Shown here piece by piece: positions 1 through 52,773 of a stretch of DNA of 52,773 nt. The notes under the pieces were generated by a model. That model was not told the DNA's origin, ran no database searches, and was given only the letters and a program-made list of their open reading frames with translations. The translations under genes were made by a program, and so were the position numbers. The DNA comes from Ruminococcus sp. (GTDB lineage Bacteria; Bacillota; Clostridia; Oscillospirales; Acutalibacteraceae), in the NCBI GenBank assembly GCA_017411835.1, contig JAFQPG010000005.1:1-52773 (forward strand), written 5' to 3'. Numbering within the stretch: the first letter of the stretch is position 1; each line of letters starts with the position of its first letter.

Positions 1-1
1 A

Positions 2-988
2 GAAGGCAATTACAGAATAACCGCCGAGGTCACCGACCAGGCAGGCGATACGGCTACTTTTGAAAAGGAAGTTACCATAGTAGACAAGAAAATTGAGTTT
101 AGTACATTTGATGTTTTATCTGATGTGAATTTTGTTGGCGAGAGCCTGGAGTTTTACGCACAGACAAGATACGAGGACATTATCTCCTACGGTGGAAAAC
201 GAAATGAGTATCTGTTTGAAGTCAAGGATAAAGATGGCACTACCGTTTACAGCGATACTGTCACAACGACTAACTATAATTTGGGCGATAAGGTAAGCAA
301 GATAAACTTCTCATATATTCCTGCAAAAGCGGGCGAGTACACAATCACAGTTTCGTCAACCGACCGCTCAAAGAACTATGCCGAAAAGACCATATCATAT
401 AAGGTTATCGACAAAATCTACGGCGACGCGGATTTCGACGGCGTTACTAACATCTTTGATGCAACACACATACAGCGCTATATCGCCATGTATTTAACCG
501 ATGACGAGATAAACACGACCCTTGCCGATTGCGACCTCGACGGTAACGTGAACATATGTGACGCGACACATATCCAGCGTTATCTTGCAGGATATACTGA
601 CTGCGAAATGGCAGGCAAGGTTATTGAATATATCCCACCAACACAGGAGGAAACCGAGGCGCCTACACAGGAGCCGACTCAGCCTACATCCAAGAGCACA
701 GTGACATTTACTGACTCGTTTAACTGGGGTGGTACACTCTACTGCTACTACTGGAGCGACTCAAACAAGAGTATGGTAAGCTGGCCTGGTAAGGCTATGA
801 CAAGCATAGGCAAAAATGACTACCAACAGACTATGTATACATTTAATGTACCAAGTGATGCTACATATCTTATTTTCACAAATGGCTCAGCGCAGACGAC
901 CGACATAAGTTATGGTGGCGGTGAAGTGCGATACTATCCTGTAGAGCAAACCGACACAAGTGGTCATAACTTAGTTAATACTTGGTAA
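2..988 (+). CDS. Dockerin protein with CBM26-like starch-binding module (5' truncated)
   Basis: The reading frame is open to the window edge, so the N-terminus is missing; the GTG at 125 is only an internal codon. The visible part starts with Ig-like beta-rich sequence. A type I dockerin follows, made of two calcium-loop repeats that each end in DATHIQRY (DADFDG and DCDLDG loops). Next comes a Thr/Pro/Glu linker rich in PTQ. The last ~95 residues contain W-P-G-K-A-M and a FTNGSAQTTDI segment, which resembles starch-binding module 26. Dockerins bind cohesins on scaffoldins. Together with a starch module this suggests an extracellular amylase or other subunit of an amylosome-like complex; the catalytic part, if any, lies outside the window. 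The dockerin call is firm and the CBM26 call is by motif memory. A terminator follows at once. Confidence 0.85.
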   Translation, partial: EGNYRITAEVTDQAGDTATFEKEVTIVDKKIEFSTFDVLSDVNFVGESLEFYAQTRYEDIISYGGKRNEYLFEVKDKDGTTVYSDTVTTTNYNLGDKVSKINFSYIPAKAGEYTITVSSTDRSKNYAEKTISYKVIDKIYGDADFDGVTNIFDATHIQRYIAMYLTDDEINTTLADCDLDGNVNICDATHIQRYLAGYTDCEMAGKVIEYIPPTQEETEAPTQEPTQPTSKSTVTFTDSFNWGGTLYCYYWSDSNKSMVSWPGKAMTSIGKNDYQQTMYTFNVPSDATYLIFTNGSAQTTDISYGGGEVRYYPVEQTDTSGHNLVNTW

Positions 989-996
989 TATAAAAC

Positions 997-1028
997 AAAA
1001 AGGCACCCAAAATTCTGGGTGCCTTTTT
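997..1028. terminator. Bidirectional rho-independent terminator
   Basis: Inverted repeat AAAAAGGCACCC (997-1008) and GGGTGCCTTTTT (1017-1028) with an 8-nt loop. It lies between the convergent dockerin and tyrA genes and has a T-run on either strand. Confidence 0.85.
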
Positions 1029-1030
1029 GT

Positions 1031-1864
1031 TTAGTTATCTATAGCCTTTTTTCTGTCGCTGCCGTCTTTGAGTAATGCTTTGAGTGTTTCTGCGTCATCA
1101 TTTTGCAGTGCCTCTTTGTACTCGCTCAGCGAGTTTATGATACAGTCTATCTCAAACAGCAGGTTGTCTTTATTCAGGAGAAACAGCTCAGTCCACATAT
1201 TTTCGTTGAGCTTTGCAACGCGGGTGAGGTCTTTGTATGAACCTGCGGAAAAGCCTTTGTGTACCTGAGCCTGCGGACTTTTTACATAGGCATTTGAAAC
1301 CACGTGTGCAAGCTGTGAGGTAAAGGCTATTATGCGGTCGTGATTTTCGGGGGTGGTGGCTGTTACAGATGCAAAACCGATTGACTTTATAAACTCGGTT
1401 ACTTTTTGGAGCAAGGAGATATCGTCGGTGTTTTGCGGGGTGAGTATCATTGATGCACCCAAAAATAAGTCAGCCTTTGAATATTTAAAGCCTGATTGAT
1501 GCAGTCCTGCCATTGGGTGACCGCCGATGAAAGCAAAGTTCCTTTTGCTTGCTATATTAAAGCACTGCTCGCATATTGAGCGTTTTACACCGCCACAGTC
1601 GATAACTACAGCACCGTCTTTTATAAAACTTGCATTTTCCTCTAAATAATCGATAGTTGCTTTTGGGTAAACAGAAAGCAAAACATAGTCGCAGTCAGAA
1701 AGATTTTGCTTATTAAGTATAGCATCTATTGATTTATCAAGCACAGCGTAGGAGTTGATGCTCTGGTCAATATCAAAGCCATAAACGGTGTGCTTAGTCT
1801 TTGATTTTATTGCTTTACACAGTGAGCCTCCGATAAGACCCAGTCCGACTATGCCGATAATCAT
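1031..1864 (-). CDS. tyrA: Prephenate dehydrogenase
   Basis: 277 residues. TyrA oxidatively decarboxylates prephenate to 4-hydroxyphenylpyruvate using NAD(P), the committed step to tyrosine. The N-terminus has the Rossmann motif GLGLIGGS (residues 7-14). GGHPMAGLHQSGF, typical of TyrA, lies in the middle, followed by the helical dimerisation domain with a TSQLAHV segment. There is no C-terminal ACT domain, so feedback control by tyrosine would have to come from elsewhere. Its ATG overlaps the TGA of the upstream DAHP synthase gene (ATGA at 1861-1864), indicating translational coupling in a two-gene operon. The attenuator at 2875-3028 would control both genes. Confidence 0.93.
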   Translation of the reverse strand: MIIGIVGLGLIGGSLCKAIKSKTKHTVYGFDIDQSINSYAVLDKSIDAILNKQNLSDCDYVLLSVYPKATIDYLEENASFIKDGAVVIDCGGVKRSICEQCFNIASKRNFAFIGGHPMAGLHQSGFKYSKADLFLGASMILTPQNTDDISLLQKVTEFIKSIGFASVTATTPENHDRIIAFTSQLAHVVSNAYVKSPQAQVHKGFSAGSYKDLTRVAKLNENMWTELFLLNKDNLLFEIDCIINSLSEYKEALQNDDAETLKALLKDGSDRKKAIDN

Positions 1865-2865
1865 AGCGCTGTTACCTCCCTGATTTTTTCAACGCTTTTA
1901 GCGACATCGTCAAATTCAGCAGGGGTCAGCGACTGTGCACCATCGCAAAGAGCGTTTTTAGGGTCGTTGTGAACTTCTATCATCAAGCCGTGTGCACCGC
2001 ACGCGGTAGATGCCAAAGCCATCGGCTTTACAAGTCGGCTTATGCCACTTGCGTGACTAGGGTCAACAATAATCGGCAGGTGAGAAAGCTCTTTAAGCAT
2101 AGGCACGGCGGATAAATCGAGCGTGTTTCTCGTGTAGGTTTCAAAGGTGCGGATACCACGCTCGCATAAAATGATGTTTTCGTTACCGCCTGCCATAATG
2201 TACTCGGCGCTCATCAGCCATTCCTTCATTGTGTTTGCGAGTCCACGCTTTAAAAGAATAGGTTTATTTATTTTGCCGAGTTCCTTTAACAGCTCAAAGT
2301 TTTGCATATTTCGTGCACCAACCTGTATGAGATCAACGTCCTCAAAAAGCTCTAAATGGTTGGTGTTCATAATTTCAGATACAATCGGCATACCCGTTTC
2401 ACGCTTTGCAAGCTTTAAAAGCTCAAGACCGTCAGCCTGTAGGCCCTGAAAATCGTATGGTGAGGTACGCGGTTTAAATGCACCGCCTCGAAGCAATGAT
2501 GCACCCGAAGCTTTCACCCTTTTTGCGATATCTATAATCTGTGCTTCTGATTCAACAGAGCAAGGACCTGCGATAAGCGCAAAGTTGTCGCCACCGATTT
2601 TTACACCACTTACATCAATGATGCTGTCGTTAGGATGAAATTTGCGGTTTGCACTTTTAAACGGCTCGGATATGCGCTTTACCTTTTCAACAATTTCAAG
2701 GTTTTCGAGCAACTCAATGTCGATTTTACTTGTATCACCGACTAATCCTAAAATAGTTGTGAACTCACCCTTTGACAAATGAACACTAAGATTTTGTGAC
2801 TCAAGCCAAGTGATGAGGGAGTCGATTTGTTTTTCGTTTACACCTTGTCTGATAATAGCAATCAT
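1861..2865 (-). CDS. aroF: 3-deoxy-7-phosphoheptulonate (DAHP) synthase, type I-beta with N-terminal regulatory domain
   Basis: 334 residues. It condenses phosphoenolpyruvate and erythrose-4-phosphate, the first step of the shikimate pathway. Residues 1-70 form a ferredoxin-like regulatory domain like that of Thermotoga and Bacillus-type DAHP synthases. The TIM barrel follows, with the AGPCSVES motif (about residues 98-105), LLRGGAFKPRTSPY, and the metal/substrate motif VDPSHASG near the end. The start ATG has a clear TTGGAGG ribosome site. Cotranscription with tyrA places it in a tyrosine-directed operon. In related enzymes the N-terminal domain mediates feedback inhibition by Tyr or Phe; that would be a second control layer besides the leader-peptide attenuator. 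Confidence 0.93.
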   Translation of the reverse strand: MIAIIRQGVNEKQIDSLITWLESQNLSVHLSKGEFTTILGLVGDTSKIDIELLENLEIVEKVKRISEPFKSANRKFHPNDSIIDVSGVKIGGDNFALIAGPCSVESEAQIIDIAKRVKASGASLLRGGAFKPRTSPYDFQGLQADGLELLKLAKRETGMPIVSEIMNTNHLELFEDVDLIQVGARNMQNFELLKELGKINKPILLKRGLANTMKEWLMSAEYIMAGGNENIILCERGIRTFETYTRNTLDLSAVPMLKELSHLPIIVDPSHASGISRLVKPMALASTACGAHGLMIEVHNDPKNALCDGAQSLTPAEFDDVAKSVEKIREVTAL

Positions 2866-2874
2866 AATAAACCT

Positions 2875-3050
2875 CCAAAAAGAAAAGGGTCCGCAATTTA
2901 CTGCGAACCCGAAAAGTCAGATATAGGCAATATCTAAAAACCTGCAGCAAAAAGCACTTCTACTATATTTTGTCTTTGCAATAGTAAAAGCCGTAGTAAT
3001 ATTTTGCTGATAAGTTGATAGTTTTCATAAGTATCACCGATTTAAAGCGT
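2875..3050 (-). promoter_or_regulatory. Transcription attenuator leader of the aroF-tyrA operon
   Basis: Read on the minus strand. Three competing pairings can be drawn. (1:2) AGCAAAA at 3008-3002, inside the leader ORF just before its Tyr codons, pairs with TTTTGCT at 2952-2946. (2:3) TTTGCTGC at 2951-2944 pairs with GCAGTAAA at 2904-2897, with one G-U pair. (3:4) GGGTTCGCA at 2910-2902 pairs with TGCGGACCC at 2895-2887, followed by TTTTCTTTTT, which is a rho-independent terminator directly before the aroF ribosome site. A ribosome stalled on the Tyr codons would cover segment 1, freeing segment 2 to trap segment 3 and prevent termination. The pairings are seen by eye; no folding energies were computed. 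Confidence 0.82.
2963..3028 (-). CDS. Tyr/Phe-rich leader peptide of the aroF-tyrA attenuator
   Basis: A 21-codon ORF from ATG at 3028 to TAG at 2963, preceded by a GGTGA ribosome site at about 7 nt. Its core reads AKYYYGFYYCK: five Tyr codons and one Phe codon within seven consecutive codons. The peptide has no expected function of its own. Such codon runs act as sensors of Tyr-tRNA (and here perhaps Phe-tRNA) charging, as in trp, phe and his leaders. It sits about 20 nt downstream of the start predicted from the promoter at 3058-3086 and directly upstream of mutually exclusive hairpins. It is too short for ordinary gene callers. Confidence 0.82.
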   Translation of the reverse strand: MKTINLSAKYYYGFYYCKDKI

Positions 3051-3057
3051 TAAACTA

Positions 3058-3086
3058 AATATACACTTAAAACTTTAAAAAGTCAA
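3058..3086 (-). promoter_or_regulatory. Sigma-A-type promoter for aroF-tyrA
   Basis: On the minus strand, TTGACT (3086-3081), a 17-nt spacer and TATATT (3063-3058). The predicted start near 3050 lies just before the leader ORF. The promoter begins right after the stop codon of the upstream histidine kinase gene. Confidence 0.8.
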
Positions 3087-3089
3087 TAG

Positions 3090-4094
3090 TTAAAATAAAA
3101 TTTTTATAGTAGTGCCCTTGTCTAGCTTAGAGTCGACAGAAATAGACGCATTGTGCAAAATTGCTCCATGCTTTACGATTGAAAGGCCAAGTCCTGTGCC
3201 GCCAATCTCTTTAGAATGGCTTTTGTTAACTCTGTAGAAGCGTTCAAATATGCGGGTAAGCTCTGACTGAGGGATACCAATACCACTGTCTTTGACAGAT
3301 AGCTCGACGCCGTCGACAAACTGTTTAATGCAGATGATGACCTTTCCGCCGTCTTTATTGTACTTGACTGCATTGTCGCAAAGGTTGTATATCATTTCTT
3401 CAACGACGTTAGGCACACCCGAAATCTCACAGTTATCGCCTGTAAGCTCAAAGCTGATATCTCGCTTTTTTGCAATGGCTTCCAGTCGTGAAATAACGCT
3501 TTCACACAATGGATAAAGCTTTATGCTTTCAAAATTTATCTCGATATCGCTACCCTCAAGACTGCTAAGCTTAATAATGTCCTGCACGAGTGTAATCAGA
3601 CGCTGAGATTCGTCGTAAATCTTTCCTGCAAAGCGTACGGTGTCCTCAGGACGAGCGATGCCGTCGCGTATAATTTCAGCATATCCGGAAATAGAGGTCA
3701 GCGGAGTTTTTAATTCATGAGATACATTTGCGGTGAATTCGCGTCGAAGCTTATCACGCGACTGATGCTCAGCGTTTAGCTGTTCCATCTGCTTTAGAAT
3801 TCTTGTGTTTTGCGATTCTATTTTTGAGATAAGAGGGGAGAATTCAGCGTGAACATCGTCAGCTTTAGGGTTTTCGATGTCAATGTTGTTAATCGGCTTT
3901 ATTATCTTTTTGGTGACAATATGTCTAATACTCAGCGTCACAACAACAGGAATAAACAAAACAACCGAAATATATACCCAAACGTGAGTAAGATTTTGGG
4001 TCGTGAGATATTCAGTAAGTGCAATTATGCTTACAAAAAGCAACGAAACCAGAAAAGTAACAAAGAAGATATTTAAAACAATTCGTTTTTTCAT
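3090..4094 (-). CDS. Sensor histidine kinase, PhoR-like, short-loop
   Basis: 334 residues. Two membrane segments (about 7-29 and 38-60) are separated by only about eight residues, so there is no real extracellular sensor domain. After a HAMP-like linker comes the dimerisation/phosphoacceptor motif SHELKTPLTS with His126. The HATPase domain follows, with the N box (EEMIYNLCDNAVKYN), DSGIGIPQ and GGTGLGLSIVKH. It autophosphorylates His126 and passes the phosphate to the response regulator encoded just upstream, whose stop codon overlaps this ATG (ATGA, 4091-4094). No PAS domain is visible, unlike classical PhoR. The signal is unknown and may be sensed in the membrane or through a partner protein. 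Confidence 0.9.
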   Translation of the reverse strand: MKKRIVLNIFFVTFLVSLLFVSIIALTEYLTTQNLTHVWVYISVVLFIPVVVTLSIRHIVTKKIIKPINNIDIENPKADDVHAEFSPLISKIESQNTRILKQMEQLNAEHQSRDKLRREFTANVSHELKTPLTSISGYAEIIRDGIARPEDTVRFAGKIYDESQRLITLVQDIIKLSSLEGSDIEINFESIKLYPLCESVISRLEAIAKKRDISFELTGDNCEISGVPNVVEEMIYNLCDNAVKYNKDGGKVIICIKQFVDGVELSVKDSGIGIPQSELTRIFERFYRVNKSHSKEIGGTGLGLSIVKHGAILHNASISVDSKLDKGTTIKILF

Positions 4095-4765
4095 TGTTGT
4101 TCACCTATCTTATATCCGATACCTCGTACAGTTTCGATAATACTGCCTGCATCTCCCAGCTTTTGGCGCAGGGTACGGATATGCACGTCTACTGTACGAT
4201 TTTCGCCGTCAAAGGAATAGCCCCAGATTTTGTCAAGAATCTGGTCACGCGAGAGCACGATGTCGCGGTTTTCAAGCATCAGACACAAAAGCTCAAATTC
4301 CTTTAAAGTAAGCGTTACCTTTTCGCCGTTTACACGTACCCTATGCTTTTGCGGGCAGACGTATAAAGGGCCGATTGTGTACTCATCTTTTTTTACAGTC
4401 GGCTTGCTACGACGCAAAACCGCTTTAATTCGTGCAAGCAGCTCCATCATACCAAAAGGCTTAGCGACATAGTCGTCAGCACCCAAATCAAAGCCCTTTA
4501 GCTTATCGACCTCAGAGCTTTTAGCGGTAATCATAATGACGGGAATATTTTCAGTTAACTTACTAGAGCGGATTTTCTTTAAGATTTTAAGTCCATCTTC
4601 CTGTGGGAGCATAACATCAAGCAAAATAAGCTGTGGCAATTCGTTGTCGAGTGCTTTCCAAAAATCACTCGGGTTTTCAAAACCGACAGCTTTTTGCTCG
4701 GTGGTGTTTAAGGTGTAAACCACAAGCTCTCTGATATTAGGGTCGTCTTCTACAAAGTAAATCAT
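4091..4765 (-). CDS. Response regulator, OmpR/PhoB family
   Basis: 224 residues. The receiver domain (1-115) has the acidic pair EDD near residues 6-8, phosphoacceptor Asp50 in LILLDVMLP, and the switch Lys in YVAKPFG. The winged-helix DNA-binding domain (about 128-222) carries LTLKEFELLCLMLEN and RTVDVHIRTLRQKLGD, which are signatures of the PhoB/OmpR class. It is a DNA-binding transcription factor controlled by the kinase at 3090-4094. The start has a good AGGAG site at 7 nt. It lies 21 nt downstream of the AlkD-like gene on the same strand, so the three genes may be cotranscribed. PhoB is a likely relative, but no pst or phosphate genes are nearby to confirm the stimulus. Confidence 0.92.
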   Translation of the reverse strand: MIYFVEDDPNIRELVVYTLNTTEQKAVGFENPSDFWKALDNELPQLILLDVMLPQEDGLKILKKIRSSKLTENIPVIMITAKSSEVDKLKGFDLGADDYVAKPFGMMELLARIKAVLRRSKPTVKKDEYTIGPLYVCPQKHRVRVNGEKVTLTLKEFELLCLMLENRDIVLSRDQILDKIWGYSFDGENRTVDVHIRTLRQKLGDAGSIIETVRGIGYKIGEQQ

Positions 4766-4786
4766 AGTATTCTCCTGAATTTAAGA

Positions 4787-5500
4787 TTATCTTATCTTTA
4801 ATGTGCGTAAATATGATTTTGTGCTGCTGTCTATACGCAGACTTTCACACGCCTTTTGAATAGCTTTATTATGCGTCCATTTGTCTAAAAGCTTATTTTC
4901 TATGTATGGGGCGGTTTTGTCATACTGCTTGTAAAGTGCAGTTGCAAAATACCACGCTATCATCATATTTATGTAATATTCATCGCTTTTAATATTTGAC
5001 ACCAGCTTTAGGTGTTCGTCAGTAAAAGCATCATCAAGATAAAAGCTGTTTAAAAGACCGATTGCATACCGCACAGTATAGGTGTGGTCTGATTTAAGCC
5101 ACTCTTTGATGTGTGGATAAAGCAAAGCAAGGTGCTTTTTAAACACCTTTGGTCTTACAGTATCGCAGGTAGCCCAGTTGTCGATATAAGGCAGAAAGCC
5201 TGTGGTTAGATTTAAAGCTTTGGCAAAGTCCTTTTCAAGCTCTATCAAAAAGCCATGCAGGTGATTTTCTTCTAAATATCTATGCGGTAACTCGTTTAAG
5301 TAGGAATAGGAAAGCTCAGAATTTTTCAAAACCTTTGCAAGACTGCGTACTTTTGGTGTGCGTACGCCGATTATACTGTCTTTGTCGATATTTGGGATAA
5401 GAGCGGAAGTAAAATCGCGGTACTTTTCGTCCTTGTTTTTATTAAGGTACTCGGTGATATCCCGAGTACTTTTAAAATCAGTAAATTCTATATTATACAT
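4787..5500 (-). CDS. DNA alkylation repair protein, AlkD-like HEAT-repeat DNA glycosylase
   Basis: 237 residues, predicted all-helical. The signature near residues 35-50 (LIPNIDKDSIIGVRTPKVR) matches the AlkD/DUF-type alkylation repair family, HEAT-like repeat proteins that excise N3- and N7-alkylated purines. The conserved aromatic/acidic stretch NWATCDTVRPKVF follows. No ribosome site precedes the ATG, and the -10 element TATACT (5512-5507) is only 7 nt upstream. The transcript therefore probably begins at or next to the start codon (leaderless). It is divergent from the mechanosensitive channel gene. Confidence 0.85.
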   Translation of the reverse strand: MYNIEFTDFKSTRDITEYLNKNKDEKYRDFTSALIPNIDKDSIIGVRTPKVRSLAKVLKNSELSYSYLNELPHRYLEENHLHGFLIELEKDFAKALNLTTGFLPYIDNWATCDTVRPKVFKKHLALLYPHIKEWLKSDHTYTVRYAIGLLNSFYLDDAFTDEHLKLVSNIKSDEYYINMMIAWYFATALYKQYDKTAPYIENKLLDKWTHNKAIQKACESLRIDSSTKSYLRTLKIR

Positions 5501-5506
5501 ACAGTC

Positions 5507-5558
5507 AGTATAGCATACATATTTTTTAGTTTCAATATTATATATTGTATGCTATAAT
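5507..5558. promoter_or_regulatory. Symmetric divergent promoter pair with inverted repeat
   Basis: A perfect 10-bp inverted repeat TATAGCATAC (5509-5518) and GTATGCTATA (5547-5556) places an extended -10 (TGC before TATAAT or TATACT) on each strand. The plus element TATAAT at 5553-5558 serves mscS; the minus element TATACT at 5512-5507 serves the alkD-like gene. No good -35 boxes were found, which fits extended -10 promoters. The repeat may also be an operator. Confidence 0.6.
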
Positions 5559-5587
5559 AGACGTAAATCTGAAAGGAGATGTTTTTT

Positions 5588-6382
5588 TTGAAGAATGTTT
5601 ATAAGTATATAATATCAGGTCCGCCGTTACTTGTTGCGGCTGTAGTATTTGTGATAGGTCTTATACTGCTTATTATTTTTTCAAAGCTTATCGAAAAGAC
5701 TTTGCAAAAAACAAAGCTCGACATATCGCTCCAGAAGTTTTTTGTTAAAACCTTTAATATAGTAGGCATAGTGATTTTGCTTATATGCGCATTGTCTACT
5801 GCGGGAATATCCACAACGGGACTCATAGCAGGCTTTTCTGCTGCGGGTGCTGCGGTAGCACTCGCGCTTAAAGACAGCCTTGCAAATATCGCAGGCGGTA
5901 TAGTGCTTTTGATTACTCACCCGTTTGTTACCGGTGACTATATCGAGATAGGCGAGTATGCGGGTAATGTTAAGCAGATTGACATTATTCAGACAACACT
6001 TACTACCGTTGACAATAAAACTATTGTAATACCAAACGGACTTTTGTCTTCTGATGAGGTAGTAAACTACACAAAAGAGCCGTTAAGACGAGTAGACCTT
6101 ACTGTGCCGATAAGCTACGACAACGATGTTGAGCTTGCAAAAAAATCTGTACTCAAGGCGGCTAAAAGGGAAGAAAGGATACTAAACGAGCCTGATTTAC
6201 CTTTTGTAAGGGTGAAAGAGTATTCGGATAGCTGTGTAAATCTTATTGTAAAAGTATGGTGCAAAACCGAGGACTACTGGGATGTGCACTATAATATGAT
6301 AGAGCTTATCCGCGAGTGCTTTAAACAAGATGGTATTGAGATTCCTTACCAGCGTATTGATGTGCACGTAACAAAAGAATAA
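5588..6382 (+). CDS. mscS: Small-conductance mechanosensitive channel, MscS family
   Basis: About 264 residues. MscS forms a heptameric inner-membrane channel that opens under tension to release solutes. Three hydrophobic segments lie in the first ~110 residues. The third is the Gly/Ala-rich pore helix (TTGLIAGFSAAGAAVALALKD), followed by NIAGGIVLLITHPFVTGDYIEI, the family hallmark. The cytoplasmic beta and alpha/beta domains complete the usual length. An ATG exists at 5579, but it directly abuts the AAAGGAG site. The in-frame TTG at 5588, 9 nt from GGAG, is the better start. Downstream lies the palindromic repeat element. Confidence 0.92.
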   Translation: MKNVYKYIISGPPLLVAAVVFVIGLILLIIFSKLIEKTLQKTKLDISLQKFFVKTFNIVGIVILLICALSTAGISTTGLIAGFSAAGAAVALALKDSLANIAGGIVLLITHPFVTGDYIEIGEYAGNVKQIDIIQTTLTTVDNKTIVIPNGLLSSDEVVNYTKEPLRRVDLTVPISYDNDVELAKKSVLKAAKREERILNEPDLPFVRVKEYSDSCVNLIVKVWCKTEDYWDVHYNMIELIRECFKQDGIEIPYQRIDVHVTKE

Positions 6383-6383
6383 A

Positions 6384-6729
6384 AAAGCTCCTGTACTTAA
6401 AGAGCTGGGTTCCTAAGGACAGTTGTCTTTAATAGAAACGGAATTTGACACATAACCCTGCTTGTGACAGTATAAGACAAAACTACCCGAAGAAGAGAAA
6501 AACAAAACTCTTTTTCGGGTAGTAATTTTATATAGTGATATTCTTTGCTATGCAAAGAGTGATATTGAAACCTTTTGGTTTCAGTGATATTTTATTCGCT
6601 TCCAAAACTCGCAATGCGAATAACACTCGGCATTAGCTGAATATCACTGCGTAGCAATATCACTCGCCGTTAGGCGAATAAAACTGCCCAAGTGTCCTTA
6701 AGAACACTTGGGCAATGTACGGGAGCTTT
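6384..6729 (+). repeat. Palindrome-rich non-coding element, copy 1, nested in a terminator stem
   Basis: The outer arms AAAGCTCCTGTAC (6384-6396) and GTACGGGAGCTTT (6717-6729) pair over 13 bp with one G-U and abut the stop codons of the convergent mscS and mntR genes. Between them lie 320 bp shared with the inverted copy at 25166-25510. The conserved left end contains CTAAGGACAGTT and CAGTATAAGACAAAACTACC, plus a long hairpin with arms ACTACCCGAA and TTCGGGTAGT. The variable middle consists of small hairpins separated by GTGATATT. The right end is a hairpin with arms GCCCAAGTGT and ACACTTGGGC. No ORF is present. The outer arms differ between copies, so they belong to the target, not the element. 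Confidence 0.85.
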
Positions 6730-6733
6730 CTAT

Positions 6734-7108
6734 TTATTTAGCTGTAAGTATTTCAACCTGTCTCTTGATAGCTTCGAAGGACTCGTCGGAAATAACATGC
6801 TCGATTTTACAAGCGTCCTTTGATGCTATTTCTTTATCTACTCCGATAAGCTCGAGGTAGCCTGTGAGCTTTGTGTGACGTTCATAGATTTTTTCAGCGA
6901 TTGCCTTGCCGTCATTTGTAAGACTGATAAAGCCTTGCTCGGTAACGGTAACAAAGCCTCCGCTTTTAAGCAGACCGAGCGCTCGGCTCACACTTGGTTT
7001 AGAAAAGCCCATATACTCGCCTAAATCGATAGCGCGTACATTCGGACTCTTTTTTGATAAGACGAGTATGCTTTCAAGATACATCTCGCCTGATTCCTGA
7101 ATAGACAT
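6734..7108 (-). CDS. mntR: DtxR/MntR-family metal-dependent transcriptional regulator
   Basis: 124 residues. The N-terminal winged helix-turn-helix begins ESGEMYLESILVLSKK, typical of MntR. It contains LGEYMGFSKPSVSRALGLLKSGG, the recognition region. A metal-binding and dimerisation helical domain follows, with the conserved EHVISDESFEAI segment near residues 103-114. The family represses manganese or iron uptake genes when the metal is bound. There is no SH3-like third domain, so it is of the short MntR type. It lies 11 nt downstream of murE on the same strand and has an AAAGGAG ribosome site. No metal transporter is present in the window, so its targets are elsewhere. The exact metal is inferred. 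Confidence 0.85.
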   Translation of the reverse strand: MSIQESGEMYLESILVLSKKSPNVRAIDLGEYMGFSKPSVSRALGLLKSGGFVTVTEQGFISLTNDGKAIAEKIYERHTKLTGYLELIGVDKEIASKDACKIEHVISDESFEAIKRQVEILTAK

Positions 7109-7119
7109 AGCGCTCTCCT

Positions 7120-8580
7120 TTAGCTTAAGCTGTCAAAGATGTCAGCGATGATTTCGCGTTCGTCCATATGATACTTAACACCACGAATCTCCTGATAGTC
7201 CTCGTGACCTTTACCTGCAAGCACGATGATATCGCCTTTTTGTGCATTTTCGATGCAGTAGCGGATAGCATCAACTCGGTTAGGGATAACTACATATTCG
7301 CCACCTGTTTTGTTGATGCCGACCTTGATGTCCTCGATAATATCCATAACATCTTCAAAACGAGAGTTGTCTTCAGTGATTACCGATAAGTCAGACAGTC
7401 TGCCTGATACCTCGCCCATTTCGTATCTGCGGTCTTTAGGGCGGTTACCACCTGCACCAAACATGGTGACAAGGCGGTTAGGGTTATATTCCTTTAAGGT
7501 TGTTAAGATATTTTCCATAGAAAGTGCGTTGTGAGCGTAGTCGATAAGAATAGTATAATCGCCAACAACCGGTACCGCCTCGACTCTACCCTTAACCTTG
7601 ACCTCGTTTAAGCCGTCTAAAATATCTTTGTCTGTAAGGTCGAAGTGACGGCATACAGAAATAGCAGCAAGTGCGTTGTAAACAGAGAATCTACCCGGAA
7701 TAGCAACATCAATCGACAGGTCTTTAAGACCGGTTGTGTTAAAATGTACGCCGATATAGCCGGGACGAGCGATAAGAGAGTCGTCGTGTGCGACTAAATC
7801 AGCCTGACTATCAAAGCCGTAGGTTTCGATATCACAGGTGTGGCCGCTTATAACCTCCTGCCATTTTTCGTCGTCGCGATTAATAAGACCAACCTTGCAC
7901 TGCTTGAAAAGTAATGACTTACAAGCAAGGTATTCCTCCATATCTTTGTGCTCAGCCTTGCCGATATGGTCGTTAGAGAAGTTAGTAAATATACCGTAGT
8001 CAAACATAATGCCGTCTGTGCGGTGCCACTTTAAGCCAAGCGAGGACGCCTCGATAACCATAGCCTTGCAGCCCTCGTTTACCATTCTGCGCATAGCCTG
8101 CTGAATTTCGTAGGACTCAGGTGTTGTGTTATTTGTTTTATAAATCTGGTCGTCGATAACGATACCGAGTGTGCCTATCGTAGCAGTTTTGATAGAAGCC
8201 TTTTCCAAAATAGAGCGAATCATCGCAACAGTTGTGGTTTTGCCCTTTGTGCCGGTAATCGCAATAGTCTTAAGCTGCTTTGCAGGATGACCGAAATATT
8301 CAACGCTCATATATGCAAGTGCAATACGGGTGTTGTCGGTTTTAATGACACATACATCCTGTGGTGCATCAACCTCGTCTTCGACGATAAGTGCAACAGC
8401 GCCCTTTTCTAATGCGTCCACAATAAACTTGTGTCCGTCAACGTTAAAGCCCTTTAAGCATACAAATGCACATCCCGGGGTAACCTTTCTTGAGTCGTAG
8501 ATAACATCGACAATATCGACGTCAATATTACCCTGTAGAACACTGTATTCGCACGCTGAAAGCAGTTGTCTGAGTTTCAT
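7120..8580 (-). CDS. murE: UDP-N-acetylmuramoyl-tripeptide synthetase (Mur ligase)
   Basis: 486 residues from ATG at 8580, which has a CGGAGGG site 5 nt away; an earlier in-frame ATG at 8610 lacks one. MurE adds the third amino acid to UDP-MurNAc-L-Ala-D-Glu in the cytoplasm. Visible motifs are the ATP loop ITGTKGKTTT, the NNTTPE substrate motif, EASSLGL, the carbamylated-lysine region EEYLACKSLLF, and IDYAHN in the C-terminal part. The selectivity loop reads TEDNSRFED where diaminopimelate-adding enzymes typically have DNPR; Arg is kept and Pro is Ser. Diaminopimelate is still the likeliest substrate, but the loop should be treated as atypical. It heads a short operon with mntR. Confidence 0.92.
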   Translation of the reverse strand: MKLRQLLSACEYSVLQGNIDVDIVDVIYDSRKVTPGCAFVCLKGFNVDGHKFIVDALEKGAVALIVEDEVDAPQDVCVIKTDNTRIALAYMSVEYFGHPAKQLKTIAITGTKGKTTTVAMIRSILEKASIKTATIGTLGIVIDDQIYKTNNTTPESYEIQQAMRRMVNEGCKAMVIEASSLGLKWHRTDGIMFDYGIFTNFSNDHIGKAEHKDMEEYLACKSLLFKQCKVGLINRDDEKWQEVISGHTCDIETYGFDSQADLVAHDDSLIARPGYIGVHFNTTGLKDLSIDVAIPGRFSVYNALAAISVCRHFDLTDKDILDGLNEVKVKGRVEAVPVVGDYTILIDYAHNALSMENILTTLKEYNPNRLVTMFGAGGNRPKDRRYEMGEVSGRLSDLSVITEDNSRFEDVMDIIEDIKVGINKTGGEYVVIPNRVDAIRYCIENAQKGDIIVLAGKGHEDYQEIRGVKYHMDEREIIADIFDSLS

Positions 8581-9102
8581 AAAATCCCTCCGATATATTA
8601 ACCATAGCATGTCTTATTAACTGCGTGATTACATATTATTATATGTAATAGTAGCTCAATTTTAGCCCGATGTCAAACCTAAAAAAAGTAGGTACACCAC
8701 AATATTTGGTAAAAATACACTAAAAAAATTTGAAAAAGTACATTTTAGCGATTTTAATTCTAAAATAGAACAAAAGATTAAGAAGCTGTAATCGTTCACC
8801 TTAAAATAGAAAAACCTAATTGACAAAGTGCACAAATCGGTTTTCGTCAAAATTAATAAAAAGGTAAATATGAAATTATGCATAATATCTAATTATCGAA
8901 AAATCTATTGTTAAATTAACTAAATTGACCCGTATATTTTATTGTTTTAGATAAAAAGTACAAAGGGAGTTGAAAAAACCACTAAGCGTATGATAAAATT
9001 TATATACAGTGATATGGTGCCGTTGTTACGGATTTACGATGGCTGCCGACACTCTTCGGGCGTGCCCGAAACTAAAATATTTTTTAAGAAAGGAAATCCG
9101 AC
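8581..9102 (+). promoter_or_regulatory. AT-rich intergenic region and leader upstream of malE
   Basis: 522 bp between divergent murE and malE with no convincing gene. The best promoter for malE is TTGACC (8925-8930), 17 nt, TAGATA (8948-8953); a second candidate is TTGAAA (8971-8976), 18 nt, TAAAAT (8995-9000). The leader contains a small hairpin, TTCGGG CGTG CCCGAA (9055-9070), and another with arms CCGT and ACGG near 9020-9031, just before the GAAAGGAAAT ribosome site. No clear CcpA cre site or LacI-type operator was recognised. A palindrome GTTAAATTAAC lies just upstream of the first promoter (8910-8920) and could be an operator. Confidence 0.45.
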
Positions 9103-10365
9103 ATGAAAAGAATTTTAGCTTTAATTATTGCTGTTCTTATGATGGCTACATTATTTGTAGGCTGTAACGGCGAAACAGGCGACAATGGCGGTGCTGCTGC
9201 ACTCGAGCCAGAAGCAGGTGCTACACTTAAAGTATGGGCACCAGACGCTGCACTTGAAGTTTTCAAGGCACAGTGTGACGCATTTATTGCTCAGTATCCA
9301 GATGCTGGCATAAAGATCGAAGTTGTAGCACAGGGCGAAGGCGACGCTGCTACTAACCTCCTTAACGACCCAGAAGCTGCTGCTGACGTATTCAGCTTTG
9401 CATGCGACCAGTTAAACAGACTTAACGATGCAGGCGTTATCATGCCAGTTAACACAAACCTTGCAGCTGACGTAACTGCTAGAAACTCTGAAGCTTCTAT
9501 CAAGGCTGCTACATTAAACGACCTTCTCCTCGCTTATCCAGAAACAGGCGACAACGGTTACTACCTTGTTTATGACAAGACATACGTAACAGACGAAGAC
9601 GCTAAGACTCTCGAGGGCGTATTTGAAGCTTGCCGTAAGGCTGGTAAGAAATTCATCGTAGACGCTGGTAACGGTTTCTACTCATGTATGTTCCCATTCA
9701 CAGGCGGCCTTACAATTGAAGGTCTCGAAGGCGAAGACAACGACGTTCAGAAGTTCAACGAGTATGACGAGGCTGAGGTTGTTGCTACATTAGAAGCTTT
9801 CGCTACTCTCTTCCACGAGTATGACGACATCTTCTTCTCAACAGACCCATCTAAGATTTCTGCAGGTCTTGCAGAGGATCCATCAACATGTGCTGCTGGT
9901 ATCGACGGTAGCTGGAACGCTGCTACAGTTGCTTCTGTTCTCGGTGAGAACTACGGCGCTGCTAAGCTCCCAACTATCAAAGTAAACGACGAAGACAAGC
10001 AGATCGTTTCTATGCACGGTTACAAGCTCATCGGCGTAAACGCTATGTCTAAGTATCCAAACGCTGCTCAGCTCCTCGCTGACTATCTCTCAGGCGAAGC
10101 TTGCCAGCTCGAGCGTGCTGAAAAGATCTCTTGGGGTCCTTCAAACACAGCTGCTGCTGAGTCAGAAGTTGTTACAGGCAACGTAGCTATCTCTGCTATC
10201 CTTGAGCAGTCACAGTACTCTGTACCACAGGTTAACATTGCTTCTACATTCTGGGATCCAATGGGCAACCTCGGTAACAACCTCTTCAAAGAGGATGCTA
10301 AGTATGATACTGATACTCTTACAGCTCTCTTAGACAAGACTATTGCTAACATCAGAGACGAATAA
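9103..10365 (+). CDS. malE: Maltose/maltodextrin ABC transporter substrate-binding lipoprotein
   Basis: 420 residues. It is a lipoprotein signal peptide protein: MKRILALIIAVLMMATLFVGC, with lipobox FVGC and Cys21 as the lipidated residue. The mature part is a family 1 extracellular solute-binding protein with LKVWAPDAALEVFKAQCDAFIAQYP at its start, as in MalE-type proteins. It sits on the outer face of the membrane and delivers malto-oligosaccharides to MalF/MalG. Codon use is strikingly biased toward a few codons (GCT, AAC, CTC, GAC), unlike the neighbours, indicating very high expression. A strong stem-loop follows before malF, which could set a malE-high ratio. The maltodextrin substrate is inferred from malFG and the amylases. 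Confidence 0.9.
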   Translation: MKRILALIIAVLMMATLFVGCNGETGDNGGAAALEPEAGATLKVWAPDAALEVFKAQCDAFIAQYPDAGIKIEVVAQGEGDAATNLLNDPEAAADVFSFACDQLNRLNDAGVIMPVNTNLAADVTARNSEASIKAATLNDLLLAYPETGDNGYYLVYDKTYVTDEDAKTLEGVFEACRKAGKKFIVDAGNGFYSCMFPFTGGLTIEGLEGEDNDVQKFNEYDEAEVVATLEAFATLFHEYDDIFFSTDPSKISAGLAEDPSTCAAGIDGSWNAATVASVLGENYGAAKLPTIKVNDEDKQIVSMHGYKLIGVNAMSKYPNAAQLLADYLSGEACQLERAEKISWGPSNTAAAESEVVTGNVAISAILEQSQYSVPQVNIASTFWDPMGNLGNNLFKEDAKYDTDTLTALLDKTIANIRDE

Positions 10366-10420
10366 TTTCTTTTTATAGCTTAGTTTTATTTTAGTTTTTA
10401 TTAGCTTTTTAAATTTAATG

Positions 10421-10450
10421 GTCAGGCAGCCCGCAAAAGGGCTGTCTGAC
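10421..10450 (+). other. Intercistronic stem-loop between malE and malF
   Basis: Arms GTCAGGCAGCCC and GGGCTGTCTGAC pair over 12 bp with one G-U around a GCAAAA loop. It is not followed by a T-run, so it is more likely an mRNA 3'-end stabiliser or partial terminator than a full stop. It is analogous in position to the REP hairpins between malE and malF of enterobacteria. Confidence 0.75.
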
Positions 10451-10529
10451 TGCACATTTTAGAATGTGGTGTTTTGGATGCAAGTATTTGCTTCCACGAT
10501 ACTTGCATACACATTGAGGAAGTGAACTG

Positions 10530-12032
10530 ATGAAATATATTGATTTAATGCAGCTCAATCCTTTCCAGAGGTTTTGGTTCAAATTAAGCACTGCTTTGAA
10601 AGCTTTCCCTGGCAAAGTAAAGAACTTCTTTGTTGTCATTGGTAAGTTTCTTGCAAATTTCTTTATTGGTATCGGTAAAGCGGTTGCTGGTTATGTAACA
10701 AGATTTATCAAAGGTGACTGGGCTACCAAATTATCTTACATAATTATGGGTGCAGGTAATGTAGCAAAGGGACAGGTTGTAAAAGGCCTTTTATTCTTTG
10801 TAATACAGCTTGCATACATCGCTTATATTGTTTTCTTTGGTTGGGGCTATTTAAAGAAGTTCCCGACACTTGGTGATGTAGAACAGGGTATGCAGATTAA
10901 CCCGGCAACAGGCGGTTATGAGCTTATGGCCGGCGACAACTCTATGCTTATTCTTCTCTACGGCGTACTTACTATCGTACTTACTGCTATTTTCTTAGCA
11001 CTTTACTTTGCAAGCACTAAGTCAGCATATACTCTTCAGCAGAAGGTTGCTGCAGGTGAGAAGCCTGTAACATTTGTTGAGGAGATTAAGGACCTTTTCG
11101 ACAAAAAGTTCCACATTACTTTGCTTGCATTCCCTACTCTTACTATCTCGGCATTTACTATCTTGCCGCTGATATTTATGATTTTGATTGCATTCACTAA
11201 CTACAACAAGGCACACCTTGCTCCTGGTAAGCTGTTCACTTGGGTAGGTTTTGATACTTTCTCTGAAATCTTTGCGATGACAGAGGGCGCGTCAAAGGGT
11301 GCAACCTTTGTCGAACTTACAAAATGGACATTAATCTGGGCAGTATTCGCAACAGTACTTAACTATCTGTTTGGTATGATTCTTGCCCTTATGATAAATA
11401 AAAAAGGCATTAAGCTTAAGGCTTTATGGAGAACACTGTTTGTTATTACCGTTGCTGTTCCACAGTTCGTAACACTCCTGTTAATGAACCAGATGCTTCA
11501 GGAAGACGGTGCCGTAAACGTACTGCTTATGGGCTTAGGCATTATAGATAAGGGAATATTGTTCTTGAATTCCACGCCGCTTGTAGCGCGTATCACCGTA
11601 ATTGTCATAAACTGCTGGATTGGTATTCCATATACAATCCTCATTACATCAGGTATTCTTATGAATATCCCTGCTGACCTTTACGAGAGTGCTACTATCG
11701 ACGGTGCTGGTCCTGTAAGATCATTCTTCAGCATTACATTACCATATATGCTGTTTGTTACAACACCTTACCTTATCACTAACTTTATCGGTAACGTTAA
11801 CAACTTCAACGTTATCTACCTTCTTACTAACGGTGGTCCATCAACAGAAAATCTGTATCAGGCGGGTTACACCGACTTGCTTGTTACATGGCTGTTTAAG
11901 TTGACTATGAACTCACAGGACTACAACTTGGCTGCTGCCGTTGGTATCCTTGTATTTATTGTTTGTGCAACACTTTCACTTGTCACATTCAACCTTACAA
12001 AATCTGCTAAGAGCGAGGAGGAATTCTCATGA
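10530..12032 (+). CDS. malF: Maltodextrin ABC transporter permease, MalF type
   Basis: 500 residues, long for a sugar permease, because of an N-terminal extension. The first ~70 residues contain amphipathic and hydrophobic segments (FFVVIGKFLANFFIGIGKAVAGY), and about eight membrane helices can be counted. The binding-protein-dependent transport signature (EAA loop) reads YESATIDGAGPVRSFFSITLP near residues 385-405 and contacts the ATPase. MalF and MalG form the heterodimeric membrane channel. The start has GAGGAAG upstream. Its stop overlaps malG (ATGA at 12029-12032), so the two subunits are translationally coupled. No MalK/MsmX ATPase gene lies here, so a shared ATPase encoded elsewhere must energise it. 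Confidence 0.92.
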   Translation: MKYIDLMQLNPFQRFWFKLSTALKAFPGKVKNFFVVIGKFLANFFIGIGKAVAGYVTRFIKGDWATKLSYIIMGAGNVAKGQVVKGLLFFVIQLAYIAYIVFFGWGYLKKFPTLGDVEQGMQINPATGGYELMAGDNSMLILLYGVLTIVLTAIFLALYFASTKSAYTLQQKVAAGEKPVTFVEEIKDLFDKKFHITLLAFPTLTISAFTILPLIFMILIAFTNYNKAHLAPGKLFTWVGFDTFSEIFAMTEGASKGATFVELTKWTLIWAVFATVLNYLFGMILALMINKKGIKLKALWRTLFVITVAVPQFVTLLLMNQMLQEDGAVNVLLMGLGIIDKGILFLNSTPLVARITVIVINCWIGIPYTILITSGILMNIPADLYESATIDGAGPVRSFFSITLPYMLFVTTPYLITNFIGNVNNFNVIYLLTNGGPSTENLYQAGYTDLLVTWLFKLTMNSQDYNLAAAVGILVFIVCATLSLVTFNLTKSAKSEEEFS

Positions 12033-12883
12033 TTAAAAGCTATAAACTCAGAAGAACCTTCTCTAACATCTTGGTATACACAGTATTACTTGTACTCGGT
12101 CTTATCTGGATTTCTCCACTTGTTTACCTTGTACTTCATTCATTCAGAGATGAAGGTCTTTCAACCGTATCATACCTTATTCCAAAAACATATTCCTTCA
12201 AGAACTACATAGAGTTGTTCACCGATACTGCAACTCTTAACTTCCCAAGATGGTTTATGAATACATTTGTTGTTGCTATTTTCAGCTGTATTATCTCTAC
12301 ACTTGCTGTATTGATGGTAAGCTACAGCTTCTCTAGACTTAGATTTAAGGCTAGAAAGCCTCTCATCAACATCGGTATGATTCTTGGTATGTTCCCTGGC
12401 TTTATGACAATGATTGCTATCTACTATCTGTTAAAGGCTATGGGTCTTACACAGACACTGGTTGCTCTTGTTATCTGCTATAGTGCGGGTGCAGGTCTTG
12501 GTTATCAGATTTCTAAAGGCTTCTTTGATACGATTCCAAGAGCGCTCGACGAGGCTGCGACCATCGACGGCGCGACAAGAAACCAGATTTTCTGGAAGAT
12601 TATTCTTCCGATGTCAAAGCCTATCGTAGTTTATACTGTTTTGACATCATTCATTGGTCCATGGACTGACTTCATTCTTGCTAAGATTATCATGGGTGAT
12701 ATGCGTGATAATTACACAGTTGCTATCGGTCTGCAGACAATGGTATCACTTGAATTTAAGGCTACTTACTTCAAGCGCTTCCTTGCAGGTTCTGTAATAG
12801 TTGCTGTTCCTATTTCCATCCTGTTCCTGTTCATGCAGCGTTACTACGTTGAGGGCGTTACAGCCGGTGGCGTTAAGGGTTAA
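12029..12883 (+). CDS. malG: Maltodextrin ABC transporter permease, MalG type
   Basis: 284 residues with six predicted membrane helices. The EAA loop reads LDEAATIDGATRNQIFWKIILPMSKP around residues 173-198, including the invariant EAA...G pattern. It pairs with MalF to form the translocation pathway for malto-oligosaccharides delivered by MalE. The overlap with malF implies coupled translation in equal amounts. The operon ends at the strong terminator at 12898-12916, so the following amylase gene is separately transcribed. Family assignment to the MalG/CarT group is clear; the exact sugar is inferred from context. Confidence 0.92.
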   Translation: MIKSYKLRRTFSNILVYTVLLVLGLIWISPLVYLVLHSFRDEGLSTVSYLIPKTYSFKNYIELFTDTATLNFPRWFMNTFVVAIFSCIISTLAVLMVSYSFSRLRFKARKPLINIGMILGMFPGFMTMIAIYYLLKAMGLTQTLVALVICYSAGAGLGYQISKGFFDTIPRALDEAATIDGATRNQIFWKIILPMSKPIVVYTVLTSFIGPWTDFILAKIIMGDMRDNYTVAIGLQTMVSLEFKATYFKRFLAGSVIVAVPISILFLFMQRYYVEGVTAGGVKG

Positions 12884-12891
12884 TAAAAACT

Positions 12892-12925
12892 TTTTAAGGG
12901 CGGATTTTATCCGCCCTTTTCTTTT
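12892..12925 (+). terminator. Terminator of the malEFG operon
   Basis: Perfect 8-bp stem GGGCGGAT (12898-12905) and ATCCGCCC (12909-12916), 3-nt loop, then TTTTCTTTTT. Confidence 0.9.
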
Positions 12926-12935
12926 TAAAAAAGCA

Positions 12936-12963
12936 TTGATTTTTTAGCGTTTTATGGTACAAT
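12936..12963 (+). promoter_or_regulatory. Sigma-A-type promoter for the lipoprotein amylase
   Basis: TTGATT (12936-12941), 16-nt spacer, TACAAT (12958-12963). It lies between the malEFG terminator and the amylase start, giving the enzyme its own transcription unit. Confidence 0.65.
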
Positions 12964-13019
12964 CAAGTTAGCAGTACAAATGTCATACTGCATATTTTTT
13001 TGCGCAAAGGATTGATAAT

Positions 13020-14630
13020 ATGAAAAAAGTAATTTCTTTACTGCTTGTTTTAGTAATTGCGCTGTCTTTGGTTTTGAGCGGTTGCAGTTCTAATGAGGAT
13101 CCGGTAGAAACAAATAAAGTTTTGGCATCTACTGATAAATACAGAACCTACTACCAGATTTGGATAGGCTCTTTTTGCGATTCAGACGGCGATGAAACAG
13201 GCGATTTTGAGGGTATTATTTCTAAGCTTGACTACTTAAATGACGGCGACCCTGATACAGGCAACGACCTCGGTATTGATGGTATCTGGCTCTCTCCGAT
13301 GATGCCTTCATACTCATACCATAAATATAATGTTGAAAATTACTTTGATATCGACCCTGAGTTTGGTACATTAGAGATTTTTGATAAATTTATGGCAGAA
13401 TGCGACAAGCGTGGCATTTCTGTTATTATTGACCTTGTTGTAAACCACAGTGCTTCTAACCACCCTTATTTTATCAAGGCTTGTGACGAATTAAGAGAGG
13501 GTAAAGAGGACGGCTACGCACAGTACTATAATTTTAAAAAAGGCTCTGATATGACTCATACAAGAAGAGTTACTGACAGCAACTACTTCTATGAGGGTCA
13601 GTTCTCGTCCGAGATGCCTGACTGGAACCTTTCTTACGATGGTACACGTGAGTACTTCGAGGAGATTGTTAAATTCTGGCTTGAGCGCGGCGTAGATGGC
13701 TTCAGACTTGATGCGGTTAAGTATTTCTCCGATGCTAAGACTGACGGCATTGAGTTTATGGAATGGTTCTATACTATGGCTCAAAAATACAACGAGGACG
13801 TTTATATGGTTGGCGAGGACTGGGACAGTGCAAGTATGATTTACGACCAGTATCTTTCAGGCATCGACAGCTTCTTTAACTTTAAATTTGCTACTGCAAC
13901 AGGCGACTATATCATGACCGGTCGAAATGGACAGACAAAGTCTTTTGCATCAGCTTTAAAGAAATTCAACGATAATATCGCTAAGCGCAGCGATACCGCA
14001 ATCAATGCAAACTTTTTGACAAACCACGATATGCCACGAGTTTCCAATACCTTAGAAACCTATGAGCAGAAATTTGCGGCATCTTTATACTTGATGTCAC
14101 CGGGTAACTCGTTTACCTACTATGGTGAGGAAATTGGTATTGAAGCACCAAATACCACAAACGATGCGTCTTACCGTACAGCGATGATTTGGGATAATGA
14201 TAATCTCCCTAACATCTATGTAAACGGTGTTGCTGAGGTTGAGCAAAACCCTCTCGGTGGTGTTAAGCAGCAACTTGAGGACGAAAACAGCCTTTTAAAT
14301 GCTTACAGAAGACTTATTAAAATCCGCAACCAGAACCCTGAAATCGCACGCGGTAAAATCACCGATACTTTAGAGTCAGAGGACGTTTATCTTGGTGGCT
14401 ACTATGTTGAATACGAGGGCGAAAAGCTGCTCATTATTCACTACGGTGGCGAAGAAGTGCTTGAATATGAGGTTACTGACGAGATTTTAGCAAACGCTGA
14501 ATTCAGAGGCGGCTTTGTAGCAACAAATGCTGAGGATTATGACGCTAATCAAGAGACTTGGAAGGTTACCTATAACAAAGGCACTTTAAAAATGCCTCCG
14601 ATGTCTACAGCAGTTTTAAAAGCTAAATAA
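13020..14630 (+). CDS. GH13 alpha-amylase-family lipoprotein
   Basis: 536 residues with a lipoprotein signal peptide ending in lipobox LSGC, so it is anchored outside the cell. The GH13 (beta/alpha)8 barrel follows: YYQIWIGSFCDSDGD at the start, GIWLSPMMPS, DLVVNHSASNHP (region I), DGFRLDAVK with nucleophile Asp230, GEDWD with acid/base Glu266, and TNHDMPR with His336-Asp337. A small C-terminal beta domain ends the protein. It probably cleaves malto-oligosaccharides or neopullulan-type substrates at the cell surface and feeds the adjacent MalEFG importer. The exact subfamily (amylase, neopullulanase or glucanotransferase) cannot be decided by eye. No dockerin or CBM is fused, so it is cell-anchored rather than scaffold-bound. 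Confidence 0.92.
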   Translation: MKKVISLLLVLVIALSLVLSGCSSNEDPVETNKVLASTDKYRTYYQIWIGSFCDSDGDETGDFEGIISKLDYLNDGDPDTGNDLGIDGIWLSPMMPSYSYHKYNVENYFDIDPEFGTLEIFDKFMAECDKRGISVIIDLVVNHSASNHPYFIKACDELREGKEDGYAQYYNFKKGSDMTHTRRVTDSNYFYEGQFSSEMPDWNLSYDGTREYFEEIVKFWLERGVDGFRLDAVKYFSDAKTDGIEFMEWFYTMAQKYNEDVYMVGEDWDSASMIYDQYLSGIDSFFNFKFATATGDYIMTGRNGQTKSFASALKKFNDNIAKRSDTAINANFLTNHDMPRVSNTLETYEQKFAASLYLMSPGNSFTYYGEEIGIEAPNTTNDASYRTAMIWDNDNLPNIYVNGVAEVEQNPLGGVKQQLEDENSLLNAYRRLIKIRNQNPEIARGKITDTLESEDVYLGGYYVEYEGEKLLIIHYGGEEVLEYEVTDEILANAEFRGGFVATNAEDYDANQETWKVTYNKGTLKMPPMSTAVLKAK

Positions 14631-14650
14631 TTTATCACACAATAAATGAT

Positions 14651-14685
14651 AAAACCGACTAAATTACTTAGTCGGTTTTTCTTTT
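14651..14685 (+). terminator. Terminator after the lipoprotein amylase
   Basis: AAAACCGACTAA (14651-14662) and TTAGTCGGTTTT (14668-14679) form a 12-bp stem with a 5-nt loop, followed by TTCTTTTT. Confidence 0.9.
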
Positions 14686-14740
14686 TGCCTTTAATATTTA
14701 ATTTTATTTACAAAACAAAACATAAAAGTACAAACAAACA

Positions 14741-14773
14741 GTGACAAAAGCAATATCGCAAGCAGATTATAAT
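14741..14773 (+). promoter_or_regulatory. Candidate Spo0A-dependent spoIIE promoter with wide spacing
   Basis: GTGACA (14741-14746) and a perfect TATAAT (14768-14773) are separated by 21 nt, too far for a normal sigma-A promoter. The same 21-22 nt spacing is known for Spo0A~P-activated spoIIE and spoIIG promoters of Bacillus. The complement of 14740-14750 reads TTTTGTCACTG, partly matching the 0A box TTTGTCGAA. The spacing is seen; Spo0A control is inferred. Confidence 0.55.
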
Positions 14774-14821
14774 GAATTCACCAGCCAGTAAAATAAGTAT
14801 AAAATTAAAAGGATGTATAAA

Positions 14822-17146
14822 ATGGCTTACAAAGAATTAGTGAAAAAACGACGTTCCTTAGATGATAATGCGATGAATGTAACCCACGAGGTTATACTGC
14901 ATATTACATATTTTATAAGCGGTGTTTTGGTATCAAAAGGCGCGATGCTTTCTGATATGTCACCGTTTGGTGCGTCATTTTTAGCGGCTGTGCCGTTTAT
15001 GTATATGCCTGCAGGGTTGCTCGGATCTGTTATAGGTTATCTGATAAAAAATCCGATAGATAGCTTTAGATATATTGCGGTGATTATCTCAATCGGTGCA
15101 CTCAGGTGGGTATTAAATGAGTTTAAAAAGGTGTCGCAAAACAGATTTTTCCCGTGTGCAGTCGCGTTTGTGCCTGTGTTTGTCACCTCGTTGGCGCTGA
15201 CTTTTTCAAGCACAAGCGAGATTACGCAGGTGACTATGTGCTTAATGGAAGCAACTCTTTCTGCGGCGGGGGCGTATTTTATGAGCAGGACGGTAACGCT
15301 TTGCAACAGTAAAAGAAGCTTGTTTTCCTTGTCCAGTCAGGAGCTTGCCTGCATTGCGATGACAGGCTGTATATTACTTTTGTCGTTTGGTTCGCTTAGC
15401 GTTGGTAATATTTCAATCGGTCGTGCTCTTGCCGTGCTCATAATACTGTTTTGTGCAAAATACGGTTATGTGTCGGGCGGATGTATCGCAGGAGTTGCGA
15501 CGGGAATTGTCTTTTCCTTAGCATTTAATGATATGATGTTTTTGTGTGCAGGCTTTGCTTTTTCGGGACTAATGGGCGGACTTTTTGCGCCTGTCGGAAA
15601 GCTTGCTGTTTGCGCTTGTGTTATTGTGTGTAATCTGACGCTGTCCTTTTCGTCTAATGATAGCGAAATTGTTTTTGCGATTCTTATCGAATGTATTGTT
15701 GCGTCAGTTATATTTATACTTGTACCAAAATCGTTTGGAAACTATATAACAAATATATTCGCAAATAGCGAAAAAGATACCGACGATGAGTGCGTAAGAC
15801 GCTCGGTAATAATGAGACTAAACTTTGCATCAAAAGCGCTTAGCAACGTCAGTTCGTGTGTGAATTCTGTTTCAGAGAAGCTATCACGTCTTTATACACC
15901 GAATGCACAATGGATATACGATAATGCAAGTAACCACACCTGCACCCGTTGTGGAATGAGATACTACTGCTTTGAAAAGCAAAAGACACAAACAAACGAA
16001 GATTTTCACAGCCTGACAGATACATTAAAGAAAAACGGCTTTGTAAAAGAAAGCGATATAGAAGAAAATTTCAAGAAAAAATGCTGTAGGGCTACTGAGC
16101 TTGTCAGCAGTATTAATCAAAGCTATAAGGAGTATCAGTCGTGCGAGTCTGCAAGGCGTAGGATTACACAGATACGCTCGGTGGTTGCGGGACAGTTTGC
16201 CGGATTGTCGGATATTTTAGAAGATTTGTCAGATGAGTTTTCTGAATATGAAAAGTACGACTCAAACGCAAGTCAAAGAGTACTTGACTCTTTGCAAGCA
16301 CTATCTCTATCGGTTGCCGACTGTAGCTGCAAAATATCAAAGGGTAACAAAATGATTGTAGAAGTCGAGCTGATACTAAACAGTAAAATGAACATCTCCA
16401 AAGGACAGGTCACCCACGAAATATCACGTGCGTGTGGCAGACGCTTTGAGTCACCTCAACTAAGCTACGAGGGGGACAGAGCGCGTATGACCTTGTGTGA
16501 GCGTCCTTGCTTTGACCTTGAAATTGGGTCTAGTCAGCATATATGTAACGACGGAGAGCTTTGTGGAGATTGCTTGAACTACTTTAATAATGGTATGGGA
16601 AGTACGGTGCTGATACTGTCAGATGGTATGGGTACAGGAGGTACGGCGGCGGTGGATTCGAATATGGCGACCAGCATAATGAGCAAGCTGCTTAAAGCTG
16701 GGCTTTCGTACGACTGTGCTTTACAGGTTGTAAATTCGTCGCTTATGATAAAAAGCGAGGAGGAGTCGCTTGCAACACTTGATGTGATAGATTTTAATCT
16801 TTTCACCGGTAAAGCACAGCTTTTCAAAGCCGGTGCTTGCATCACGTATATTAAGAAGAATTCAAAAATATACAGAAAAGATATGTCGAGTCTGCCTGTA
16901 GGTATTTTAAATGAAGTTAAATTTGCAAAGGAGGCAATCACGCTTACAAACGACGACCTCATACTTATGGTTTCTGACGGAGTGCTTACAAAAGACGATA
17001 AATGGATAGAAAAGCTTTTGATGTCGTGGGGCGACAAAAGTATGGAAGAGCTCTCCTTTGCGGTTGTAGACGAAGCAAAAAAGCACCGTAACGGCGGTCA
17101 CGATGACGACATTACGGCGCTTGCGGTAAGGGTTATGGATAATTGA
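14822..17146 (+). CDS. spoIIE: Stage II sporulation protein E, membrane PP2C-type phosphatase
   Basis: About 774 residues. Roughly ten hydrophobic segments fill residues 25-310, then a central regulatory region with a Cys cluster (CTRCGMRYYC), then the PP2C phosphatase domain from about 570 with LSDGMGTGGTAA, SLATLDVIDFNLFTGKAQLFKAGA and LMVSDGV, which supply the metal-binding Asp residues. SpoIIE dephosphorylates SpoIIAA to release sigma-F in the forespore and takes part in polar septation. An ATG at 14813 abuts AAAAGG; the ATG at 14822, 9 nt further, is the better start. Its presence marks a spore-former. The TGA at 17144-17146 directly touches the stop of the convergent glycosyltransferase gene. 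Confidence 0.95.
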   Translation: MAYKELVKKRRSLDDNAMNVTHEVILHITYFISGVLVSKGAMLSDMSPFGASFLAAVPFMYMPAGLLGSVIGYLIKNPIDSFRYIAVIISIGALRWVLNEFKKVSQNRFFPCAVAFVPVFVTSLALTFSSTSEITQVTMCLMEATLSAAGAYFMSRTVTLCNSKRSLFSLSSQELACIAMTGCILLLSFGSLSVGNISIGRALAVLIILFCAKYGYVSGGCIAGVATGIVFSLAFNDMMFLCAGFAFSGLMGGLFAPVGKLAVCACVIVCNLTLSFSSNDSEIVFAILIECIVASVIFILVPKSFGNYITNIFANSEKDTDDECVRRSVIMRLNFASKALSNVSSCVNSVSEKLSRLYTPNAQWIYDNASNHTCTRCGMRYYCFEKQKTQTNEDFHSLTDTLKKNGFVKESDIEENFKKKCCRATELVSSINQSYKEYQSCESARRRITQIRSVVAGQFAGLSDILEDLSDEFSEYEKYDSNASQRVLDSLQALSLSVADCSCKISKGNKMIVEVELILNSKMNISKGQVTHEISRACGRRFESPQLSYEGDRARMTLCERPCFDLEIGSSQHICNDGELCGDCLNYFNNGMGSTVLILSDGMGTGGTAAVDSNMATSIMSKLLKAGLSYDCALQVVNSSLMIKSEEESLATLDVIDFNLFTGKAQLFKAGACITYIKKNSKIYRKDMSSLPVGILNEVKFAKEAITLTNDDLILMVSDGVLTKDDKWIEKLLMSWGDKSMEELSFAVVDEAKKHRNGGHDDDITALAVRVMDN

Positions 17147-18439
17147 TTACTTATCTGTATTTATGTTGTTTTCGTAAATATCCTTTAAAAGACTGTGGAT
17201 ACGCTCGGTCGAGTGAGTGCGTGCACATTTTTTGCAGTTTTCTTTCATCTGCTTTAGCCTTTCAGGATTTTTGAGCAGTTCTTCAATCTGGCTTGCACCC
17301 TTAGAACCCTTTTCAAGTATAATAGCAGCTTCGTTTTTAACGAGAAAATCTGCATTTTGAGCTTCTTGTCCCGGAAAAGCCTTGAATACTGCCATCGGCA
17401 GAGCACACGCCAAGCTTTCGCTGGTGGTAAGTCCGCCCGGCTTCGTTATAATCAGGTCGGATATATGCATATAGTCTTCAACATTATCGACAAAATAGAA
17501 AAGCTGGGTAGGCTTTGTTTTATCGGTAGAGCGTTTGAAGGTTTTGTTGAGCTTTTGGGTTAACTCGCTACGCAGATGCTCGCTATGTTCGTAAATGAAT
17601 TTTGCTATGTTTGAGTCGCCTAATTCTGAAAACAGGTGAGCAAAGTCTTGGGTTTCAAATTCATTTACACTACGGTTGAGCAGTTTTTCAAAAGCATCAT
17701 AAAGTCTTCTGTTTTTACCTGTAATAACAATAATCTGAAAATCTGTGCTCAGCTCCACAAGGCTTTCGTAGATTTTTAATATATCAGTTACGCCGAAGCT
17801 TCCCGCCATAATAAGCACAGTAGGCTTTGCATGTGAAAAGCCGAGTCGGTTGAGTGTTTCACTGCAACGGCTTTCATCATAATTGTAAAAGCTTTGAAAA
17901 ATCGGCATACCAAGCGGAAAAACGCGATGAGGGTCAACAGAGTATTTTTTTGATAGGTTATCTGCTGTTTCCTTGCTTGCTGTGATGTATGCATCAATAT
18001 GGTCACCGATGTACGCTTTGTGTGGCATATAGTCGGTTATAATTGAAACTACAGGGATTGTTATGTCGTAAGACTCCTTTAAAATAGACATCATACTCGA
18101 AGCAAACGGGTGGCACGATACAACAATATCAGGAGATTTTTCTTCTATAAGCGGAAGCAGTTTTTTAGCGAACTGAGTTGTAAAAGAATGAACAAGCTCC
18201 GAAATAGGCGATTCTTTGTCGGCACTTTTGTAGAAGGTGCCGTACAGCTCAGGCGCGTTTTTTGCAAGAGTTTTGTAGCCTATAGTTACTGTTTTATTAA
18301 GAAGCGACGAGCAGTAAGCGAGTGTATCTATAATCTCGACATTTGATTTGCTGTCAACTTGCACAATATACGATTTCAGTGCATTTGAAGCACGGTTGTG
18401 ACCACCGCCTGTAGAAGCGGATAAAATTAGAATATTCAT
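17147..18439 (-). CDS. Glycolipid glycosyltransferase, MGDG synthase/UgtP-like
   Basis: 430 residues. The N-terminus ILILSASTGGGHNRASNAL is the diagnostic MGDG-synthase domain signature. The middle reads VSCHPFASSMMSILKES and ITDYMPHKAYI. The C-terminal GT28 domain has VLIMAGSFG and the nucleotide-sugar motif ITKPGGLTTSESLA. This family transfers glucose or galactose from UDP-sugar to diacylglycerol on the inner membrane face, supplying the glycolipid anchor of lipoteichoic acid or membrane glycolipids. The start has a GAGGATGAG site. It converges on spoIIE with no gap and no terminator between. The sugar donor and number of transfers (processive or single) are not decidable. Confidence 0.87.
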   Translation of the reverse strand: MNILILSASTGGGHNRASNALKSYIVQVDSKSNVEIIDTLAYCSSLLNKTVTIGYKTLAKNAPELYGTFYKSADKESPISELVHSFTTQFAKKLLPLIEEKSPDIVVSCHPFASSMMSILKESYDITIPVVSIITDYMPHKAYIGDHIDAYITASKETADNLSKKYSVDPHRVFPLGMPIFQSFYNYDESRCSETLNRLGFSHAKPTVLIMAGSFGVTDILKIYESLVELSTDFQIIVITGKNRRLYDAFEKLLNRSVNEFETQDFAHLFSELGDSNIAKFIYEHSEHLRSELTQKLNKTFKRSTDKTKPTQLFYFVDNVEDYMHISDLIITKPGGLTTSESLACALPMAVFKAFPGQEAQNADFLVKNEAAIILEKGSKGASQIEELLKNPERLKQMKENCKKCARTHSTERIHSLLKDIYENNINTDK

Positions 18440-18668
18440 ATACTCATCCTCAGTAAATTATCGGAAAAATTTTCTAAATACAATTATATTATAAAAATGC
18501 AATCAGTGCAATAAATAATATGTGAATAATTTATAGATATAGCGCGGAAAACAGCAGAAAATTTTATATATTTTTTATTTTTTATTTCCTAAAAAGATTA
18601 TAAAAAAATACGGGATAATGTATGATATACTTGAATTATGATATTAACGTGAAAGGCGAGTTATATAG

Positions 18669-20348
18669 ATGGAAAACAACAAGAAAAACATTGCTGATAC
18701 AATGGAAATCAACTCTATTTTAGAAGAGCACAGAAGAAACAGAAATCAAAGCACACAAAATAGCGGGGTATCCCCTGCACAGAGTAAGCCTGAGCCTGTT
18801 AAAAATACTCAACAGCAAAAGCCAAATAGCATCGAAGATGACTTTGTTATTTACGATGACGACAAAAATACAGGCAAAAAGGAAAAGAAAGCAAAAAATC
18901 CTAAGGCAAAAAAGACAGCTATCCTTGTTACTGTTATTTCTCTGGTATTAGTTATTGTTGCTGCGGCAGGCTTTGGTGCATATAAGATGTTCTCAGAGTT
19001 CAAATATGCTAACAATATTTACGTTAACGATATTGCTATCGGCTCTATGACTTACGAGCAGGCAAAAGAGCTTTTAACTAAAGAGGAAGCAAAAATTGCA
19101 GATAATATCAACGTTGTTGTAAAAGCAGAAGAGAAAAGCACAACACTTAATAAAGACAGCTTTACATACACTTTTACAACAGACGAGGTACTCGAGCAGG
19201 CAAAGCAGTACACTAAAGATAATTTAGTACCAAAGGGCGAGCAAAGATATAATATCGCTATTAGAGTTGATTCTAGCGGTCTTGACGAGGTTTCTAAGGC
19301 TGTATCAATGGATGTCAATCAGGATCCGTTAGATGCTGTTGTTACTAAATTTGACAGCTCTAAAAAAGGTAGTGATAAATTCACTATTGAAGACAGCAAG
19401 ACCGGTATAGTACTTAAAAATGACGAGTTTGAACAGCAGCTTGTCAATCTCTTTGCTAGTGGCGAAGTAAGCGGTGTTATTGATGCAGAGATTGAAAAGA
19501 CAGAGCCAAAATACACTAAGGAATATTTGCTCAATAACCTTAAAAAGCTGTCTACCTTTTCTACTACATCTACAAATAACGCTAACGGCAATGCGAATAT
19601 GAAGCTTTCATTAAGCCAGTGCAACAACTCTATTATCAACCCTGGTGAAACCTGGTCCTTCAATAAATGCACAGGCGACTCTAACCTTACATCAAACGGC
19701 TACAAGCCTGCGGGCGTTATCGTAAATGGTAAGCACGAAACAGGCGTTGGCGGTGGTATCTGCCAGTCAAGCACCACTATCTACAATGCGACTATGCTTT
19801 GTGGTATGGAGGTCGTTGAGCGTAGCTGTCATTACTATAAGTCAACCTACGTTGATGCAGGACGAGATGCAACCGTTGACTACGGCAACCTCGATTTAAA
19901 GGTTAAAAACCCATTTGAATATCAGCTCTTTATGGAGTGCTATATGGACGGTACTAAGCTTTACTGTAATATGTACGGCTTAGAAAACGAGGAATTCGAC
20001 GAGATTAAAATCACATCGTCAGTTACTTCCTATTTCTCACGTGGCTTTAAAGCACAGACTACAAGAACCTTCTATTTAGACGGCAAAAAGGTAAAATCAG
20101 AGAGCTTACCAAACTCAACCTACTACACATCAGCTCCTGACAGCGGTTCTACATCTTCAAAGAAGTCAAGCAAGAAGCCATCTTCGTCAAAACCTGAACA
20201 GGAGAACGAGGCTACTCAGGCACCGACCCCAACACCGGATCCTGAACCAACTCCAACACCGGATCCTGAACCAACTCCAACACCGGATCCTGAACCAACC
20301 CCAACACCGGATCCAACTCCTGATCCTGTAGATCCTGTAGTGGAATAA
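18669..20348 (+). CDS. VanW-family membrane-anchored protein with Pro/Thr/Asp tail
   Basis: 559 residues. A charged cytoplasmic N-terminus (1-78) is followed by one membrane helix (about 78-101, ILVTVISLVLVIVAAAGFGAY). Outside the membrane are a peptidoglycan-binding-4-like region with NDIAIGSMTYEQAKELL, then the VanW domain: FNKCTGD, KPAGVIVNGKHETGVGGGICQSSTTIYNA and VERSCHYYKSTYVDAGRDATVDYGN. The C-terminus is a Ser/Lys stretch and then a repeated TPDPEPTP tail. VanW was first seen in glycopeptide resistance clusters, but its function is unknown and most clostridial copies are unrelated to resistance. The topology suggests a cell-wall role. No van ligase genes are nearby. A strong terminator follows. 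Confidence 0.88.
   Translation: MENNKKNIADTMEINSILEEHRRNRNQSTQNSGVSPAQSKPEPVKNTQQQKPNSIEDDFVIYDDDKNTGKKEKKAKNPKAKKTAILVTVISLVLVIVAAAGFGAYKMFSEFKYANNIYVNDIAIGSMTYEQAKELLTKEEAKIADNINVVVKAEEKSTTLNKDSFTYTFTTDEVLEQAKQYTKDNLVPKGEQRYNIAIRVDSSGLDEVSKAVSMDVNQDPLDAVVTKFDSSKKGSDKFTIEDSKTGIVLKNDEFEQQLVNLFASGEVSGVIDAEIEKTEPKYTKEYLLNNLKKLSTFSTTSTNNANGNANMKLSLSQCNNSIINPGETWSFNKCTGDSNLTSNGYKPAGVIVNGKHETGVGGGICQSSTTIYNATMLCGMEVVERSCHYYKSTYVDAGRDATVDYGNLDLKVKNPFEYQLFMECYMDGTKLYCNMYGLENEEFDEIKITSSVTSYFSRGFKAQTTRTFYLDGKKVKSESLPNSTYYTSAPDSGSTSSKKSSKKPSSSKPEQENEATQAPTPTPDPEPTPTPDPEPTPTPDPEPTPTPDPTPDPVDPVVE
20231..20314 (+). repeat. 24-bp tandem repeat encoding TPDPEPTP
   Basis: Three near-identical 24-bp units (20231, 20255, 20279) and a partial fourth encode the Pro-rich tail of the VanW protein. 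The near-perfect DNA identity suggests recent slippage and probable copy-number variation between strains. Confidence 0.85.
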
Positions 20349-20368
20349 AAATATGATAGTATAATGTG

Positions 20369-20395
20369 GGCGACCCGATTTCGGGTCGCCTTTTT
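20369..20395 (+). terminator. Terminator after the VanW gene
   Basis: GGCGACCCGA (20369-20378) and TCGGGTCGCC (20381-20390) form a very stable stem followed by TTTTT. Confidence 0.9.
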
Positions 20396-20409
20396 ATGTA
20401 TTGTTTACT

Positions 20410-20440
20410 TGAATTTTAAACCCGATAAGGGTGAATACTA
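20410..20440 (+). promoter_or_regulatory. Candidate sigma-G promoter for spoVAD
   Basis: TGAATT (20410-20415), 17-nt spacer, GAATACTA (20433-20440). This resembles the forespore sigma-G pattern TGNATA and CATACTA. spoVA genes are sigma-G dependent in Bacillus, which supports the reading. The predicted leader is very short, about 13 nt. Confidence 0.45.
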
Positions 20441-20460
20441 CTTAAAAAAGGAGTGCTATT

Positions 20461-21471
20461 ATGATAAAAAGCTTAGGCTCAAGTACAATACAGTTTATAG
20501 ATATGCCGAAAATTATCGGCTTTTCAAGTGTTGCGGGGAAAAAGGAGGCTCAAGGTCCGCTAAAGGACGATTTTGACAAGATTTTTTATGATATGCACGC
20601 AGGTCAGCAGACGTGGGAAAAAGCGGAAAGCACCTTGCAAAAGGAAGCTTTAAGCATTGCTTTGCAAAAAGCACAGTATAGTGCAGAAGATATAAGCTTT
20701 TTATTTGCGGGCGATTTGCTCAACCAGTGTATCAGCTCAAGCTATGGCTTAAAGGACTTTCATATTCCGTATCTCGGTCAGTATGGTGCGTGTTCAACCA
20801 TGGTGCAGGGGCTTATTATGGCGAGTGTTATGGTCGAGTCCAAGGCGTGCTTTGCATCAGCGTGTGTGACCTCGTCGCATTTTTGCTCGGCAGAAAGGCA
20901 GTACCGTTTTCCGCTTGATTACGGCGGACAGCGACCACAGTCAGCTCAATGGACGGTAACAGGCGCAGGAAGCTGTATATTAACAAGCGAAAACACAAAG
21001 CAAAAGCCAAGCGTAAAATATGCAACTGTCGGTAAAATTGTTGACTTGGGTGTAAAGGATCAGAACAATATGGGCGCTGCGATGGCACCCGCAGCAGCAG
21101 ATACGCTTGTAAGATTTTTCAAAGACACCTCAAGCAATGCAGACGATTACGATATGATTTACACAGGAGATTTAGGCAAAATCGGCTCAAAATTACTTTA
21201 TGAGCTTATGAAAAAAGAGGGTTACGACATAAGCTGTAAACACAAAGACTGCGGTGTGATGATATATAAAGATGACCTTGATGTCCACGCAGGTGGCTCG
21301 GGGTGTGGTTGTTGCGCAAGCGTTTTGGGTGGGCACATACTCAAAAAGATTTCTAACCGTGAAATGAATAATGTGCTTGTTATGGCAACAGGTGCACTTT
21401 TGAGCCTAACCTCAGTTAGTCAGAGCGAGTCTATCCCGAGCATTGCTCATTTAGTAAACATTGTTATGTAA
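20461..21471 (+). CDS. spoVAD: Stage V sporulation protein AD
   Basis: 336 residues with a thiolase/ketoacyl-synthase-like fold. Characteristic stretches are GDLLNQCISSSYGL, YLGQYGACSTMVQGL, CVTSSHFCSAERQYRFPL and GSGCGCCASVLGGHIL. SpoVAD sits on the spore inner membrane, binds dipicolinic acid and takes part in its uptake during sporulation and its release at germination. AAAAAAGGAG precedes the ATG. In most spore-formers spoVAD lies between spoVAC and spoVAE; neither is present here, so the gene is orphaned from its usual operon. Family identity is clear. Confidence 0.93.
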   Translation: MIKSLGSSTIQFIDMPKIIGFSSVAGKKEAQGPLKDDFDKIFYDMHAGQQTWEKAESTLQKEALSIALQKAQYSAEDISFLFAGDLLNQCISSSYGLKDFHIPYLGQYGACSTMVQGLIMASVMVESKACFASACVTSSHFCSAERQYRFPLDYGGQRPQSAQWTVTGAGSCILTSENTKQKPSVKYATVGKIVDLGVKDQNNMGAAMAPAAADTLVRFFKDTSSNADDYDMIYTGDLGKIGSKLLYELMKKEGYDISCKHKDCGVMIYKDDLDVHAGGSGCGCCASVLGGHILKKISNREMNNVLVMATGALLSLTSVSQSESIPSIAHLVNIVM

Positions 21472-21478
21472 GCGTTTT

Positions 21479-21502
21479 ACAGTCTTTTTTATAAAAGACT
21501 GT
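21479..21502 (+). terminator. Stem-loop after spoVAD
   Basis: Perfect 10-bp stem ACAGTCTTTT and AAAAGACTGT with a 4-nt loop, 8 nt after the stop codon. There is no strong T-run on the plus strand, so termination may be weak. Confidence 0.5.
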
Positions 21503-21599
21503 CTACATATAAAAAGTGTTCAGTAAAGGTAAAATAAATATTTGCAAAAAATGTAAATAATCTGCGTGCAAATTGTAGTATATATGCATATTTTGACGA

Positions 21600-21628
21600 T
21601 TGACTAACTAGAGTCAGTGTGATATATT
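21600..21628 (+). promoter_or_regulatory. Sigma-A-type promoter for the carrier protein/MBOAT/ligase operon
   Basis: TTGACT (21600-21605), 17-nt spacer, TATATT (21623-21628). The dyad TGACT (21601-21605) and AGTCA (21612-21616) overlaps the -35 and spacer and could be an operator. The leader to the first gene is about 78 nt. Confidence 0.8.
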
Positions 21629-21712
21629 AATAGAGTGTACGAGTATGTGTAGATACGGGAAAATACACTATTCGACGGATAAAACTTGTATTTAAAAAGG
21701 AGTACATTAGTT

Positions 21713-21943
21713 ATGGAAAAGATTATTGAAATTTTAGAGTCTATTCGTTCTGACATTGATTTTACAAAAGAAGAGAAGCTTATCGACGACGGTATCCTCG
21801 ACAGCTTTGATATCGTTTCTGTAGTAGGCGAGCTTTGCGACTACTATGACATCACTATTACAGTTGATATGATGGAGCCTGAAAACTTCAACAGCGCTGC
21901 AGCTATCCACGCATTAGTAGAGAGCATCCTCGACGAGGAGTAA
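21713..21943 (+). CDS. Acyl carrier protein, DltC-like
   Basis: 76 residues from the ATG at 21713, 10 nt after AAAAAGGAG; an upstream in-frame TTG at 21686 has no such site. The phosphopantetheine attachment motif is ILDSFDIV with Ser31, and the protein is strongly acidic. The IDDGILDSFDIVSVVGELCDYYDI stretch matches the DltC-type carriers more than fatty-acid ACP, whose motif is DSLD. It would hold an activated acyl or aminoacyl group as a thioester for the membrane acyltransferase encoded next. It is the first gene of a three-gene operon. Confidence 0.85.
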   Translation: MEKIIEILESIRSDIDFTKEEKLIDDGILDSFDIVSVVGELCDYYDITITVDMMEPENFNSAAAIHALVESILDEE

Positions 21944-21980
21944 TCTTAGATTATAACTTAAATAGATTAGAGAGATAATT

Positions 21981-23594
21981 ATGGCGTTAAATTCATTAGC
22001 TTTTGTGGCGTTTTTAGCGATTGTTCTTGTCGTCTACTACATTGTGCCGAAAAAGTTTCAGTGGGTAGTGCTGCTTGTTGCCAGCTACGGCTTTTATGTA
22101 ACCAGCGGTCTGAAGAACCTAGTATTTATTATATCTACTACGATATTCACCTACCTTGCCGGCTTATGGATGCAAAGTATCCGCGACAAGCAACAAAACT
22201 ACGTTAAATCGCTTGGAGACGGTGTAACAAAGGAAGAAAAACGCGAGTATAAAAAAATTGCTAATAAAAAGATACATACCGTGCAGGTGCTCGCTGTACT
22301 TGTTAATCTCGGCGTACTTATTTTACTTAAGTGCCACGGCTTTATCTTTGACAATATCGACAAGGTGTTTACACTTTTTAAATGGGATATTTCTGACCCG
22401 CTTGTAAACATTATTGTTCCGCTCGGTCTTTCGTACTACACCTTTAACTCAATCGGATATCTGATAGACATCAGTCGTGGTAAACACGCTGCTGAAAGAA
22501 ACATCGGAAAATTTGCGTTGTTTGTTTCGTTCTTCCCGTCTATCGTGCAGGGTCCGCTTTTCAGATACTGCGATGTTGGTGTTCAGCTTACAAAAGAGCA
22601 CAAGCTTGATTATACAAACATCAAGTACGGTGCACAGCTTATTTTATGGGGCTTTTTCAAAAAGCTTGTTATCGCTGACAGAGTCGCACCAATCACAGCC
22701 CACATATTCTCACCTGAATTTGTAGCGACTGATTACAACGGCTCACAGGTATTCTTCGGTGTACTTGCGTATTCGTTCCAGATTTACTGTGACTTCTCCG
22801 GTGGTACTGATATCACCAGGGGTGCTGCTCAGATGATGGGTATTGACTTACCTGTAAACTTTGAGCGTCCGTTCTTTGCGACATCTATGGCGAACTTCTG
22901 GCAGAGATGGCATATGTCACTTGGTGCGTGGATGAGAGAATTTGTTTTCTATCCTGTTATGCTTTGCAAGCCTGTTACTGCGGTGAGCAAAAAGTTTAGA
23001 AAGAAATTTGGCCCACACGCCGGTAAAATCGTTCCTTCTGTTGCGGCACCATTTGTGGTATTTTTCCTCATTGGTATATGGCACGGAATTACGTGGCAGT
23101 ATATAACAAACGGTTTGTATAATGCTATACTAATTTCGTCCACCGTTGCACTTACTCCTGTTTATAATAAAATCGCTAAAACTTTGCGTATCAATACAGA
23201 GGCATTCAGCTTCAGAATTTTCCAGATGCTTAGAACCTTTATGCTTCTTTGTATTTCGCGTGTTATCGTTAAAGCACCGTCGATTACAGACGCTTTTGCG
23301 ATGATAAAGAGAATGTTCACCTCTATTGACCTTAAGTTTTTGTGCGGTGTTGACGGCGAGATTTATTCCTACGGCGTTGACGAGAAGGGTATGAAAGTAC
23401 TTTTCTTAGCGATTCTCGTATTGCTTGTAGTCGGTATTCTACAGGAAAACGGTCTCAAAATCAGAGAGGCGCTTTCAAGACAGAACCTTATTTTCCGTTG
23501 GTTCATTCTTTTACTGCTCTTAACAGTAATACTTGTCTTCGGTATTTATGGTCCTGAGTTTGATGTATCTGCATTTATTTACGGAAGATTTTAA
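21981..23594 (+). CDS. MBOAT-family membrane O-acyltransferase, DltB-like
   Basis: 537 residues with about 11-13 membrane segments. The MBOAT core is visible: PLGLSYYTFNSIGYLIDISRGK, FFPSIVQGPLFRY, FWQRWHMSLGAWMREFVFYP and the catalytic His368 in IGIWHGITWQYI. Family members transfer acyl groups from a carrier protein or CoA to extracytoplasmic hydroxyls: D-alanine on teichoic acids for DltB, acetyl groups on polysaccharides for AlgI/PatA. The neighbouring carrier protein and ligase favour a carrier-bound substrate. The partner that usually completes transfer (DltD or an SGNH/DHHW protein) is not encoded here. The acceptor is unknown. Confidence 0.9.
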   Translation: MALNSLAFVAFLAIVLVVYYIVPKKFQWVVLLVASYGFYVTSGLKNLVFIISTTIFTYLAGLWMQSIRDKQQNYVKSLGDGVTKEEKREYKKIANKKIHTVQVLAVLVNLGVLILLKCHGFIFDNIDKVFTLFKWDISDPLVNIIVPLGLSYYTFNSIGYLIDISRGKHAAERNIGKFALFVSFFPSIVQGPLFRYCDVGVQLTKEHKLDYTNIKYGAQLILWGFFKKLVIADRVAPITAHIFSPEFVATDYNGSQVFFGVLAYSFQIYCDFSGGTDITRGAAQMMGIDLPVNFERPFFATSMANFWQRWHMSLGAWMREFVFYPVMLCKPVTAVSKKFRKKFGPHAGKIVPSVAAPFVVFFLIGIWHGITWQYITNGLYNAILISSTVALTPVYNKIAKTLRINTEAFSFRIFQMLRTFMLLCISRVIVKAPSITDAFAMIKRMFTSIDLKFLCGVDGEIYSYGVDEKGMKVLFLAILVLLVVGILQENGLKIREALSRQNLIFRWFILLLLLTVILVFGIYGPEFDVSAFIYGRF

Positions 23595-23659
23595 ATAATA
23601 CTTTGATAAACTACTAAGTGCGCTGTGTAATACAGCGCACATTTGTATAGGAGGCAATT

Positions 23660-25138
23660 ATGCTTAATTCAGTAGCTTTAATGATTCAGAAATTTGCTAA
23701 GGAAACACCACAGCAGATGGCTTTTTATGTAGGCAACGAAAAATGTGACTACGAAACTCTCGCAAAGTACAACCGTATGGCTGCTAAATTCTTACTTGAA
23801 AACGGCGTAAAGGTTGGTGACAGAGTTATTGTTGAGTCTGACCATATCTTGCCTTATGTTTATGTATGGTACGGTATCCAGCTTATGGGCGCTACTTTTG
23901 TACCACTTGAAAAGAATACTCCAAGCAATCGTATTTTAGAAATTGCTCAGGAGCTTTCAGCTTCTACAATCATTACTCTGACAAAAAGAGATGATTTAGA
24001 AAATTCGTGGTCAATAGAGGAGCTTATGCCACAGATTGAAAATATGGACGACAGCTTCGAGCCACAAGACGTTGACCCTGATTCTCTTGCAGAGATTTTG
24101 TTTACAACGGGTACAACAGGTAAATCAAAGGGCGTTATGGTTTCTTTTGCTAACCAGATTAATATCGCGCTTGCAGGTATCGAAACTACAAATATCAAAA
24201 GCGACAACGTGTGGCTGATTCCTACTCCGATGAACCACGCCGCAGGTCTTAGAAAATGTCACATTGCTATGGCGGTCGGCAGTACAGTAAGCCTTTTAGA
24301 GAGCTTTAGAAACTTCAAGCAGTACTTCCAGACTATCAAAGACCATAACGTAACCTCGCTTTATCTTCCACCTTCAGCTATCCATATGCTTTTAATGATT
24401 GCGTCTAAGGATTTAGCGGCATTAAAGGGTCAGATTAGATTTATCTATTCAAGCTCAACTGCTTATCCTGAAACTGATAAAGAGAAGATGCGCGCACTTT
24501 TACCTGATGTATATATGTATAACTGCTTTGGTTGCTCTGAAGTAGGCGTTGTATGTACAGACGAGTTCTGCGTTTCAGGCGGTTCTAAATATACAGGTAG
24601 CGTAGGTTTCCCTAACTCATACAGCGAAATCGTCGTGCTCGATGAGGACGGAAACGAGATTAAAAACTCAAGCGCCGAAAATCCTGGCCTTTGTGCTATC
24701 AGAAGTAAATCTGTTATGCAGGGCTACTGGAATGAGCCTGAGCAGACCGCAAAAGCACTCAAAAACGGTATGCTCGTTATGAGTGATATCTGCTACTTTG
24801 CTGAAAATGGCGAGCTCATTTTAGTCGGAAGAAGTAACGACACCATCAACCTTGGTGGCTTTAAGGTTGCACCTGTTGAGGTTGAGGACATTGCTATGCG
24901 TGCTGATTGCGTAGACGAGTGTCTGCTTATTCCTGTATCGGTTCGTGGAAATACTTCGCTCAAGCTTTTAGTTGTACTAAAAGAGGGTAAAGAGCTCAAC
25001 GAAAAGGAAATCAGAGAGCTTATTGCCAACAACCTCGAGCCTTACAAGCAGCCTAAACAGATTGTTGTTATCGACGAAATCATCAAGACCTTTAACGGCA
25101 AAATTGACCGTAAGCAGATGATTTCAAAATACGCTTAA
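23660..25138 (+). CDS. Class I adenylate-forming ligase of the acylation cassette
   Basis: 492 residues. The ATP-binding P-loop FTTGTTGKSKG is at 148-158, then NCFGCSEVG (A5-like), the Asp-containing hinge region LILVGRSNDTINLGGFKV, and the catalytic Lys in TFNGKIDRKQM near the end. It activates a carboxylate as the adenylate and presumably loads it on the adjacent carrier protein. It holds the place of DltA, but the P-loop and the active-site region look more like fatty-acid/aryl-CoA ligases, so D-alanine should not be assumed. It is 65 nt downstream of the MBOAT gene with a GGAGG site. The gene ends at the repeat element. Confidence 0.87.
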   Translation: MLNSVALMIQKFAKETPQQMAFYVGNEKCDYETLAKYNRMAAKFLLENGVKVGDRVIVESDHILPYVYVWYGIQLMGATFVPLEKNTPSNRILEIAQELSASTIITLTKRDDLENSWSIEELMPQIENMDDSFEPQDVDPDSLAEILFTTGTTGKSKGVMVSFANQINIALAGIETTNIKSDNVWLIPTPMNHAAGLRKCHIAMAVGSTVSLLESFRNFKQYFQTIKDHNVTSLYLPPSAIHMLLMIASKDLAALKGQIRFIYSSSTAYPETDKEKMRALLPDVYMYNCFGCSEVGVVCTDEFCVSGGSKYTGSVGFPNSYSEIVVLDEDGNEIKNSSAENPGLCAIRSKSVMQGYWNEPEQTAKALKNGMLVMSDICYFAENGELILVGRSNDTINLGGFKVAPVEVEDIAMRADCVDECLLIPVSVRGNTSLKLLVVLKEGKELNEKEIRELIANNLEPYKQPKQIVVIDEIIKTFNGKIDRKQMISKYA

Positions 25139-25151
25139 TCTTTTATAAAAC

Positions 25152-25524
25152 AAAAAGTCCGTTTCATTGCCCAAGTGTTCTTAAGGACACTTGGGCAGTT
25201 TTATTCGCCTTGCGGCGAGTGATATTGCTTTGCAGTGATATTTGAACTTCGTTCAAGTGGTATTGCCTTCGGCAGTTTTTGGCGAATAAAATATCACTGA
25301 AATCGTAAGATTTCAATATCACTTCCCGAAAGGGAAATATCACTCTGTGCGTTTAGTACAGAATATCACGATATAAAAATTACTACCCGAAAAAGAGTTT
25401 TATTTTCTCTTCTTCGGGTAGTTTTGTCTTATACTGTTACGAGCAGGGAATTTGTGTGCCAAATTTCGCTTTTATTAAAGAAAACTGTCCTTAGCAATCC
25501 CGCTCTTTTTGAAACGGACTTTTT
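25152..25524 (-). repeat. Palindrome-rich non-coding element, copy 2 (inverted), nested in a terminator stem
   Basis: The outer arms AAAAAGTCCGTTTC (25152-25165) and GAAACGGACTTTTT (25511-25524) are a perfect 14-bp inverted repeat located between the stops of the convergent ligase and LysR genes. The enclosed 345 bp are the reverse-complement counterpart of 6397-6716: the same CTAAGGACAGTT end, the same ACTACCCGAA hairpin, GTGATATT-spaced small hairpins with different loop sequences, and the same GCCCAAGTGT terminal hairpin. The arms share nothing with the arms of copy 1. This means the element entered the loop of a pre-existing bidirectional terminator. Confidence 0.85.
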
Positions 25525-26423
25525 TACTTTTGAGTTAACAGTTTAATAGCAAACTTTGCGTAGTCGGACATATACTGCCCTCTGCGACAAACTATAGCAG
25601 GCTGTCTTTGGTAAAGCTTGCTTTTTATTTTATACAGTGCAAGATTATCATCGAAGTACTGGTTTTCAATAAATTGTAGCGGTAGTAGCGCCGCACCCAC
25701 ACCGGCTCTTGCCATAGCCCACGCGGTAGTTACGCCGACAACCTCGGTAGCAATATCAGGGTTAAAATCAGCACTTGCACAAAGCTTGTCAAAAAGTTCT
25801 CTAAGCTCTTGTCCCTGACCAAGCACAACAAAAGGTAACTTTTCAGCCTTTGAGAAGTCGATGCTTATAGGCTCGTTTGATTTATTTTCAGGCAGACCGT
25901 TAGCCATATTTTTTGGTACAGCAAGCACTAAGGTGTCAGGCTCTAAGGTGGTCACATCTAAAACGGACTCGTCGACAGGCAGGTTGACTACTGCGAAGTC
26001 GAATTTACCCTCAACAACCTCTTTTCTAAGCTGTGCGCTGCTTGCTTCAACCAAGGTTACTCGTACACCGGGATATTCTTTTTTAATCTTTTTTACTATA
26101 TCAGGCATAAGATACAAGCTTCGAAATGGTGTAACACCAATAGTAAGCTTGCCATGCTCGCCTGATTGGAAGGACTCGAGTCCCTTTACCATCTGGTCTT
26201 CTTTATAGAGTAGCTCCTGTGCGTGAATAACGAAAAATTCACCCGCAGGAGTTAAAGTCATCGGGCTGTGGTTTCTGTCAAAAAGCTTTACGCCAAGCTC
26301 ATTTTCGAGATTCATTATCTGCTTACTAAGTGACGGCTGGGTTATTCCAAGCTCGTCGGCAGTCTGAGAAAAGTTCAGAGTTTTTGATAGCGCGATAGCG
26401 TATTGAATCTGTCGTGTATTCAA
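25524..26423 (-). CDS. LysR-family transcriptional regulator
   Basis: 299 residues from a TTG start, chosen because AAAGGAGGGG lies 5 nt upstream. The N-terminal helix-turn-helix is RQIQYAIALSKTLNFSQTADELGITQPSLSKQIMNLENELGVKLFDR. The remainder is a periplasmic-binding-protein-like effector domain with GKLTIGVTPFRSLYLMPDIVKK. It is divergent from the TRAP-like transporter genes at 26612-28285, so it most likely controls them in response to the transported substrate. The intergenic region contains two dyads. The effector is unknown. Confidence 0.9.
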   Translation of the reverse strand: MNTRQIQYAIALSKTLNFSQTADELGITQPSLSKQIMNLENELGVKLFDRNHSPMTLTPAGEFFVIHAQELLYKEDQMVKGLESFQSGEHGKLTIGVTPFRSLYLMPDIVKKIKKEYPGVRVTLVEASSAQLRKEVVEGKFDFAVVNLPVDESVLDVTTLEPDTLVLAVPKNMANGLPENKSNEPISIDFSKAEKLPFVVLGQGQELRELFDKLCASADFNPDIATEVVGVTTAWAMARAGVGAALLPLQFIENQYFDDNLALYKIKSKLYQRQPAIVCRRGQYMSDYAKFAIKLLTQK

Positions 26424-26514
26424 GAAAACCCCTCCTTTTGCCTAAATTGTTCTTTACATAGGATAATATTTTTACATAAAAAAAGCAAGTCTAAAAATAA
26501 AATTAATTTTTCTA

Positions 26515-26544
26515 TTGACAAATGCTAAGTATTTAGAGTATAAT
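26515..26544 (+). promoter_or_regulatory. Sigma-A-type promoter for the transporter genes
   Basis: TTGACA (26515-26520), 18-nt spacer, TATAAT (26539-26544): consensus hexamers at slightly long spacing. Confidence 0.85.
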
Positions 26545-26577
26545 ATTCCTCGTACGGAATAGGCGCTATAGCCTATT
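26545..26577 (+). promoter_or_regulatory. Two consecutive dyads downstream of the transporter promoter
   Basis: ATTCC-TCGTAC-GGAAT (26545-26560) spans the predicted start site, and AATAGGC-GCTATA-GCCTATT (26558-26577) follows. They may be regulator binding sites or an mRNA stem in the leader. Assignment to the divergent LysR protein is a guess. Confidence 0.4.
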
Positions 26578-26611
26578 GACTATAATGGATAAAGAAAGAG
26601 GGTTTTTAGAA

Positions 26612-27970
26612 ATGCCAATGTGTCTTGTTTACTTGGGCATAATGCTTTTGGTAATCTGTGTATGGTTCCTTGCATTTAAAAGACCGGTTTACGAAGCAGT
26701 AGGCCTGAGCTTTTTAGTGTTGCTGACTATTACAGGCAGCTGGGGCAATGTATGGACATACATAAATGATGCGCTTTCTACATCGTTGCTTTATTCGATG
26801 GTAGCGTTTGTATCTATGTCAATTTTGCTGACCAAAACTAAGGTTATCGATAGCTGTATTGCTATTATTCTTTCGATTTTAGGCAGAATTACCGGTGGTG
26901 CCGGTTATGCCGCAGTAATCGCATCAAGCTTTGTTGGTGCGCTTTCCGGTTCCGGTCCTGGTAACGTTATGGCTACCGGTGCTATTACTATCCCTGCTAT
27001 GAAAAAATCAGGTTTCCCTGCACATCTCGCTGCAAACGTTGAGAGTAACGCAAGTTACATGGGAAATATGATTCCACCATCATCTAACATCGTTGCGGCA
27101 CTCGGCGCATACGTTGCGCTTTTCCCTGACAACGAGATTTCTCAGGGTGAGTTCTGGATTATCCTTTGGGGTATTTCAATCTGGTTTATTATCCAGAGAC
27201 TTGCAATGGTATGGAGCTTCTGTAAGTACTATAAAGTTAAGCCAATGAGCAAGGAAGAGCTTCCAAGCTTTAAAGAGACTATAAGAGTTGGCTGGCAGGG
27301 TATGCTTTTACCTGTTATTATTATTCTTCCATTTGTTCTTGACTACTTCTTTAAAGATACATTCTTTACAGCTCGTTTGGGCGAAGACGGTGCAAAGGCA
27401 CTTTCAAGTTCAATTCTTTTATTTGTTGGCGGTATTGCTGCTATTTACGCTATCATTATTGCGAAAGACAAAAAGGTTGTATCTCCAAAAGGTCTTGCGA
27501 AAATGTTTGCAGATGGCGTAAAAACAATCGCACCTGCGATTGGCGTTTGCGTATTTGGTTATATGATTGGTTCACTGTTTGGTGAATTAAATGTTGCTGA
27601 AGAGCTCGGCGCTATTATCCAGTCATGGAACTTCGGCAGATTAGGTATGGTACTCGCTATTTGTGTTATCACTTGCATTATGGGTATGGTTATTCCTGGT
27701 TCTTCAATCGTTGTTATTTTTGGACCTATGTTCATCACATCTCTTGCAAGTGCAGGCGTTAGCCCTATTTTAGCTGCTGCTATGCTCCCATGTATCTGCG
27801 GCGTTATGTGCGGTATCACTCCTCCACTCGGACTTGGTATGTATGCTGGTATGACTCTTGCAGAGTCTGACTTCTCCAAGACATTTAAAAACAACCTTTG
27901 GTGGGTTGCTGCACAGTTCGTTTTACAGGTAGTTATTTTAATGGGCTGGTTGCCAATTATGGGACTGTAA
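26612..27970 (+). CDS. TRAP-transporter large permease (DctM-like)
   Basis: About 452 residues with around 12 membrane segments. The start ATG at 26612 has AGAGGG 9 nt upstream; the in-frame codon at 26576 has none. Signature segments are FVGALSGSGPGNVMATGAITIPAMKKSGF and ESNASYMGNMIPPSSNIVAALGAYV, repeated in inverted form as IMGMVIPGSSIVVIFGPMF and CGITPPLGLGMYAGMTLAE. These are typical of the ion-transporter/DctM fold that uses the sodium gradient to import organic acids. The small following gene may be its small subunit. No DctP or TAXI solute-binding protein is encoded nearby, so the substrate cannot be named. Confidence 0.82.
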   Translation: MPMCLVYLGIMLLVICVWFLAFKRPVYEAVGLSFLVLLTITGSWGNVWTYINDALSTSLLYSMVAFVSMSILLTKTKVIDSCIAIILSILGRITGGAGYAAVIASSFVGALSGSGPGNVMATGAITIPAMKKSGFPAHLAANVESNASYMGNMIPPSSNIVAALGAYVALFPDNEISQGEFWIILWGISIWFIIQRLAMVWSFCKYYKVKPMSKEELPSFKETIRVGWQGMLLPVIIILPFVLDYFFKDTFFTARLGEDGAKALSSSILLFVGGIAAIYAIIIAKDKKVVSPKGLAKMFADGVKTIAPAIGVCVFGYMIGSLFGELNVAEELGAIIQSWNFGRLGMVLAICVITCIMGMVIPGSSIVVIFGPMFITSLASAGVSPILAAAMLPCICGVMCGITPPLGLGMYAGMTLAESDFSKTFKNNLWWVAAQFVLQVVILMGWLPIMGL

Positions 27971-27982
27971 GGAGGTATCACG

Positions 27983-28285
27983 ATGAAAAAGTTTAAAGAA
28001 ATTTGTAAAAAAATCGCTGACGCTTTGAGCGTGGTATTCGGTTACGGTATCGCTGCTTGCCTTATCTTAGGCGGCCTTACATTCTTTGGTTTCTTAGCAG
28101 CACTTATTATTGGTGGTGACAGCGCAACTGCTATCTGTCTTTTCATAAAGGGCACAATTTTGCAGATTGTTATCTACGCATCAACAATCCTTGTGCTTTT
28201 AGGACTTCTTATTATGTATTTAAGAGGCGAGACTGCTCTTACTCCTGATAAGAAAAAGGCTTCAAAGCATGAAGGTGAAATGTAA
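27983..28285 (+). CDS. Small two-helix membrane protein, candidate TRAP small subunit
   Basis: 100 residues: a basic N-terminus, two hydrophobic helices (about 18-45 and 54-80) and a short charged tail. It starts 12 nt after the permease gene with an AAGGAGG site, so it is cotranscribed. TRAP small subunits (DctQ) normally have four helices and about 160 residues; this one has only two. It could be a reduced DctQ-like partner or an unrelated accessory protein. No family signature was recognised, and the functional link rests on position alone. Confidence 0.65.
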   Translation: MKKFKEICKKIADALSVVFGYGIAACLILGGLTFFGFLAALIIGGDSATAICLFIKGTILQIVIYASTILVLLGLLIMYLRGETALTPDKKKASKHEGEM

Positions 28286-28304
28286 ATAAATCCCCTTAAA
28301 CATC

Positions 28305-28339
28305 AAAAAAGGCTTGGCACATACGTGCCAAGCCTTTTT
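28305..28339. terminator. Bidirectional terminator
   Basis: AAAAAAGGCTTGGCAC (28305-28320) and GTGCCAAGCCTTTTT (28325-28339) with a 4-nt ATAC loop. It separates the convergent transporter and rpe transcription units. Confidence 0.95.
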
Positions 28340-28355
28340 ATTTTGCAGTTTTTAA

Positions 28356-29006
28356 TTACTCACATAAAGCCTTTAATTCGTCTATTGCCTCTTTTGCGTC
28401 CTCAGGCTTAAAAACGGCTGTGCCCGCAACACAAATGTCAACACCTGCGTCTGCGGCTGTTTTGATAGTTTCTTTTGCGATACCGCCGTCAACCTGTATG
28501 AGTAAGTCAAGTCCACGCCTTTTAGCTTCCTCTTTAATAGCTTTAACCTTGCTCATCATATCAGCCATAAAGCTCTGTCCACCAAAGCCAGGCTCTACTG
28601 TCATAACAAGCACCATATAAAGCTTGTCAAGATACGGGAAAACATCTTGAGCTTTTGTATTAGGCTTTATAGCAAGTGCAGGCTTAACGCCTCTGCTTTC
28701 AATTTTCTTGATGGTTTCTTCGATGTTTGAATCAGACTCTGTGTGGAAAGAAATGATATCAGCGCCTGCATCGCAGAAGTCGTCGATATATTTAAGCGGA
28801 TTGCTTATCATAAGATGTACGTCAAACGGCTTGCTTGTATATTTTCTGAGCATTTTAATAACAGGAGCACCGAAAGTAAGGTTAGGTACAAAGTGCGCAT
28901 CCATAACATCGAGGTGCATCATATCAGCACCAGCTTTATCCATACGCTCGATTTCTGCACCGAATTTTGAAAAATCACAGGAAAGTAATGATGGAGCAAT
29001 TTGCAT
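28356..29006 (-). CDS. rpe: Ribulose-phosphate 3-epimerase
   Basis: 216 residues, full length. It interconverts ribulose-5-phosphate and xylulose-5-phosphate in the pentose phosphate pathway. Motifs: APSLLSCDFSKFGAEI at the start, MHLDVMDAHFVPNLTFG with metal-binding His and Asp, VHLMISNP, VMTVEPGFGGQSFM and QVDGGIAKETI. A ribosome site GAAAGGA precedes the ATG. It is the last gene of a minus-strand set with rlmB and the P-type-ATPase-like gene; only 28 nt separate it from the latter. Confidence 0.96.
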   Translation of the reverse strand: MQIAPSLLSCDFSKFGAEIERMDKAGADMMHLDVMDAHFVPNLTFGAPVIKMLRKYTSKPFDVHLMISNPLKYIDDFCDAGADIISFHTESDSNIEETIKKIESRGVKPALAIKPNTKAQDVFPYLDKLYMVLVMTVEPGFGGQSFMADMMSKVKAIKEEAKRRGLDLLIQVDGGIAKETIKTAADAGVDICVAGTAVFKPEDAKEAIDELKALCE

Positions 29007-29034
29007 AGTGAAATCCTTTCAAAGCTTTTATAAG

Positions 29035-31686
29035 TTAAGGTCTTTTAATGAACTGGACAATTATTGAGGCTATGCCCCAGAAAATCATATATAACAGCAG
29101 CTCTGCAACGCCCAGTCGGGTAACGGTTGCATACAGCACCATAGTCGCACACAAAAGTACGCCGAGTACAAGTCCGAAAATCTGAATGATCAAGCCGATA
29201 GTCAGATTTTGCTTAAATGAGATTGCACCTGTTACTGCGTGCAAGAGCGAAGAAAATCTACCTCGTGTAGCAAGATAAGCTCGAGAGCTATCCTCTTTAT
29301 GCTCGCAGACCTCGCTGCAGGTTTGTGCAAAGCCGGTGCTGAGTACCTTGACCGTGCGATAAAAAATTTCATAATCTTGTGAAATCTTTTCTTGAGTGAT
29401 ATTGCTGTCTGTCGTGTAAACTACAAGGCACACGCCGTTGTTTTGAGCTCTGATAAGCTCGTTTTTGAGCTGTTCATCAGGAGAATACGTGCATACCATA
29501 AGCGAAACAAGCTGGCCTGCACAAGCGATGTAGGTGACGTCTTTACCGCGCTTAGTGTGTTTTGTTTCGTCAGCCGCATCTTCAACGTAAATGTGGAATC
29601 TGTCGAGTAGCTTGCGGTTACCAATCAGTATTCGCTCGCCATTTACCCAACCGACAAGTCCGAGCTTGTCCTCGTACAAAACGCTTTCAACCTTTGGAAG
29701 ATTGTGAGCATTTTTTTCGAGCATGTCGTCAAATACGTGATAAAGTGGAGAATTTGCATCTTTCAGGATAACTGCGGCTGCCAAAAGCGAATCTTCAATT
29801 CTGTAATCAACAAAATGCTTGAAGGAGTTGATTTTGATAGAGCCCTTTGGATACAGGCTCATTGCGTCTACTATGACAGCGTCGCTATCGCCAAACTGCT
29901 TGATAGACGGATAACCACTTAGCATAGCGCTGTGGTTAAGCATATCTTTGCATAAAAATTTGAGTGGAACATTACCGGTGAGCAGTGCACATAACGGAAT
30001 ACTTATACAGCACATAACTGCAAGTGCACATAATGCAGAGATAAATGATTTAGAGATGATGCCGTAAACAATAGATACAAAAACCGAGGTGATTATAGTT
30101 ATCGGAGATAGCTTACCCGACAGCTCTTCGCTCGGGTCCGGCGCATAAGAGATTTTTAGAAAATCACTTAGCAGATTTGTAGGGTGCTGGTAGGCGATTA
30201 CTGAATGAGATGCTGATGTGCCACTTAGCATCTTGCGTGCTGTGTCCTCGTCGCTTAAGATTTTAGCGGCATACGCAGGAGACTTTGAAGTAATAAATTT
30301 AAAGTTTGCCTTAACGCGGGAAACTATCAGAAGTCTTCCTATAGTGTTGAGCATAAAGCCAAGCACAATGATAGTGGTGTATAGGTGAAGTGTTGAACCG
30401 ACAAATAAGTCAGATGCAAACATAGCACCAATCTGCTGTAGCAGACAAGCAAAAAACGCGCACGCGATAGCGCTGTCGCTGTTGCCTTTGAAGCTTTTTA
30501 GCGGTTTTATGCCGCTGATAATAAACGGTCTTGCGACAATTCCCGTTATTATCAACACAAGAAGATTTACACCGCAATATATCAGTGAACCGTAAGCAAT
30601 ACCTGAAAACAGGTTTGCACCGGCACTTTTTTCCATAATAGTGAGTATCAGAGAAAAAGCAAAAAGCACGCCTAAAATAATCGCTCTTGTCATAAGCTTT
30701 TTAAAGTTTGCTGAAATTTCTTTTGCAACGTGCTTTGAGTCCTGTCGGCTCTGATAATCAATAGTGCTGTTGCTAACATCTTGAGCTGATGTGCCGTTGT
30801 GAGCAGGGAAAATAATCGCAAATAAAATTCGGAAGAATTTTTGGATTTTATTTTTCGGCTTTTTGGTAGGAGCTTTGTTTTTAGGACTTGATTGCTCGCT
30901 GACTTTTTGAGAAGTTTTTTCCCCTTTTTGATGGCTAAGCTGGCTTAAAGTGTATAGCAATGACTGCTTAGGCTCGATGCTTTTGTGAACAGCTTGTGGT
31001 CGTTTGGAAATAGTCGGGTCATTTGACTTTAAATACTCGTCATATTCATTTTCGACCACATCGGTGAACCTACCTGCCTTTAAGTGTATCTGATTGATTT
31101 TGCTTTCGTGCTGGTATGTAGGTATTTTTGCAACAATTTTTTCGCCTGTTATATCATATTTAGGTCTGCCGAAAATCCTCTCATACTCGTGCTCGTAGGT
31201 TTTTTTATACCTTTCATCGTGGCGTGTGGTAGAAGCAATCTGTCGCTCGTATTTTTTGACAGTTGAAGAAGCGTCCAAATCGATGTCAATTTCCTCGATG
31301 TCCTGAATATGAACAGAGTGCGGAGTAGAGAACTGGTCAACATCCTCGATTATGTCCTCGGCAATGACAGTACCCTCTTCATAATCAGAGGTAAGCTCAA
31401 CAAAGCTATCTTCTTGCACCGGTGTGTTTAGTGTGATTTCTGCTTTTCCAGAGGTTAATACCGCTTTTGCTTGTTTAGTGCGTTTTGCCGCCTCTTCGGC
31501 TTCGAGTGGAGTCTGACGCTTGTATTTAACCTGCTTGTCCTTAGTGGAGTAAATTTCCTCCATCTTATCTTTTTTTACTTCTTTTTTTTCAGGGGTTGAT
31601 GACTGGCTTATATCGGTCAGCTCTTCTTCAATTTCCGTTTGAGCTTCTTTGATAGGTTTTGTGCTTTGTTTACGCCAGATTTTCAT
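29035..31686 (-). CDS. Degenerate P-type-ATPase-like membrane protein with long charged N-terminus
   Basis: 883 residues. Residues 1-300 are charged and low-complexity, with many Glu, Lys, Ser and Thr, and no recognised domain. About eight membrane segments follow. The middle resembles a P-type ATPase core: NVPLKFLCKDMLNHSAMLSG is like the P1B stretch before the phosphorylation loop, and DAVIVDAMSLYPKG aligns with FDKTGTLTKG. Asp607 is kept but KTGT is replaced. The nucleotide-domain motif LVGWVNGERILIGN is present. VVYTTDSN stands where TGDN is expected, and no GDGIND motif is seen. It ends with two to three C-terminal helices. It is therefore probably a pseudo-ATPase with a structural or regulatory role. 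Operon position is between rlmB and rpe. Confidence 0.7.
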   Translation of the reverse strand: MKIWRKQSTKPIKEAQTEIEEELTDISQSSTPEKKEVKKDKMEEIYSTKDKQVKYKRQTPLEAEEAAKRTKQAKAVLTSGKAEITLNTPVQEDSFVELTSDYEEGTVIAEDIIEDVDQFSTPHSVHIQDIEEIDIDLDASSTVKKYERQIASTTRHDERYKKTYEHEYERIFGRPKYDITGEKIVAKIPTYQHESKINQIHLKAGRFTDVVENEYDEYLKSNDPTISKRPQAVHKSIEPKQSLLYTLSQLSHQKGEKTSQKVSEQSSPKNKAPTKKPKNKIQKFFRILFAIIFPAHNGTSAQDVSNSTIDYQSRQDSKHVAKEISANFKKLMTRAIILGVLFAFSLILTIMEKSAGANLFSGIAYGSLIYCGVNLLVLIITGIVARPFIISGIKPLKSFKGNSDSAIACAFFACLLQQIGAMFASDLFVGSTLHLYTTIIVLGFMLNTIGRLLIVSRVKANFKFITSKSPAYAAKILSDEDTARKMLSGTSASHSVIAYQHPTNLLSDFLKISYAPDPSEELSGKLSPITIITSVFVSIVYGIISKSFISALCALAVMCCISIPLCALLTGNVPLKFLCKDMLNHSAMLSGYPSIKQFGDSDAVIVDAMSLYPKGSIKINSFKHFVDYRIEDSLLAAAVILKDANSPLYHVFDDMLEKNAHNLPKVESVLYEDKLGLVGWVNGERILIGNRKLLDRFHIYVEDAADETKHTKRGKDVTYIACAGQLVSLMVCTYSPDEQLKNELIRAQNNGVCLVVYTTDSNITQEKISQDYEIFYRTVKVLSTGFAQTCSEVCEHKEDSSRAYLATRGRFSSLLHAVTGAISFKQNLTIGLIIQIFGLVLGVLLCATMVLYATVTRLGVAELLLYMIFWGIASIIVQFIKRP

Positions 31687-31752
31687 TTCATCAACTCCTT
31701 TCGTTAATTTATATTACAGTAGTTTCTGCGTTTATTTTGTCAAAAACGGTCG

Positions 31753-32502
31753 TTATCTGCCGTCTGCAATTTTATACATCAGAATGCCTGCGGCAACAGA
31801 TGCGTTGAGCGAATTAATCTTTCCTTTTAGTGGGAGTGAAACTATAGTGTCGCATTTTTCGCGTACAAGTCGGCTGATACCCTTGCCTTCGTTTCCGATA
31901 ACAATAGCAACGCCGCCGGAAAAATCGCATTTTGTGTAATCGGTGCCATTCATATCTGCACCATACACCCAGATATTTAAAGCCTTTAAATCGTCAATAA
32001 CAGATGAGATGTTGTTAACCCTTGCGACAGGTACATATTCAATAGCACCTGCAGAAGCTTTACCTACGGTGTAGGAAAGTCCTGCGCTGTGACGCTTTTT
32101 GATGATAACGCCGTGAGCACCCGAGCATTCAGCGCTACGGATAATAGCGCCTAAATTATGCGGGTCTTCGATTTCGTCTAAGATGACAATAAACGGGTCT
32201 TCGTTTCTCTCTTTTGCAAGGTTTAAGATGTCTTCGACCGTTGAGTATTCCTTTATAGCCGCAATGGCAACAATGCCCTGATGAGTAGCGCCACCTGTCA
32301 TAAAGTCAAGTTTTTTTAAATCAACTTCTTTTATGGTTATGCCCTTTTTCTTTGCTTTTGATAAAATCGCAACAATAGAGCCTGCGCGGTTGTTTTTAGC
32401 TACAAGAATGCTTTCTATAGGACGATTGCTTGAGAGCGCTTCTGATACGGGGTTGCGACCTGCGATGATGTCGTCTTTTTTTTCTCTGTTTTGATTTTCC
32501 AT
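31753..32502 (-). CDS. rlmB: 23S rRNA (guanosine-2'-O-)-methyltransferase RlmB/TrmH family
   Basis: 249 residues. The N-terminal substrate-binding part begins IIAGRNPVSEALSSNRPIESILVA. The SPOUT methyltransferase domain has VILDEIEDPHNLGAIIRSAECSGAHGVII, IVIGNEGKGISRLVREKCD and SLPLKGKINSLNASVAAGILMY, the three hallmarks of the SpoU/TrmH family including the knot. It methylates a ribose in 23S rRNA or possibly tRNA; exact target is not certain from sequence. It is first in the minus-strand group with the P-type-ATPase-like gene and rpe. The start has AAAGG. Confidence 0.92.
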   Translation of the reverse strand: MENQNREKKDDIIAGRNPVSEALSSNRPIESILVAKNNRAGSIVAILSKAKKKGITIKEVDLKKLDFMTGGATHQGIVAIAAIKEYSTVEDILNLAKERNEDPFIVILDEIEDPHNLGAIIRSAECSGAHGVIIKKRHSAGLSYTVGKASAGAIEYVPVARVNNISSVIDDLKALNIWVYGADMNGTDYTKCDFSGGVAIVIGNEGKGISRLVREKCDTIVSLPLKGKINSLNASVAAGILMYKIADGR

Positions 32503-32603
32503 TTCAAATACCTTTATACATTATATAGTAGACTTATACTTAATTAGTATACCACATATAGTTTGCAAGCATATTTATAAATTAGAAATATAGAGGCTTT
32601 TTG

Positions 32604-33179
32604 TCAGCTTTTATCAAGAAAAACTGCTCCTATATCAATATCATCGTCGATAATCCCGTACATACCTGTTAAAGGGTCTTTGAATAAATCGACCTTTGGC
32701 GGGAATACGGTAAAGCTGAAAAACATAACAAAGTACAGCATCAATAGCATTAGTGCAACGCAAAAGTAGTCTGCAATAGAGTTTTCATTTACTGTTAATT
32801 TATAGGAGATATATTGCGCAAGTGCTAAAAAAGCCAAAGAGGATAAAATGTCAAGTATGAGCACAGGTCCGCTTGTGAATAGATTGTAAGCATAAAAGAA
32901 AGCTGGGATGCAAAGCGATAAAAAGTATAGCGAGATTGTCTTAGCTACAACATATTTTTTAAACGGAGGCTTTATAATCAGAAGTTCAATAATCGCCCAA
33001 AATACAAAGCCTACGCAAAAGATTTTAATATGCTCCCATACACTCTCGTTTACAGAACCAAAAAGGATTGCTAAAACCGAGCCGTTTGTAAGGTCATATA
33101 CAAAGTGCAGTAATACTGCAATAAGGTAAATTACTAAAATACCCGCAATTTCCAGAATTTTAAATAGCCGTTTATTCAT
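32604..33179 (-). CDS. DUF6512-like integral membrane protein
   Basis: 191 residues from ATG at 33179; GGGGG lies 8 nt upstream, and the earlier in-frame ATGs at 33197 and 33194 fall inside a hairpin without a site. About six hydrophobic segments are present. The stretch GSVNESVWEHIKIFCVGFVFWAIIELLI is the recognisable family motif, a small polar loop with Asn, Glu and His near the end of the second helix. The C-terminus is short and hydrophilic. The function is unknown. The ribosome site is buried in the 3' arm of a stable hairpin (33188-33231). Confidence 0.75.
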   Translation of the reverse strand: MNKRLFKILEIAGILVIYLIAVLLHFVYDLTNGSVLAILFGSVNESVWEHIKIFCVGFVFWAIIELLIIKPPFKKYVVAKTISLYFLSLCIPAFFYAYNLFTSGPVLILDILSSLAFLALAQYISYKLTVNENSIADYFCVALMLLMLYFVMFFSFTVFPPKVDLFKDPLTGMYGIIDDDIDIGAVFLDKS

Positions 33180-33182
33180 AAT

Positions 33183-33231
33183 AAAAACCCCCATCACATA
33201 TTTGTTAGAGTGATAAAGTATATGATGGGGG
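33183..33231 (-). terminator. Hairpin plus T-run that also covers a ribosome site
   Basis: On the minus strand, CCCCCATCA (33231-33223) and TGATGGGGG (33196-33188) form a 9-bp stem that extends by three more pairs after a mismatch. TTTTTATT follows, then the ATG of the DUF6512-like gene. It can act as a terminator for the upstream small gene and sequester the GGGGG ribosome site of the downstream gene. Confidence 0.7.
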
Positions 33232-33245
33232 AAAAGATATAATAC

Positions 33246-33509
33246 TCAAAAAAGTGTATATATGACAGCAGTCGAAAGTGCGCCGATTGCTAAAAACAGA
33301 CAGCAAGTCAAAAGTCTGCTTAATAGTATGCGTTTATTTTTTGCACTGGATACCGTATCAAGATTTTTGATTAGTTTTTTTGCTTCTTTTTCTAATATCT
33401 CTCTCGATATAGAAGCATATTCAGGCCGTAGCACCAAAAAAGCCCGCTCGTAGTATCTGTTGTCTGTATCTGCAATTTCAATCACCTGATGATTTATTCC
33501 TTTTATCAT
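33246..33509 (-). CDS. Small tail-anchored membrane protein, function unknown
   Basis: 87 residues. A cytoplasmic-looking part (1-62) contains YYERAFLVLRPEYASISREILEKEAKKLIKNLD, a likely helix pair. One C-terminal membrane helix follows (about 63-86, LLSRLLTCCLFLAIGALSTAVIY). The start has AAGGATGG upstream and a TATAAT box about 27 nt before the ATG, so it is a credible gene rather than a chance ORF. No family was recognised. It could tether a cytoplasmic partner to the membrane, but nothing in the sequence says which. Confidence 0.6.
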   Translation of the reverse strand: MIKGINHQVIEIADTDNRYYERAFLVLRPEYASISREILEKEAKKLIKNLDTVSSAKNKRILLSRLLTCCLFLAIGALSTAVIYTLF

Positions 33510-33857
33510 ATTGTACCATCCTTGTTTTTACAATTATATTGGACAGTTAGGCGATAATGTATGCAAATAGCAGACGATTTTTCCGTAAAATAAACAATTA
33601 GTTCTAAATAAAAATTGGAATTTGGAAATATACAAAATGTATTATTCCTAATAGAAATAAATTATGTGGAAAACTCTGTGGAAAACAAGGAAAACCTTTT
33701 TGAAATAACTTGAATATGACTGTATTGTTGATATTTTTGATGTTTTGAAATCAGGCTACCAAAAAACAGATATATCTTCTTTATGGGAAATTATGCAAAA
33801 ATTTTCTACAAATAGTAATTTTTTTCAAGTCAACAGCTTTTTTGAAAAATAATAAAA
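33510..33857. other. AT-rich gene-free region with paired TGTGGAAAA motifs
   Basis: About 350 bp with no plausible ORF. It holds the promoter of the small membrane protein gene (TATAAT on the minus strand near 33532-33537). Two direct copies of TGTGGAAAA lie within 33664-33684 and resemble DnaA boxes (TGTGGATAA) with one mismatch each. There is no dnaA or dnaN nearby. Nothing else was recognised. Confidence 0.4.
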
Positions 33858-33889
33858 AAAGAAGACTTTTTTTGCAAAAAGTCTTCTTA
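33855..33889 (-). terminator. Terminator of the PAP2 gene
   Basis: On the minus strand AAGAAGACTTTTT pairs with AAAAAGTCTTCTT around a short TGCA-containing loop and is followed by a T-run (33860-33854). Confidence 0.85.
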
Positions 33890-33908
33890 TAAGATTAATT
33901 GTAAGTTT

Positions 33909-34454
33909 TTAAGCAAAGAAGCGCGATAACAGATGCTCAAATAACAGTGTGCATACCGTACCGCTTAAAATACCGAGTGCAACACCGCATATAACATCGC
34001 TTAAATAATGCACCCTAAGATACATTCTTGAAAAGCTGATTATAAGTGCAACTAAAAGCACAGGCAAAAAGATATAAGCAGGACATCTGAGAAGTGTTAC
34101 CGTAAAAGCGGTAAAGGACGAAGCGGTGTGGCCTGACGGAAAGCTGTAGTCCTTAGGCCTTTTAATAATGAGCTCGTCATCCTCAAGCTTCGAACTAGGT
34201 CGCATTCTTCCGATAATATGCTTGATTATAATTTCACCAAGTATAAAGTTAACGCCGAGCGCCAAGGTAAGGTACACGCCTGTAGCGCGGGTGTTTTTCA
34301 TAAGCAAAAAAGGAAAACAAAGCGTTATCCACCAAACAAAAGCTCCGTTGCCGAGCTTTGTAAAAATAACCATAATTCTGTTTAGAAAAGGGGTATGGAT
34401 GCGGGCAATCTTTTTGACAACAAGGTCATCAAGCTGCTGAATTTTTTTAAACAT
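33909..34454 (-). CDS. PAP2-family membrane phosphatase
   Basis: 181 residues from ATG at 34454, 6 nt after TAGGAG; a TTG two codons upstream is less likely. Five to six membrane helices. The three acid-phosphatase motifs are KRPKDYSFP (motif I region, with R and P before it), PSGHTASS (motif II, catalytic His) and RMYLRVHYLSDV (motif III, nucleophilic His and Asp). Such proteins dephosphorylate undecaprenyl pyrophosphate or phosphatidic acid/phosphatidylglycerophosphate on the outer membrane face. The exact substrate is not decidable. It stands alone, with its own terminator. Confidence 0.9.
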   Translation of the reverse strand: MFKKIQQLDDLVVKKIARIHTPFLNRIMVIFTKLGNGAFVWWITLCFPFLLMKNTRATGVYLTLALGVNFILGEIIIKHIIGRMRPSSKLEDDELIIKRPKDYSFPSGHTASSFTAFTVTLLRCPAYIFLPVLLVALIISFSRMYLRVHYLSDVICGVALGILSGTVCTLLFEHLLSRFFA

Positions 34455-34552
34455 AGCCAACTCCTAAAATTAACATTTGATATAGTTTACCACAAAAAAA
34501 CCAGTTTGGGTAGTATTATTTTTAAACAGATTGCATTTTTTTATAAAAATTG

Positions 34553-34581
34553 TTGACAAACCTTTTTTTAAGTGCTAAACT
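34553..34581 (+). promoter_or_regulatory. Sigma-A-type promoter of T-box unit 1
   Basis: TTGACA (34553-34558), 17-nt spacer, TAAACT (34576-34581), immediately upstream of the first T-box leader. Confidence 0.8.
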
Positions 34582-34587
34582 TTTAAA

Positions 34588-34866
34588 AAAATAAAAAGGC
34601 TGTGACGAAGACGGCTTAAATATCAGTTTTCAGAGAGTCGGTGGCTGGTGCAAACCGACAACAGGTATTTATTAAAGCCCATCCCTTCTGAGCCGAAGGC
34701 CCGAAAACGAAAGCTAGTAGACGCCTTCCGTGATTGCTGCGTGAATGCATAGGGGTTGTCAGACTCCGAGAGTGGCGGACTTTTTGTCTGCAATTTGAGT
34801 GGTACCGCGAGTGTATTTTACACCCGTCTCAAAGGTTTCTTTGAGACGGGTGTTATTTATTTTATT
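34588..34866 (+). promoter_or_regulatory. T-box leader 1, specifier read as ATC (Ile)
   Basis: Stem I base GGCT (34598-34601) pairs with AGCC (34691-34694). GTGAC and TG form a kink-turn-like bulge, and GAAG (34607-34610) pairs with CTTC (34685-34688). The AGAGAG bulge and GGTGG/TGCAA apical loop motifs follow. The codon just before the lower helix is ATC (34681-34683). The T-box TTGAGTGGTACCGCGA is at 34795-34810; its TGGT pairs with tRNA ending ACCA. The terminator is a perfect 14-bp stem CACCCGTCTCAAAG and CTTTGAGACGGGTG (34821-34852). T-box identity is certain; the codon choice is inferred from alignment with the other two leaders. Confidence 0.9.
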
Positions 34867-34898
34867 ATTTATTATTTTATCCTAAAGGAGGCATCGTT

Positions 34899-37169
34899 AT
34901 GGCACAAGTTGAAACACAAAAACTACTAGAGGTGGCCGTACGAATTAAAGAGATGCGCGAAATCTTCGGCTTTTCACAAGAGGAGATGGCGAAAAGAACT
35001 GAGGTAACAGTTGAGCAATACCGCGATTTTGAATCAGGTAAGCAGGACTTTCCTTTTACATTTATACACAAGTGTTCTTTGGCTTTCGGCATTGGCATTT
35101 CTGATTTGCTCGAGGGTAAAAGTGCACTGCTTTCTTCTTACACCGTAACAAGAAAGGGACAGGGTCAGCAAACAGCTAAAGAGGACGGCATTGAAATTCA
35201 GAACCTTGCTCCTTGGTTTAGAAAGAAAATTTCAGAGCCTTACTTTGTTACATACAAATATTCTAAGGAGCTTCAGGATAAGCCTATCCATTTGACAAAG
35301 CACTCAGGTCAGGAATTTGACTTTGTATTAAAAGGCAGACTTAAAATTCAGGTCGGCGATAATGTTGAATATCTGTCCGAGGGCGACTCTATCTACTACA
35401 ACAGCTCGACTCCTCATGGTATGATTGCTGTTGACGGTGATGAGTGTCAGTTTGTGGCTGTTGTACTTCCTGGCGAAAACGAGTCAGAGGACATCATCCG
35501 TGATACCTTGATGGCTCACAACGAGGTTGCAGATACAAAGCTTTTATGCGAAGAATTTATCAAAACTGAGGTTGACGAAAACGGCTGCTTAAAGGCTATC
35601 GACTTTGAAAATGAAGACAGATATAATTTTGCATTTGATACAGTCGATGCAATCGCTAAAAAGGATCCTGATAAGCTTGCTATGATTCACGTGAGCAGAG
35701 ATCATAAAGAGCGTAGATTTACATTCAACGATATGAAGCGTAAATCTGCACAGGCGGCTAACTACTTTAAGTCACTTGGTATCAAAAAGGGCGACAGAGT
35801 TATGCTCGTTTTAAAGCGCCACTACCAGTTCTGGTTTGCAATTTTAGGTCTGCATAAGCTCGGTGCTATCGCAATTCCTGCGACAAATCAGCTTCAGGCA
35901 CACGACTTTGACTATCGCTTTAATGCAGCGGGTGTAAGTGCTATTTTGTGTACTGCTGACGGTGATGTTTCGCATCAGGTAGATATTGCACAGGAAAAGT
36001 CCCCGACGCTGAAAACTAAAGTGCTTGTCGGCGGTGAGCGTGAGGGTTGGCACAACTTTGACGAGGAGTTTGAGCTTTTCTCTGCGCACTATTACAGAAA
36101 CGAAGATACTCCATGTGGTGATGACCCGATGTTGATGTTCTTTACATCAGGTACAACAGGTTATCCGAAGATTGCACTACATTCTTATAAATATACGCTT
36201 GGTCATTTCATCACTGCTAAGTACTGGCATGGTGTTATGGCTGATGGCGTTCATTTCACAATTTCTGACACCGGTTGGGGTAAGGCGTTGTGGGGTAAGC
36301 TTTACGGTCAGTGGCTTAGTGAAGGCGCAGTATTTACATACGACTTTGACCGCTTTGATGCATCGGATATTCTGCCGATGTTTGCAAAGTATCAGATTAC
36401 TACCTTCTGTGCACCTCCGACTATGCTTAGAATGATGATTAAACAAGATTTGTCAAAATATGATTTTTCTTCTGTTAAGCGTGCTACAACAGCAGGTGAG
36501 GCTTTAAACCCAGAGGTGTATAAGCAGTTTAAAAAGGCAACAGGTCTTAAGCTTAAGGAGGGCTTTGGTCAGACTGAAACTACCCTTTCAATCGCAAACC
36601 TTATCGGCGAGAGCAGTAAGCTTGGCTCTATGGGTAGGCCTGTACCGCTTTATGATGTTCACCTGCTTGATAGCGAGGGCAACGATGTGCCTGATGGTGA
36701 GACGGGCGAAATCTGCATCAAAACTTCTGATAAGGTGCCTTGTGGCTTGTTCCTTGGCTACTATAAAGATGAGGAGAAAACTAAAGAGGTTTACCATGAC
36801 GGTTACTATCACACAGGCGACGTTGCATGGCGTGACGAGGATGGCTTCTTGTGGTATGTAGGTCGAGTTGATGATGTCATCAAGAGCTCAGGCTATCGTA
36901 TCGGACCGTTTGAAATTGAGTCTGTTATCATGGAACTTCCGTATGTTCTCGAGTGCGGTGTATCTGCAGAGCCTGATGAGGTAAGAGGTCAGGTAGTTAA
37001 AGCATCTATCGTGCTCACAAAGGGCACAAAAGAGAGCGAGGACCTCAAAAAAGAAATTCAGAATTATGTCAAATCACGTACAGCTCCGTACAAATATCCG
37101 CGTATCGTAGTATTTAGAGATGACCTGCCAAAAACTATCAGCGGTAAGATTCAGAGAAATAAGCTTTAA
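34899..37169 (+). CDS. XRE-cupin-acyl-CoA synthetase fusion 1 (under Ile T-box)
   Basis: 756 residues in three parts. Residues 8-65 are an XRE helix-turn-helix (RIKEMREIFGFSQEEMAKRTEVTVEQYRDFESGK). Residues about 125-190 are a cupin (HSGQEFDFVLKGRLKIQVGD...GDSIYYNSSTPHGMIAV). Residues about 245-756 are an acyl-CoA synthetase with P-loop FTSGTTGYPK (~415), GFGQTETT, YHTGDVAWRDEDGF and catalytic Lys750 in SGKIQRNKL. The synthetase half resembles medium-chain/branched acyl-CoA synthetases. The XRE-cupin half is the architecture of small-molecule-responsive repressors, so the enzyme may regulate itself or its genes. Context (Ile T-box, VOR, IlvE) suggests 2-methylbutyrate as substrate; that is inference. 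RBS AAAGGAGG. Confidence 0.88.
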   Translation: MAQVETQKLLEVAVRIKEMREIFGFSQEEMAKRTEVTVEQYRDFESGKQDFPFTFIHKCSLAFGIGISDLLEGKSALLSSYTVTRKGQGQQTAKEDGIEIQNLAPWFRKKISEPYFVTYKYSKELQDKPIHLTKHSGQEFDFVLKGRLKIQVGDNVEYLSEGDSIYYNSSTPHGMIAVDGDECQFVAVVLPGENESEDIIRDTLMAHNEVADTKLLCEEFIKTEVDENGCLKAIDFENEDRYNFAFDTVDAIAKKDPDKLAMIHVSRDHKERRFTFNDMKRKSAQAANYFKSLGIKKGDRVMLVLKRHYQFWFAILGLHKLGAIAIPATNQLQAHDFDYRFNAAGVSAILCTADGDVSHQVDIAQEKSPTLKTKVLVGGEREGWHNFDEEFELFSAHYYRNEDTPCGDDPMLMFFTSGTTGYPKIALHSYKYTLGHFITAKYWHGVMADGVHFTISDTGWGKALWGKLYGQWLSEGAVFTYDFDRFDASDILPMFAKYQITTFCAPPTMLRMMIKQDLSKYDFSSVKRATTAGEALNPEVYKQFKKATGLKLKEGFGQTETTLSIANLIGESSKLGSMGRPVPLYDVHLLDSEGNDVPDGETGEICIKTSDKVPCGLFLGYYKDEEKTKEVYHDGYYHTGDVAWRDEDGFLWYVGRVDDVIKSSGYRIGPFEIESVIMELPYVLECGVSAEPDEVRGQVVKASIVLTKGTKESEDLKKEIQNYVKSRTAPYKYPRIVVFRDDLPKTISGKIQRNKL

Positions 37170-37241
37170 TTTGCAGTAAAAAGCATAAAAAATCGGCAAA
37201 AATATGCGCGATTTTGCTTCATTTACTCTAAAGACAAAATA

Positions 37242-37270
37242 TTGACATTTTTCCAAAGTTGTGGTATAGT
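37242..37270 (+). promoter_or_regulatory. Sigma-A-type promoter of T-box unit 2
   Basis: TTGACA (37242-37247), 17-nt spacer, TATAGT (37265-37270). It gives the second ligase and the downstream vor-ilvE genes their own start. Confidence 0.85.
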
Positions 37271-37277
37271 ATTGTAG

Positions 37278-37546
37278 TATTTTTAAAGGCTATGACGAAG
37301 AGTACACATCAGTATGACCTAAAGAGAGGTGGCGGTTGGTGTAAGTCACTGGATACAGCTTTTGTGTTTGTAGCTTCTGAGCCGAGAGGAAGAAAGCTTG
37401 ATTGTTAGTAGAACCTCTCCGTAACTGCTGCGTAAATGCATAGAGGTTGTTAGACCTTGAGAGTGGCGAGAAATCGCAATTTGAGTGGTACCGCGAGTGT
37501 ATTTTACACCCGTCTCAAAGAAAACTTTGGGACGGGTGATTTTTTC
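37278..37546 (+). promoter_or_regulatory. T-box leader 2, specifier read as GTA (Val)
   Basis: Same plan as leader 1. GGCT (37288-37291) pairs with AGCC (37380-37383), and GAAG (37297-37300) pairs with CTTC (37374-37377). The S-turn strand AGTA (37301-37304) is present and CACA pairs with TGTG above it. The codon before the lower helix is GTA (37370-37372) followed by a purine G. The T-box TTGAGTGGTACCGCGA is at 37481-37496 and the terminator CACCCGTCTCAAAG / CTTTGGGACGGGTG at 37507-37538. Strong similarity to leader 1 shows that leader and gene were duplicated together. TTT (Phe) at 37367-37369 is the main alternative codon. Confidence 0.88.
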
Positions 37547-37570
37547 GTCCCCTACAAAAGGAGAATGATT

Positions 37571-39859
37571 ATGCAACAAATGACAGGTCTTGATTACAAG
37601 ATTCAGGAAATGGCTGCCCGTATAAGGGAGCTAAGAGAAATTCAGAATTTAACAGTTGAGCAGATGGCTTTAAAAACCGACGTCACTGTTGAGGAATATA
37701 TCAGCTGTGAAGAGGGTAAAAGCGACTTAAACTTTGCTTTTATCTATCGCTGTGCTATGGCTCTTTCTGTCAATGTTACTGACATTATCGAGGGTTACTC
37801 TCCAAACCTTAAGAGCTACTCAGTCACCAGAGCAGGACTCGGACAAAAGGTTGCTCAAGCACATGGTATGACATACTACAACTTAGCTTATGCGTTCCAA
37901 AACCGTATCGCAGAGCCGCTTTATGTTCGTTCTGTCTACGACGAGAATGCTCAGAACAATGACATCGAGCTTACTACCCACGAGGGTCAGGAACTTGACA
38001 TCGTTGTTGAAGGTAATCTTATGGTACAGGTTGGCGAGCATAAGGAGATTTTAGGTCCGGGAGACTCTATCTACTTTGACTCTGATAAGCCTCACGGTAT
38101 GATTGCTGTAAACGGCAAGGACTGTATCTTCTACGCTATCGTACTTAACCCAACCGGCGAGCCTATTCCGGAGCTTTCAAGTGGCAAGCTTGTTGAAATC
38201 AAGCAGAGCCCTAGAAAGCACGAAAGCGACCGTATATACAAAAACTACGTTGATGTTGAAGAAAACGAAAAGGGAACGCCAACATCTATCAAATTTAAAA
38301 ATACAGATAAATTTAACTTTGCGTTTGATTTGGTTGATGCACTTGCTGATAAAAAGCCTGATAAGCTTGCAATGCTTCATATCTCAAAAGACCACACAGA
38401 ACGCAGATTTACTTTTAAAGATATTAAAAAAGCATCTAACCAGTGCGCTAACTACTTTAAGTCACTCGGCATTAAAAAGGGTGACAGAGTTATGCTTATC
38501 TTAAAGCGTCATTATCAGTTCTGGTTTGCTATGATGGGTCTTAACAAGCTCGGTGCTATTGCTATTCCTGCACCTAACCAGTTGCAGGCTCACGACCTTG
38601 AGTATCGCTTAAAGAGTGCGGGCATTAACACCGTTATCTGTACTGCTGACGGCGATGTGTCACATCAGGTTGATATAGCAGCGAGTGGTTACGACGGACT
38701 TTTAAATAAGCTTCTTGTTAACGGCGAGCGTGAGGGCTGGCGTACATTTGATGATGAATATACCTTGTATTCAACTCATTATAATAGAACTGATGATGCT
38801 CCTTGTGGTGATGACTTGATGCTGATGTACTTCACATCAGGCACATCAGGCTATCCTAAGATTGCCGCACATAACTACAAATATCCGCTTGGACATTTCC
38901 ATACAGCAAAATACTGGCACAATGTTGACCCTGACGGTCTGCACTACACTATTTCCGACACCGGTTGGGCAAAGGCTATGTGGGGTAAGCTCTACGGTCA
39001 GTGGCTGTGCGAGGCGGCTATCTTCGTTTACGACTTTGACCGCTTTGATGCAGCAGACATTTTGCCGATGTTTGCAAAATATCAGATTACTACCTTCTGC
39101 GCACCACCTACAATGCTTCGAATGATGGTTAAGCAGGATATTTCAAACTACGACTTCTCCTCAGTTCAGCATATGACAACAGCAGGCGAGGCTTTAAACC
39201 CTGAGGTTTATCGTCAGTTTGAAAAGGCTACAGGTCTTCAGATTATCGAGGGCTTTGGTCAGACAGAAAGTACAATGATTGTTGGTAATATGACAGGCGC
39301 TAAGCATAAGATTGGTTCTATGGGTAAGCCTGCTCCTATATATGACGTACAGCTTGTAGATGCTGACGGCAACGAAGTTCCTGATGGTGAGCCGGGCGAG
39401 ATTGTTGTAAATCTTAAAAACGGTCACCCTTGCGGTTTGTTTGTCGGCTACTACGGCGATAAAGAGAAAACCGACGAGGTTATGGTCGACGGCATTTATC
39501 ATACAGGCGACGTTGCGTGGCGTGATGAGGACGGCTTCTTCTTCTATGAAGGTCGTGTCGATGACGTTATCAAGAGCTCAGGCTACCGTATCGGACCATT
39601 TGAGATTGAGTCTGTTATTATGGAGCTTCCTTACGTGCTCGAGTGCGGTGTTTCTGCTGCACCTGATGAGGTAAGAGGACAGATTGTAAAAGCATCAATC
39701 GTTCTTACAAAGGGCACTAAAGGTAGCGATGACCTCAAAAAGGAAATCCAGACTTACGTTAAGTCCCGTACAGCTCCGTATAAATACCCACGACTGGTTG
39801 TATTCAGAGATGAGCTTCCAAAGACAGTAAGCGGAAAAATCCAGAGAAACAAGCTTTAA
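37571..39859 (+). CDS. XRE-cupin-acyl-CoA synthetase fusion 2 (under Val T-box)
   Basis: 762 residues from ATG at 37571, 7 nt after AAAAGGAG; the frame is open further upstream only through the T-box terminator. It is a paralogue of fusion 1 over its whole length: XRE domain (RIRELREIQNLTVEQMALKTDVTVEEYISCEEGK), cupin (THEGQELDIVVEGNLMVQVG...GDSIYFDSDKPHGMIAV), and acyl-CoA synthetase with P-loop YFTSGTSGYPK, GFGQTEST, YHTGDVAWRDEDGFFFY and catalytic Lys in SGKIQRNKL. The C-terminal half is nearly identical to fusion 1, while the XRE and cupin parts are more diverged, as expected if they sense different ligands. Its position 4 nt before the vor operon and the Val specifier suggest isobutyrate as substrate (inference). 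Confidence 0.88.
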   Translation: MQQMTGLDYKIQEMAARIRELREIQNLTVEQMALKTDVTVEEYISCEEGKSDLNFAFIYRCAMALSVNVTDIIEGYSPNLKSYSVTRAGLGQKVAQAHGMTYYNLAYAFQNRIAEPLYVRSVYDENAQNNDIELTTHEGQELDIVVEGNLMVQVGEHKEILGPGDSIYFDSDKPHGMIAVNGKDCIFYAIVLNPTGEPIPELSSGKLVEIKQSPRKHESDRIYKNYVDVEENEKGTPTSIKFKNTDKFNFAFDLVDALADKKPDKLAMLHISKDHTERRFTFKDIKKASNQCANYFKSLGIKKGDRVMLILKRHYQFWFAMMGLNKLGAIAIPAPNQLQAHDLEYRLKSAGINTVICTADGDVSHQVDIAASGYDGLLNKLLVNGEREGWRTFDDEYTLYSTHYNRTDDAPCGDDLMLMYFTSGTSGYPKIAAHNYKYPLGHFHTAKYWHNVDPDGLHYTISDTGWAKAMWGKLYGQWLCEAAIFVYDFDRFDAADILPMFAKYQITTFCAPPTMLRMMVKQDISNYDFSSVQHMTTAGEALNPEVYRQFEKATGLQIIEGFGQTESTMIVGNMTGAKHKIGSMGKPAPIYDVQLVDADGNEVPDGEPGEIVVNLKNGHPCGLFVGYYGDKEKTDEVMVDGIYHTGDVAWRDEDGFFFYEGRVDDVIKSSGYRIGPFEIESVIMELPYVLECGVSAAPDEVRGQIVKASIVLTKGTKGSDDLKKEIQTYVKSRTAPYKYPRLVVFRDELPKTVSGKIQRNKL

Positions 39860-39863
39860 TATT

Positions 39864-40529
39864 ATGAAAGATTTTAAGAGAATTACACTGCTTTGCGGAC
39901 ATTACGGCTCCGGCAAAACAAACGTCGCGGTTAATATGGCACTGATGCTTAAAAAACAGCGCGACAATGTTGCGATTGCCGACCTTGATATTGTTAACCC
40001 GTATTTTCGCACTAAGGACAGCAGTAAAGAATTTGAAAATTGCGGTATAAGACTTATCGCATCAAGCTTTGCAAACTCTAACGTCGATATTCCTGCACTA
40101 CCGCAGGATATGTACGCTATCACCGATGATAAAGCTTTGTCGGTTATCATAGACGTCGGCGGTGACGACAGAGGAGCACTTGCTCTTGGCAGATTAGCAC
40201 CACAGATTGTAGAAGAAAATGACTACGAAATGCTGATGGTCATAAACTGCTATCGTCCGCTAACTCGTGATGCGTTGTCGACTATCGAGGTTATGCGCGA
40301 GATAGAGTACGCAGGACATATTAAGTTCACAGGACTTGTGAACAACTCAAACTTAGGTGTTATGACAACACCTGATGACGTGATTTCTTCACTTAGCTAC
40401 GCTGATGAAGTATCAAAGCTTAGTAATCTTCCTGTAGTATGCACTACAGTAGAAAAAAGTTTATATAATGACTTGAGCGACAAGATTGAAAATCTCTTGC
40501 CACTGAGTCTTCAGGCTAGACCTGTATAA
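39864..40529 (+). CDS. P-loop ATPase (CobQ/ParA-like) of the vor operon
   Basis: 221 residues. The N-terminal Walker A variant GHYGSGKTNVAVNMA (about 11-25) and DLDIVNPYFRT (Walker B/switch-like) place it in the SIMIBI class near ParA/CobQ-type ATPases. IDVGGDDRGALALG is a second conserved stretch. It lacks the double-Lys KGG signature of true ParA. It starts 4 nt after ligase 2 and precedes the ferredoxin subunit, so it is part of the operon. SIMIBI ATPases often act in cofactor or Fe-S assembly, so a role in maturing the oxidoreductase is possible but not shown. Confidence 0.75.
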   Translation: MKDFKRITLLCGHYGSGKTNVAVNMALMLKKQRDNVAIADLDIVNPYFRTKDSSKEFENCGIRLIASSFANSNVDIPALPQDMYAITDDKALSVIIDVGGDDRGALALGRLAPQIVEENDYEMLMVINCYRPLTRDALSTIEVMREIEYAGHIKFTGLVNNSNLGVMTTPDDVISSLSYADEVSKLSNLPVVCTTVEKSLYNDLSDKIENLLPLSLQARPV

Positions 40530-40559
40530 GACAAAGCCTAAGGAAAGGGAGAGTTTTTT

Positions 40560-40766
40560 ATGGCTAAACTAACATTTAAAACAGACAACTGCAAGGGTTG
40601 CGGACTTTGCGTAGAAGCTTGTCCTAAAAACTTGCTTATCCTTGCAAAAGACGAAATCAACAAAAAGGGTCATCACCCTGCAGTCATTACTGACGAGAGT
40701 GCTTGTATTGGTTGTGCTTTTTGTGCAACAATGTGCCCTGACTGTGTAATCAAGGTAGAGAGGTGA
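40560..40766 (+). CDS. 2-oxoacid:ferredoxin oxidoreductase delta subunit, 2[4Fe-4S] ferredoxin
   Basis: 68 residues with two complete cluster motifs, CKGCGLCVEACPKN and CIGCAFCATMCPDC. It carries electrons between the thiamine site of the beta subunit and external ferredoxin. As a separate small polypeptide it marks the four-subunit (Vor/Kor) architecture rather than the fused pyruvate enzyme. It has a strong GGAAAGGGAGAG site and lies 4 nt before the alpha subunit gene. Confidence 0.93.
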   Translation: MAKLTFKTDNCKGCGLCVEACPKNLLILAKDEINKKGHHPAVITDESACIGCAFCATMCPDCVIKVER

Positions 40767-40770
40767 GATT

Positions 40771-41838
40771 ATGGCAGATAAAGTTTTGATGAAAGGTAAC
40801 GAGGCTATTGCTGAGGCTGCGATTTTAGCAGGCTGCAGACATTACTTCGGTTATCCTATTACTCCACAGACAGAAATCGCGGCTTATATGGCTAAGAAAA
40901 TGCCTAAAATCGGCGGTTGCTTCTTACAGGCTGAAAGCGAAATCGCTGCTATCAATATGGTTTACGGTGTTGCATCAACCGGTAAGCGAGTTATGACATC
41001 ATCATCTTCCCCTGGTATTTCTCTAAAGGGCGAAGGACTTTCTTATATGGCAGGTTCAGATTTGCCTGCACTCGTTGTAAACGTACAGCGTGGCGGTCCT
41101 GGTCTTGGCGGTATCCAGCCTAGCCAGTCTGACTATTTCCAGGCTACAAAGGGTGGCGCACACGGCGACTTCCATATGATTGTTTTAGCTCCTGCATCAG
41201 TTCAGGAAATGGCTGAGCTTACAGTAAAAGGCTTTGAGCTTGCTGATAAATACAGAATGACTTCTATGATTTTAGCTGATGGTACTATGGGTCAGATGAT
41301 GGAACCTGTAGAGCTCGACTTTGACGTTAAAGAGCGTCCTGCTACTCCTTGGGCTACAACAGGCACAAAGATGGAGCGTGAGCACAACATCGTAAACTCA
41401 TTGTCACTCGTTGCTGAAGAACTCGAACGACTCAATTTTGAGCGTTACGAGCGTTATAAGGCTGTTGAAGAAAATGAAGCAATGTACGAGGAATTTATGA
41501 CTGAGGATGCTGACATTATCGTAGCGGCATTTGGTATTGCTTCTCGTGTTTCTAAAAACGCTATCGTTGAAGCAAGAAAGCAGGGCATCAAGGCTGGTCT
41601 TATTCGTCCTATCACCTTATGGCCATTCCCTAAGGCTCCTTTTGAGAAGGCTGCAAAAACCGCAAAGGCATTTATCAGCGTTGAGCTTTCTATGGGTCAG
41701 ATGATTGAAGACGTAAAACTTGCAACAGGATGCAAAGTTCCTGTTACTTTATGTAATCGCGCAGGTGGTATGATTCCATCCCCTGAGCAGGTATTAGAGG
41801 CTATTATTGAGGCTGACAAATTAGGAGGTGCAAAATAA
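40771..41838 (+). CDS. vorB: Branched-chain 2-oxoacid:ferredoxin oxidoreductase alpha subunit
   Basis: 355 residues. It begins MADKVLMKGNEAIAEAAILAGCRHYFGYPITPQTEI, the pattern of the VorB (2-ketoisovalerate) group, and continues with SSSSPGISLKGEGLSYMAGSDLPALVVNVQRGGPGLGG and a C-terminal domain II (IVAAFGIASRVSKNA). With the beta, gamma and delta subunits it interconverts a 2-oxoacid plus CoA with acyl-CoA, CO2 and reduced ferredoxin. The reaction is reversible, and beside acyl-CoA synthetases and IlvE it could run as reductive carboxylation. The stop and the beta start overlap (TAATG). Substrate preference is inferred from the family and context. Confidence 0.9.
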   Translation: MADKVLMKGNEAIAEAAILAGCRHYFGYPITPQTEIAAYMAKKMPKIGGCFLQAESEIAAINMVYGVASTGKRVMTSSSSPGISLKGEGLSYMAGSDLPALVVNVQRGGPGLGGIQPSQSDYFQATKGGAHGDFHMIVLAPASVQEMAELTVKGFELADKYRMTSMILADGTMGQMMEPVELDFDVKERPATPWATTGTKMEREHNIVNSLSLVAEELERLNFERYERYKAVEENEAMYEEFMTEDADIIVAAFGIASRVSKNAIVEARKQGIKAGLIRPITLWPFPKAPFEKAAKTAKAFISVELSMGQMIEDVKLATGCKVPVTLCNRAGGMIPSPEQVLEAIIEADKLGGAK

Positions 41839-42593
41839 TGGTAGTATTTGATAAACCACATGCTTTAGCAGATGTGCCTATGCACTATTGCCCTGGTTGT
41901 TTACATGGCGTAGTTCATCGCCTTGTTGCTGAGGTTATTGACGAATTAGGTATTGAGGGCAGAACTATCGGTATTGCACCGGTTGGTTGTTCAGTTATGG
42001 CATATAACTACTTTAACTGCGATATGATTGAAGCAGCGCACGGTCGTGCTCCGGCAGTTGCTACAGGTGTTAAGCGTTCAGACCCTGAAAACAACATTGT
42101 ATTTACATATCAGGGTGACGGCGACCTCGCATCTATCGGTATGGCAGAAACAGTACATTCTGCCGCTAGAAATGAAAATATCACAGTTATCTTTATCAAT
42201 AACGCAATTTACGGTATGACAGGCGGTCAGATGGCACCTACATCACTTCCTGGTCAGGTTACACAGACTTCTCCATACGGCAGAGACGTTAACCATTGCG
42301 GTTATCCTATCAGAGTATGCGAGATGCTAAGTGAGCTTGAAGGTCCTGAGTATTTAGAGCGTGTTACCGTAAACAATGTTAAAAACATCAAAAACGCTAA
42401 AAAGGCTATCAAAAAGGCTTTCCAGAACCAGATTGACGGCAAAGGCTTCTCACTTGTTGAGGTTGTATCTTCTTGTCCTACAAACTGGGGTATGACTCCT
42501 GTTGATGCACTTAAGTGGATTGACGATAATATGCTTCCATATTATCCACTCGGCGTTTATAAAGACAGATCAGCAAGTAAGGAGGAAGCATAA
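41838..42593 (+). CDS. 2-oxoacid:ferredoxin oxidoreductase beta subunit (TPP-binding)
   Basis: 251 residues. The [4Fe-4S]/TPP region begins HYCPGCLHGVVHRLV. The thiamine diphosphate/Mg motif is YQGDGDLASIGMAE...NENITVIFINNAIYGMTGGQ (GDG plus N-N-x-x-Y-G-M-T-G), as in Kor/Vor beta subunits. It holds the catalytic thiamine diphosphate that forms the hydroxyalkyl intermediate. One-base TAATG overlaps at both ends with alpha and gamma genes point to coupled translation and fixed stoichiometry. Confidence 0.93.
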   Translation: MVVFDKPHALADVPMHYCPGCLHGVVHRLVAEVIDELGIEGRTIGIAPVGCSVMAYNYFNCDMIEAAHGRAPAVATGVKRSDPENNIVFTYQGDGDLASIGMAETVHSAARNENITVIFINNAIYGMTGGQMAPTSLPGQVTQTSPYGRDVNHCGYPIRVCEMLSELEGPEYLERVTVNNVKNIKNAKKAIKKAFQNQIDGKGFSLVEVVSSCPTNWGMTPVDALKWIDDNMLPYYPLGVYKDRSASKEEA

Positions 42594-43126
42594 TGGCTAG
42601 TACACAGTTTTTATTCTCCGGCTTTGGCGGTCAGGGTATTTTGTTCGCAGGCAAGTTTATTGCTTACAAAGGCTTAACTGAGGATAAGCAGGTAAGTTGG
42701 CTTCCATCTTACGGTCCTGAAATGCGTGGCGGTACAGCGTCTTGTTCAGTTATCGTTTCTGACGAGCCTGTAGGTTCACCGATTGTATCTAATCCTGATG
42801 TTTTAGTTGCACTTAATCTTCCGTCTTTAGACCGTTTTGAAAAAGATGTTAAGCCGGGCGGCTACATTTTCTGCGATTCTACACTTATAGAGCGCAAGGT
42901 TGAGCGTACTGACGTAAAGGTTTTCTACATTCCTGCAACAGGCTTAGCTTCTGAAAACGGTATCCCTACTTTAGCTAATATGATAGTTATGGGTAAGATG
43001 CTCAAAGAGCTTGGCGATTACTCACAGGAAGGTATTGAAAACGGACTTAAAAAGGTTATCTCTGCAAAGCGTGCAGATATGATGGGCTTAAACTTCAAAG
43101 CACTTGAGCTCGGTGCAAACAGCTGA
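42593..43126 (+). CDS. 2-oxoacid:ferredoxin oxidoreductase gamma subunit
   Basis: 177 residues. It opens with FSGFGGQGILFAGKFIA, the standard gamma-subunit motif, and continues with WLPSYGPEMRGGTASCSVIVSD and DVLVALNLPSLDRF. It contributes the CoA-binding part of the enzyme. It completes the delta-alpha-beta-gamma set; ilvE follows after 34 nt, and no terminator lies between them. Confidence 0.93.
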   Translation: MASTQFLFSGFGGQGILFAGKFIAYKGLTEDKQVSWLPSYGPEMRGGTASCSVIVSDEPVGSPIVSNPDVLVALNLPSLDRFEKDVKPGGYIFCDSTLIERKVERTDVKVFYIPATGLASENGIPTLANMIVMGKMLKELGDYSQEGIENGLKKVISAKRADMMGLNFKALELGANS

Positions 43127-43160
43127 TTTAACACATACATTATTTAAGAAGGTGTTTTAA

Positions 43161-44222
43161 TTGAATATCACAATTACAAAAACAACTGCCAAAAAAGCAA
43201 AGCCTGACGAAAGCGCTTTAGGTTTTGGTAAGATTTTTACAGACCATATGTTTATGATGGACTACAGCAGAGAAAAGGGCTGGTATGATGCAAGAATCGT
43301 ACCGTTTGAGAATCTTTCTATCCACCCTGCTTCTACTGTACTCCACTATGGTTCAGAGATTTTTGAGGGTTTAAAAGCATACAGAAAGGCTGATGGTTCA
43401 GTACAGCTTTTCAGACCTATCGAGAATATCCGTCGTATGAACCGCTCTGCAGAGCGTCTTTGTCTGCCACAGCTTGACGAAAACGATGCACTCGAAGCAC
43501 TCCTTAAATTCGTTGAGGTTGAGCAGGACTGGACTCCACATTCTGAAGGTACATCACTGTATCTTAGACCATTTATGTTTGGTAACGACGAGAGTTTAGG
43601 TGTACACGCTGTACATAATGCTACATATGTTATCATCGCTTCTCCTGTTGGTTCTTACTACGCAGAGGGCATCAATCCGGTTAAAATTATGATTGAGGAC
43701 GAAGATGTTCGTGCGGTACGTGGCGGTACAGGTTACGCTAAATGCGGCGGTAACTATGCGGCTTCTAACCGCGCAGGCGAGCGTGCAGAGAAAAAGGGTT
43801 ATTCACAGGTACTTTGGCTTGACGGCGTAGAAAGAAAGTACATCGAGGAAGTTGGCGCGATGAACGTTATGTTCAAGATAAACGGCGAAATCGTTACTCC
43901 GATGCTTTCAGGCTCAATACTCCCTGGTATCACCCGTATGAGCTGTTTAGAGGTATTACGCAAAGAGGGCTATAAAGTTTCTGAGCGTTTGCTCTCTATC
44001 GATGAGCTCGAAGAAGCTATGGAAAACGGCACACTCGAAGAAGCATGGGGCTGCGGTACAGCGGCTGTTATTTCACCAATCGGCGAGCTTTGCTACAAAG
44101 GCAAGAAGTACGCTGTAAACAATGGCGAAATCGGCGAGACTACACAGTATCTGTATGATACTCTCACAGGTATCCAGTGGGGCAAGATAGAGGATACATT
44201 CGGCTGGACAGTACAACTTTAA
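43161..44222 (+). CDS. ilvE: Branched-chain amino acid aminotransferase
   Basis: 353 residues from a TTG start that has AAGAAGGTG 6 nt upstream; no better ATG exists. It is a class IV PLP aminotransferase of the longer (~350-residue) type: FGKIFTDHMFMMDY, LHYGSEIFEGLKAYR, RGGTGYAKCGGNYAASNRA with the PLP Lys in YAKCGGNYAAS/SQVLWLDGVERKYIEEVGAMNVMF, and GSILPGITRMS. It interconverts Val, Leu and Ile with their 2-oxoacids. At the end of the vor operon under the Val T-box it would carry out the last step of a reductive-carboxylation route. No ilvBN, ilvC or ilvD genes are in the window. A strong terminator follows. Confidence 0.95.
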   Translation: MNITITKTTAKKAKPDESALGFGKIFTDHMFMMDYSREKGWYDARIVPFENLSIHPASTVLHYGSEIFEGLKAYRKADGSVQLFRPIENIRRMNRSAERLCLPQLDENDALEALLKFVEVEQDWTPHSEGTSLYLRPFMFGNDESLGVHAVHNATYVIIASPVGSYYAEGINPVKIMIEDEDVRAVRGGTGYAKCGGNYAASNRAGERAEKKGYSQVLWLDGVERKYIEEVGAMNVMFKINGEIVTPMLSGSILPGITRMSCLEVLRKEGYKVSERLLSIDELEEAMENGTLEEAWGCGTAAVISPIGELCYKGKKYAVNNGEIGETTQYLYDTLTGIQWGKIEDTFGWTVQL

Positions 44223-44244
44223 TCGCCACTTAATAAAGTGAATC

Positions 44245-44273
44245 AAAAAGGCTCTCGTATGAGAGCCTTTTTT
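44245..44273 (+). terminator. Terminator of the ligase 2-vor-ilvE operon
   Basis: AAAAAGGCTCTC (44245-44256) and GAGAGCCTTTTTT (44261-44273) with a 4-nt GTAT loop. Confidence 0.93.
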
Positions 44274-44353
44274 GTTTGTTGGTATTATCTACAAATACTT
44301 TTGCATAATATGTAAGTAATAATAGTAAAAGTGAAAAAATTGAGCGTTATTTG

Positions 44354-44382
44354 TTGACATCTCAAATTCATTGTGCTATATT
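44354..44382 (+). promoter_or_regulatory. Sigma-A-type promoter of T-box unit 3
   Basis: TTGACA (44354-44359), 17-nt spacer, TATATT (44377-44382). Confidence 0.85.
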
Positions 44383-44389
44383 GGTAACA

Positions 44390-44652
44390 ATCTTTTTAAA
44401 TGCGATGAAGAAATTATTTTTCGTCCATAGTTTTTTTCAGAGAGTCGCTGGGTGGTGCAAAGCGATAAAAACGGATGAAAAAGTCTCATTTTGGAGCAGA
44501 ACTGCTGAAATTATTAAGCGGTTACGGCGTGCCCCGTTATCATGGCAAAAGGCTTGTTAGAGCCTTACTGAGTTGGTCGATTTTTCGGCAAACAGGGTGG
44601 TACCGCGATACTTTCGTCCCTGAGGCTTTAGCCTTAGGGGCTTTTTTATTTT
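44390..44652 (+). promoter_or_regulatory. T-box leader 3, specifier read as CTC (Leu)
   Basis: Upper stem TTTTTCGTCC pairs with GGATGAAAAA, and the AGAGAG bulge and GGTGG/TGCAA apex lie within 44440-44460. TGC (44401 region) pairs with GCA below a GATGA/TGGA kink-turn-like bulge. Aligned with leaders 1 and 2 on the segment before the kink turn, the codon is CTC (44485-44487) followed by purine A. The T-box CAGGGTGGTACCGCGA is at 44593-44608. The terminator is CCCTGAGGC / GCCTTAGGG (44618-44639) plus TTTTTT. GTC (Val) at 44483-44485 is the alternative codon if the internal loop is drawn differently. The LeuA-like gene downstream favours Leu. Confidence 0.85.
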
Positions 44653-44684
44653 ATATATTCTTGAATAAAAAGAGGTAGATTATT

Positions 44685-46064
44685 ATGAAACAAATCAGAA
44701 TTGCAGACACAACATTGTGTAATGAATCAAGTCACTTCAGCTTTAAAGAAAAGCTTGAAATCACAAGACAGCTTGAGCGATTACAGGTTGATGTTATTGA
44801 GCTACCTGAAATTATAAATGAAAAGACAGACATCTTATTTGTAAAAACAGTTGCTTCTTTTGTTAAAAAGAGCGTTATTTCTGTTGCGGCAGGCAGTACT
44901 TTAAAGAGCATTGACGACGCATCAGTTGCTTTGTCTAGTGCAAATCACCCGAGCATCCGTATTGAGCTTCCGCTTTCTCCTGCTTTGATGGAATACGAAT
45001 GTCACAAAAAGCCTGCTAAAATGCTTTCTTACATCAAAGAGTGTATTGAAAAAGCAAAAGGCTACTGCGAAAATGTAGAATTCTGCGCAGTTGATGCAAC
45101 AAGAGCAGAAAAAGATTTCTTAAAAGATGCTATTAAAACTGCTGTTGAAAGTGGTGCTACAAGCATTTCTATCTGTGATTCAGCTTCTTCTATGCTTCCT
45201 GATGATTTTGCTCAGTTTGCACACAAAATCAGCAAAAAGGTTGACGTGAGTGTTGGCGTTAAATGTAATAATAAAAACGGTCTTGCATCTGCACAGGCGA
45301 TTTTGTCTGTAAGAAATGGTGTTGATATCGTAAAAACTACTGTTGACGGCGATTGTGTACCGCTCGAGGTTTTTGCGACTATGATTAAAAACTGTGGCGA
45401 TTCCTACGGCTTTGAGTCAAACATCAGATACACGGAAATGCACAGAATTATTAAGCACATCAACCGCATTGCAGAAAATGCAAACAACGAAAACGCGGCT
45501 GTAACAGTTGCTAACAGCGACGAAAATACTATCCACCTTGATGCAAAAGACACACAAGACGACGTATCTATTGCTGTAAAAATGCTCGGCTACGATTTGA
45601 ACGAAGAAGATCAAGCAAAGGTGTTTGAAGAATTCAAGCGTGTAGCAGAAAAGAAAAACGTTGGCGCAAAAGAGCTTGATGCTATAATTGCGTCGGTAGC
45701 TTTGCAGGTGCCTGCTACCTACAAGCTTGTATCATACGTTATAAACAACGGTAATATCATAAATTCCACCGCCCAGATTACTCTTGAAAAAGACGGCAAG
45801 CAGTTAGAGGGCTTTAGCATCGGCGACGGTCCTGTGGACGCGTCTTTCCTTGCTATTGACCAGATTATCGGTTACCATTACGAGCTTGATGATTTCCAGA
45901 TTCAGTCTGTAACACAGGGTAAAGAGGCTATGGGTTCTGCTTTAGTAAAGCTTAGAAACGGCTCAAAGCTTTACTCAGGCAATGGTATTTCCACCGACAT
46001 TATGGGCGCAAGCATCAAAGCGTACTTAAACGCTGTTAACAAAATTGTCTACGAGGAGGCGTAA
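44685..46064 (+). CDS. LeuA-like pseudoenzyme with 2-isopropylmalate synthase regulatory domain
   Basis: 459 residues. The N-terminal ~320 residues follow the DRE-TIM barrel of 2-isopropylmalate/homocitrate synthases: IADTTLCNESSHF where active enzymes read DTTLRDGEQ, VEFCAVDATRAEKDFL, and VKCNNKNGLASAQA (from Lys193) where they read HCHNDLGLA. Thus the catalytic Arg and the metal-binding His-x-His are lost, and the GERAGN loop is absent. Residues ~342-459 match the LeuA C-terminal leucine-binding dimer domain, including IGDGPVDASFLAID. It is therefore unlikely to condense acyl-CoA with acetyl-CoA. It may be a leucine sensor or scaffold for the following enzymes. It is the first gene after the Leu T-box, 3 nt before the ligase fusion. 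Confidence 0.8.
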   Translation: MKQIRIADTTLCNESSHFSFKEKLEITRQLERLQVDVIELPEIINEKTDILFVKTVASFVKKSVISVAAGSTLKSIDDASVALSSANHPSIRIELPLSPALMEYECHKKPAKMLSYIKECIEKAKGYCENVEFCAVDATRAEKDFLKDAIKTAVESGATSISICDSASSMLPDDFAQFAHKISKKVDVSVGVKCNNKNGLASAQAILSVRNGVDIVKTTVDGDCVPLEVFATMIKNCGDSYGFESNIRYTEMHRIIKHINRIAENANNENAAVTVANSDENTIHLDAKDTQDDVSIAVKMLGYDLNEEDQAKVFEEFKRVAEKKNVGAKELDAIIASVALQVPATYKLVSYVINNGNIINSTAQITLEKDGKQLEGFSIGDGPVDASFLAIDQIIGYHYELDDFQIQSVTQGKEAMGSALVKLRNGSKLYSGNGISTDIMGASIKAYLNAVNKIVYEEA

Positions 46065-46066
46065 GG

Positions 46067-48592
46067 ATGAAACTCTCTTTTTCAACAAAAGGCTGGCATA
46101 ACTGTCAGTTTGAAGAATTTTGTGATGCGGCTAACTATATCGGCTTTAAGGGTATAGAGCTCCACAACATCAATAACCGCCTTTTTACCGATAAGGACGG
46201 TGCTTTCCACGACTACACATCAGCAGCTACACTCAGAAGACTTTTTGAAAAGAAGCTTTCTATCCCTTGTATTGACGTAGTCTCTGATATTGCAAACGAT
46301 AAAACACAAAAAGGCACAATTAACGAAATCGAGCGTTGTATCGAAATCGCTAAAAACCTGCGTATTCCGCACATCCGTCTGCGTGCTTTTGAAACAAAAG
46401 ACAAGGAAAGCGCTATTTCACAGGTTAAGAAAACGATTGATGCAGTAATTGGAAAAGCTGTAGAAAATGATGTCATTTTGCTTATTGAAACATCAGGACT
46501 CTTTGCTGATACAAAGGTGCTCTGTTCTGTGCTCGACAGCTTTGCAAGCGACAATGTAGCGGCATTGTGGCATTTATCTCACGCTTACTTTACCTGCGGC
46601 GAAAAGCCAAGTCAGGTTATCAAAAACCTCGGTGCTTATGTAAAGCACGTACATTTTTCTGATGCAAAAATGGTAAACGGCGAGGTTGAGTACTGCCTTG
46701 CAGGTGAGGGCGAAATGCCTGTTAAAGAAATGATGCTTTCATTAAGCTCTGTAAACTACGACGGTTATATCTCGCTTATCTGGGACCCTGCTTGGTGCGA
46801 AGAACTTAACGATATGGAGATAATTTTTTCACAGTTTAAAGAGTATATGAAGCAGTTTGACGACACTTCAAAGAACAAGAAAACTCTTTACTCAAACAAA
46901 CGTCACACAGGCAAGTTTGTTTGGAAAAAGGATTTGCTCATTGACGCTACTTTCTCTGATGTTTTAGACAGAATGGTCGAGGAATTCCCTGACCAGTATG
47001 CGTTTAAATATACAACACTCGACTATACAAGAACCTACAGCGAATTTCGTGACGATGTAGATACCTTCGCGCGTGCACTTATTGCTATGGGCGTAAAAGC
47101 GGGCACAAAGGTTGCGGTATGGGCGTCAAACGTACCGCAGTGGTATATCGCTTTTTGGGCTACTACAAAGATTGGTGCAATTTTAGTTACTGTAAATACA
47201 GCGTATAAAATCCACGAAGCAGAATATTTGTTCAGACAGTCTGACACACATACCCTTATTATGACTCAGGGCGCAAAGGATACAAACTACGGCGATATTG
47301 TTGCACAGCTTTGTCCCGAGCTTGAAAACACAAAAGAGGGCGAGCAGGTACACTCAAAGCGTCTGCCGTTTTTAAGAAATGTTATCACAGTCGGCTTTAA
47401 GCAGAAGGGCTGTATGACTTGGAATCAGGCACTTGAATTTGCAAGCAAGGTTCCGCTTTCTGAGGTTCATCGTATGGCGGCTTTAGTTGATAAAGACGAC
47501 GTATGTAATATGCAGTATACATCAGGTACTACGGGCTTTCCTAAGGGCGTTATGCTTACCCATTACAACATCGTAAACGACGGTAAGTGTATCGGCGACA
47601 GAATGGACCTTTCTACTGCTGACAGAATGATGGTACAGGTGCCGATGTTCCATTGCTTTGGTATGGTGCTTGCTATGACTGCTACGATGACTCACGGCGG
47701 TACGCTTTTACCACTGCCTTATTTTTCACCAAAGCCTGCACTGGCGTGTATCAACAACGAGCACATCACGGCATTTCATGGTGTTCCTACGATGTTTATA
47801 GCGTTGCTTGAGCACGAGGATTTTGAAAAAACTGATTTTTCTTATATGCGTACAGGTATTATGGCGGGTTCTCCTTGCCCTATTTCTGTAATGCAGGACG
47901 TTGTAGATAAAATGAATATGAAGGAAATCACCATCGTTTACGGCCAGACAGAGGCTTCTCCTGGATGTACTATGAGCTCAACCGACGACCCGCTCGAGGT
48001 AAGGGTTACTACGGTAGGTCGTGCTCTGCCTGAAATCGAGTGCAGAATTGTTGACCCTGAAACCGGTGAAGATTGTGACGATGAAGTACCGGGTGAGTTT
48101 TTGGCTCGAGGCTACAACATTATGAAGGGCTACTATAAGATGCCTGAAGCAACTGCTGCCGCTATTGATAAAGATGGTTGGTTACACACAGGCGACCTTG
48201 CATGCCGTACAAAAGAGGGCAACTACCGTATTACGGGTCGCTTAAAAGATATGATTATCCGTGGTGGAGAAAATATCTATCCAAAGGAAATCGAAGAGTT
48301 TATTTATACACACGAAAGGGTTTCTGACGTACAGGTTATCGGTGTACCTGACGAGCAGTACGGCGAAGAGATTATGGCTTGCATCATTTTGAAAGATGGC
48401 GAGACTATGACAGAAAAGGAAATGAAGGACTATATCCTTGCTAACATGGCAAGACACAAGGTACCACGTTATGTAGACTTTGTTGATTCTTTCCCTACAA
48501 ATGCCGCAGGTAAGATTATGAAATATAAAATGCGTGAGCAGGCGGTTGAAAAACTGGGCTTGCAAAAGGCAAATAGCGTGGAGACTGCATAA
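46067..48592 (+). CDS. TIM-barrel (sugar isomerase-like)/acyl-CoA synthetase fusion
   Basis: 841 residues. Residues 1-265 form an AP-endonuclease-2/xylose-isomerase-like barrel (MKLSFSTKGWHNCQFEEFCDAANYIGFKGIELHN, IPHIRLRAF, LLIETSGLF, HVHFSDAKM, YISLIWDPAW), with some but not all usual metal ligands. Residues ~285-841 are an acyl-CoA synthetase: P-loop YTSGTTGFPKG (~484-494), YGQTEASPG, TGDLACRTKEGNYRITGRLKDMIIRGGENIYPKEIEEF and catalytic Lys in NAAGKIMKYK. This half is of the fatty-acyl/FadD type, not close to the two XRE-cupin ligases. The barrel's role is unknown. Under a Leu T-box, isovalerate is the attractive acyl substrate (inference). Confidence 0.87.
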   Translation: MKLSFSTKGWHNCQFEEFCDAANYIGFKGIELHNINNRLFTDKDGAFHDYTSAATLRRLFEKKLSIPCIDVVSDIANDKTQKGTINEIERCIEIAKNLRIPHIRLRAFETKDKESAISQVKKTIDAVIGKAVENDVILLIETSGLFADTKVLCSVLDSFASDNVAALWHLSHAYFTCGEKPSQVIKNLGAYVKHVHFSDAKMVNGEVEYCLAGEGEMPVKEMMLSLSSVNYDGYISLIWDPAWCEELNDMEIIFSQFKEYMKQFDDTSKNKKTLYSNKRHTGKFVWKKDLLIDATFSDVLDRMVEEFPDQYAFKYTTLDYTRTYSEFRDDVDTFARALIAMGVKAGTKVAVWASNVPQWYIAFWATTKIGAILVTVNTAYKIHEAEYLFRQSDTHTLIMTQGAKDTNYGDIVAQLCPELENTKEGEQVHSKRLPFLRNVITVGFKQKGCMTWNQALEFASKVPLSEVHRMAALVDKDDVCNMQYTSGTTGFPKGVMLTHYNIVNDGKCIGDRMDLSTADRMMVQVPMFHCFGMVLAMTATMTHGGTLLPLPYFSPKPALACINNEHITAFHGVPTMFIALLEHEDFEKTDFSYMRTGIMAGSPCPISVMQDVVDKMNMKEITIVYGQTEASPGCTMSSTDDPLEVRVTTVGRALPEIECRIVDPETGEDCDDEVPGEFLARGYNIMKGYYKMPEATAAAIDKDGWLHTGDLACRTKEGNYRITGRLKDMIIRGGENIYPKEIEEFIYTHERVSDVQVIGVPDEQYGEEIMACIILKDGETMTEKEMKDYILANMARHKVPRYVDFVDSFPTNAAGKIMKYKMREQAVEKLGLQKANSVETA

Positions 48593-49398
48593 TGTATAAA
48601 AATTACACTGTTATAGATTCACATTGCCATATTTATCCTGAAAAAATTGCGAGCAAGGCTGTCGGCGGTACTGACCGTTTTTATGACATTGTGTCAAAAT
48701 GCGAGGGCACTATCGAAGACTTGCTAAGCCGTGGTAAAAAGGCAGGCGTTGACCATTTTATTGTTCAGTCGGTTGCAACAACCCCGCATCAGGTAAGGTC
48801 GATAAACGAGTTTATCTCAAAAAGTGTAGAAGAGCACAAAGGCCTTCTTACGGGACTTGGTACTCTACATCCCGACAGCTTAGACCAAAGAGGAGATGTT
48901 GAGCATTTAGTCAGCTTAGGGCTGCAGGGGGTAAAGCTTCATCCTGATATTCAGCAATTTGCGATTGATGATGAAAGATGCCTTAAAATCTACGATTTAT
49001 GCGACGAGTTTAAACTTCCGATACTGATGCATACAGGCGACAACAGGTACGATTACTCTAACCCTAACCGCCTTTTACCGGTGCTTAAAAAGTATAAAAA
49101 TCTTACGGTAATCGGTGCACATTTCGGTGGTTGGTCGATGTGGGAGGATGCGTGCAAAATTTACGCGGGACTACCTAACTTTTATGTAGACTGTAGCTCA
49201 AGCCTTTATGCAATCACACCGCAAGCCGCAAAAAAGGTTGTGCGTACTTACGGCGCACAGCACGTGCTTTTTGCAACGGACTACCCGATGTGGGACCCAA
49301 GCGAGGAAATCGAGCGTTTTATGGCAATCGGTCTGACCGATGAAGAAAATAAAATGATTTTCTCAGAAAACGTCAAGAAACTTTTCAAAATAAAATAA
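48592..49398 (+). CDS. Amidohydrolase-family metal-dependent hydrolase
   Basis: 268 residues with a metallo-dependent hydrolase barrel. The metal-binding DSHCHIYPEKIA is at about 9-20, GVKLHPDIQQF carries the barrel Lys/His, PILMHTGD and VIGAHFGGW supply further His ligands, and FATDYPMWDP carries the catalytic Asp. This is the Amidohydro_2 pattern, which includes hydrolases and decarboxylases such as ACMSD-like enzymes. Its ATG overlaps the stop of the ligase fusion by one base (TAATG), so it belongs to the Leu T-box operon. The substrate is unknown; a decarboxylase or thioester/amide hydrolase role linked to the acyl intermediate is possible. Confidence 0.85.
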   Translation: MYKNYTVIDSHCHIYPEKIASKAVGGTDRFYDIVSKCEGTIEDLLSRGKKAGVDHFIVQSVATTPHQVRSINEFISKSVEEHKGLLTGLGTLHPDSLDQRGDVEHLVSLGLQGVKLHPDIQQFAIDDERCLKIYDLCDEFKLPILMHTGDNRYDYSNPNRLLPVLKKYKNLTVIGAHFGGWSMWEDACKIYAGLPNFYVDCSSSLYAITPQAAKKVVRTYGAQHVLFATDYPMWDPSEEIERFMAIGLTDEENKMIFSENVKKLFKIK

Positions 49399-49403
49399 GC
49401 ATC

Positions 49404-49433
49404 AAAAAAAGCCTCCTTTTTAGGAGGCTTTAA
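49404..49433. terminator. Bidirectional terminator
   Basis: AAAAAAAGCCTCC and GGAGGCTTTAAATTTT with a TTTTTA loop. It ends the Leu T-box operon and the convergent MBL-fold gene. Confidence 0.9.
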
Positions 49434-49436
49434 ATT

Positions 49437-50315
49437 TTATACTGTTTTCCAGTAAATTATATTGTCTTTTACGATTGCTTCGATTTTACCGTCGTTTTTC
49501 AACCAGGATAAATATGAGCGCACGGTACTGCCGACTAAAGAGTGCTGTCTTATATTCATCATCAGATTGTAGTGATTAAACAGCTCTTTTAGCACCTTTT
49601 CAAAAGACGTAGGCTCTTTTAAAATGGCTAAGATTTTATCAGCGATTTCAAAAATCTTATCTCTGTTTAGTTTAATAAGCGGACGGATATCGGAAACTGT
49701 ATCAACGTGGCTCATAACAAATTTTTCGGCATCCATATTCTCAACAAAGTCTAAAGATTCAAGATGCTTTTTTATATCCAAAAGATAGGTGATGCCATAT
49801 TTTTGAATGATGAACTCGCTTGATACAATGTCGCCGACAAAAGCGGTTTTGTCAGGCGCAACAATCGCAATCATACCTAAAGAATGGCCCGATATATCGT
49901 AGGTTTTCAGCTCGCTTGGGAAAGCTTCATCCGATATATCTTTAGGGTTGCTTTTTTCAGCAAGGAAGAATTTGTGCTCCATTTCCTGTGGGATATATCC
50001 GCCGTAGATGTGCAACGGGTTTATTATCGGATGCTTTATAAACGGAATGTCGATTGAACTGCAAAAAATGTCACAACCGGTTTTTTGCTGGATGTATGCG
50101 TTACCGCCGATGTGGTCGGCGTGGGCATGGGTGTTGATTATGCCCTTGATATTAAAGCCGTTTTCTTCGCATATTTTAAGCGTCTTTTTAGCAGAGCCTT
50201 TGTCAGAACCCGAGTCGATAAGATATACGTCTTTTTCATTTTGCAGGTAAATGCCGACCTTTGACGGGCTTTCGATAAAATAGCATTTTTCGCTGACTTT
50301 TACTAATTCATACAT
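49437..50315 (-). CDS. MBL-fold metallo-hydrolase
   Basis: 292 residues from ATG at 50315, 8 nt after AAGG; a GTG three codons upstream is less likely. The metal motif is INTHAHADHIGGN (H-x-H-x-D-H), with downstream His in YDISGHSLGMIAIV, Asp in AFVGDIVSS and His in VMSHVDTV. The C-terminal ~70 residues (KILAILKEPTSFEKVLKELFNHYNLMM) look like a winged-helix-type appendage seen in glyoxalase II-like or beta-lactamase-like hydrolases of clostridia. It probably hydrolyses a thioester or similar compound, but the substrate is not predictable. Confidence 0.88.
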   Translation of the reverse strand: MYELVKVSEKCYFIESPSKVGIYLQNEKDVYLIDSGSDKGSAKKTLKICEENGFNIKGIINTHAHADHIGGNAYIQQKTGCDIFCSSIDIPFIKHPIINPLHIYGGYIPQEMEHKFFLAEKSNPKDISDEAFPSELKTYDISGHSLGMIAIVAPDKTAFVGDIVSSEFIIQKYGITYLLDIKKHLESLDFVENMDAEKFVMSHVDTVSDIRPLIKLNRDKIFEIADKILAILKEPTSFEKVLKELFNHYNLMMNIRQHSLVGSTVRSYLSWLKNDGKIEAIVKDNIIYWKTV

Positions 50316-50417
50316 TTTAATCACCTTAACTTTGTTTTATTATTATACGCCGTTTTAAGTGATTATTCAAGGCTAGAGTTAGTATATCTAAATCAGATTT
50401 TGATGACTTTTGCTATT

Positions 50418-50981
50418 CTAAAGTGAAAGACCGATTGAAACGATGGCATTTCCGCTTGACAGCATTTTTGCGCTTTCGTGAAGTCGCGCAACAAATGTTT
50501 TGCTTGCATTAATTTTGCTTGCAAATTCTGATAAAATATTTTTTGCTTTTTGTGCGAGCACCGGATAGTCAAAGACAAGGTAGTAGCTGTCTTTATAAAA
50601 ATACGCTGAGTTGTTGTAGAAAAATATGTCTGTATCGCAAAGCTTTTCTATAGCAGTAAGCAGCATTTCTGCATTTTCAAAGCGGTAGCACGGATATTCC
50701 TTTATGCGCTTTATGCGGTATTTTTTACGTGCATATTTTTTCTCTTTGATTGATATCAGTATCATCATACCGTCCATAGATGGTAACGCCTCCAAAACGA
50801 CAGCCTTGCCATCTGTAGAGATAAAATTACTTTGACACGCAAGATTTAACAGACGCGTTAATATCTTTTTAGAATGAGGGTCAGACAGCCCGATTTTTTC
50901 AAAGCTTAAGTCAAAGCTTTTCATATCATCCTCGCATAAAGAAATCAGAACTTTTGTATTTGATAGCTGTGAAATTTTCAT
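50418..50981 (-). CDS. mecA: MecA-like adaptor protein
   Basis: 187 residues from ATG at 50981, preceded by AGGAGGGC; in-frame codons further upstream lie in the promoter. The N-terminus MKISQLSNTKVLISLCEDDMKSFDLSFEKIGLSDPHSKKILTRLL fits the substrate-binding N-domain of MecA/NegA. A middle linker is followed by a C-domain that ends FVARLHESAKML, with RFENAEMLLTAIEKL before it. MecA recruits substrates to the ClpC protease chaperone in Gram-positive bacteria. The protein is shorter and less acidic in the linker than Bacillus MecA (about 218 residues). Assignment is by pattern rather than a strong motif. Confidence 0.72.
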   Translation of the reverse strand: MKISQLSNTKVLISLCEDDMKSFDLSFEKIGLSDPHSKKILTRLLNLACQSNFISTDGKAVVLEALPSMDGMMILISIKEKKYARKKYRIKRIKEYPCYRFENAEMLLTAIEKLCDTDIFFYNNSAYFYKDSYYLVFDYPVLAQKAKNILSEFASKINASKTFVARLHESAKMLSSGNAIVSIGLSL

Positions 50982-51004
50982 ATTGAGCCCTCCTATCTCT
51001 ATAC

Positions 51005-51033
51005 ATACTATGCTAAAGCTTTGTCTTATGCAA
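51005..51033 (-). promoter_or_regulatory. Sigma-A-type promoter for the MecA-like gene
   Basis: On the minus strand TTGCAT (51033-51028), 17-nt spacer, TAGTAT (51010-51005), upstream of the AGGAGGGC site. Confidence 0.6.
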
Positions 51034-51074
51034 TGGTGTTTTTCTGGTAGTAAAAAAATGGTCAAAGATGTTTA

Positions 51075-51103
51075 TTGACACTGACTTTTTACAATGATAA
51101 AAT
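51075..51103 (+). promoter_or_regulatory. Sigma-A-type promoter for the cytoplasmic GH13 gene
   Basis: TTGACA (51075-51080), 17-nt spacer, TAAAAT (51098-51103), about 35 nt before the start codon. Confidence 0.8.
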
Positions 51104-51136
51104 TAAAGCATAATAACTTTTAAAAGGAGAATTGCT

Positions 51137-52678
51137 ATGCCGAAATGGTTAGAAAATGCAGTATTTTATGAGATTTACCCGCAGAGCTTTTGCGATACAA
51201 ACGGTGATGGTATCGGCGATATACAGGGCATTATATCAAAGCTTTCTTATATCAAAGATTTAGGCTGTAATGCGCTTTGGATAAACCCGATTTATGATTC
51301 ACCTTTTATGGACGCAGGCTATGATGTAAGGGATCATAAAAAGGTAGCACCTCGATATGGAACCTTAGACGACGTAAAAGAGCTTTTAGAAAAAGCTCAC
51401 GAGATGGGTATTAAGGTGCTTTTTGATTTAGTGCCGGGTCATACAAGCGACACAAACGAGTGGTTTTTGCAGGCAAAAAAAGCACAGCGAAACGAGTATT
51501 CTGACTGCTATATTTTTACAAAATCAGTATGGGATGCACCGCCACAGTACAGACTGATGTGCGGTGTGTGTGAGCGTGATGGCAACTACCTTATAAACTA
51601 TTTTTCGTCACAGCCTGCTTTAAACTACGGCTTTTACGAAGTTACTCACCCTGCTTGGCAGATGCCAAGCGACTGCAAAGAGGTGCAAAAAACTGTCGAG
51701 CTTATTAAGGACATTATGCGTTACTGGATGGATTTGGGCGTTGATGGCTTCAGAGTTGATATGGCTGACTCGCTCGTTAAAAACGATGACGAAAAAATCG
51801 CTACATCAAAAATCTGGCGTGGTATCAGAGAAATGATGGATAAAGATTATCCAAATTGTGCTTTGGTTTCTGAATGGTGCAACCCACAGCGCTCTATCAA
51901 TGACGGTGGCTTCCATATGGACTTTTATCTTGACCACTACGGTAATGGCTACTCAACACTTTTCAGATACTTGGTTGATGATGAAAACAAGAGCTTTTTC
52001 TCTGATAATGCAAGCGGTAGTCTTTCTACATTTTTAGACGAGTACAGCGTCAACTACCCTGCAACTAAGCAAAACGGCTATATATGCTTTATGACTAATA
52101 ACCACGATATGCCACGTGCAACATTTTATATGAGTAACGATATGATTAAGCTTGCACATACATTTATGATGACGATGCCGGGAGTTCCTTTTGTTTACTA
52201 TGGTGACGAAATCGGTATGAGATATCAGACTAATCTTGTGTCAAAAGAGGGCGGTTTTTCTCGTACAGGTTCTCGTACACCGATGCAGTGGGATAGCTCT
52301 AAAAACTTAGGCTTCTCTACAGCTGACGAGAGTAAACTTTACCTGCCTGTAGATAAAAGTGAAGATGCTCCGACTGTCGAAAACAGCATCGGCGTAGAGG
52401 GAAGTATCTACGAAAACTTAAAAACTCTTATCGCTTTAAGACATCAGTACAGCTCCCTTGCAAATGCGTCTGACTTTGAGCTTATATCTGCAAAAGAGGG
52501 TGAAAACCAGCTTGTTTACAAGCGTGGAGAGTTTAAAGTTTACTTTAATGTTTCAAAGGACAAAAAGGTTATTAAGCTTGAAGGTAAAGGCGAGGTTATT
52601 TTCTCGTTAGGCGACTACGAAATCAAAGACGATACACTTACTCTAAATGGCACAAACGCTTTGATAATAAAAGAATAA
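51137..52678 (+). CDS. Cytoplasmic GH13 alpha-glucosidase-type enzyme
   Basis: 513 residues without a signal peptide. The GH13 barrel starts WLENAVFYEIYPQSFCDTNGDGIGDIQGII, as in oligo-1,6-glucosidases and alpha-glucosidases. Catalytic regions are FDLVPGHTSD (region I, with Gly-His where Asn-His is usual), DGFRVDMAD with nucleophile Asp208, SEWCN with acid/base Glu246, and NNHDMPR with His323-Asp324. A beta-sandwich domain ends the protein. Region I reads VPGHTS in place of the common VVNHTS, a difference seen in some GH13 subgroups. It probably degrades imported malto- or isomalto-oligosaccharides. RBS AAAAGGAG. A bidirectional terminator follows. Confidence 0.92.
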   Translation: MPKWLENAVFYEIYPQSFCDTNGDGIGDIQGIISKLSYIKDLGCNALWINPIYDSPFMDAGYDVRDHKKVAPRYGTLDDVKELLEKAHEMGIKVLFDLVPGHTSDTNEWFLQAKKAQRNEYSDCYIFTKSVWDAPPQYRLMCGVCERDGNYLINYFSSQPALNYGFYEVTHPAWQMPSDCKEVQKTVELIKDIMRYWMDLGVDGFRVDMADSLVKNDDEKIATSKIWRGIREMMDKDYPNCALVSEWCNPQRSINDGGFHMDFYLDHYGNGYSTLFRYLVDDENKSFFSDNASGSLSTFLDEYSVNYPATKQNGYICFMTNNHDMPRATFYMSNDMIKLAHTFMMTMPGVPFVYYGDEIGMRYQTNLVSKEGGFSRTGSRTPMQWDSSKNLGFSTADESKLYLPVDKSEDAPTVENSIGVEGSIYENLKTLIALRHQYSSLANASDFELISAKEGENQLVYKRGEFKVYFNVSKDKKVIKLEGKGEVIFSLGDYEIKDDTLTLNGTNALIIKE

Positions 52679-52689
52679 AAAGCAAAAAA

Positions 52690-52722
52690 TAAACCGCAGG
52701 GAATTTGCCCTGCGGTTTTTCA
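52690..52722. terminator. Bidirectional terminator at the right end
   Basis: AAACCGCAGGG (52691-52701) and CCCTGCGGTTTTT (52708-52720) with a short loop. T-runs lie on both sides. Confidence 0.92.
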
Positions 52723-52729
52723 TTGCGTC

Positions 52730-52773
52730 TTATTTAATAAAGCCGATTTTCTTCATACATTTGTCGATAGTAC
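52730..52773 (-). CDS. 3' end of a minus-strand gene (truncated by the window)
   Basis: Reading in from the window edge on the minus strand gives an open frame of 14 codons that ends TIDKCMKKIGFIK then TAA at 52732-52730, just before the bidirectional terminator. The convergent terminator supports a real gene end. Too little is visible for any product call. Confidence 0.4.
   Translation of the reverse strand, partial: TIDKCMKKIGFIK

Follow-up and report, generated by a model that had tools for sequence, protein, structure and literature searches.

A Ruminococcus locus with isoleucine, valine and leucine T-boxes that probably encodes a route from branched acids to branched-chain amino acids

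For fibre-digesting gut bacteria, branched short-chain acids serve as growth factors. In the rumen, leucine is formed from isovalerate, valine from isobutyrate and isoleucine from 2-methylbutyrate, by a carboxylation route credited to Allison and co-workers (both as cited in PMC7356843). Here we describe a locus from Ruminococcus sp. for which we propose the same chemistry, and which offers a candidate gene set and regulation for a route that physiologists have known for decades. Its leaders resemble known T-box leaders (RF00230) in having a stem I with a specifier, a T-box bulge, an antiterminator and terminator, and Ile, Val or Leu specificity. T-boxes known on branched-chain amino acid genes, however, control synthetases, transporters and ilv/leu genes, whereas here they precede branched-acid ligases and Vor; the searched text of one T-box survey does not mention ferredoxin, acyl-CoA, AMP-binding or fatty acid (PMC2494555). 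The chemistry is thus already known from the rumen, but we did not find the T-box/ligase/Vor arrangement, with its T-box trio, among the matches listed from open-licence papers, which is a weak absence.

The locus lies within a 52,773-nt window (the whole stretch of DNA analysed, on contig JAFQPG010000005.1) and comprises three units, each behind a promoter/T-box/terminator leader that begins at the promoter (Table 1). The Ile leader is followed by an HTH-cupin-acyl-CoA ligase alone, the Val leader by a paralogue of this ligase, a P-loop protein, a ferredoxin, VorBAC and IlvE, and the Leu leader by a LeuA-like protein, a TIM-barrel-ligase fusion and an amidohydrolase. The original prediction had recognized three promoter-T-box-ligase units in a row, which the RF00230 matches, promoters and terminator hairpins bear out; it had overlooked the HTH-cupin and TIM-barrel fusions as well as the degenerate LeuA.

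Table 1. Features of the three-unit locus, in coordinates of the window.
Feature	Position	Strand	Evidence
Promoter 1, TTGACA-17-TAAACT	34553..34581	+	sequence motif
T-box leader 1, specifier AUC (Ile)	34593..34834	+	RF00230 92.8 bits; AUC in 56/56
Terminator hairpin 1	34820..34853	+	-26.5 kcal/mol
ACS1, HTH-cupin-acyl-CoA ligase fusion, predicted 2-methylbutyrate--CoA ligase	34899..37169	+	domain/family matches, residue after DTGW
Promoter 2	37242..37270	+	TTGACA-17-TA-rich motif
T-box leader 2, specifier GUA (Val)	37283..37520	+	RF00230 87.4 bits; GUA/GUC in 81/81
Terminator hairpin 2	37507..37538	+	-24.1 kcal/mol
ACS2, HTH-cupin-acyl-CoA ligase fusion, predicted isobutyrate--CoA ligase	37571..39859	+	domain/family matches, 3ETC homology, residue after DTGW
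P-loop NTPase (CbiA/ParA-like)	39864..40529	+	domain match
2x[4Fe-4S] ferredoxin-type Vor subunit, 68 aa	40560..40766	+	Fer4 match
VorB, 2-oxoisovalerate oxidoreductase subunit	40771..41838	+	NF005507 534 bits vs cut-off 399
VorA-type thiamine-diphosphate subunit	41838..42593	+	Pfam family match
VorC-type gamma subunit	42593..43126	+	Pfam family match
IlvE branched-chain aminotransferase (TTG start mechanical)	43161..44222	+	TIGR01123 408 bits vs cut-off 250
Promoter 3	44354..44382	+	TTGACA-17-TA-rich motif
T-box leader 3, specifier CUC (Leu)	44396..44624	+	RF00230 115.7 bits; CUC/CUG in 23/23
Terminator hairpin 3	44616..44641	+	-20.6 kcal/mol
LeuA-like protein, catalytic residues lost, leucine-regulatory dimer domain kept	44685..46064	+	domain matches, residue alignment
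TIM-barrel (AP_endonuc_2)-acyl-CoA ligase fusion, predicted isovalerate--CoA ligase	46067..48592	+	domain/family matches
Amidohydrolase (Amidohydro_2), metal motifs intact	48592..49398	+	domain match, motif check

A covariance-model search of 17 kb, as the original prediction had proposed, returned three RF00230 matches with E-values of 2e-25 (leader 3), 1e-19 (leader 1) and 4e-18 (leader 2). The gathering score of 93 bits was exceeded by leader 3, with leader 1 just under it and leader 2 under it. Each leader has a TTGACA-17-TA-rich promoter upstream and a terminator hairpin at its end, and in the folded hairpins the terminator overlaps the antiterminator in all three; the two structures are mutually exclusive in each leader, and switching is predicted. 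Specifiers were read in 160 leaders from 80 named loci and the window, seven of them by eye; another seven of the 167 GGTACCGCG strings, in rows marked 'none' or 'NTP', had been set aside beforehand. The Ile specifier was AUC in all 56 leaders, the Val specifier GUA or GUC in all 81 (three by eye) and the Leu specifier CUC or CUG in all 23 (four by eye). Specifiers were constant within each gene class, with synonymous change only, and the codons first read in the window, ATC, GTA and CTC, are the same ones that related loci conserve. Checks of single leaders gave ATC for L052 and GTA for L113. Of the seven strings set aside, four (L073, L083, L093 and L118) read by eye as ilvE coding sequence, and three (L054, L055 and L090) show no T-box features by eye. 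Regarding the cognate tRNAs, the window's assembly contains tRNA-Val(UAC), and its 33 tRNA matches include neither tRNA-Leu(GAG) nor tRNA-Ile(GAU). Among 98 genomes, 79 have Leu(GAG), whereas a pattern search gave Ile(GAU) in only 4, so an assembly gap is the likely reason.

Ligases 1 and 2 (ACS1 and ACS2) each have an N-terminal HTH-cupin part, which matched solved structures weakly (best E 9e-4), fused to an acyl-CoA ligase. Among solved structures, ligase 2 was closest to 3ETC (E 6e-183), which we take to be MacsMa, the 2-methylbutyryl-CoA synthetase of Methanosarcina acetivorans. MacsMa is described as preferring 2-methylbutyrate, with Trp259 critical (PMC10455477). Ligases 1 and 2 share its ligase domain and this Trp, which lies in TAKYW and is conserved in 54/54 Ile-type and 80/80 Val-type rows, but unlike MacsMa they carry the HTH-cupin fusion. 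The two classes differ at the residue after DTGW (threshold of the residue list in the Ile-/Val-type alignment, 0.88), with Ala in 80/80 Val-type sequences where 3ETC and the Ile-type ligases (54/54) have Gly. When further genomes were added, this residue followed class in 65/65 Ile-type and 96/96 Val-type ligases, sets that include duplicates of named loci (e.g. L015 and L046). A FastTree of 161 ligases placed 95 of the 96 Val-type sequences in one clade (0.972), with L028 outside, and the Ile-type sequences were paraphyletic around that clade; monophyly of both types was thus not borne out. MbcS was the best-scoring model for both ligases, although their 439 and 431 bits missed its NCBIfam equivalog cut-off of 850 bits. 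Sequence comparison suggests that ligase 1 would act on 2-methylbutyrate and ligase 2 on isobutyrate. A Bacteroides and a Parabacteroides record also contain cupin and AMP-binding genes as split pairs; the 6 kb around them include proline/arginine genes and lack any annotated Vor.

The expectation that the middle unit holds a four-subunit Vor and IlvE was upheld. VorB and IlvE exceed their curated cut-offs (Table 1), VorA and VorC match Pfam families with neither passing any NCBIfam cut-off, and the ferredoxin, a Fer4 match, lies directly before VorB in 61/61 loci having VorB. The set of four subunits is complete, and activity on branched 2-oxo acids is predicted. Vor and IlvE presumably serve all three arms, with Vor running in the carboxylating direction.

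A neighbourhood search, also suggested originally, found the Val-type T-box ligase in 80 named loci, in all of which a T-box core lies within 300 nt before the ligase. Of the 58 Val-type loci with enough sequence, 48 have VorB downstream on the same strand at a distance of no more than 4 kb, and 10 do not. An Ile-type ligase precedes the Val-type in 55 of 69 loci and is absent just upstream in 14.

Most genomes that carry the fusions lack de novo genes. In Fisher tests, which ignore the relatedness of the genomes, the ligase fusion and ilvC occurred together in 4 of 98 genomes, with 33 having the fusion only, 49 ilvC only and 12 neither (p 7.5e-12; 6e-10 within the genus and 0.0016 outside it), so that 33 of 37 genomes with the fusion lack ilvC. 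The same four counts were 4/33/45/16 for ilvD and, for the unit-3 fusion against leuB (a match over the curated cut-off), 6/31/56/5 (p 1.7e-14). The ligase fusion and unit-3 fusion co-occurred in 33 genomes, with 4 having only the first, 4 only the second and 57 neither. Ligase-fusion positives (37/98, own genome included; Ile- and Val-type pooled) were those with a best P0002 match at E <= 1e-240, a threshold picked after viewing the match table; G026 (fragments, ~45%-identical copies with a stop) was out and G074 (49%, one stop) in. Unit-3 positives (37/98) had a nearly full-length P0004 match of at least 55%, including G061, G070, G075 and G081 with one internal stop each and leaving out G058 (a fragment at a contig end). 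Across relatives, the ligase fusions largely stand in for ilvC and ilvD, and unit 3 for leuB.

This genome itself does not lack the de novo pathway. As the original prediction had it for acetolactate-pathway genes, ilvC and ilvD are absent from the window, but the single genome match of each lies on contig C17, in an ilv-leu operon controlled by a Leu and an Ile T-box in tandem. A full ilvBNCD/leuABCD set had been named as evidence against the route, and this applies in part: the C17 operon is present here, whereas 33 of the 37 fusion genomes are without ilvC. Because the genome keeps this operon, the branched-acid route is a second, additional one here.

We consider it likely that the locus encodes every step from branched acids to amino acids and that T-boxes with matching codons control it. 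Uncharged tRNA-Ile, tRNA-Val or tRNA-Leu would bind its own leader and cause terminator read-through, raising the cognate ligase, which in unit 1 would activate 2-methylbutyrate, in unit 2 isobutyrate and in unit 3 isovalerate. Reductive carboxylation of the acyl-CoA by the ferredoxin-dependent Vor encoded in unit 2 would then give a 2-oxo acid, which IlvE would aminate to Ile, Val or Leu. Such a route would stand in for ilv/leu genes in most carrying relatives. This reading is supported by the T-boxes, fixed specifiers, locus conservation, 3ETC homology, DTGW-adjacent residue and ilvC/ilvD/leuB replacement, and is weakened by the C17 operon, the loci without VorB or the Ile-type ligase, the tRNA-Leu(GAG) and tRNA-Ile(GAU) missing from this assembly, the sub-threshold T-boxes, the missed MbcS cut-off and the 12 genomes with neither fusion nor ilvC. 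The proposed Ile and Val arms are well supported by their fixed specifiers, ligase homology, class-tracking residue and ilvC/ilvD replacement; for the Leu arm, the specifier and leuB replacement support the proposal, and isovalerate is the predicted ligase substrate. If the route is real, likely substrates are assigned to three ligases, dependency on branched acids becomes readable from genomes via codon-matched T-boxes, and the way of life of relatives without ilvC, ilvD and leuB may be explained.

The same genes could in principle run as breakdown, converting amino acids to branched acids with a yield of reduced ferredoxin and ATP, as Vor and IlvE are reversible and Vor occurs in amino-acid fermentation. 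We regard this as very unlikely: T-boxes turn genes on at amino-acid starvation and the AMP-forming ligases consume ATP, both of which suit a biosynthetic rather than a degradative pathway, and the fusions replace ilvC, ilvD and leuB. Hardly more plausible is that the ligases chiefly supply primers for branched membrane lipids and serve amino-acid synthesis only secondarily. Many Firmicutes start their branched lipids from branched acyl-CoAs, and the Val-type ligases without VorB nearby would suit such a role, but in most loci VorB follows on the same strand, the leaders are amino-acid specific and de novo genes have been lost. For unit 3 in particular, it is unlikely, though less so, that the genes encode some other pathway, controlled by leucine and based on a new kind of condensation or lyase reaction, leucine being made otherwise. 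The amidohydrolase, which matched one uncharacterised protein, keeps its metal motifs without an obvious place in the simple route, and the top-scoring models for the unit-3 ligase are PRK12583-type ligases, whereas for ligases 1 and 2 the top model is MbcS. Against such a pathway stand the replacement of leuB by unit 3 in relatives and the state of the unit's other domains. The LeuA-like protein shares HMGL-like and LeuA_dimer domains (LeuA_dimer 105.6 bits) with 2-isopropylmalate synthase (LeuA), but has lost DTTLRDGEQ, E and HxH, which we take to be the LeuA metal ligands and catalytic residues: among readable rows of its family the metal Asp is kept in 0/30, HxH in 1/30 and 0/30 and Glu in 1/30, whereas true LeuA retain these residues in 8/8. 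A working 2-isopropylmalate synthase was therefore rejected. The TIM-barrel part matched solved structures weakly (best E 1e-6), and across 24 sequences its presumed metal positions vary whereas the ligase motifs hardly do. With these residues lost or variable, only the unit-3 ligase and the amidohydrolase look catalytic.

Within the branched-acid route, the LeuA-like protein may perhaps be a sensor, its leucine-regulatory domain having been kept. A joint reading, which we offer tentatively and would not back at even odds, is that a retired isopropylmalate synthase became a leucine sensor that relays the leucine level as feedback to the co-transcribed isovalerate ligase, with catalysis lost and the leucine-binding regulatory domain kept under selection; the HTH-cupin and degenerate TIM-barrel parts would be parallel sensors, so that each acid-activating step would come under both RNA (codon) and protein (metabolite) control. 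In the same reading, the Val ligase would have arisen from the Ile ligase, its specificity and T-box codon changing together. This would provide a candidate leucine sensor derived from a former biosynthetic enzyme and a natural example of joint change in a regulatory codon and in a residue of the enzyme under its control. A search of open-licence papers returned no match for LeuA pseudoenzymes. The regulatory domain is the best-conserved part of the LeuA-like protein: within the family, the LeuA_dimer domain is 75.8% identical to that of the window, compared with 56.2% for residues 1-255.

The three adjacent transcription units combine what is probably a known pathway with a riboswitch that is also known; the arrangement itself is new and widespread. 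The chemistry of the branched-acid route is cited in PMC7356843, while according to PMC7709123 the reversal that turns branched acids into amino acids had yet to be proven. Judged by listings, the open-licence literature on T-boxes and on the physiology yielded no description of T-boxes on these genes. Unit 1 is a single gene encoding an HTH-cupin-acyl-CoA ligase fusion. Unit 2 encodes, in order, a paralogue of this ligase (64–65% identical), a P-loop protein, ferredoxin, VorB, VorA, VorC (the Vor oxidoreductase genes) and the aminotransferase IlvE, and unit 3 encodes a LeuA-like protein, a TIM-barrel-ligase fusion and an amidohydrolase. The genome is a 1.72 Mb draft in 20 contigs, 99% complete. 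In their titles, the records with the ligases' nearest relatives name Ruminococcus sp., Oscillospiraceae, Clostridia or Eubacteriales; almost all of these records are MAGs, and many of the titles also mention ruminant gut samples.

Features of the window, with coordinates
Feature	Position	Strand	Remarks
T-box leader, unit 1	34593-34834		T-box model match; own promoter and terminator
T-box leader, unit 2	37283-37520		T-box model match; own promoter and terminator
T-box leader, unit 3	44396-44624		T-box model match; own promoter and terminator
P-loop NTPase	39864-40529	+	Between Val-type ligase and ferredoxin; seen too in listed Vor-bearing loci
Amidohydrolase	48592-49398	+	In Leu unit; intact metal motifs
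Gut-1 RNA (RF01706) match	25196-25268	+	51.5 bits; gathering score 50
ORF of 883 residues	29035-31686	-	No Pfam match at E 0.001

We surveyed specifiers in 80 loci and the window, finding 167 T-box-core strings and counting 160 after dropping seven (by eye, four looked like ilvE coding sequence and three had no T-box features). The specifier was ATC in 56/56 Ile-type leaders. Val-type leaders (n=81) carried GTA in 76 cases and GTC in two, with three outside the pattern that read GTA by eye; CTC was found in 19 of the 23 Leu-type leaders, and the four outside the pattern were by eye three CTC and one CTG. Variation within each class was confined to synonymous changes, as predicted if the leaders are read by amino acid. 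ATC also precedes more distant ligases in other families of the order (loci L029, L039, L037, L040 and L041).

The best solved relative of the unit 2 ligase is 3ETC, which we take to be MacsMa. One title in the reference list of PMC10455477 is consistent with this identity, and that paper gives 2-methylbutyrate as the preferred substrate of MacsMa and Trp259 as critical. In our alignment this Trp is kept in 54/54 Ile-type and 80/80 Val-type ligase rows. The residue directly after DTGW is Gly in 54/54 Ile-type ligases and in 3ETC, and Ala in 80/80 Val-type ligases; an enlarged set, in which some entries repeat earlier loci, gave Gly in 65/65 and Ala in 96/96. The equivalent residue presumably lines the acyl pocket in acetyl-CoA synthetase, and by this analogy the slightly larger side chain of Ala would fit the smaller acid, isobutyrate. 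All but one of the 96 Val-type ligases in the tree (95; the exception is L028) group in a single clade nested among the Ile-type ligases. The Val-type ligase, together with its codon, was therefore probably derived from the Ile ligase/codon pair. In one record each of Bacteroides (L178) and Parabacteroides (L179), a cupin protein and an AMP-binding ligase are two adjoining genes beside proline/arginine biosynthesis genes.

Among 98 genomes, the ligase fusion is present in 37, the window's own included, and only four of these have ilvC (the own genome, G010, G041 and G073); ilvC is found in 49 of the 61 genomes without the fusion. Likewise, leuB is present in 6/37 genomes with the unit-3 fusion versus 56/61 without it. 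Both patterns, tested without correction for relatedness, persist when the set is limited to the genus (n=60), to genomes from outside the genus (n=38) or to the 63 genomes at least 90% complete. Twelve genomes lack both ligase fusion and ilvC, and five lack both unit-3 fusion and leuB. The own genome is an exception to replacement, with an ilv-leu operon on contig C17 that contains ilvC, ilvD, leuB (over its cut-off) and ORFs named by eye as ilvA, a second LeuA, leuC, leuD, ilvB and ilvH. Tandem T-boxes precede this operon (positions 2258-2696 of L138, G000:C17:70000-89999), by eye Leu (CTC) and Ile (ATC); neither is Val-type, and among 11 T-box matches in the genome a Val-type leader was seen by eye only at unit 2. 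Other T-boxes there (L139-L144) precede look-alikes, named by eye, of cysE/cysS, pheST, thrS, alaS, a transporter with trpB, and aspS/gat.

The own assembly contains tRNA-Val(UAC), and neither tRNA-Leu(GAG) nor tRNA-Ile(GAU) was among its 33 tRNA matches. The Leu(GAG) pattern occurs in 79/98 genomes, the own genome not among them, and the Ile(GAU) pattern in 4/98; ARAGORN confirmed Leu(GAG) in 2/2 loci and Ile(GAU), adjoining tRNA-Ala, in 1/1. The two missing tRNAs probably reflect an assembly gap.

Alongside the leaders, codons, gene order, conservation and gene replacement observed here, we infer a scheme in which starvation for one amino acid would cause read-through of its leader and raise the matching ligase. 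Vor with reduced ferredoxin would then carboxylate the acyl-CoA and IlvE would aminate the product; the Leu and Ile arms would rely on Vor and IlvE at a basal or Val-induced level.

The LeuA-like protein of unit 3 departs from LeuA at positions to which we assign metal-binding and catalytic roles. Among 30 readable homologues, the window's included, the metal aspartate is kept in none, the catalytic glutamate in one, and the two metal histidines in one and none, respectively, whereas true LeuA proteins of relatives keep all metal and catalytic residues (8/8). Mean identity of 29 homologues to the window's protein is 75.8% in the regulatory domain and 56.2% in residues 1-255; true LeuA, with one of its own number as reference, shows the reverse order (45.0% and 63.4%). 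This reversal suggests, at the level of sequence, selection for predicted leucine binding and not for catalysis. No LeuA pseudoenzymes were found in the open-licence literature, and the protein is possibly a new leucine sensor. The presumed metal positions of the TIM barrel in the unit-3 fusion vary too. In its ligase part, the first motif is identical in 24/24 sequences, and three further motifs hardly vary. Four metal motifs of the amidohydrolase are retained in 18/18 sequences and a fifth in the 15 rows shown. A relative of it follows VorC in another compared locus (L099, 12206-13015), where no further unit-3 gene is visible.
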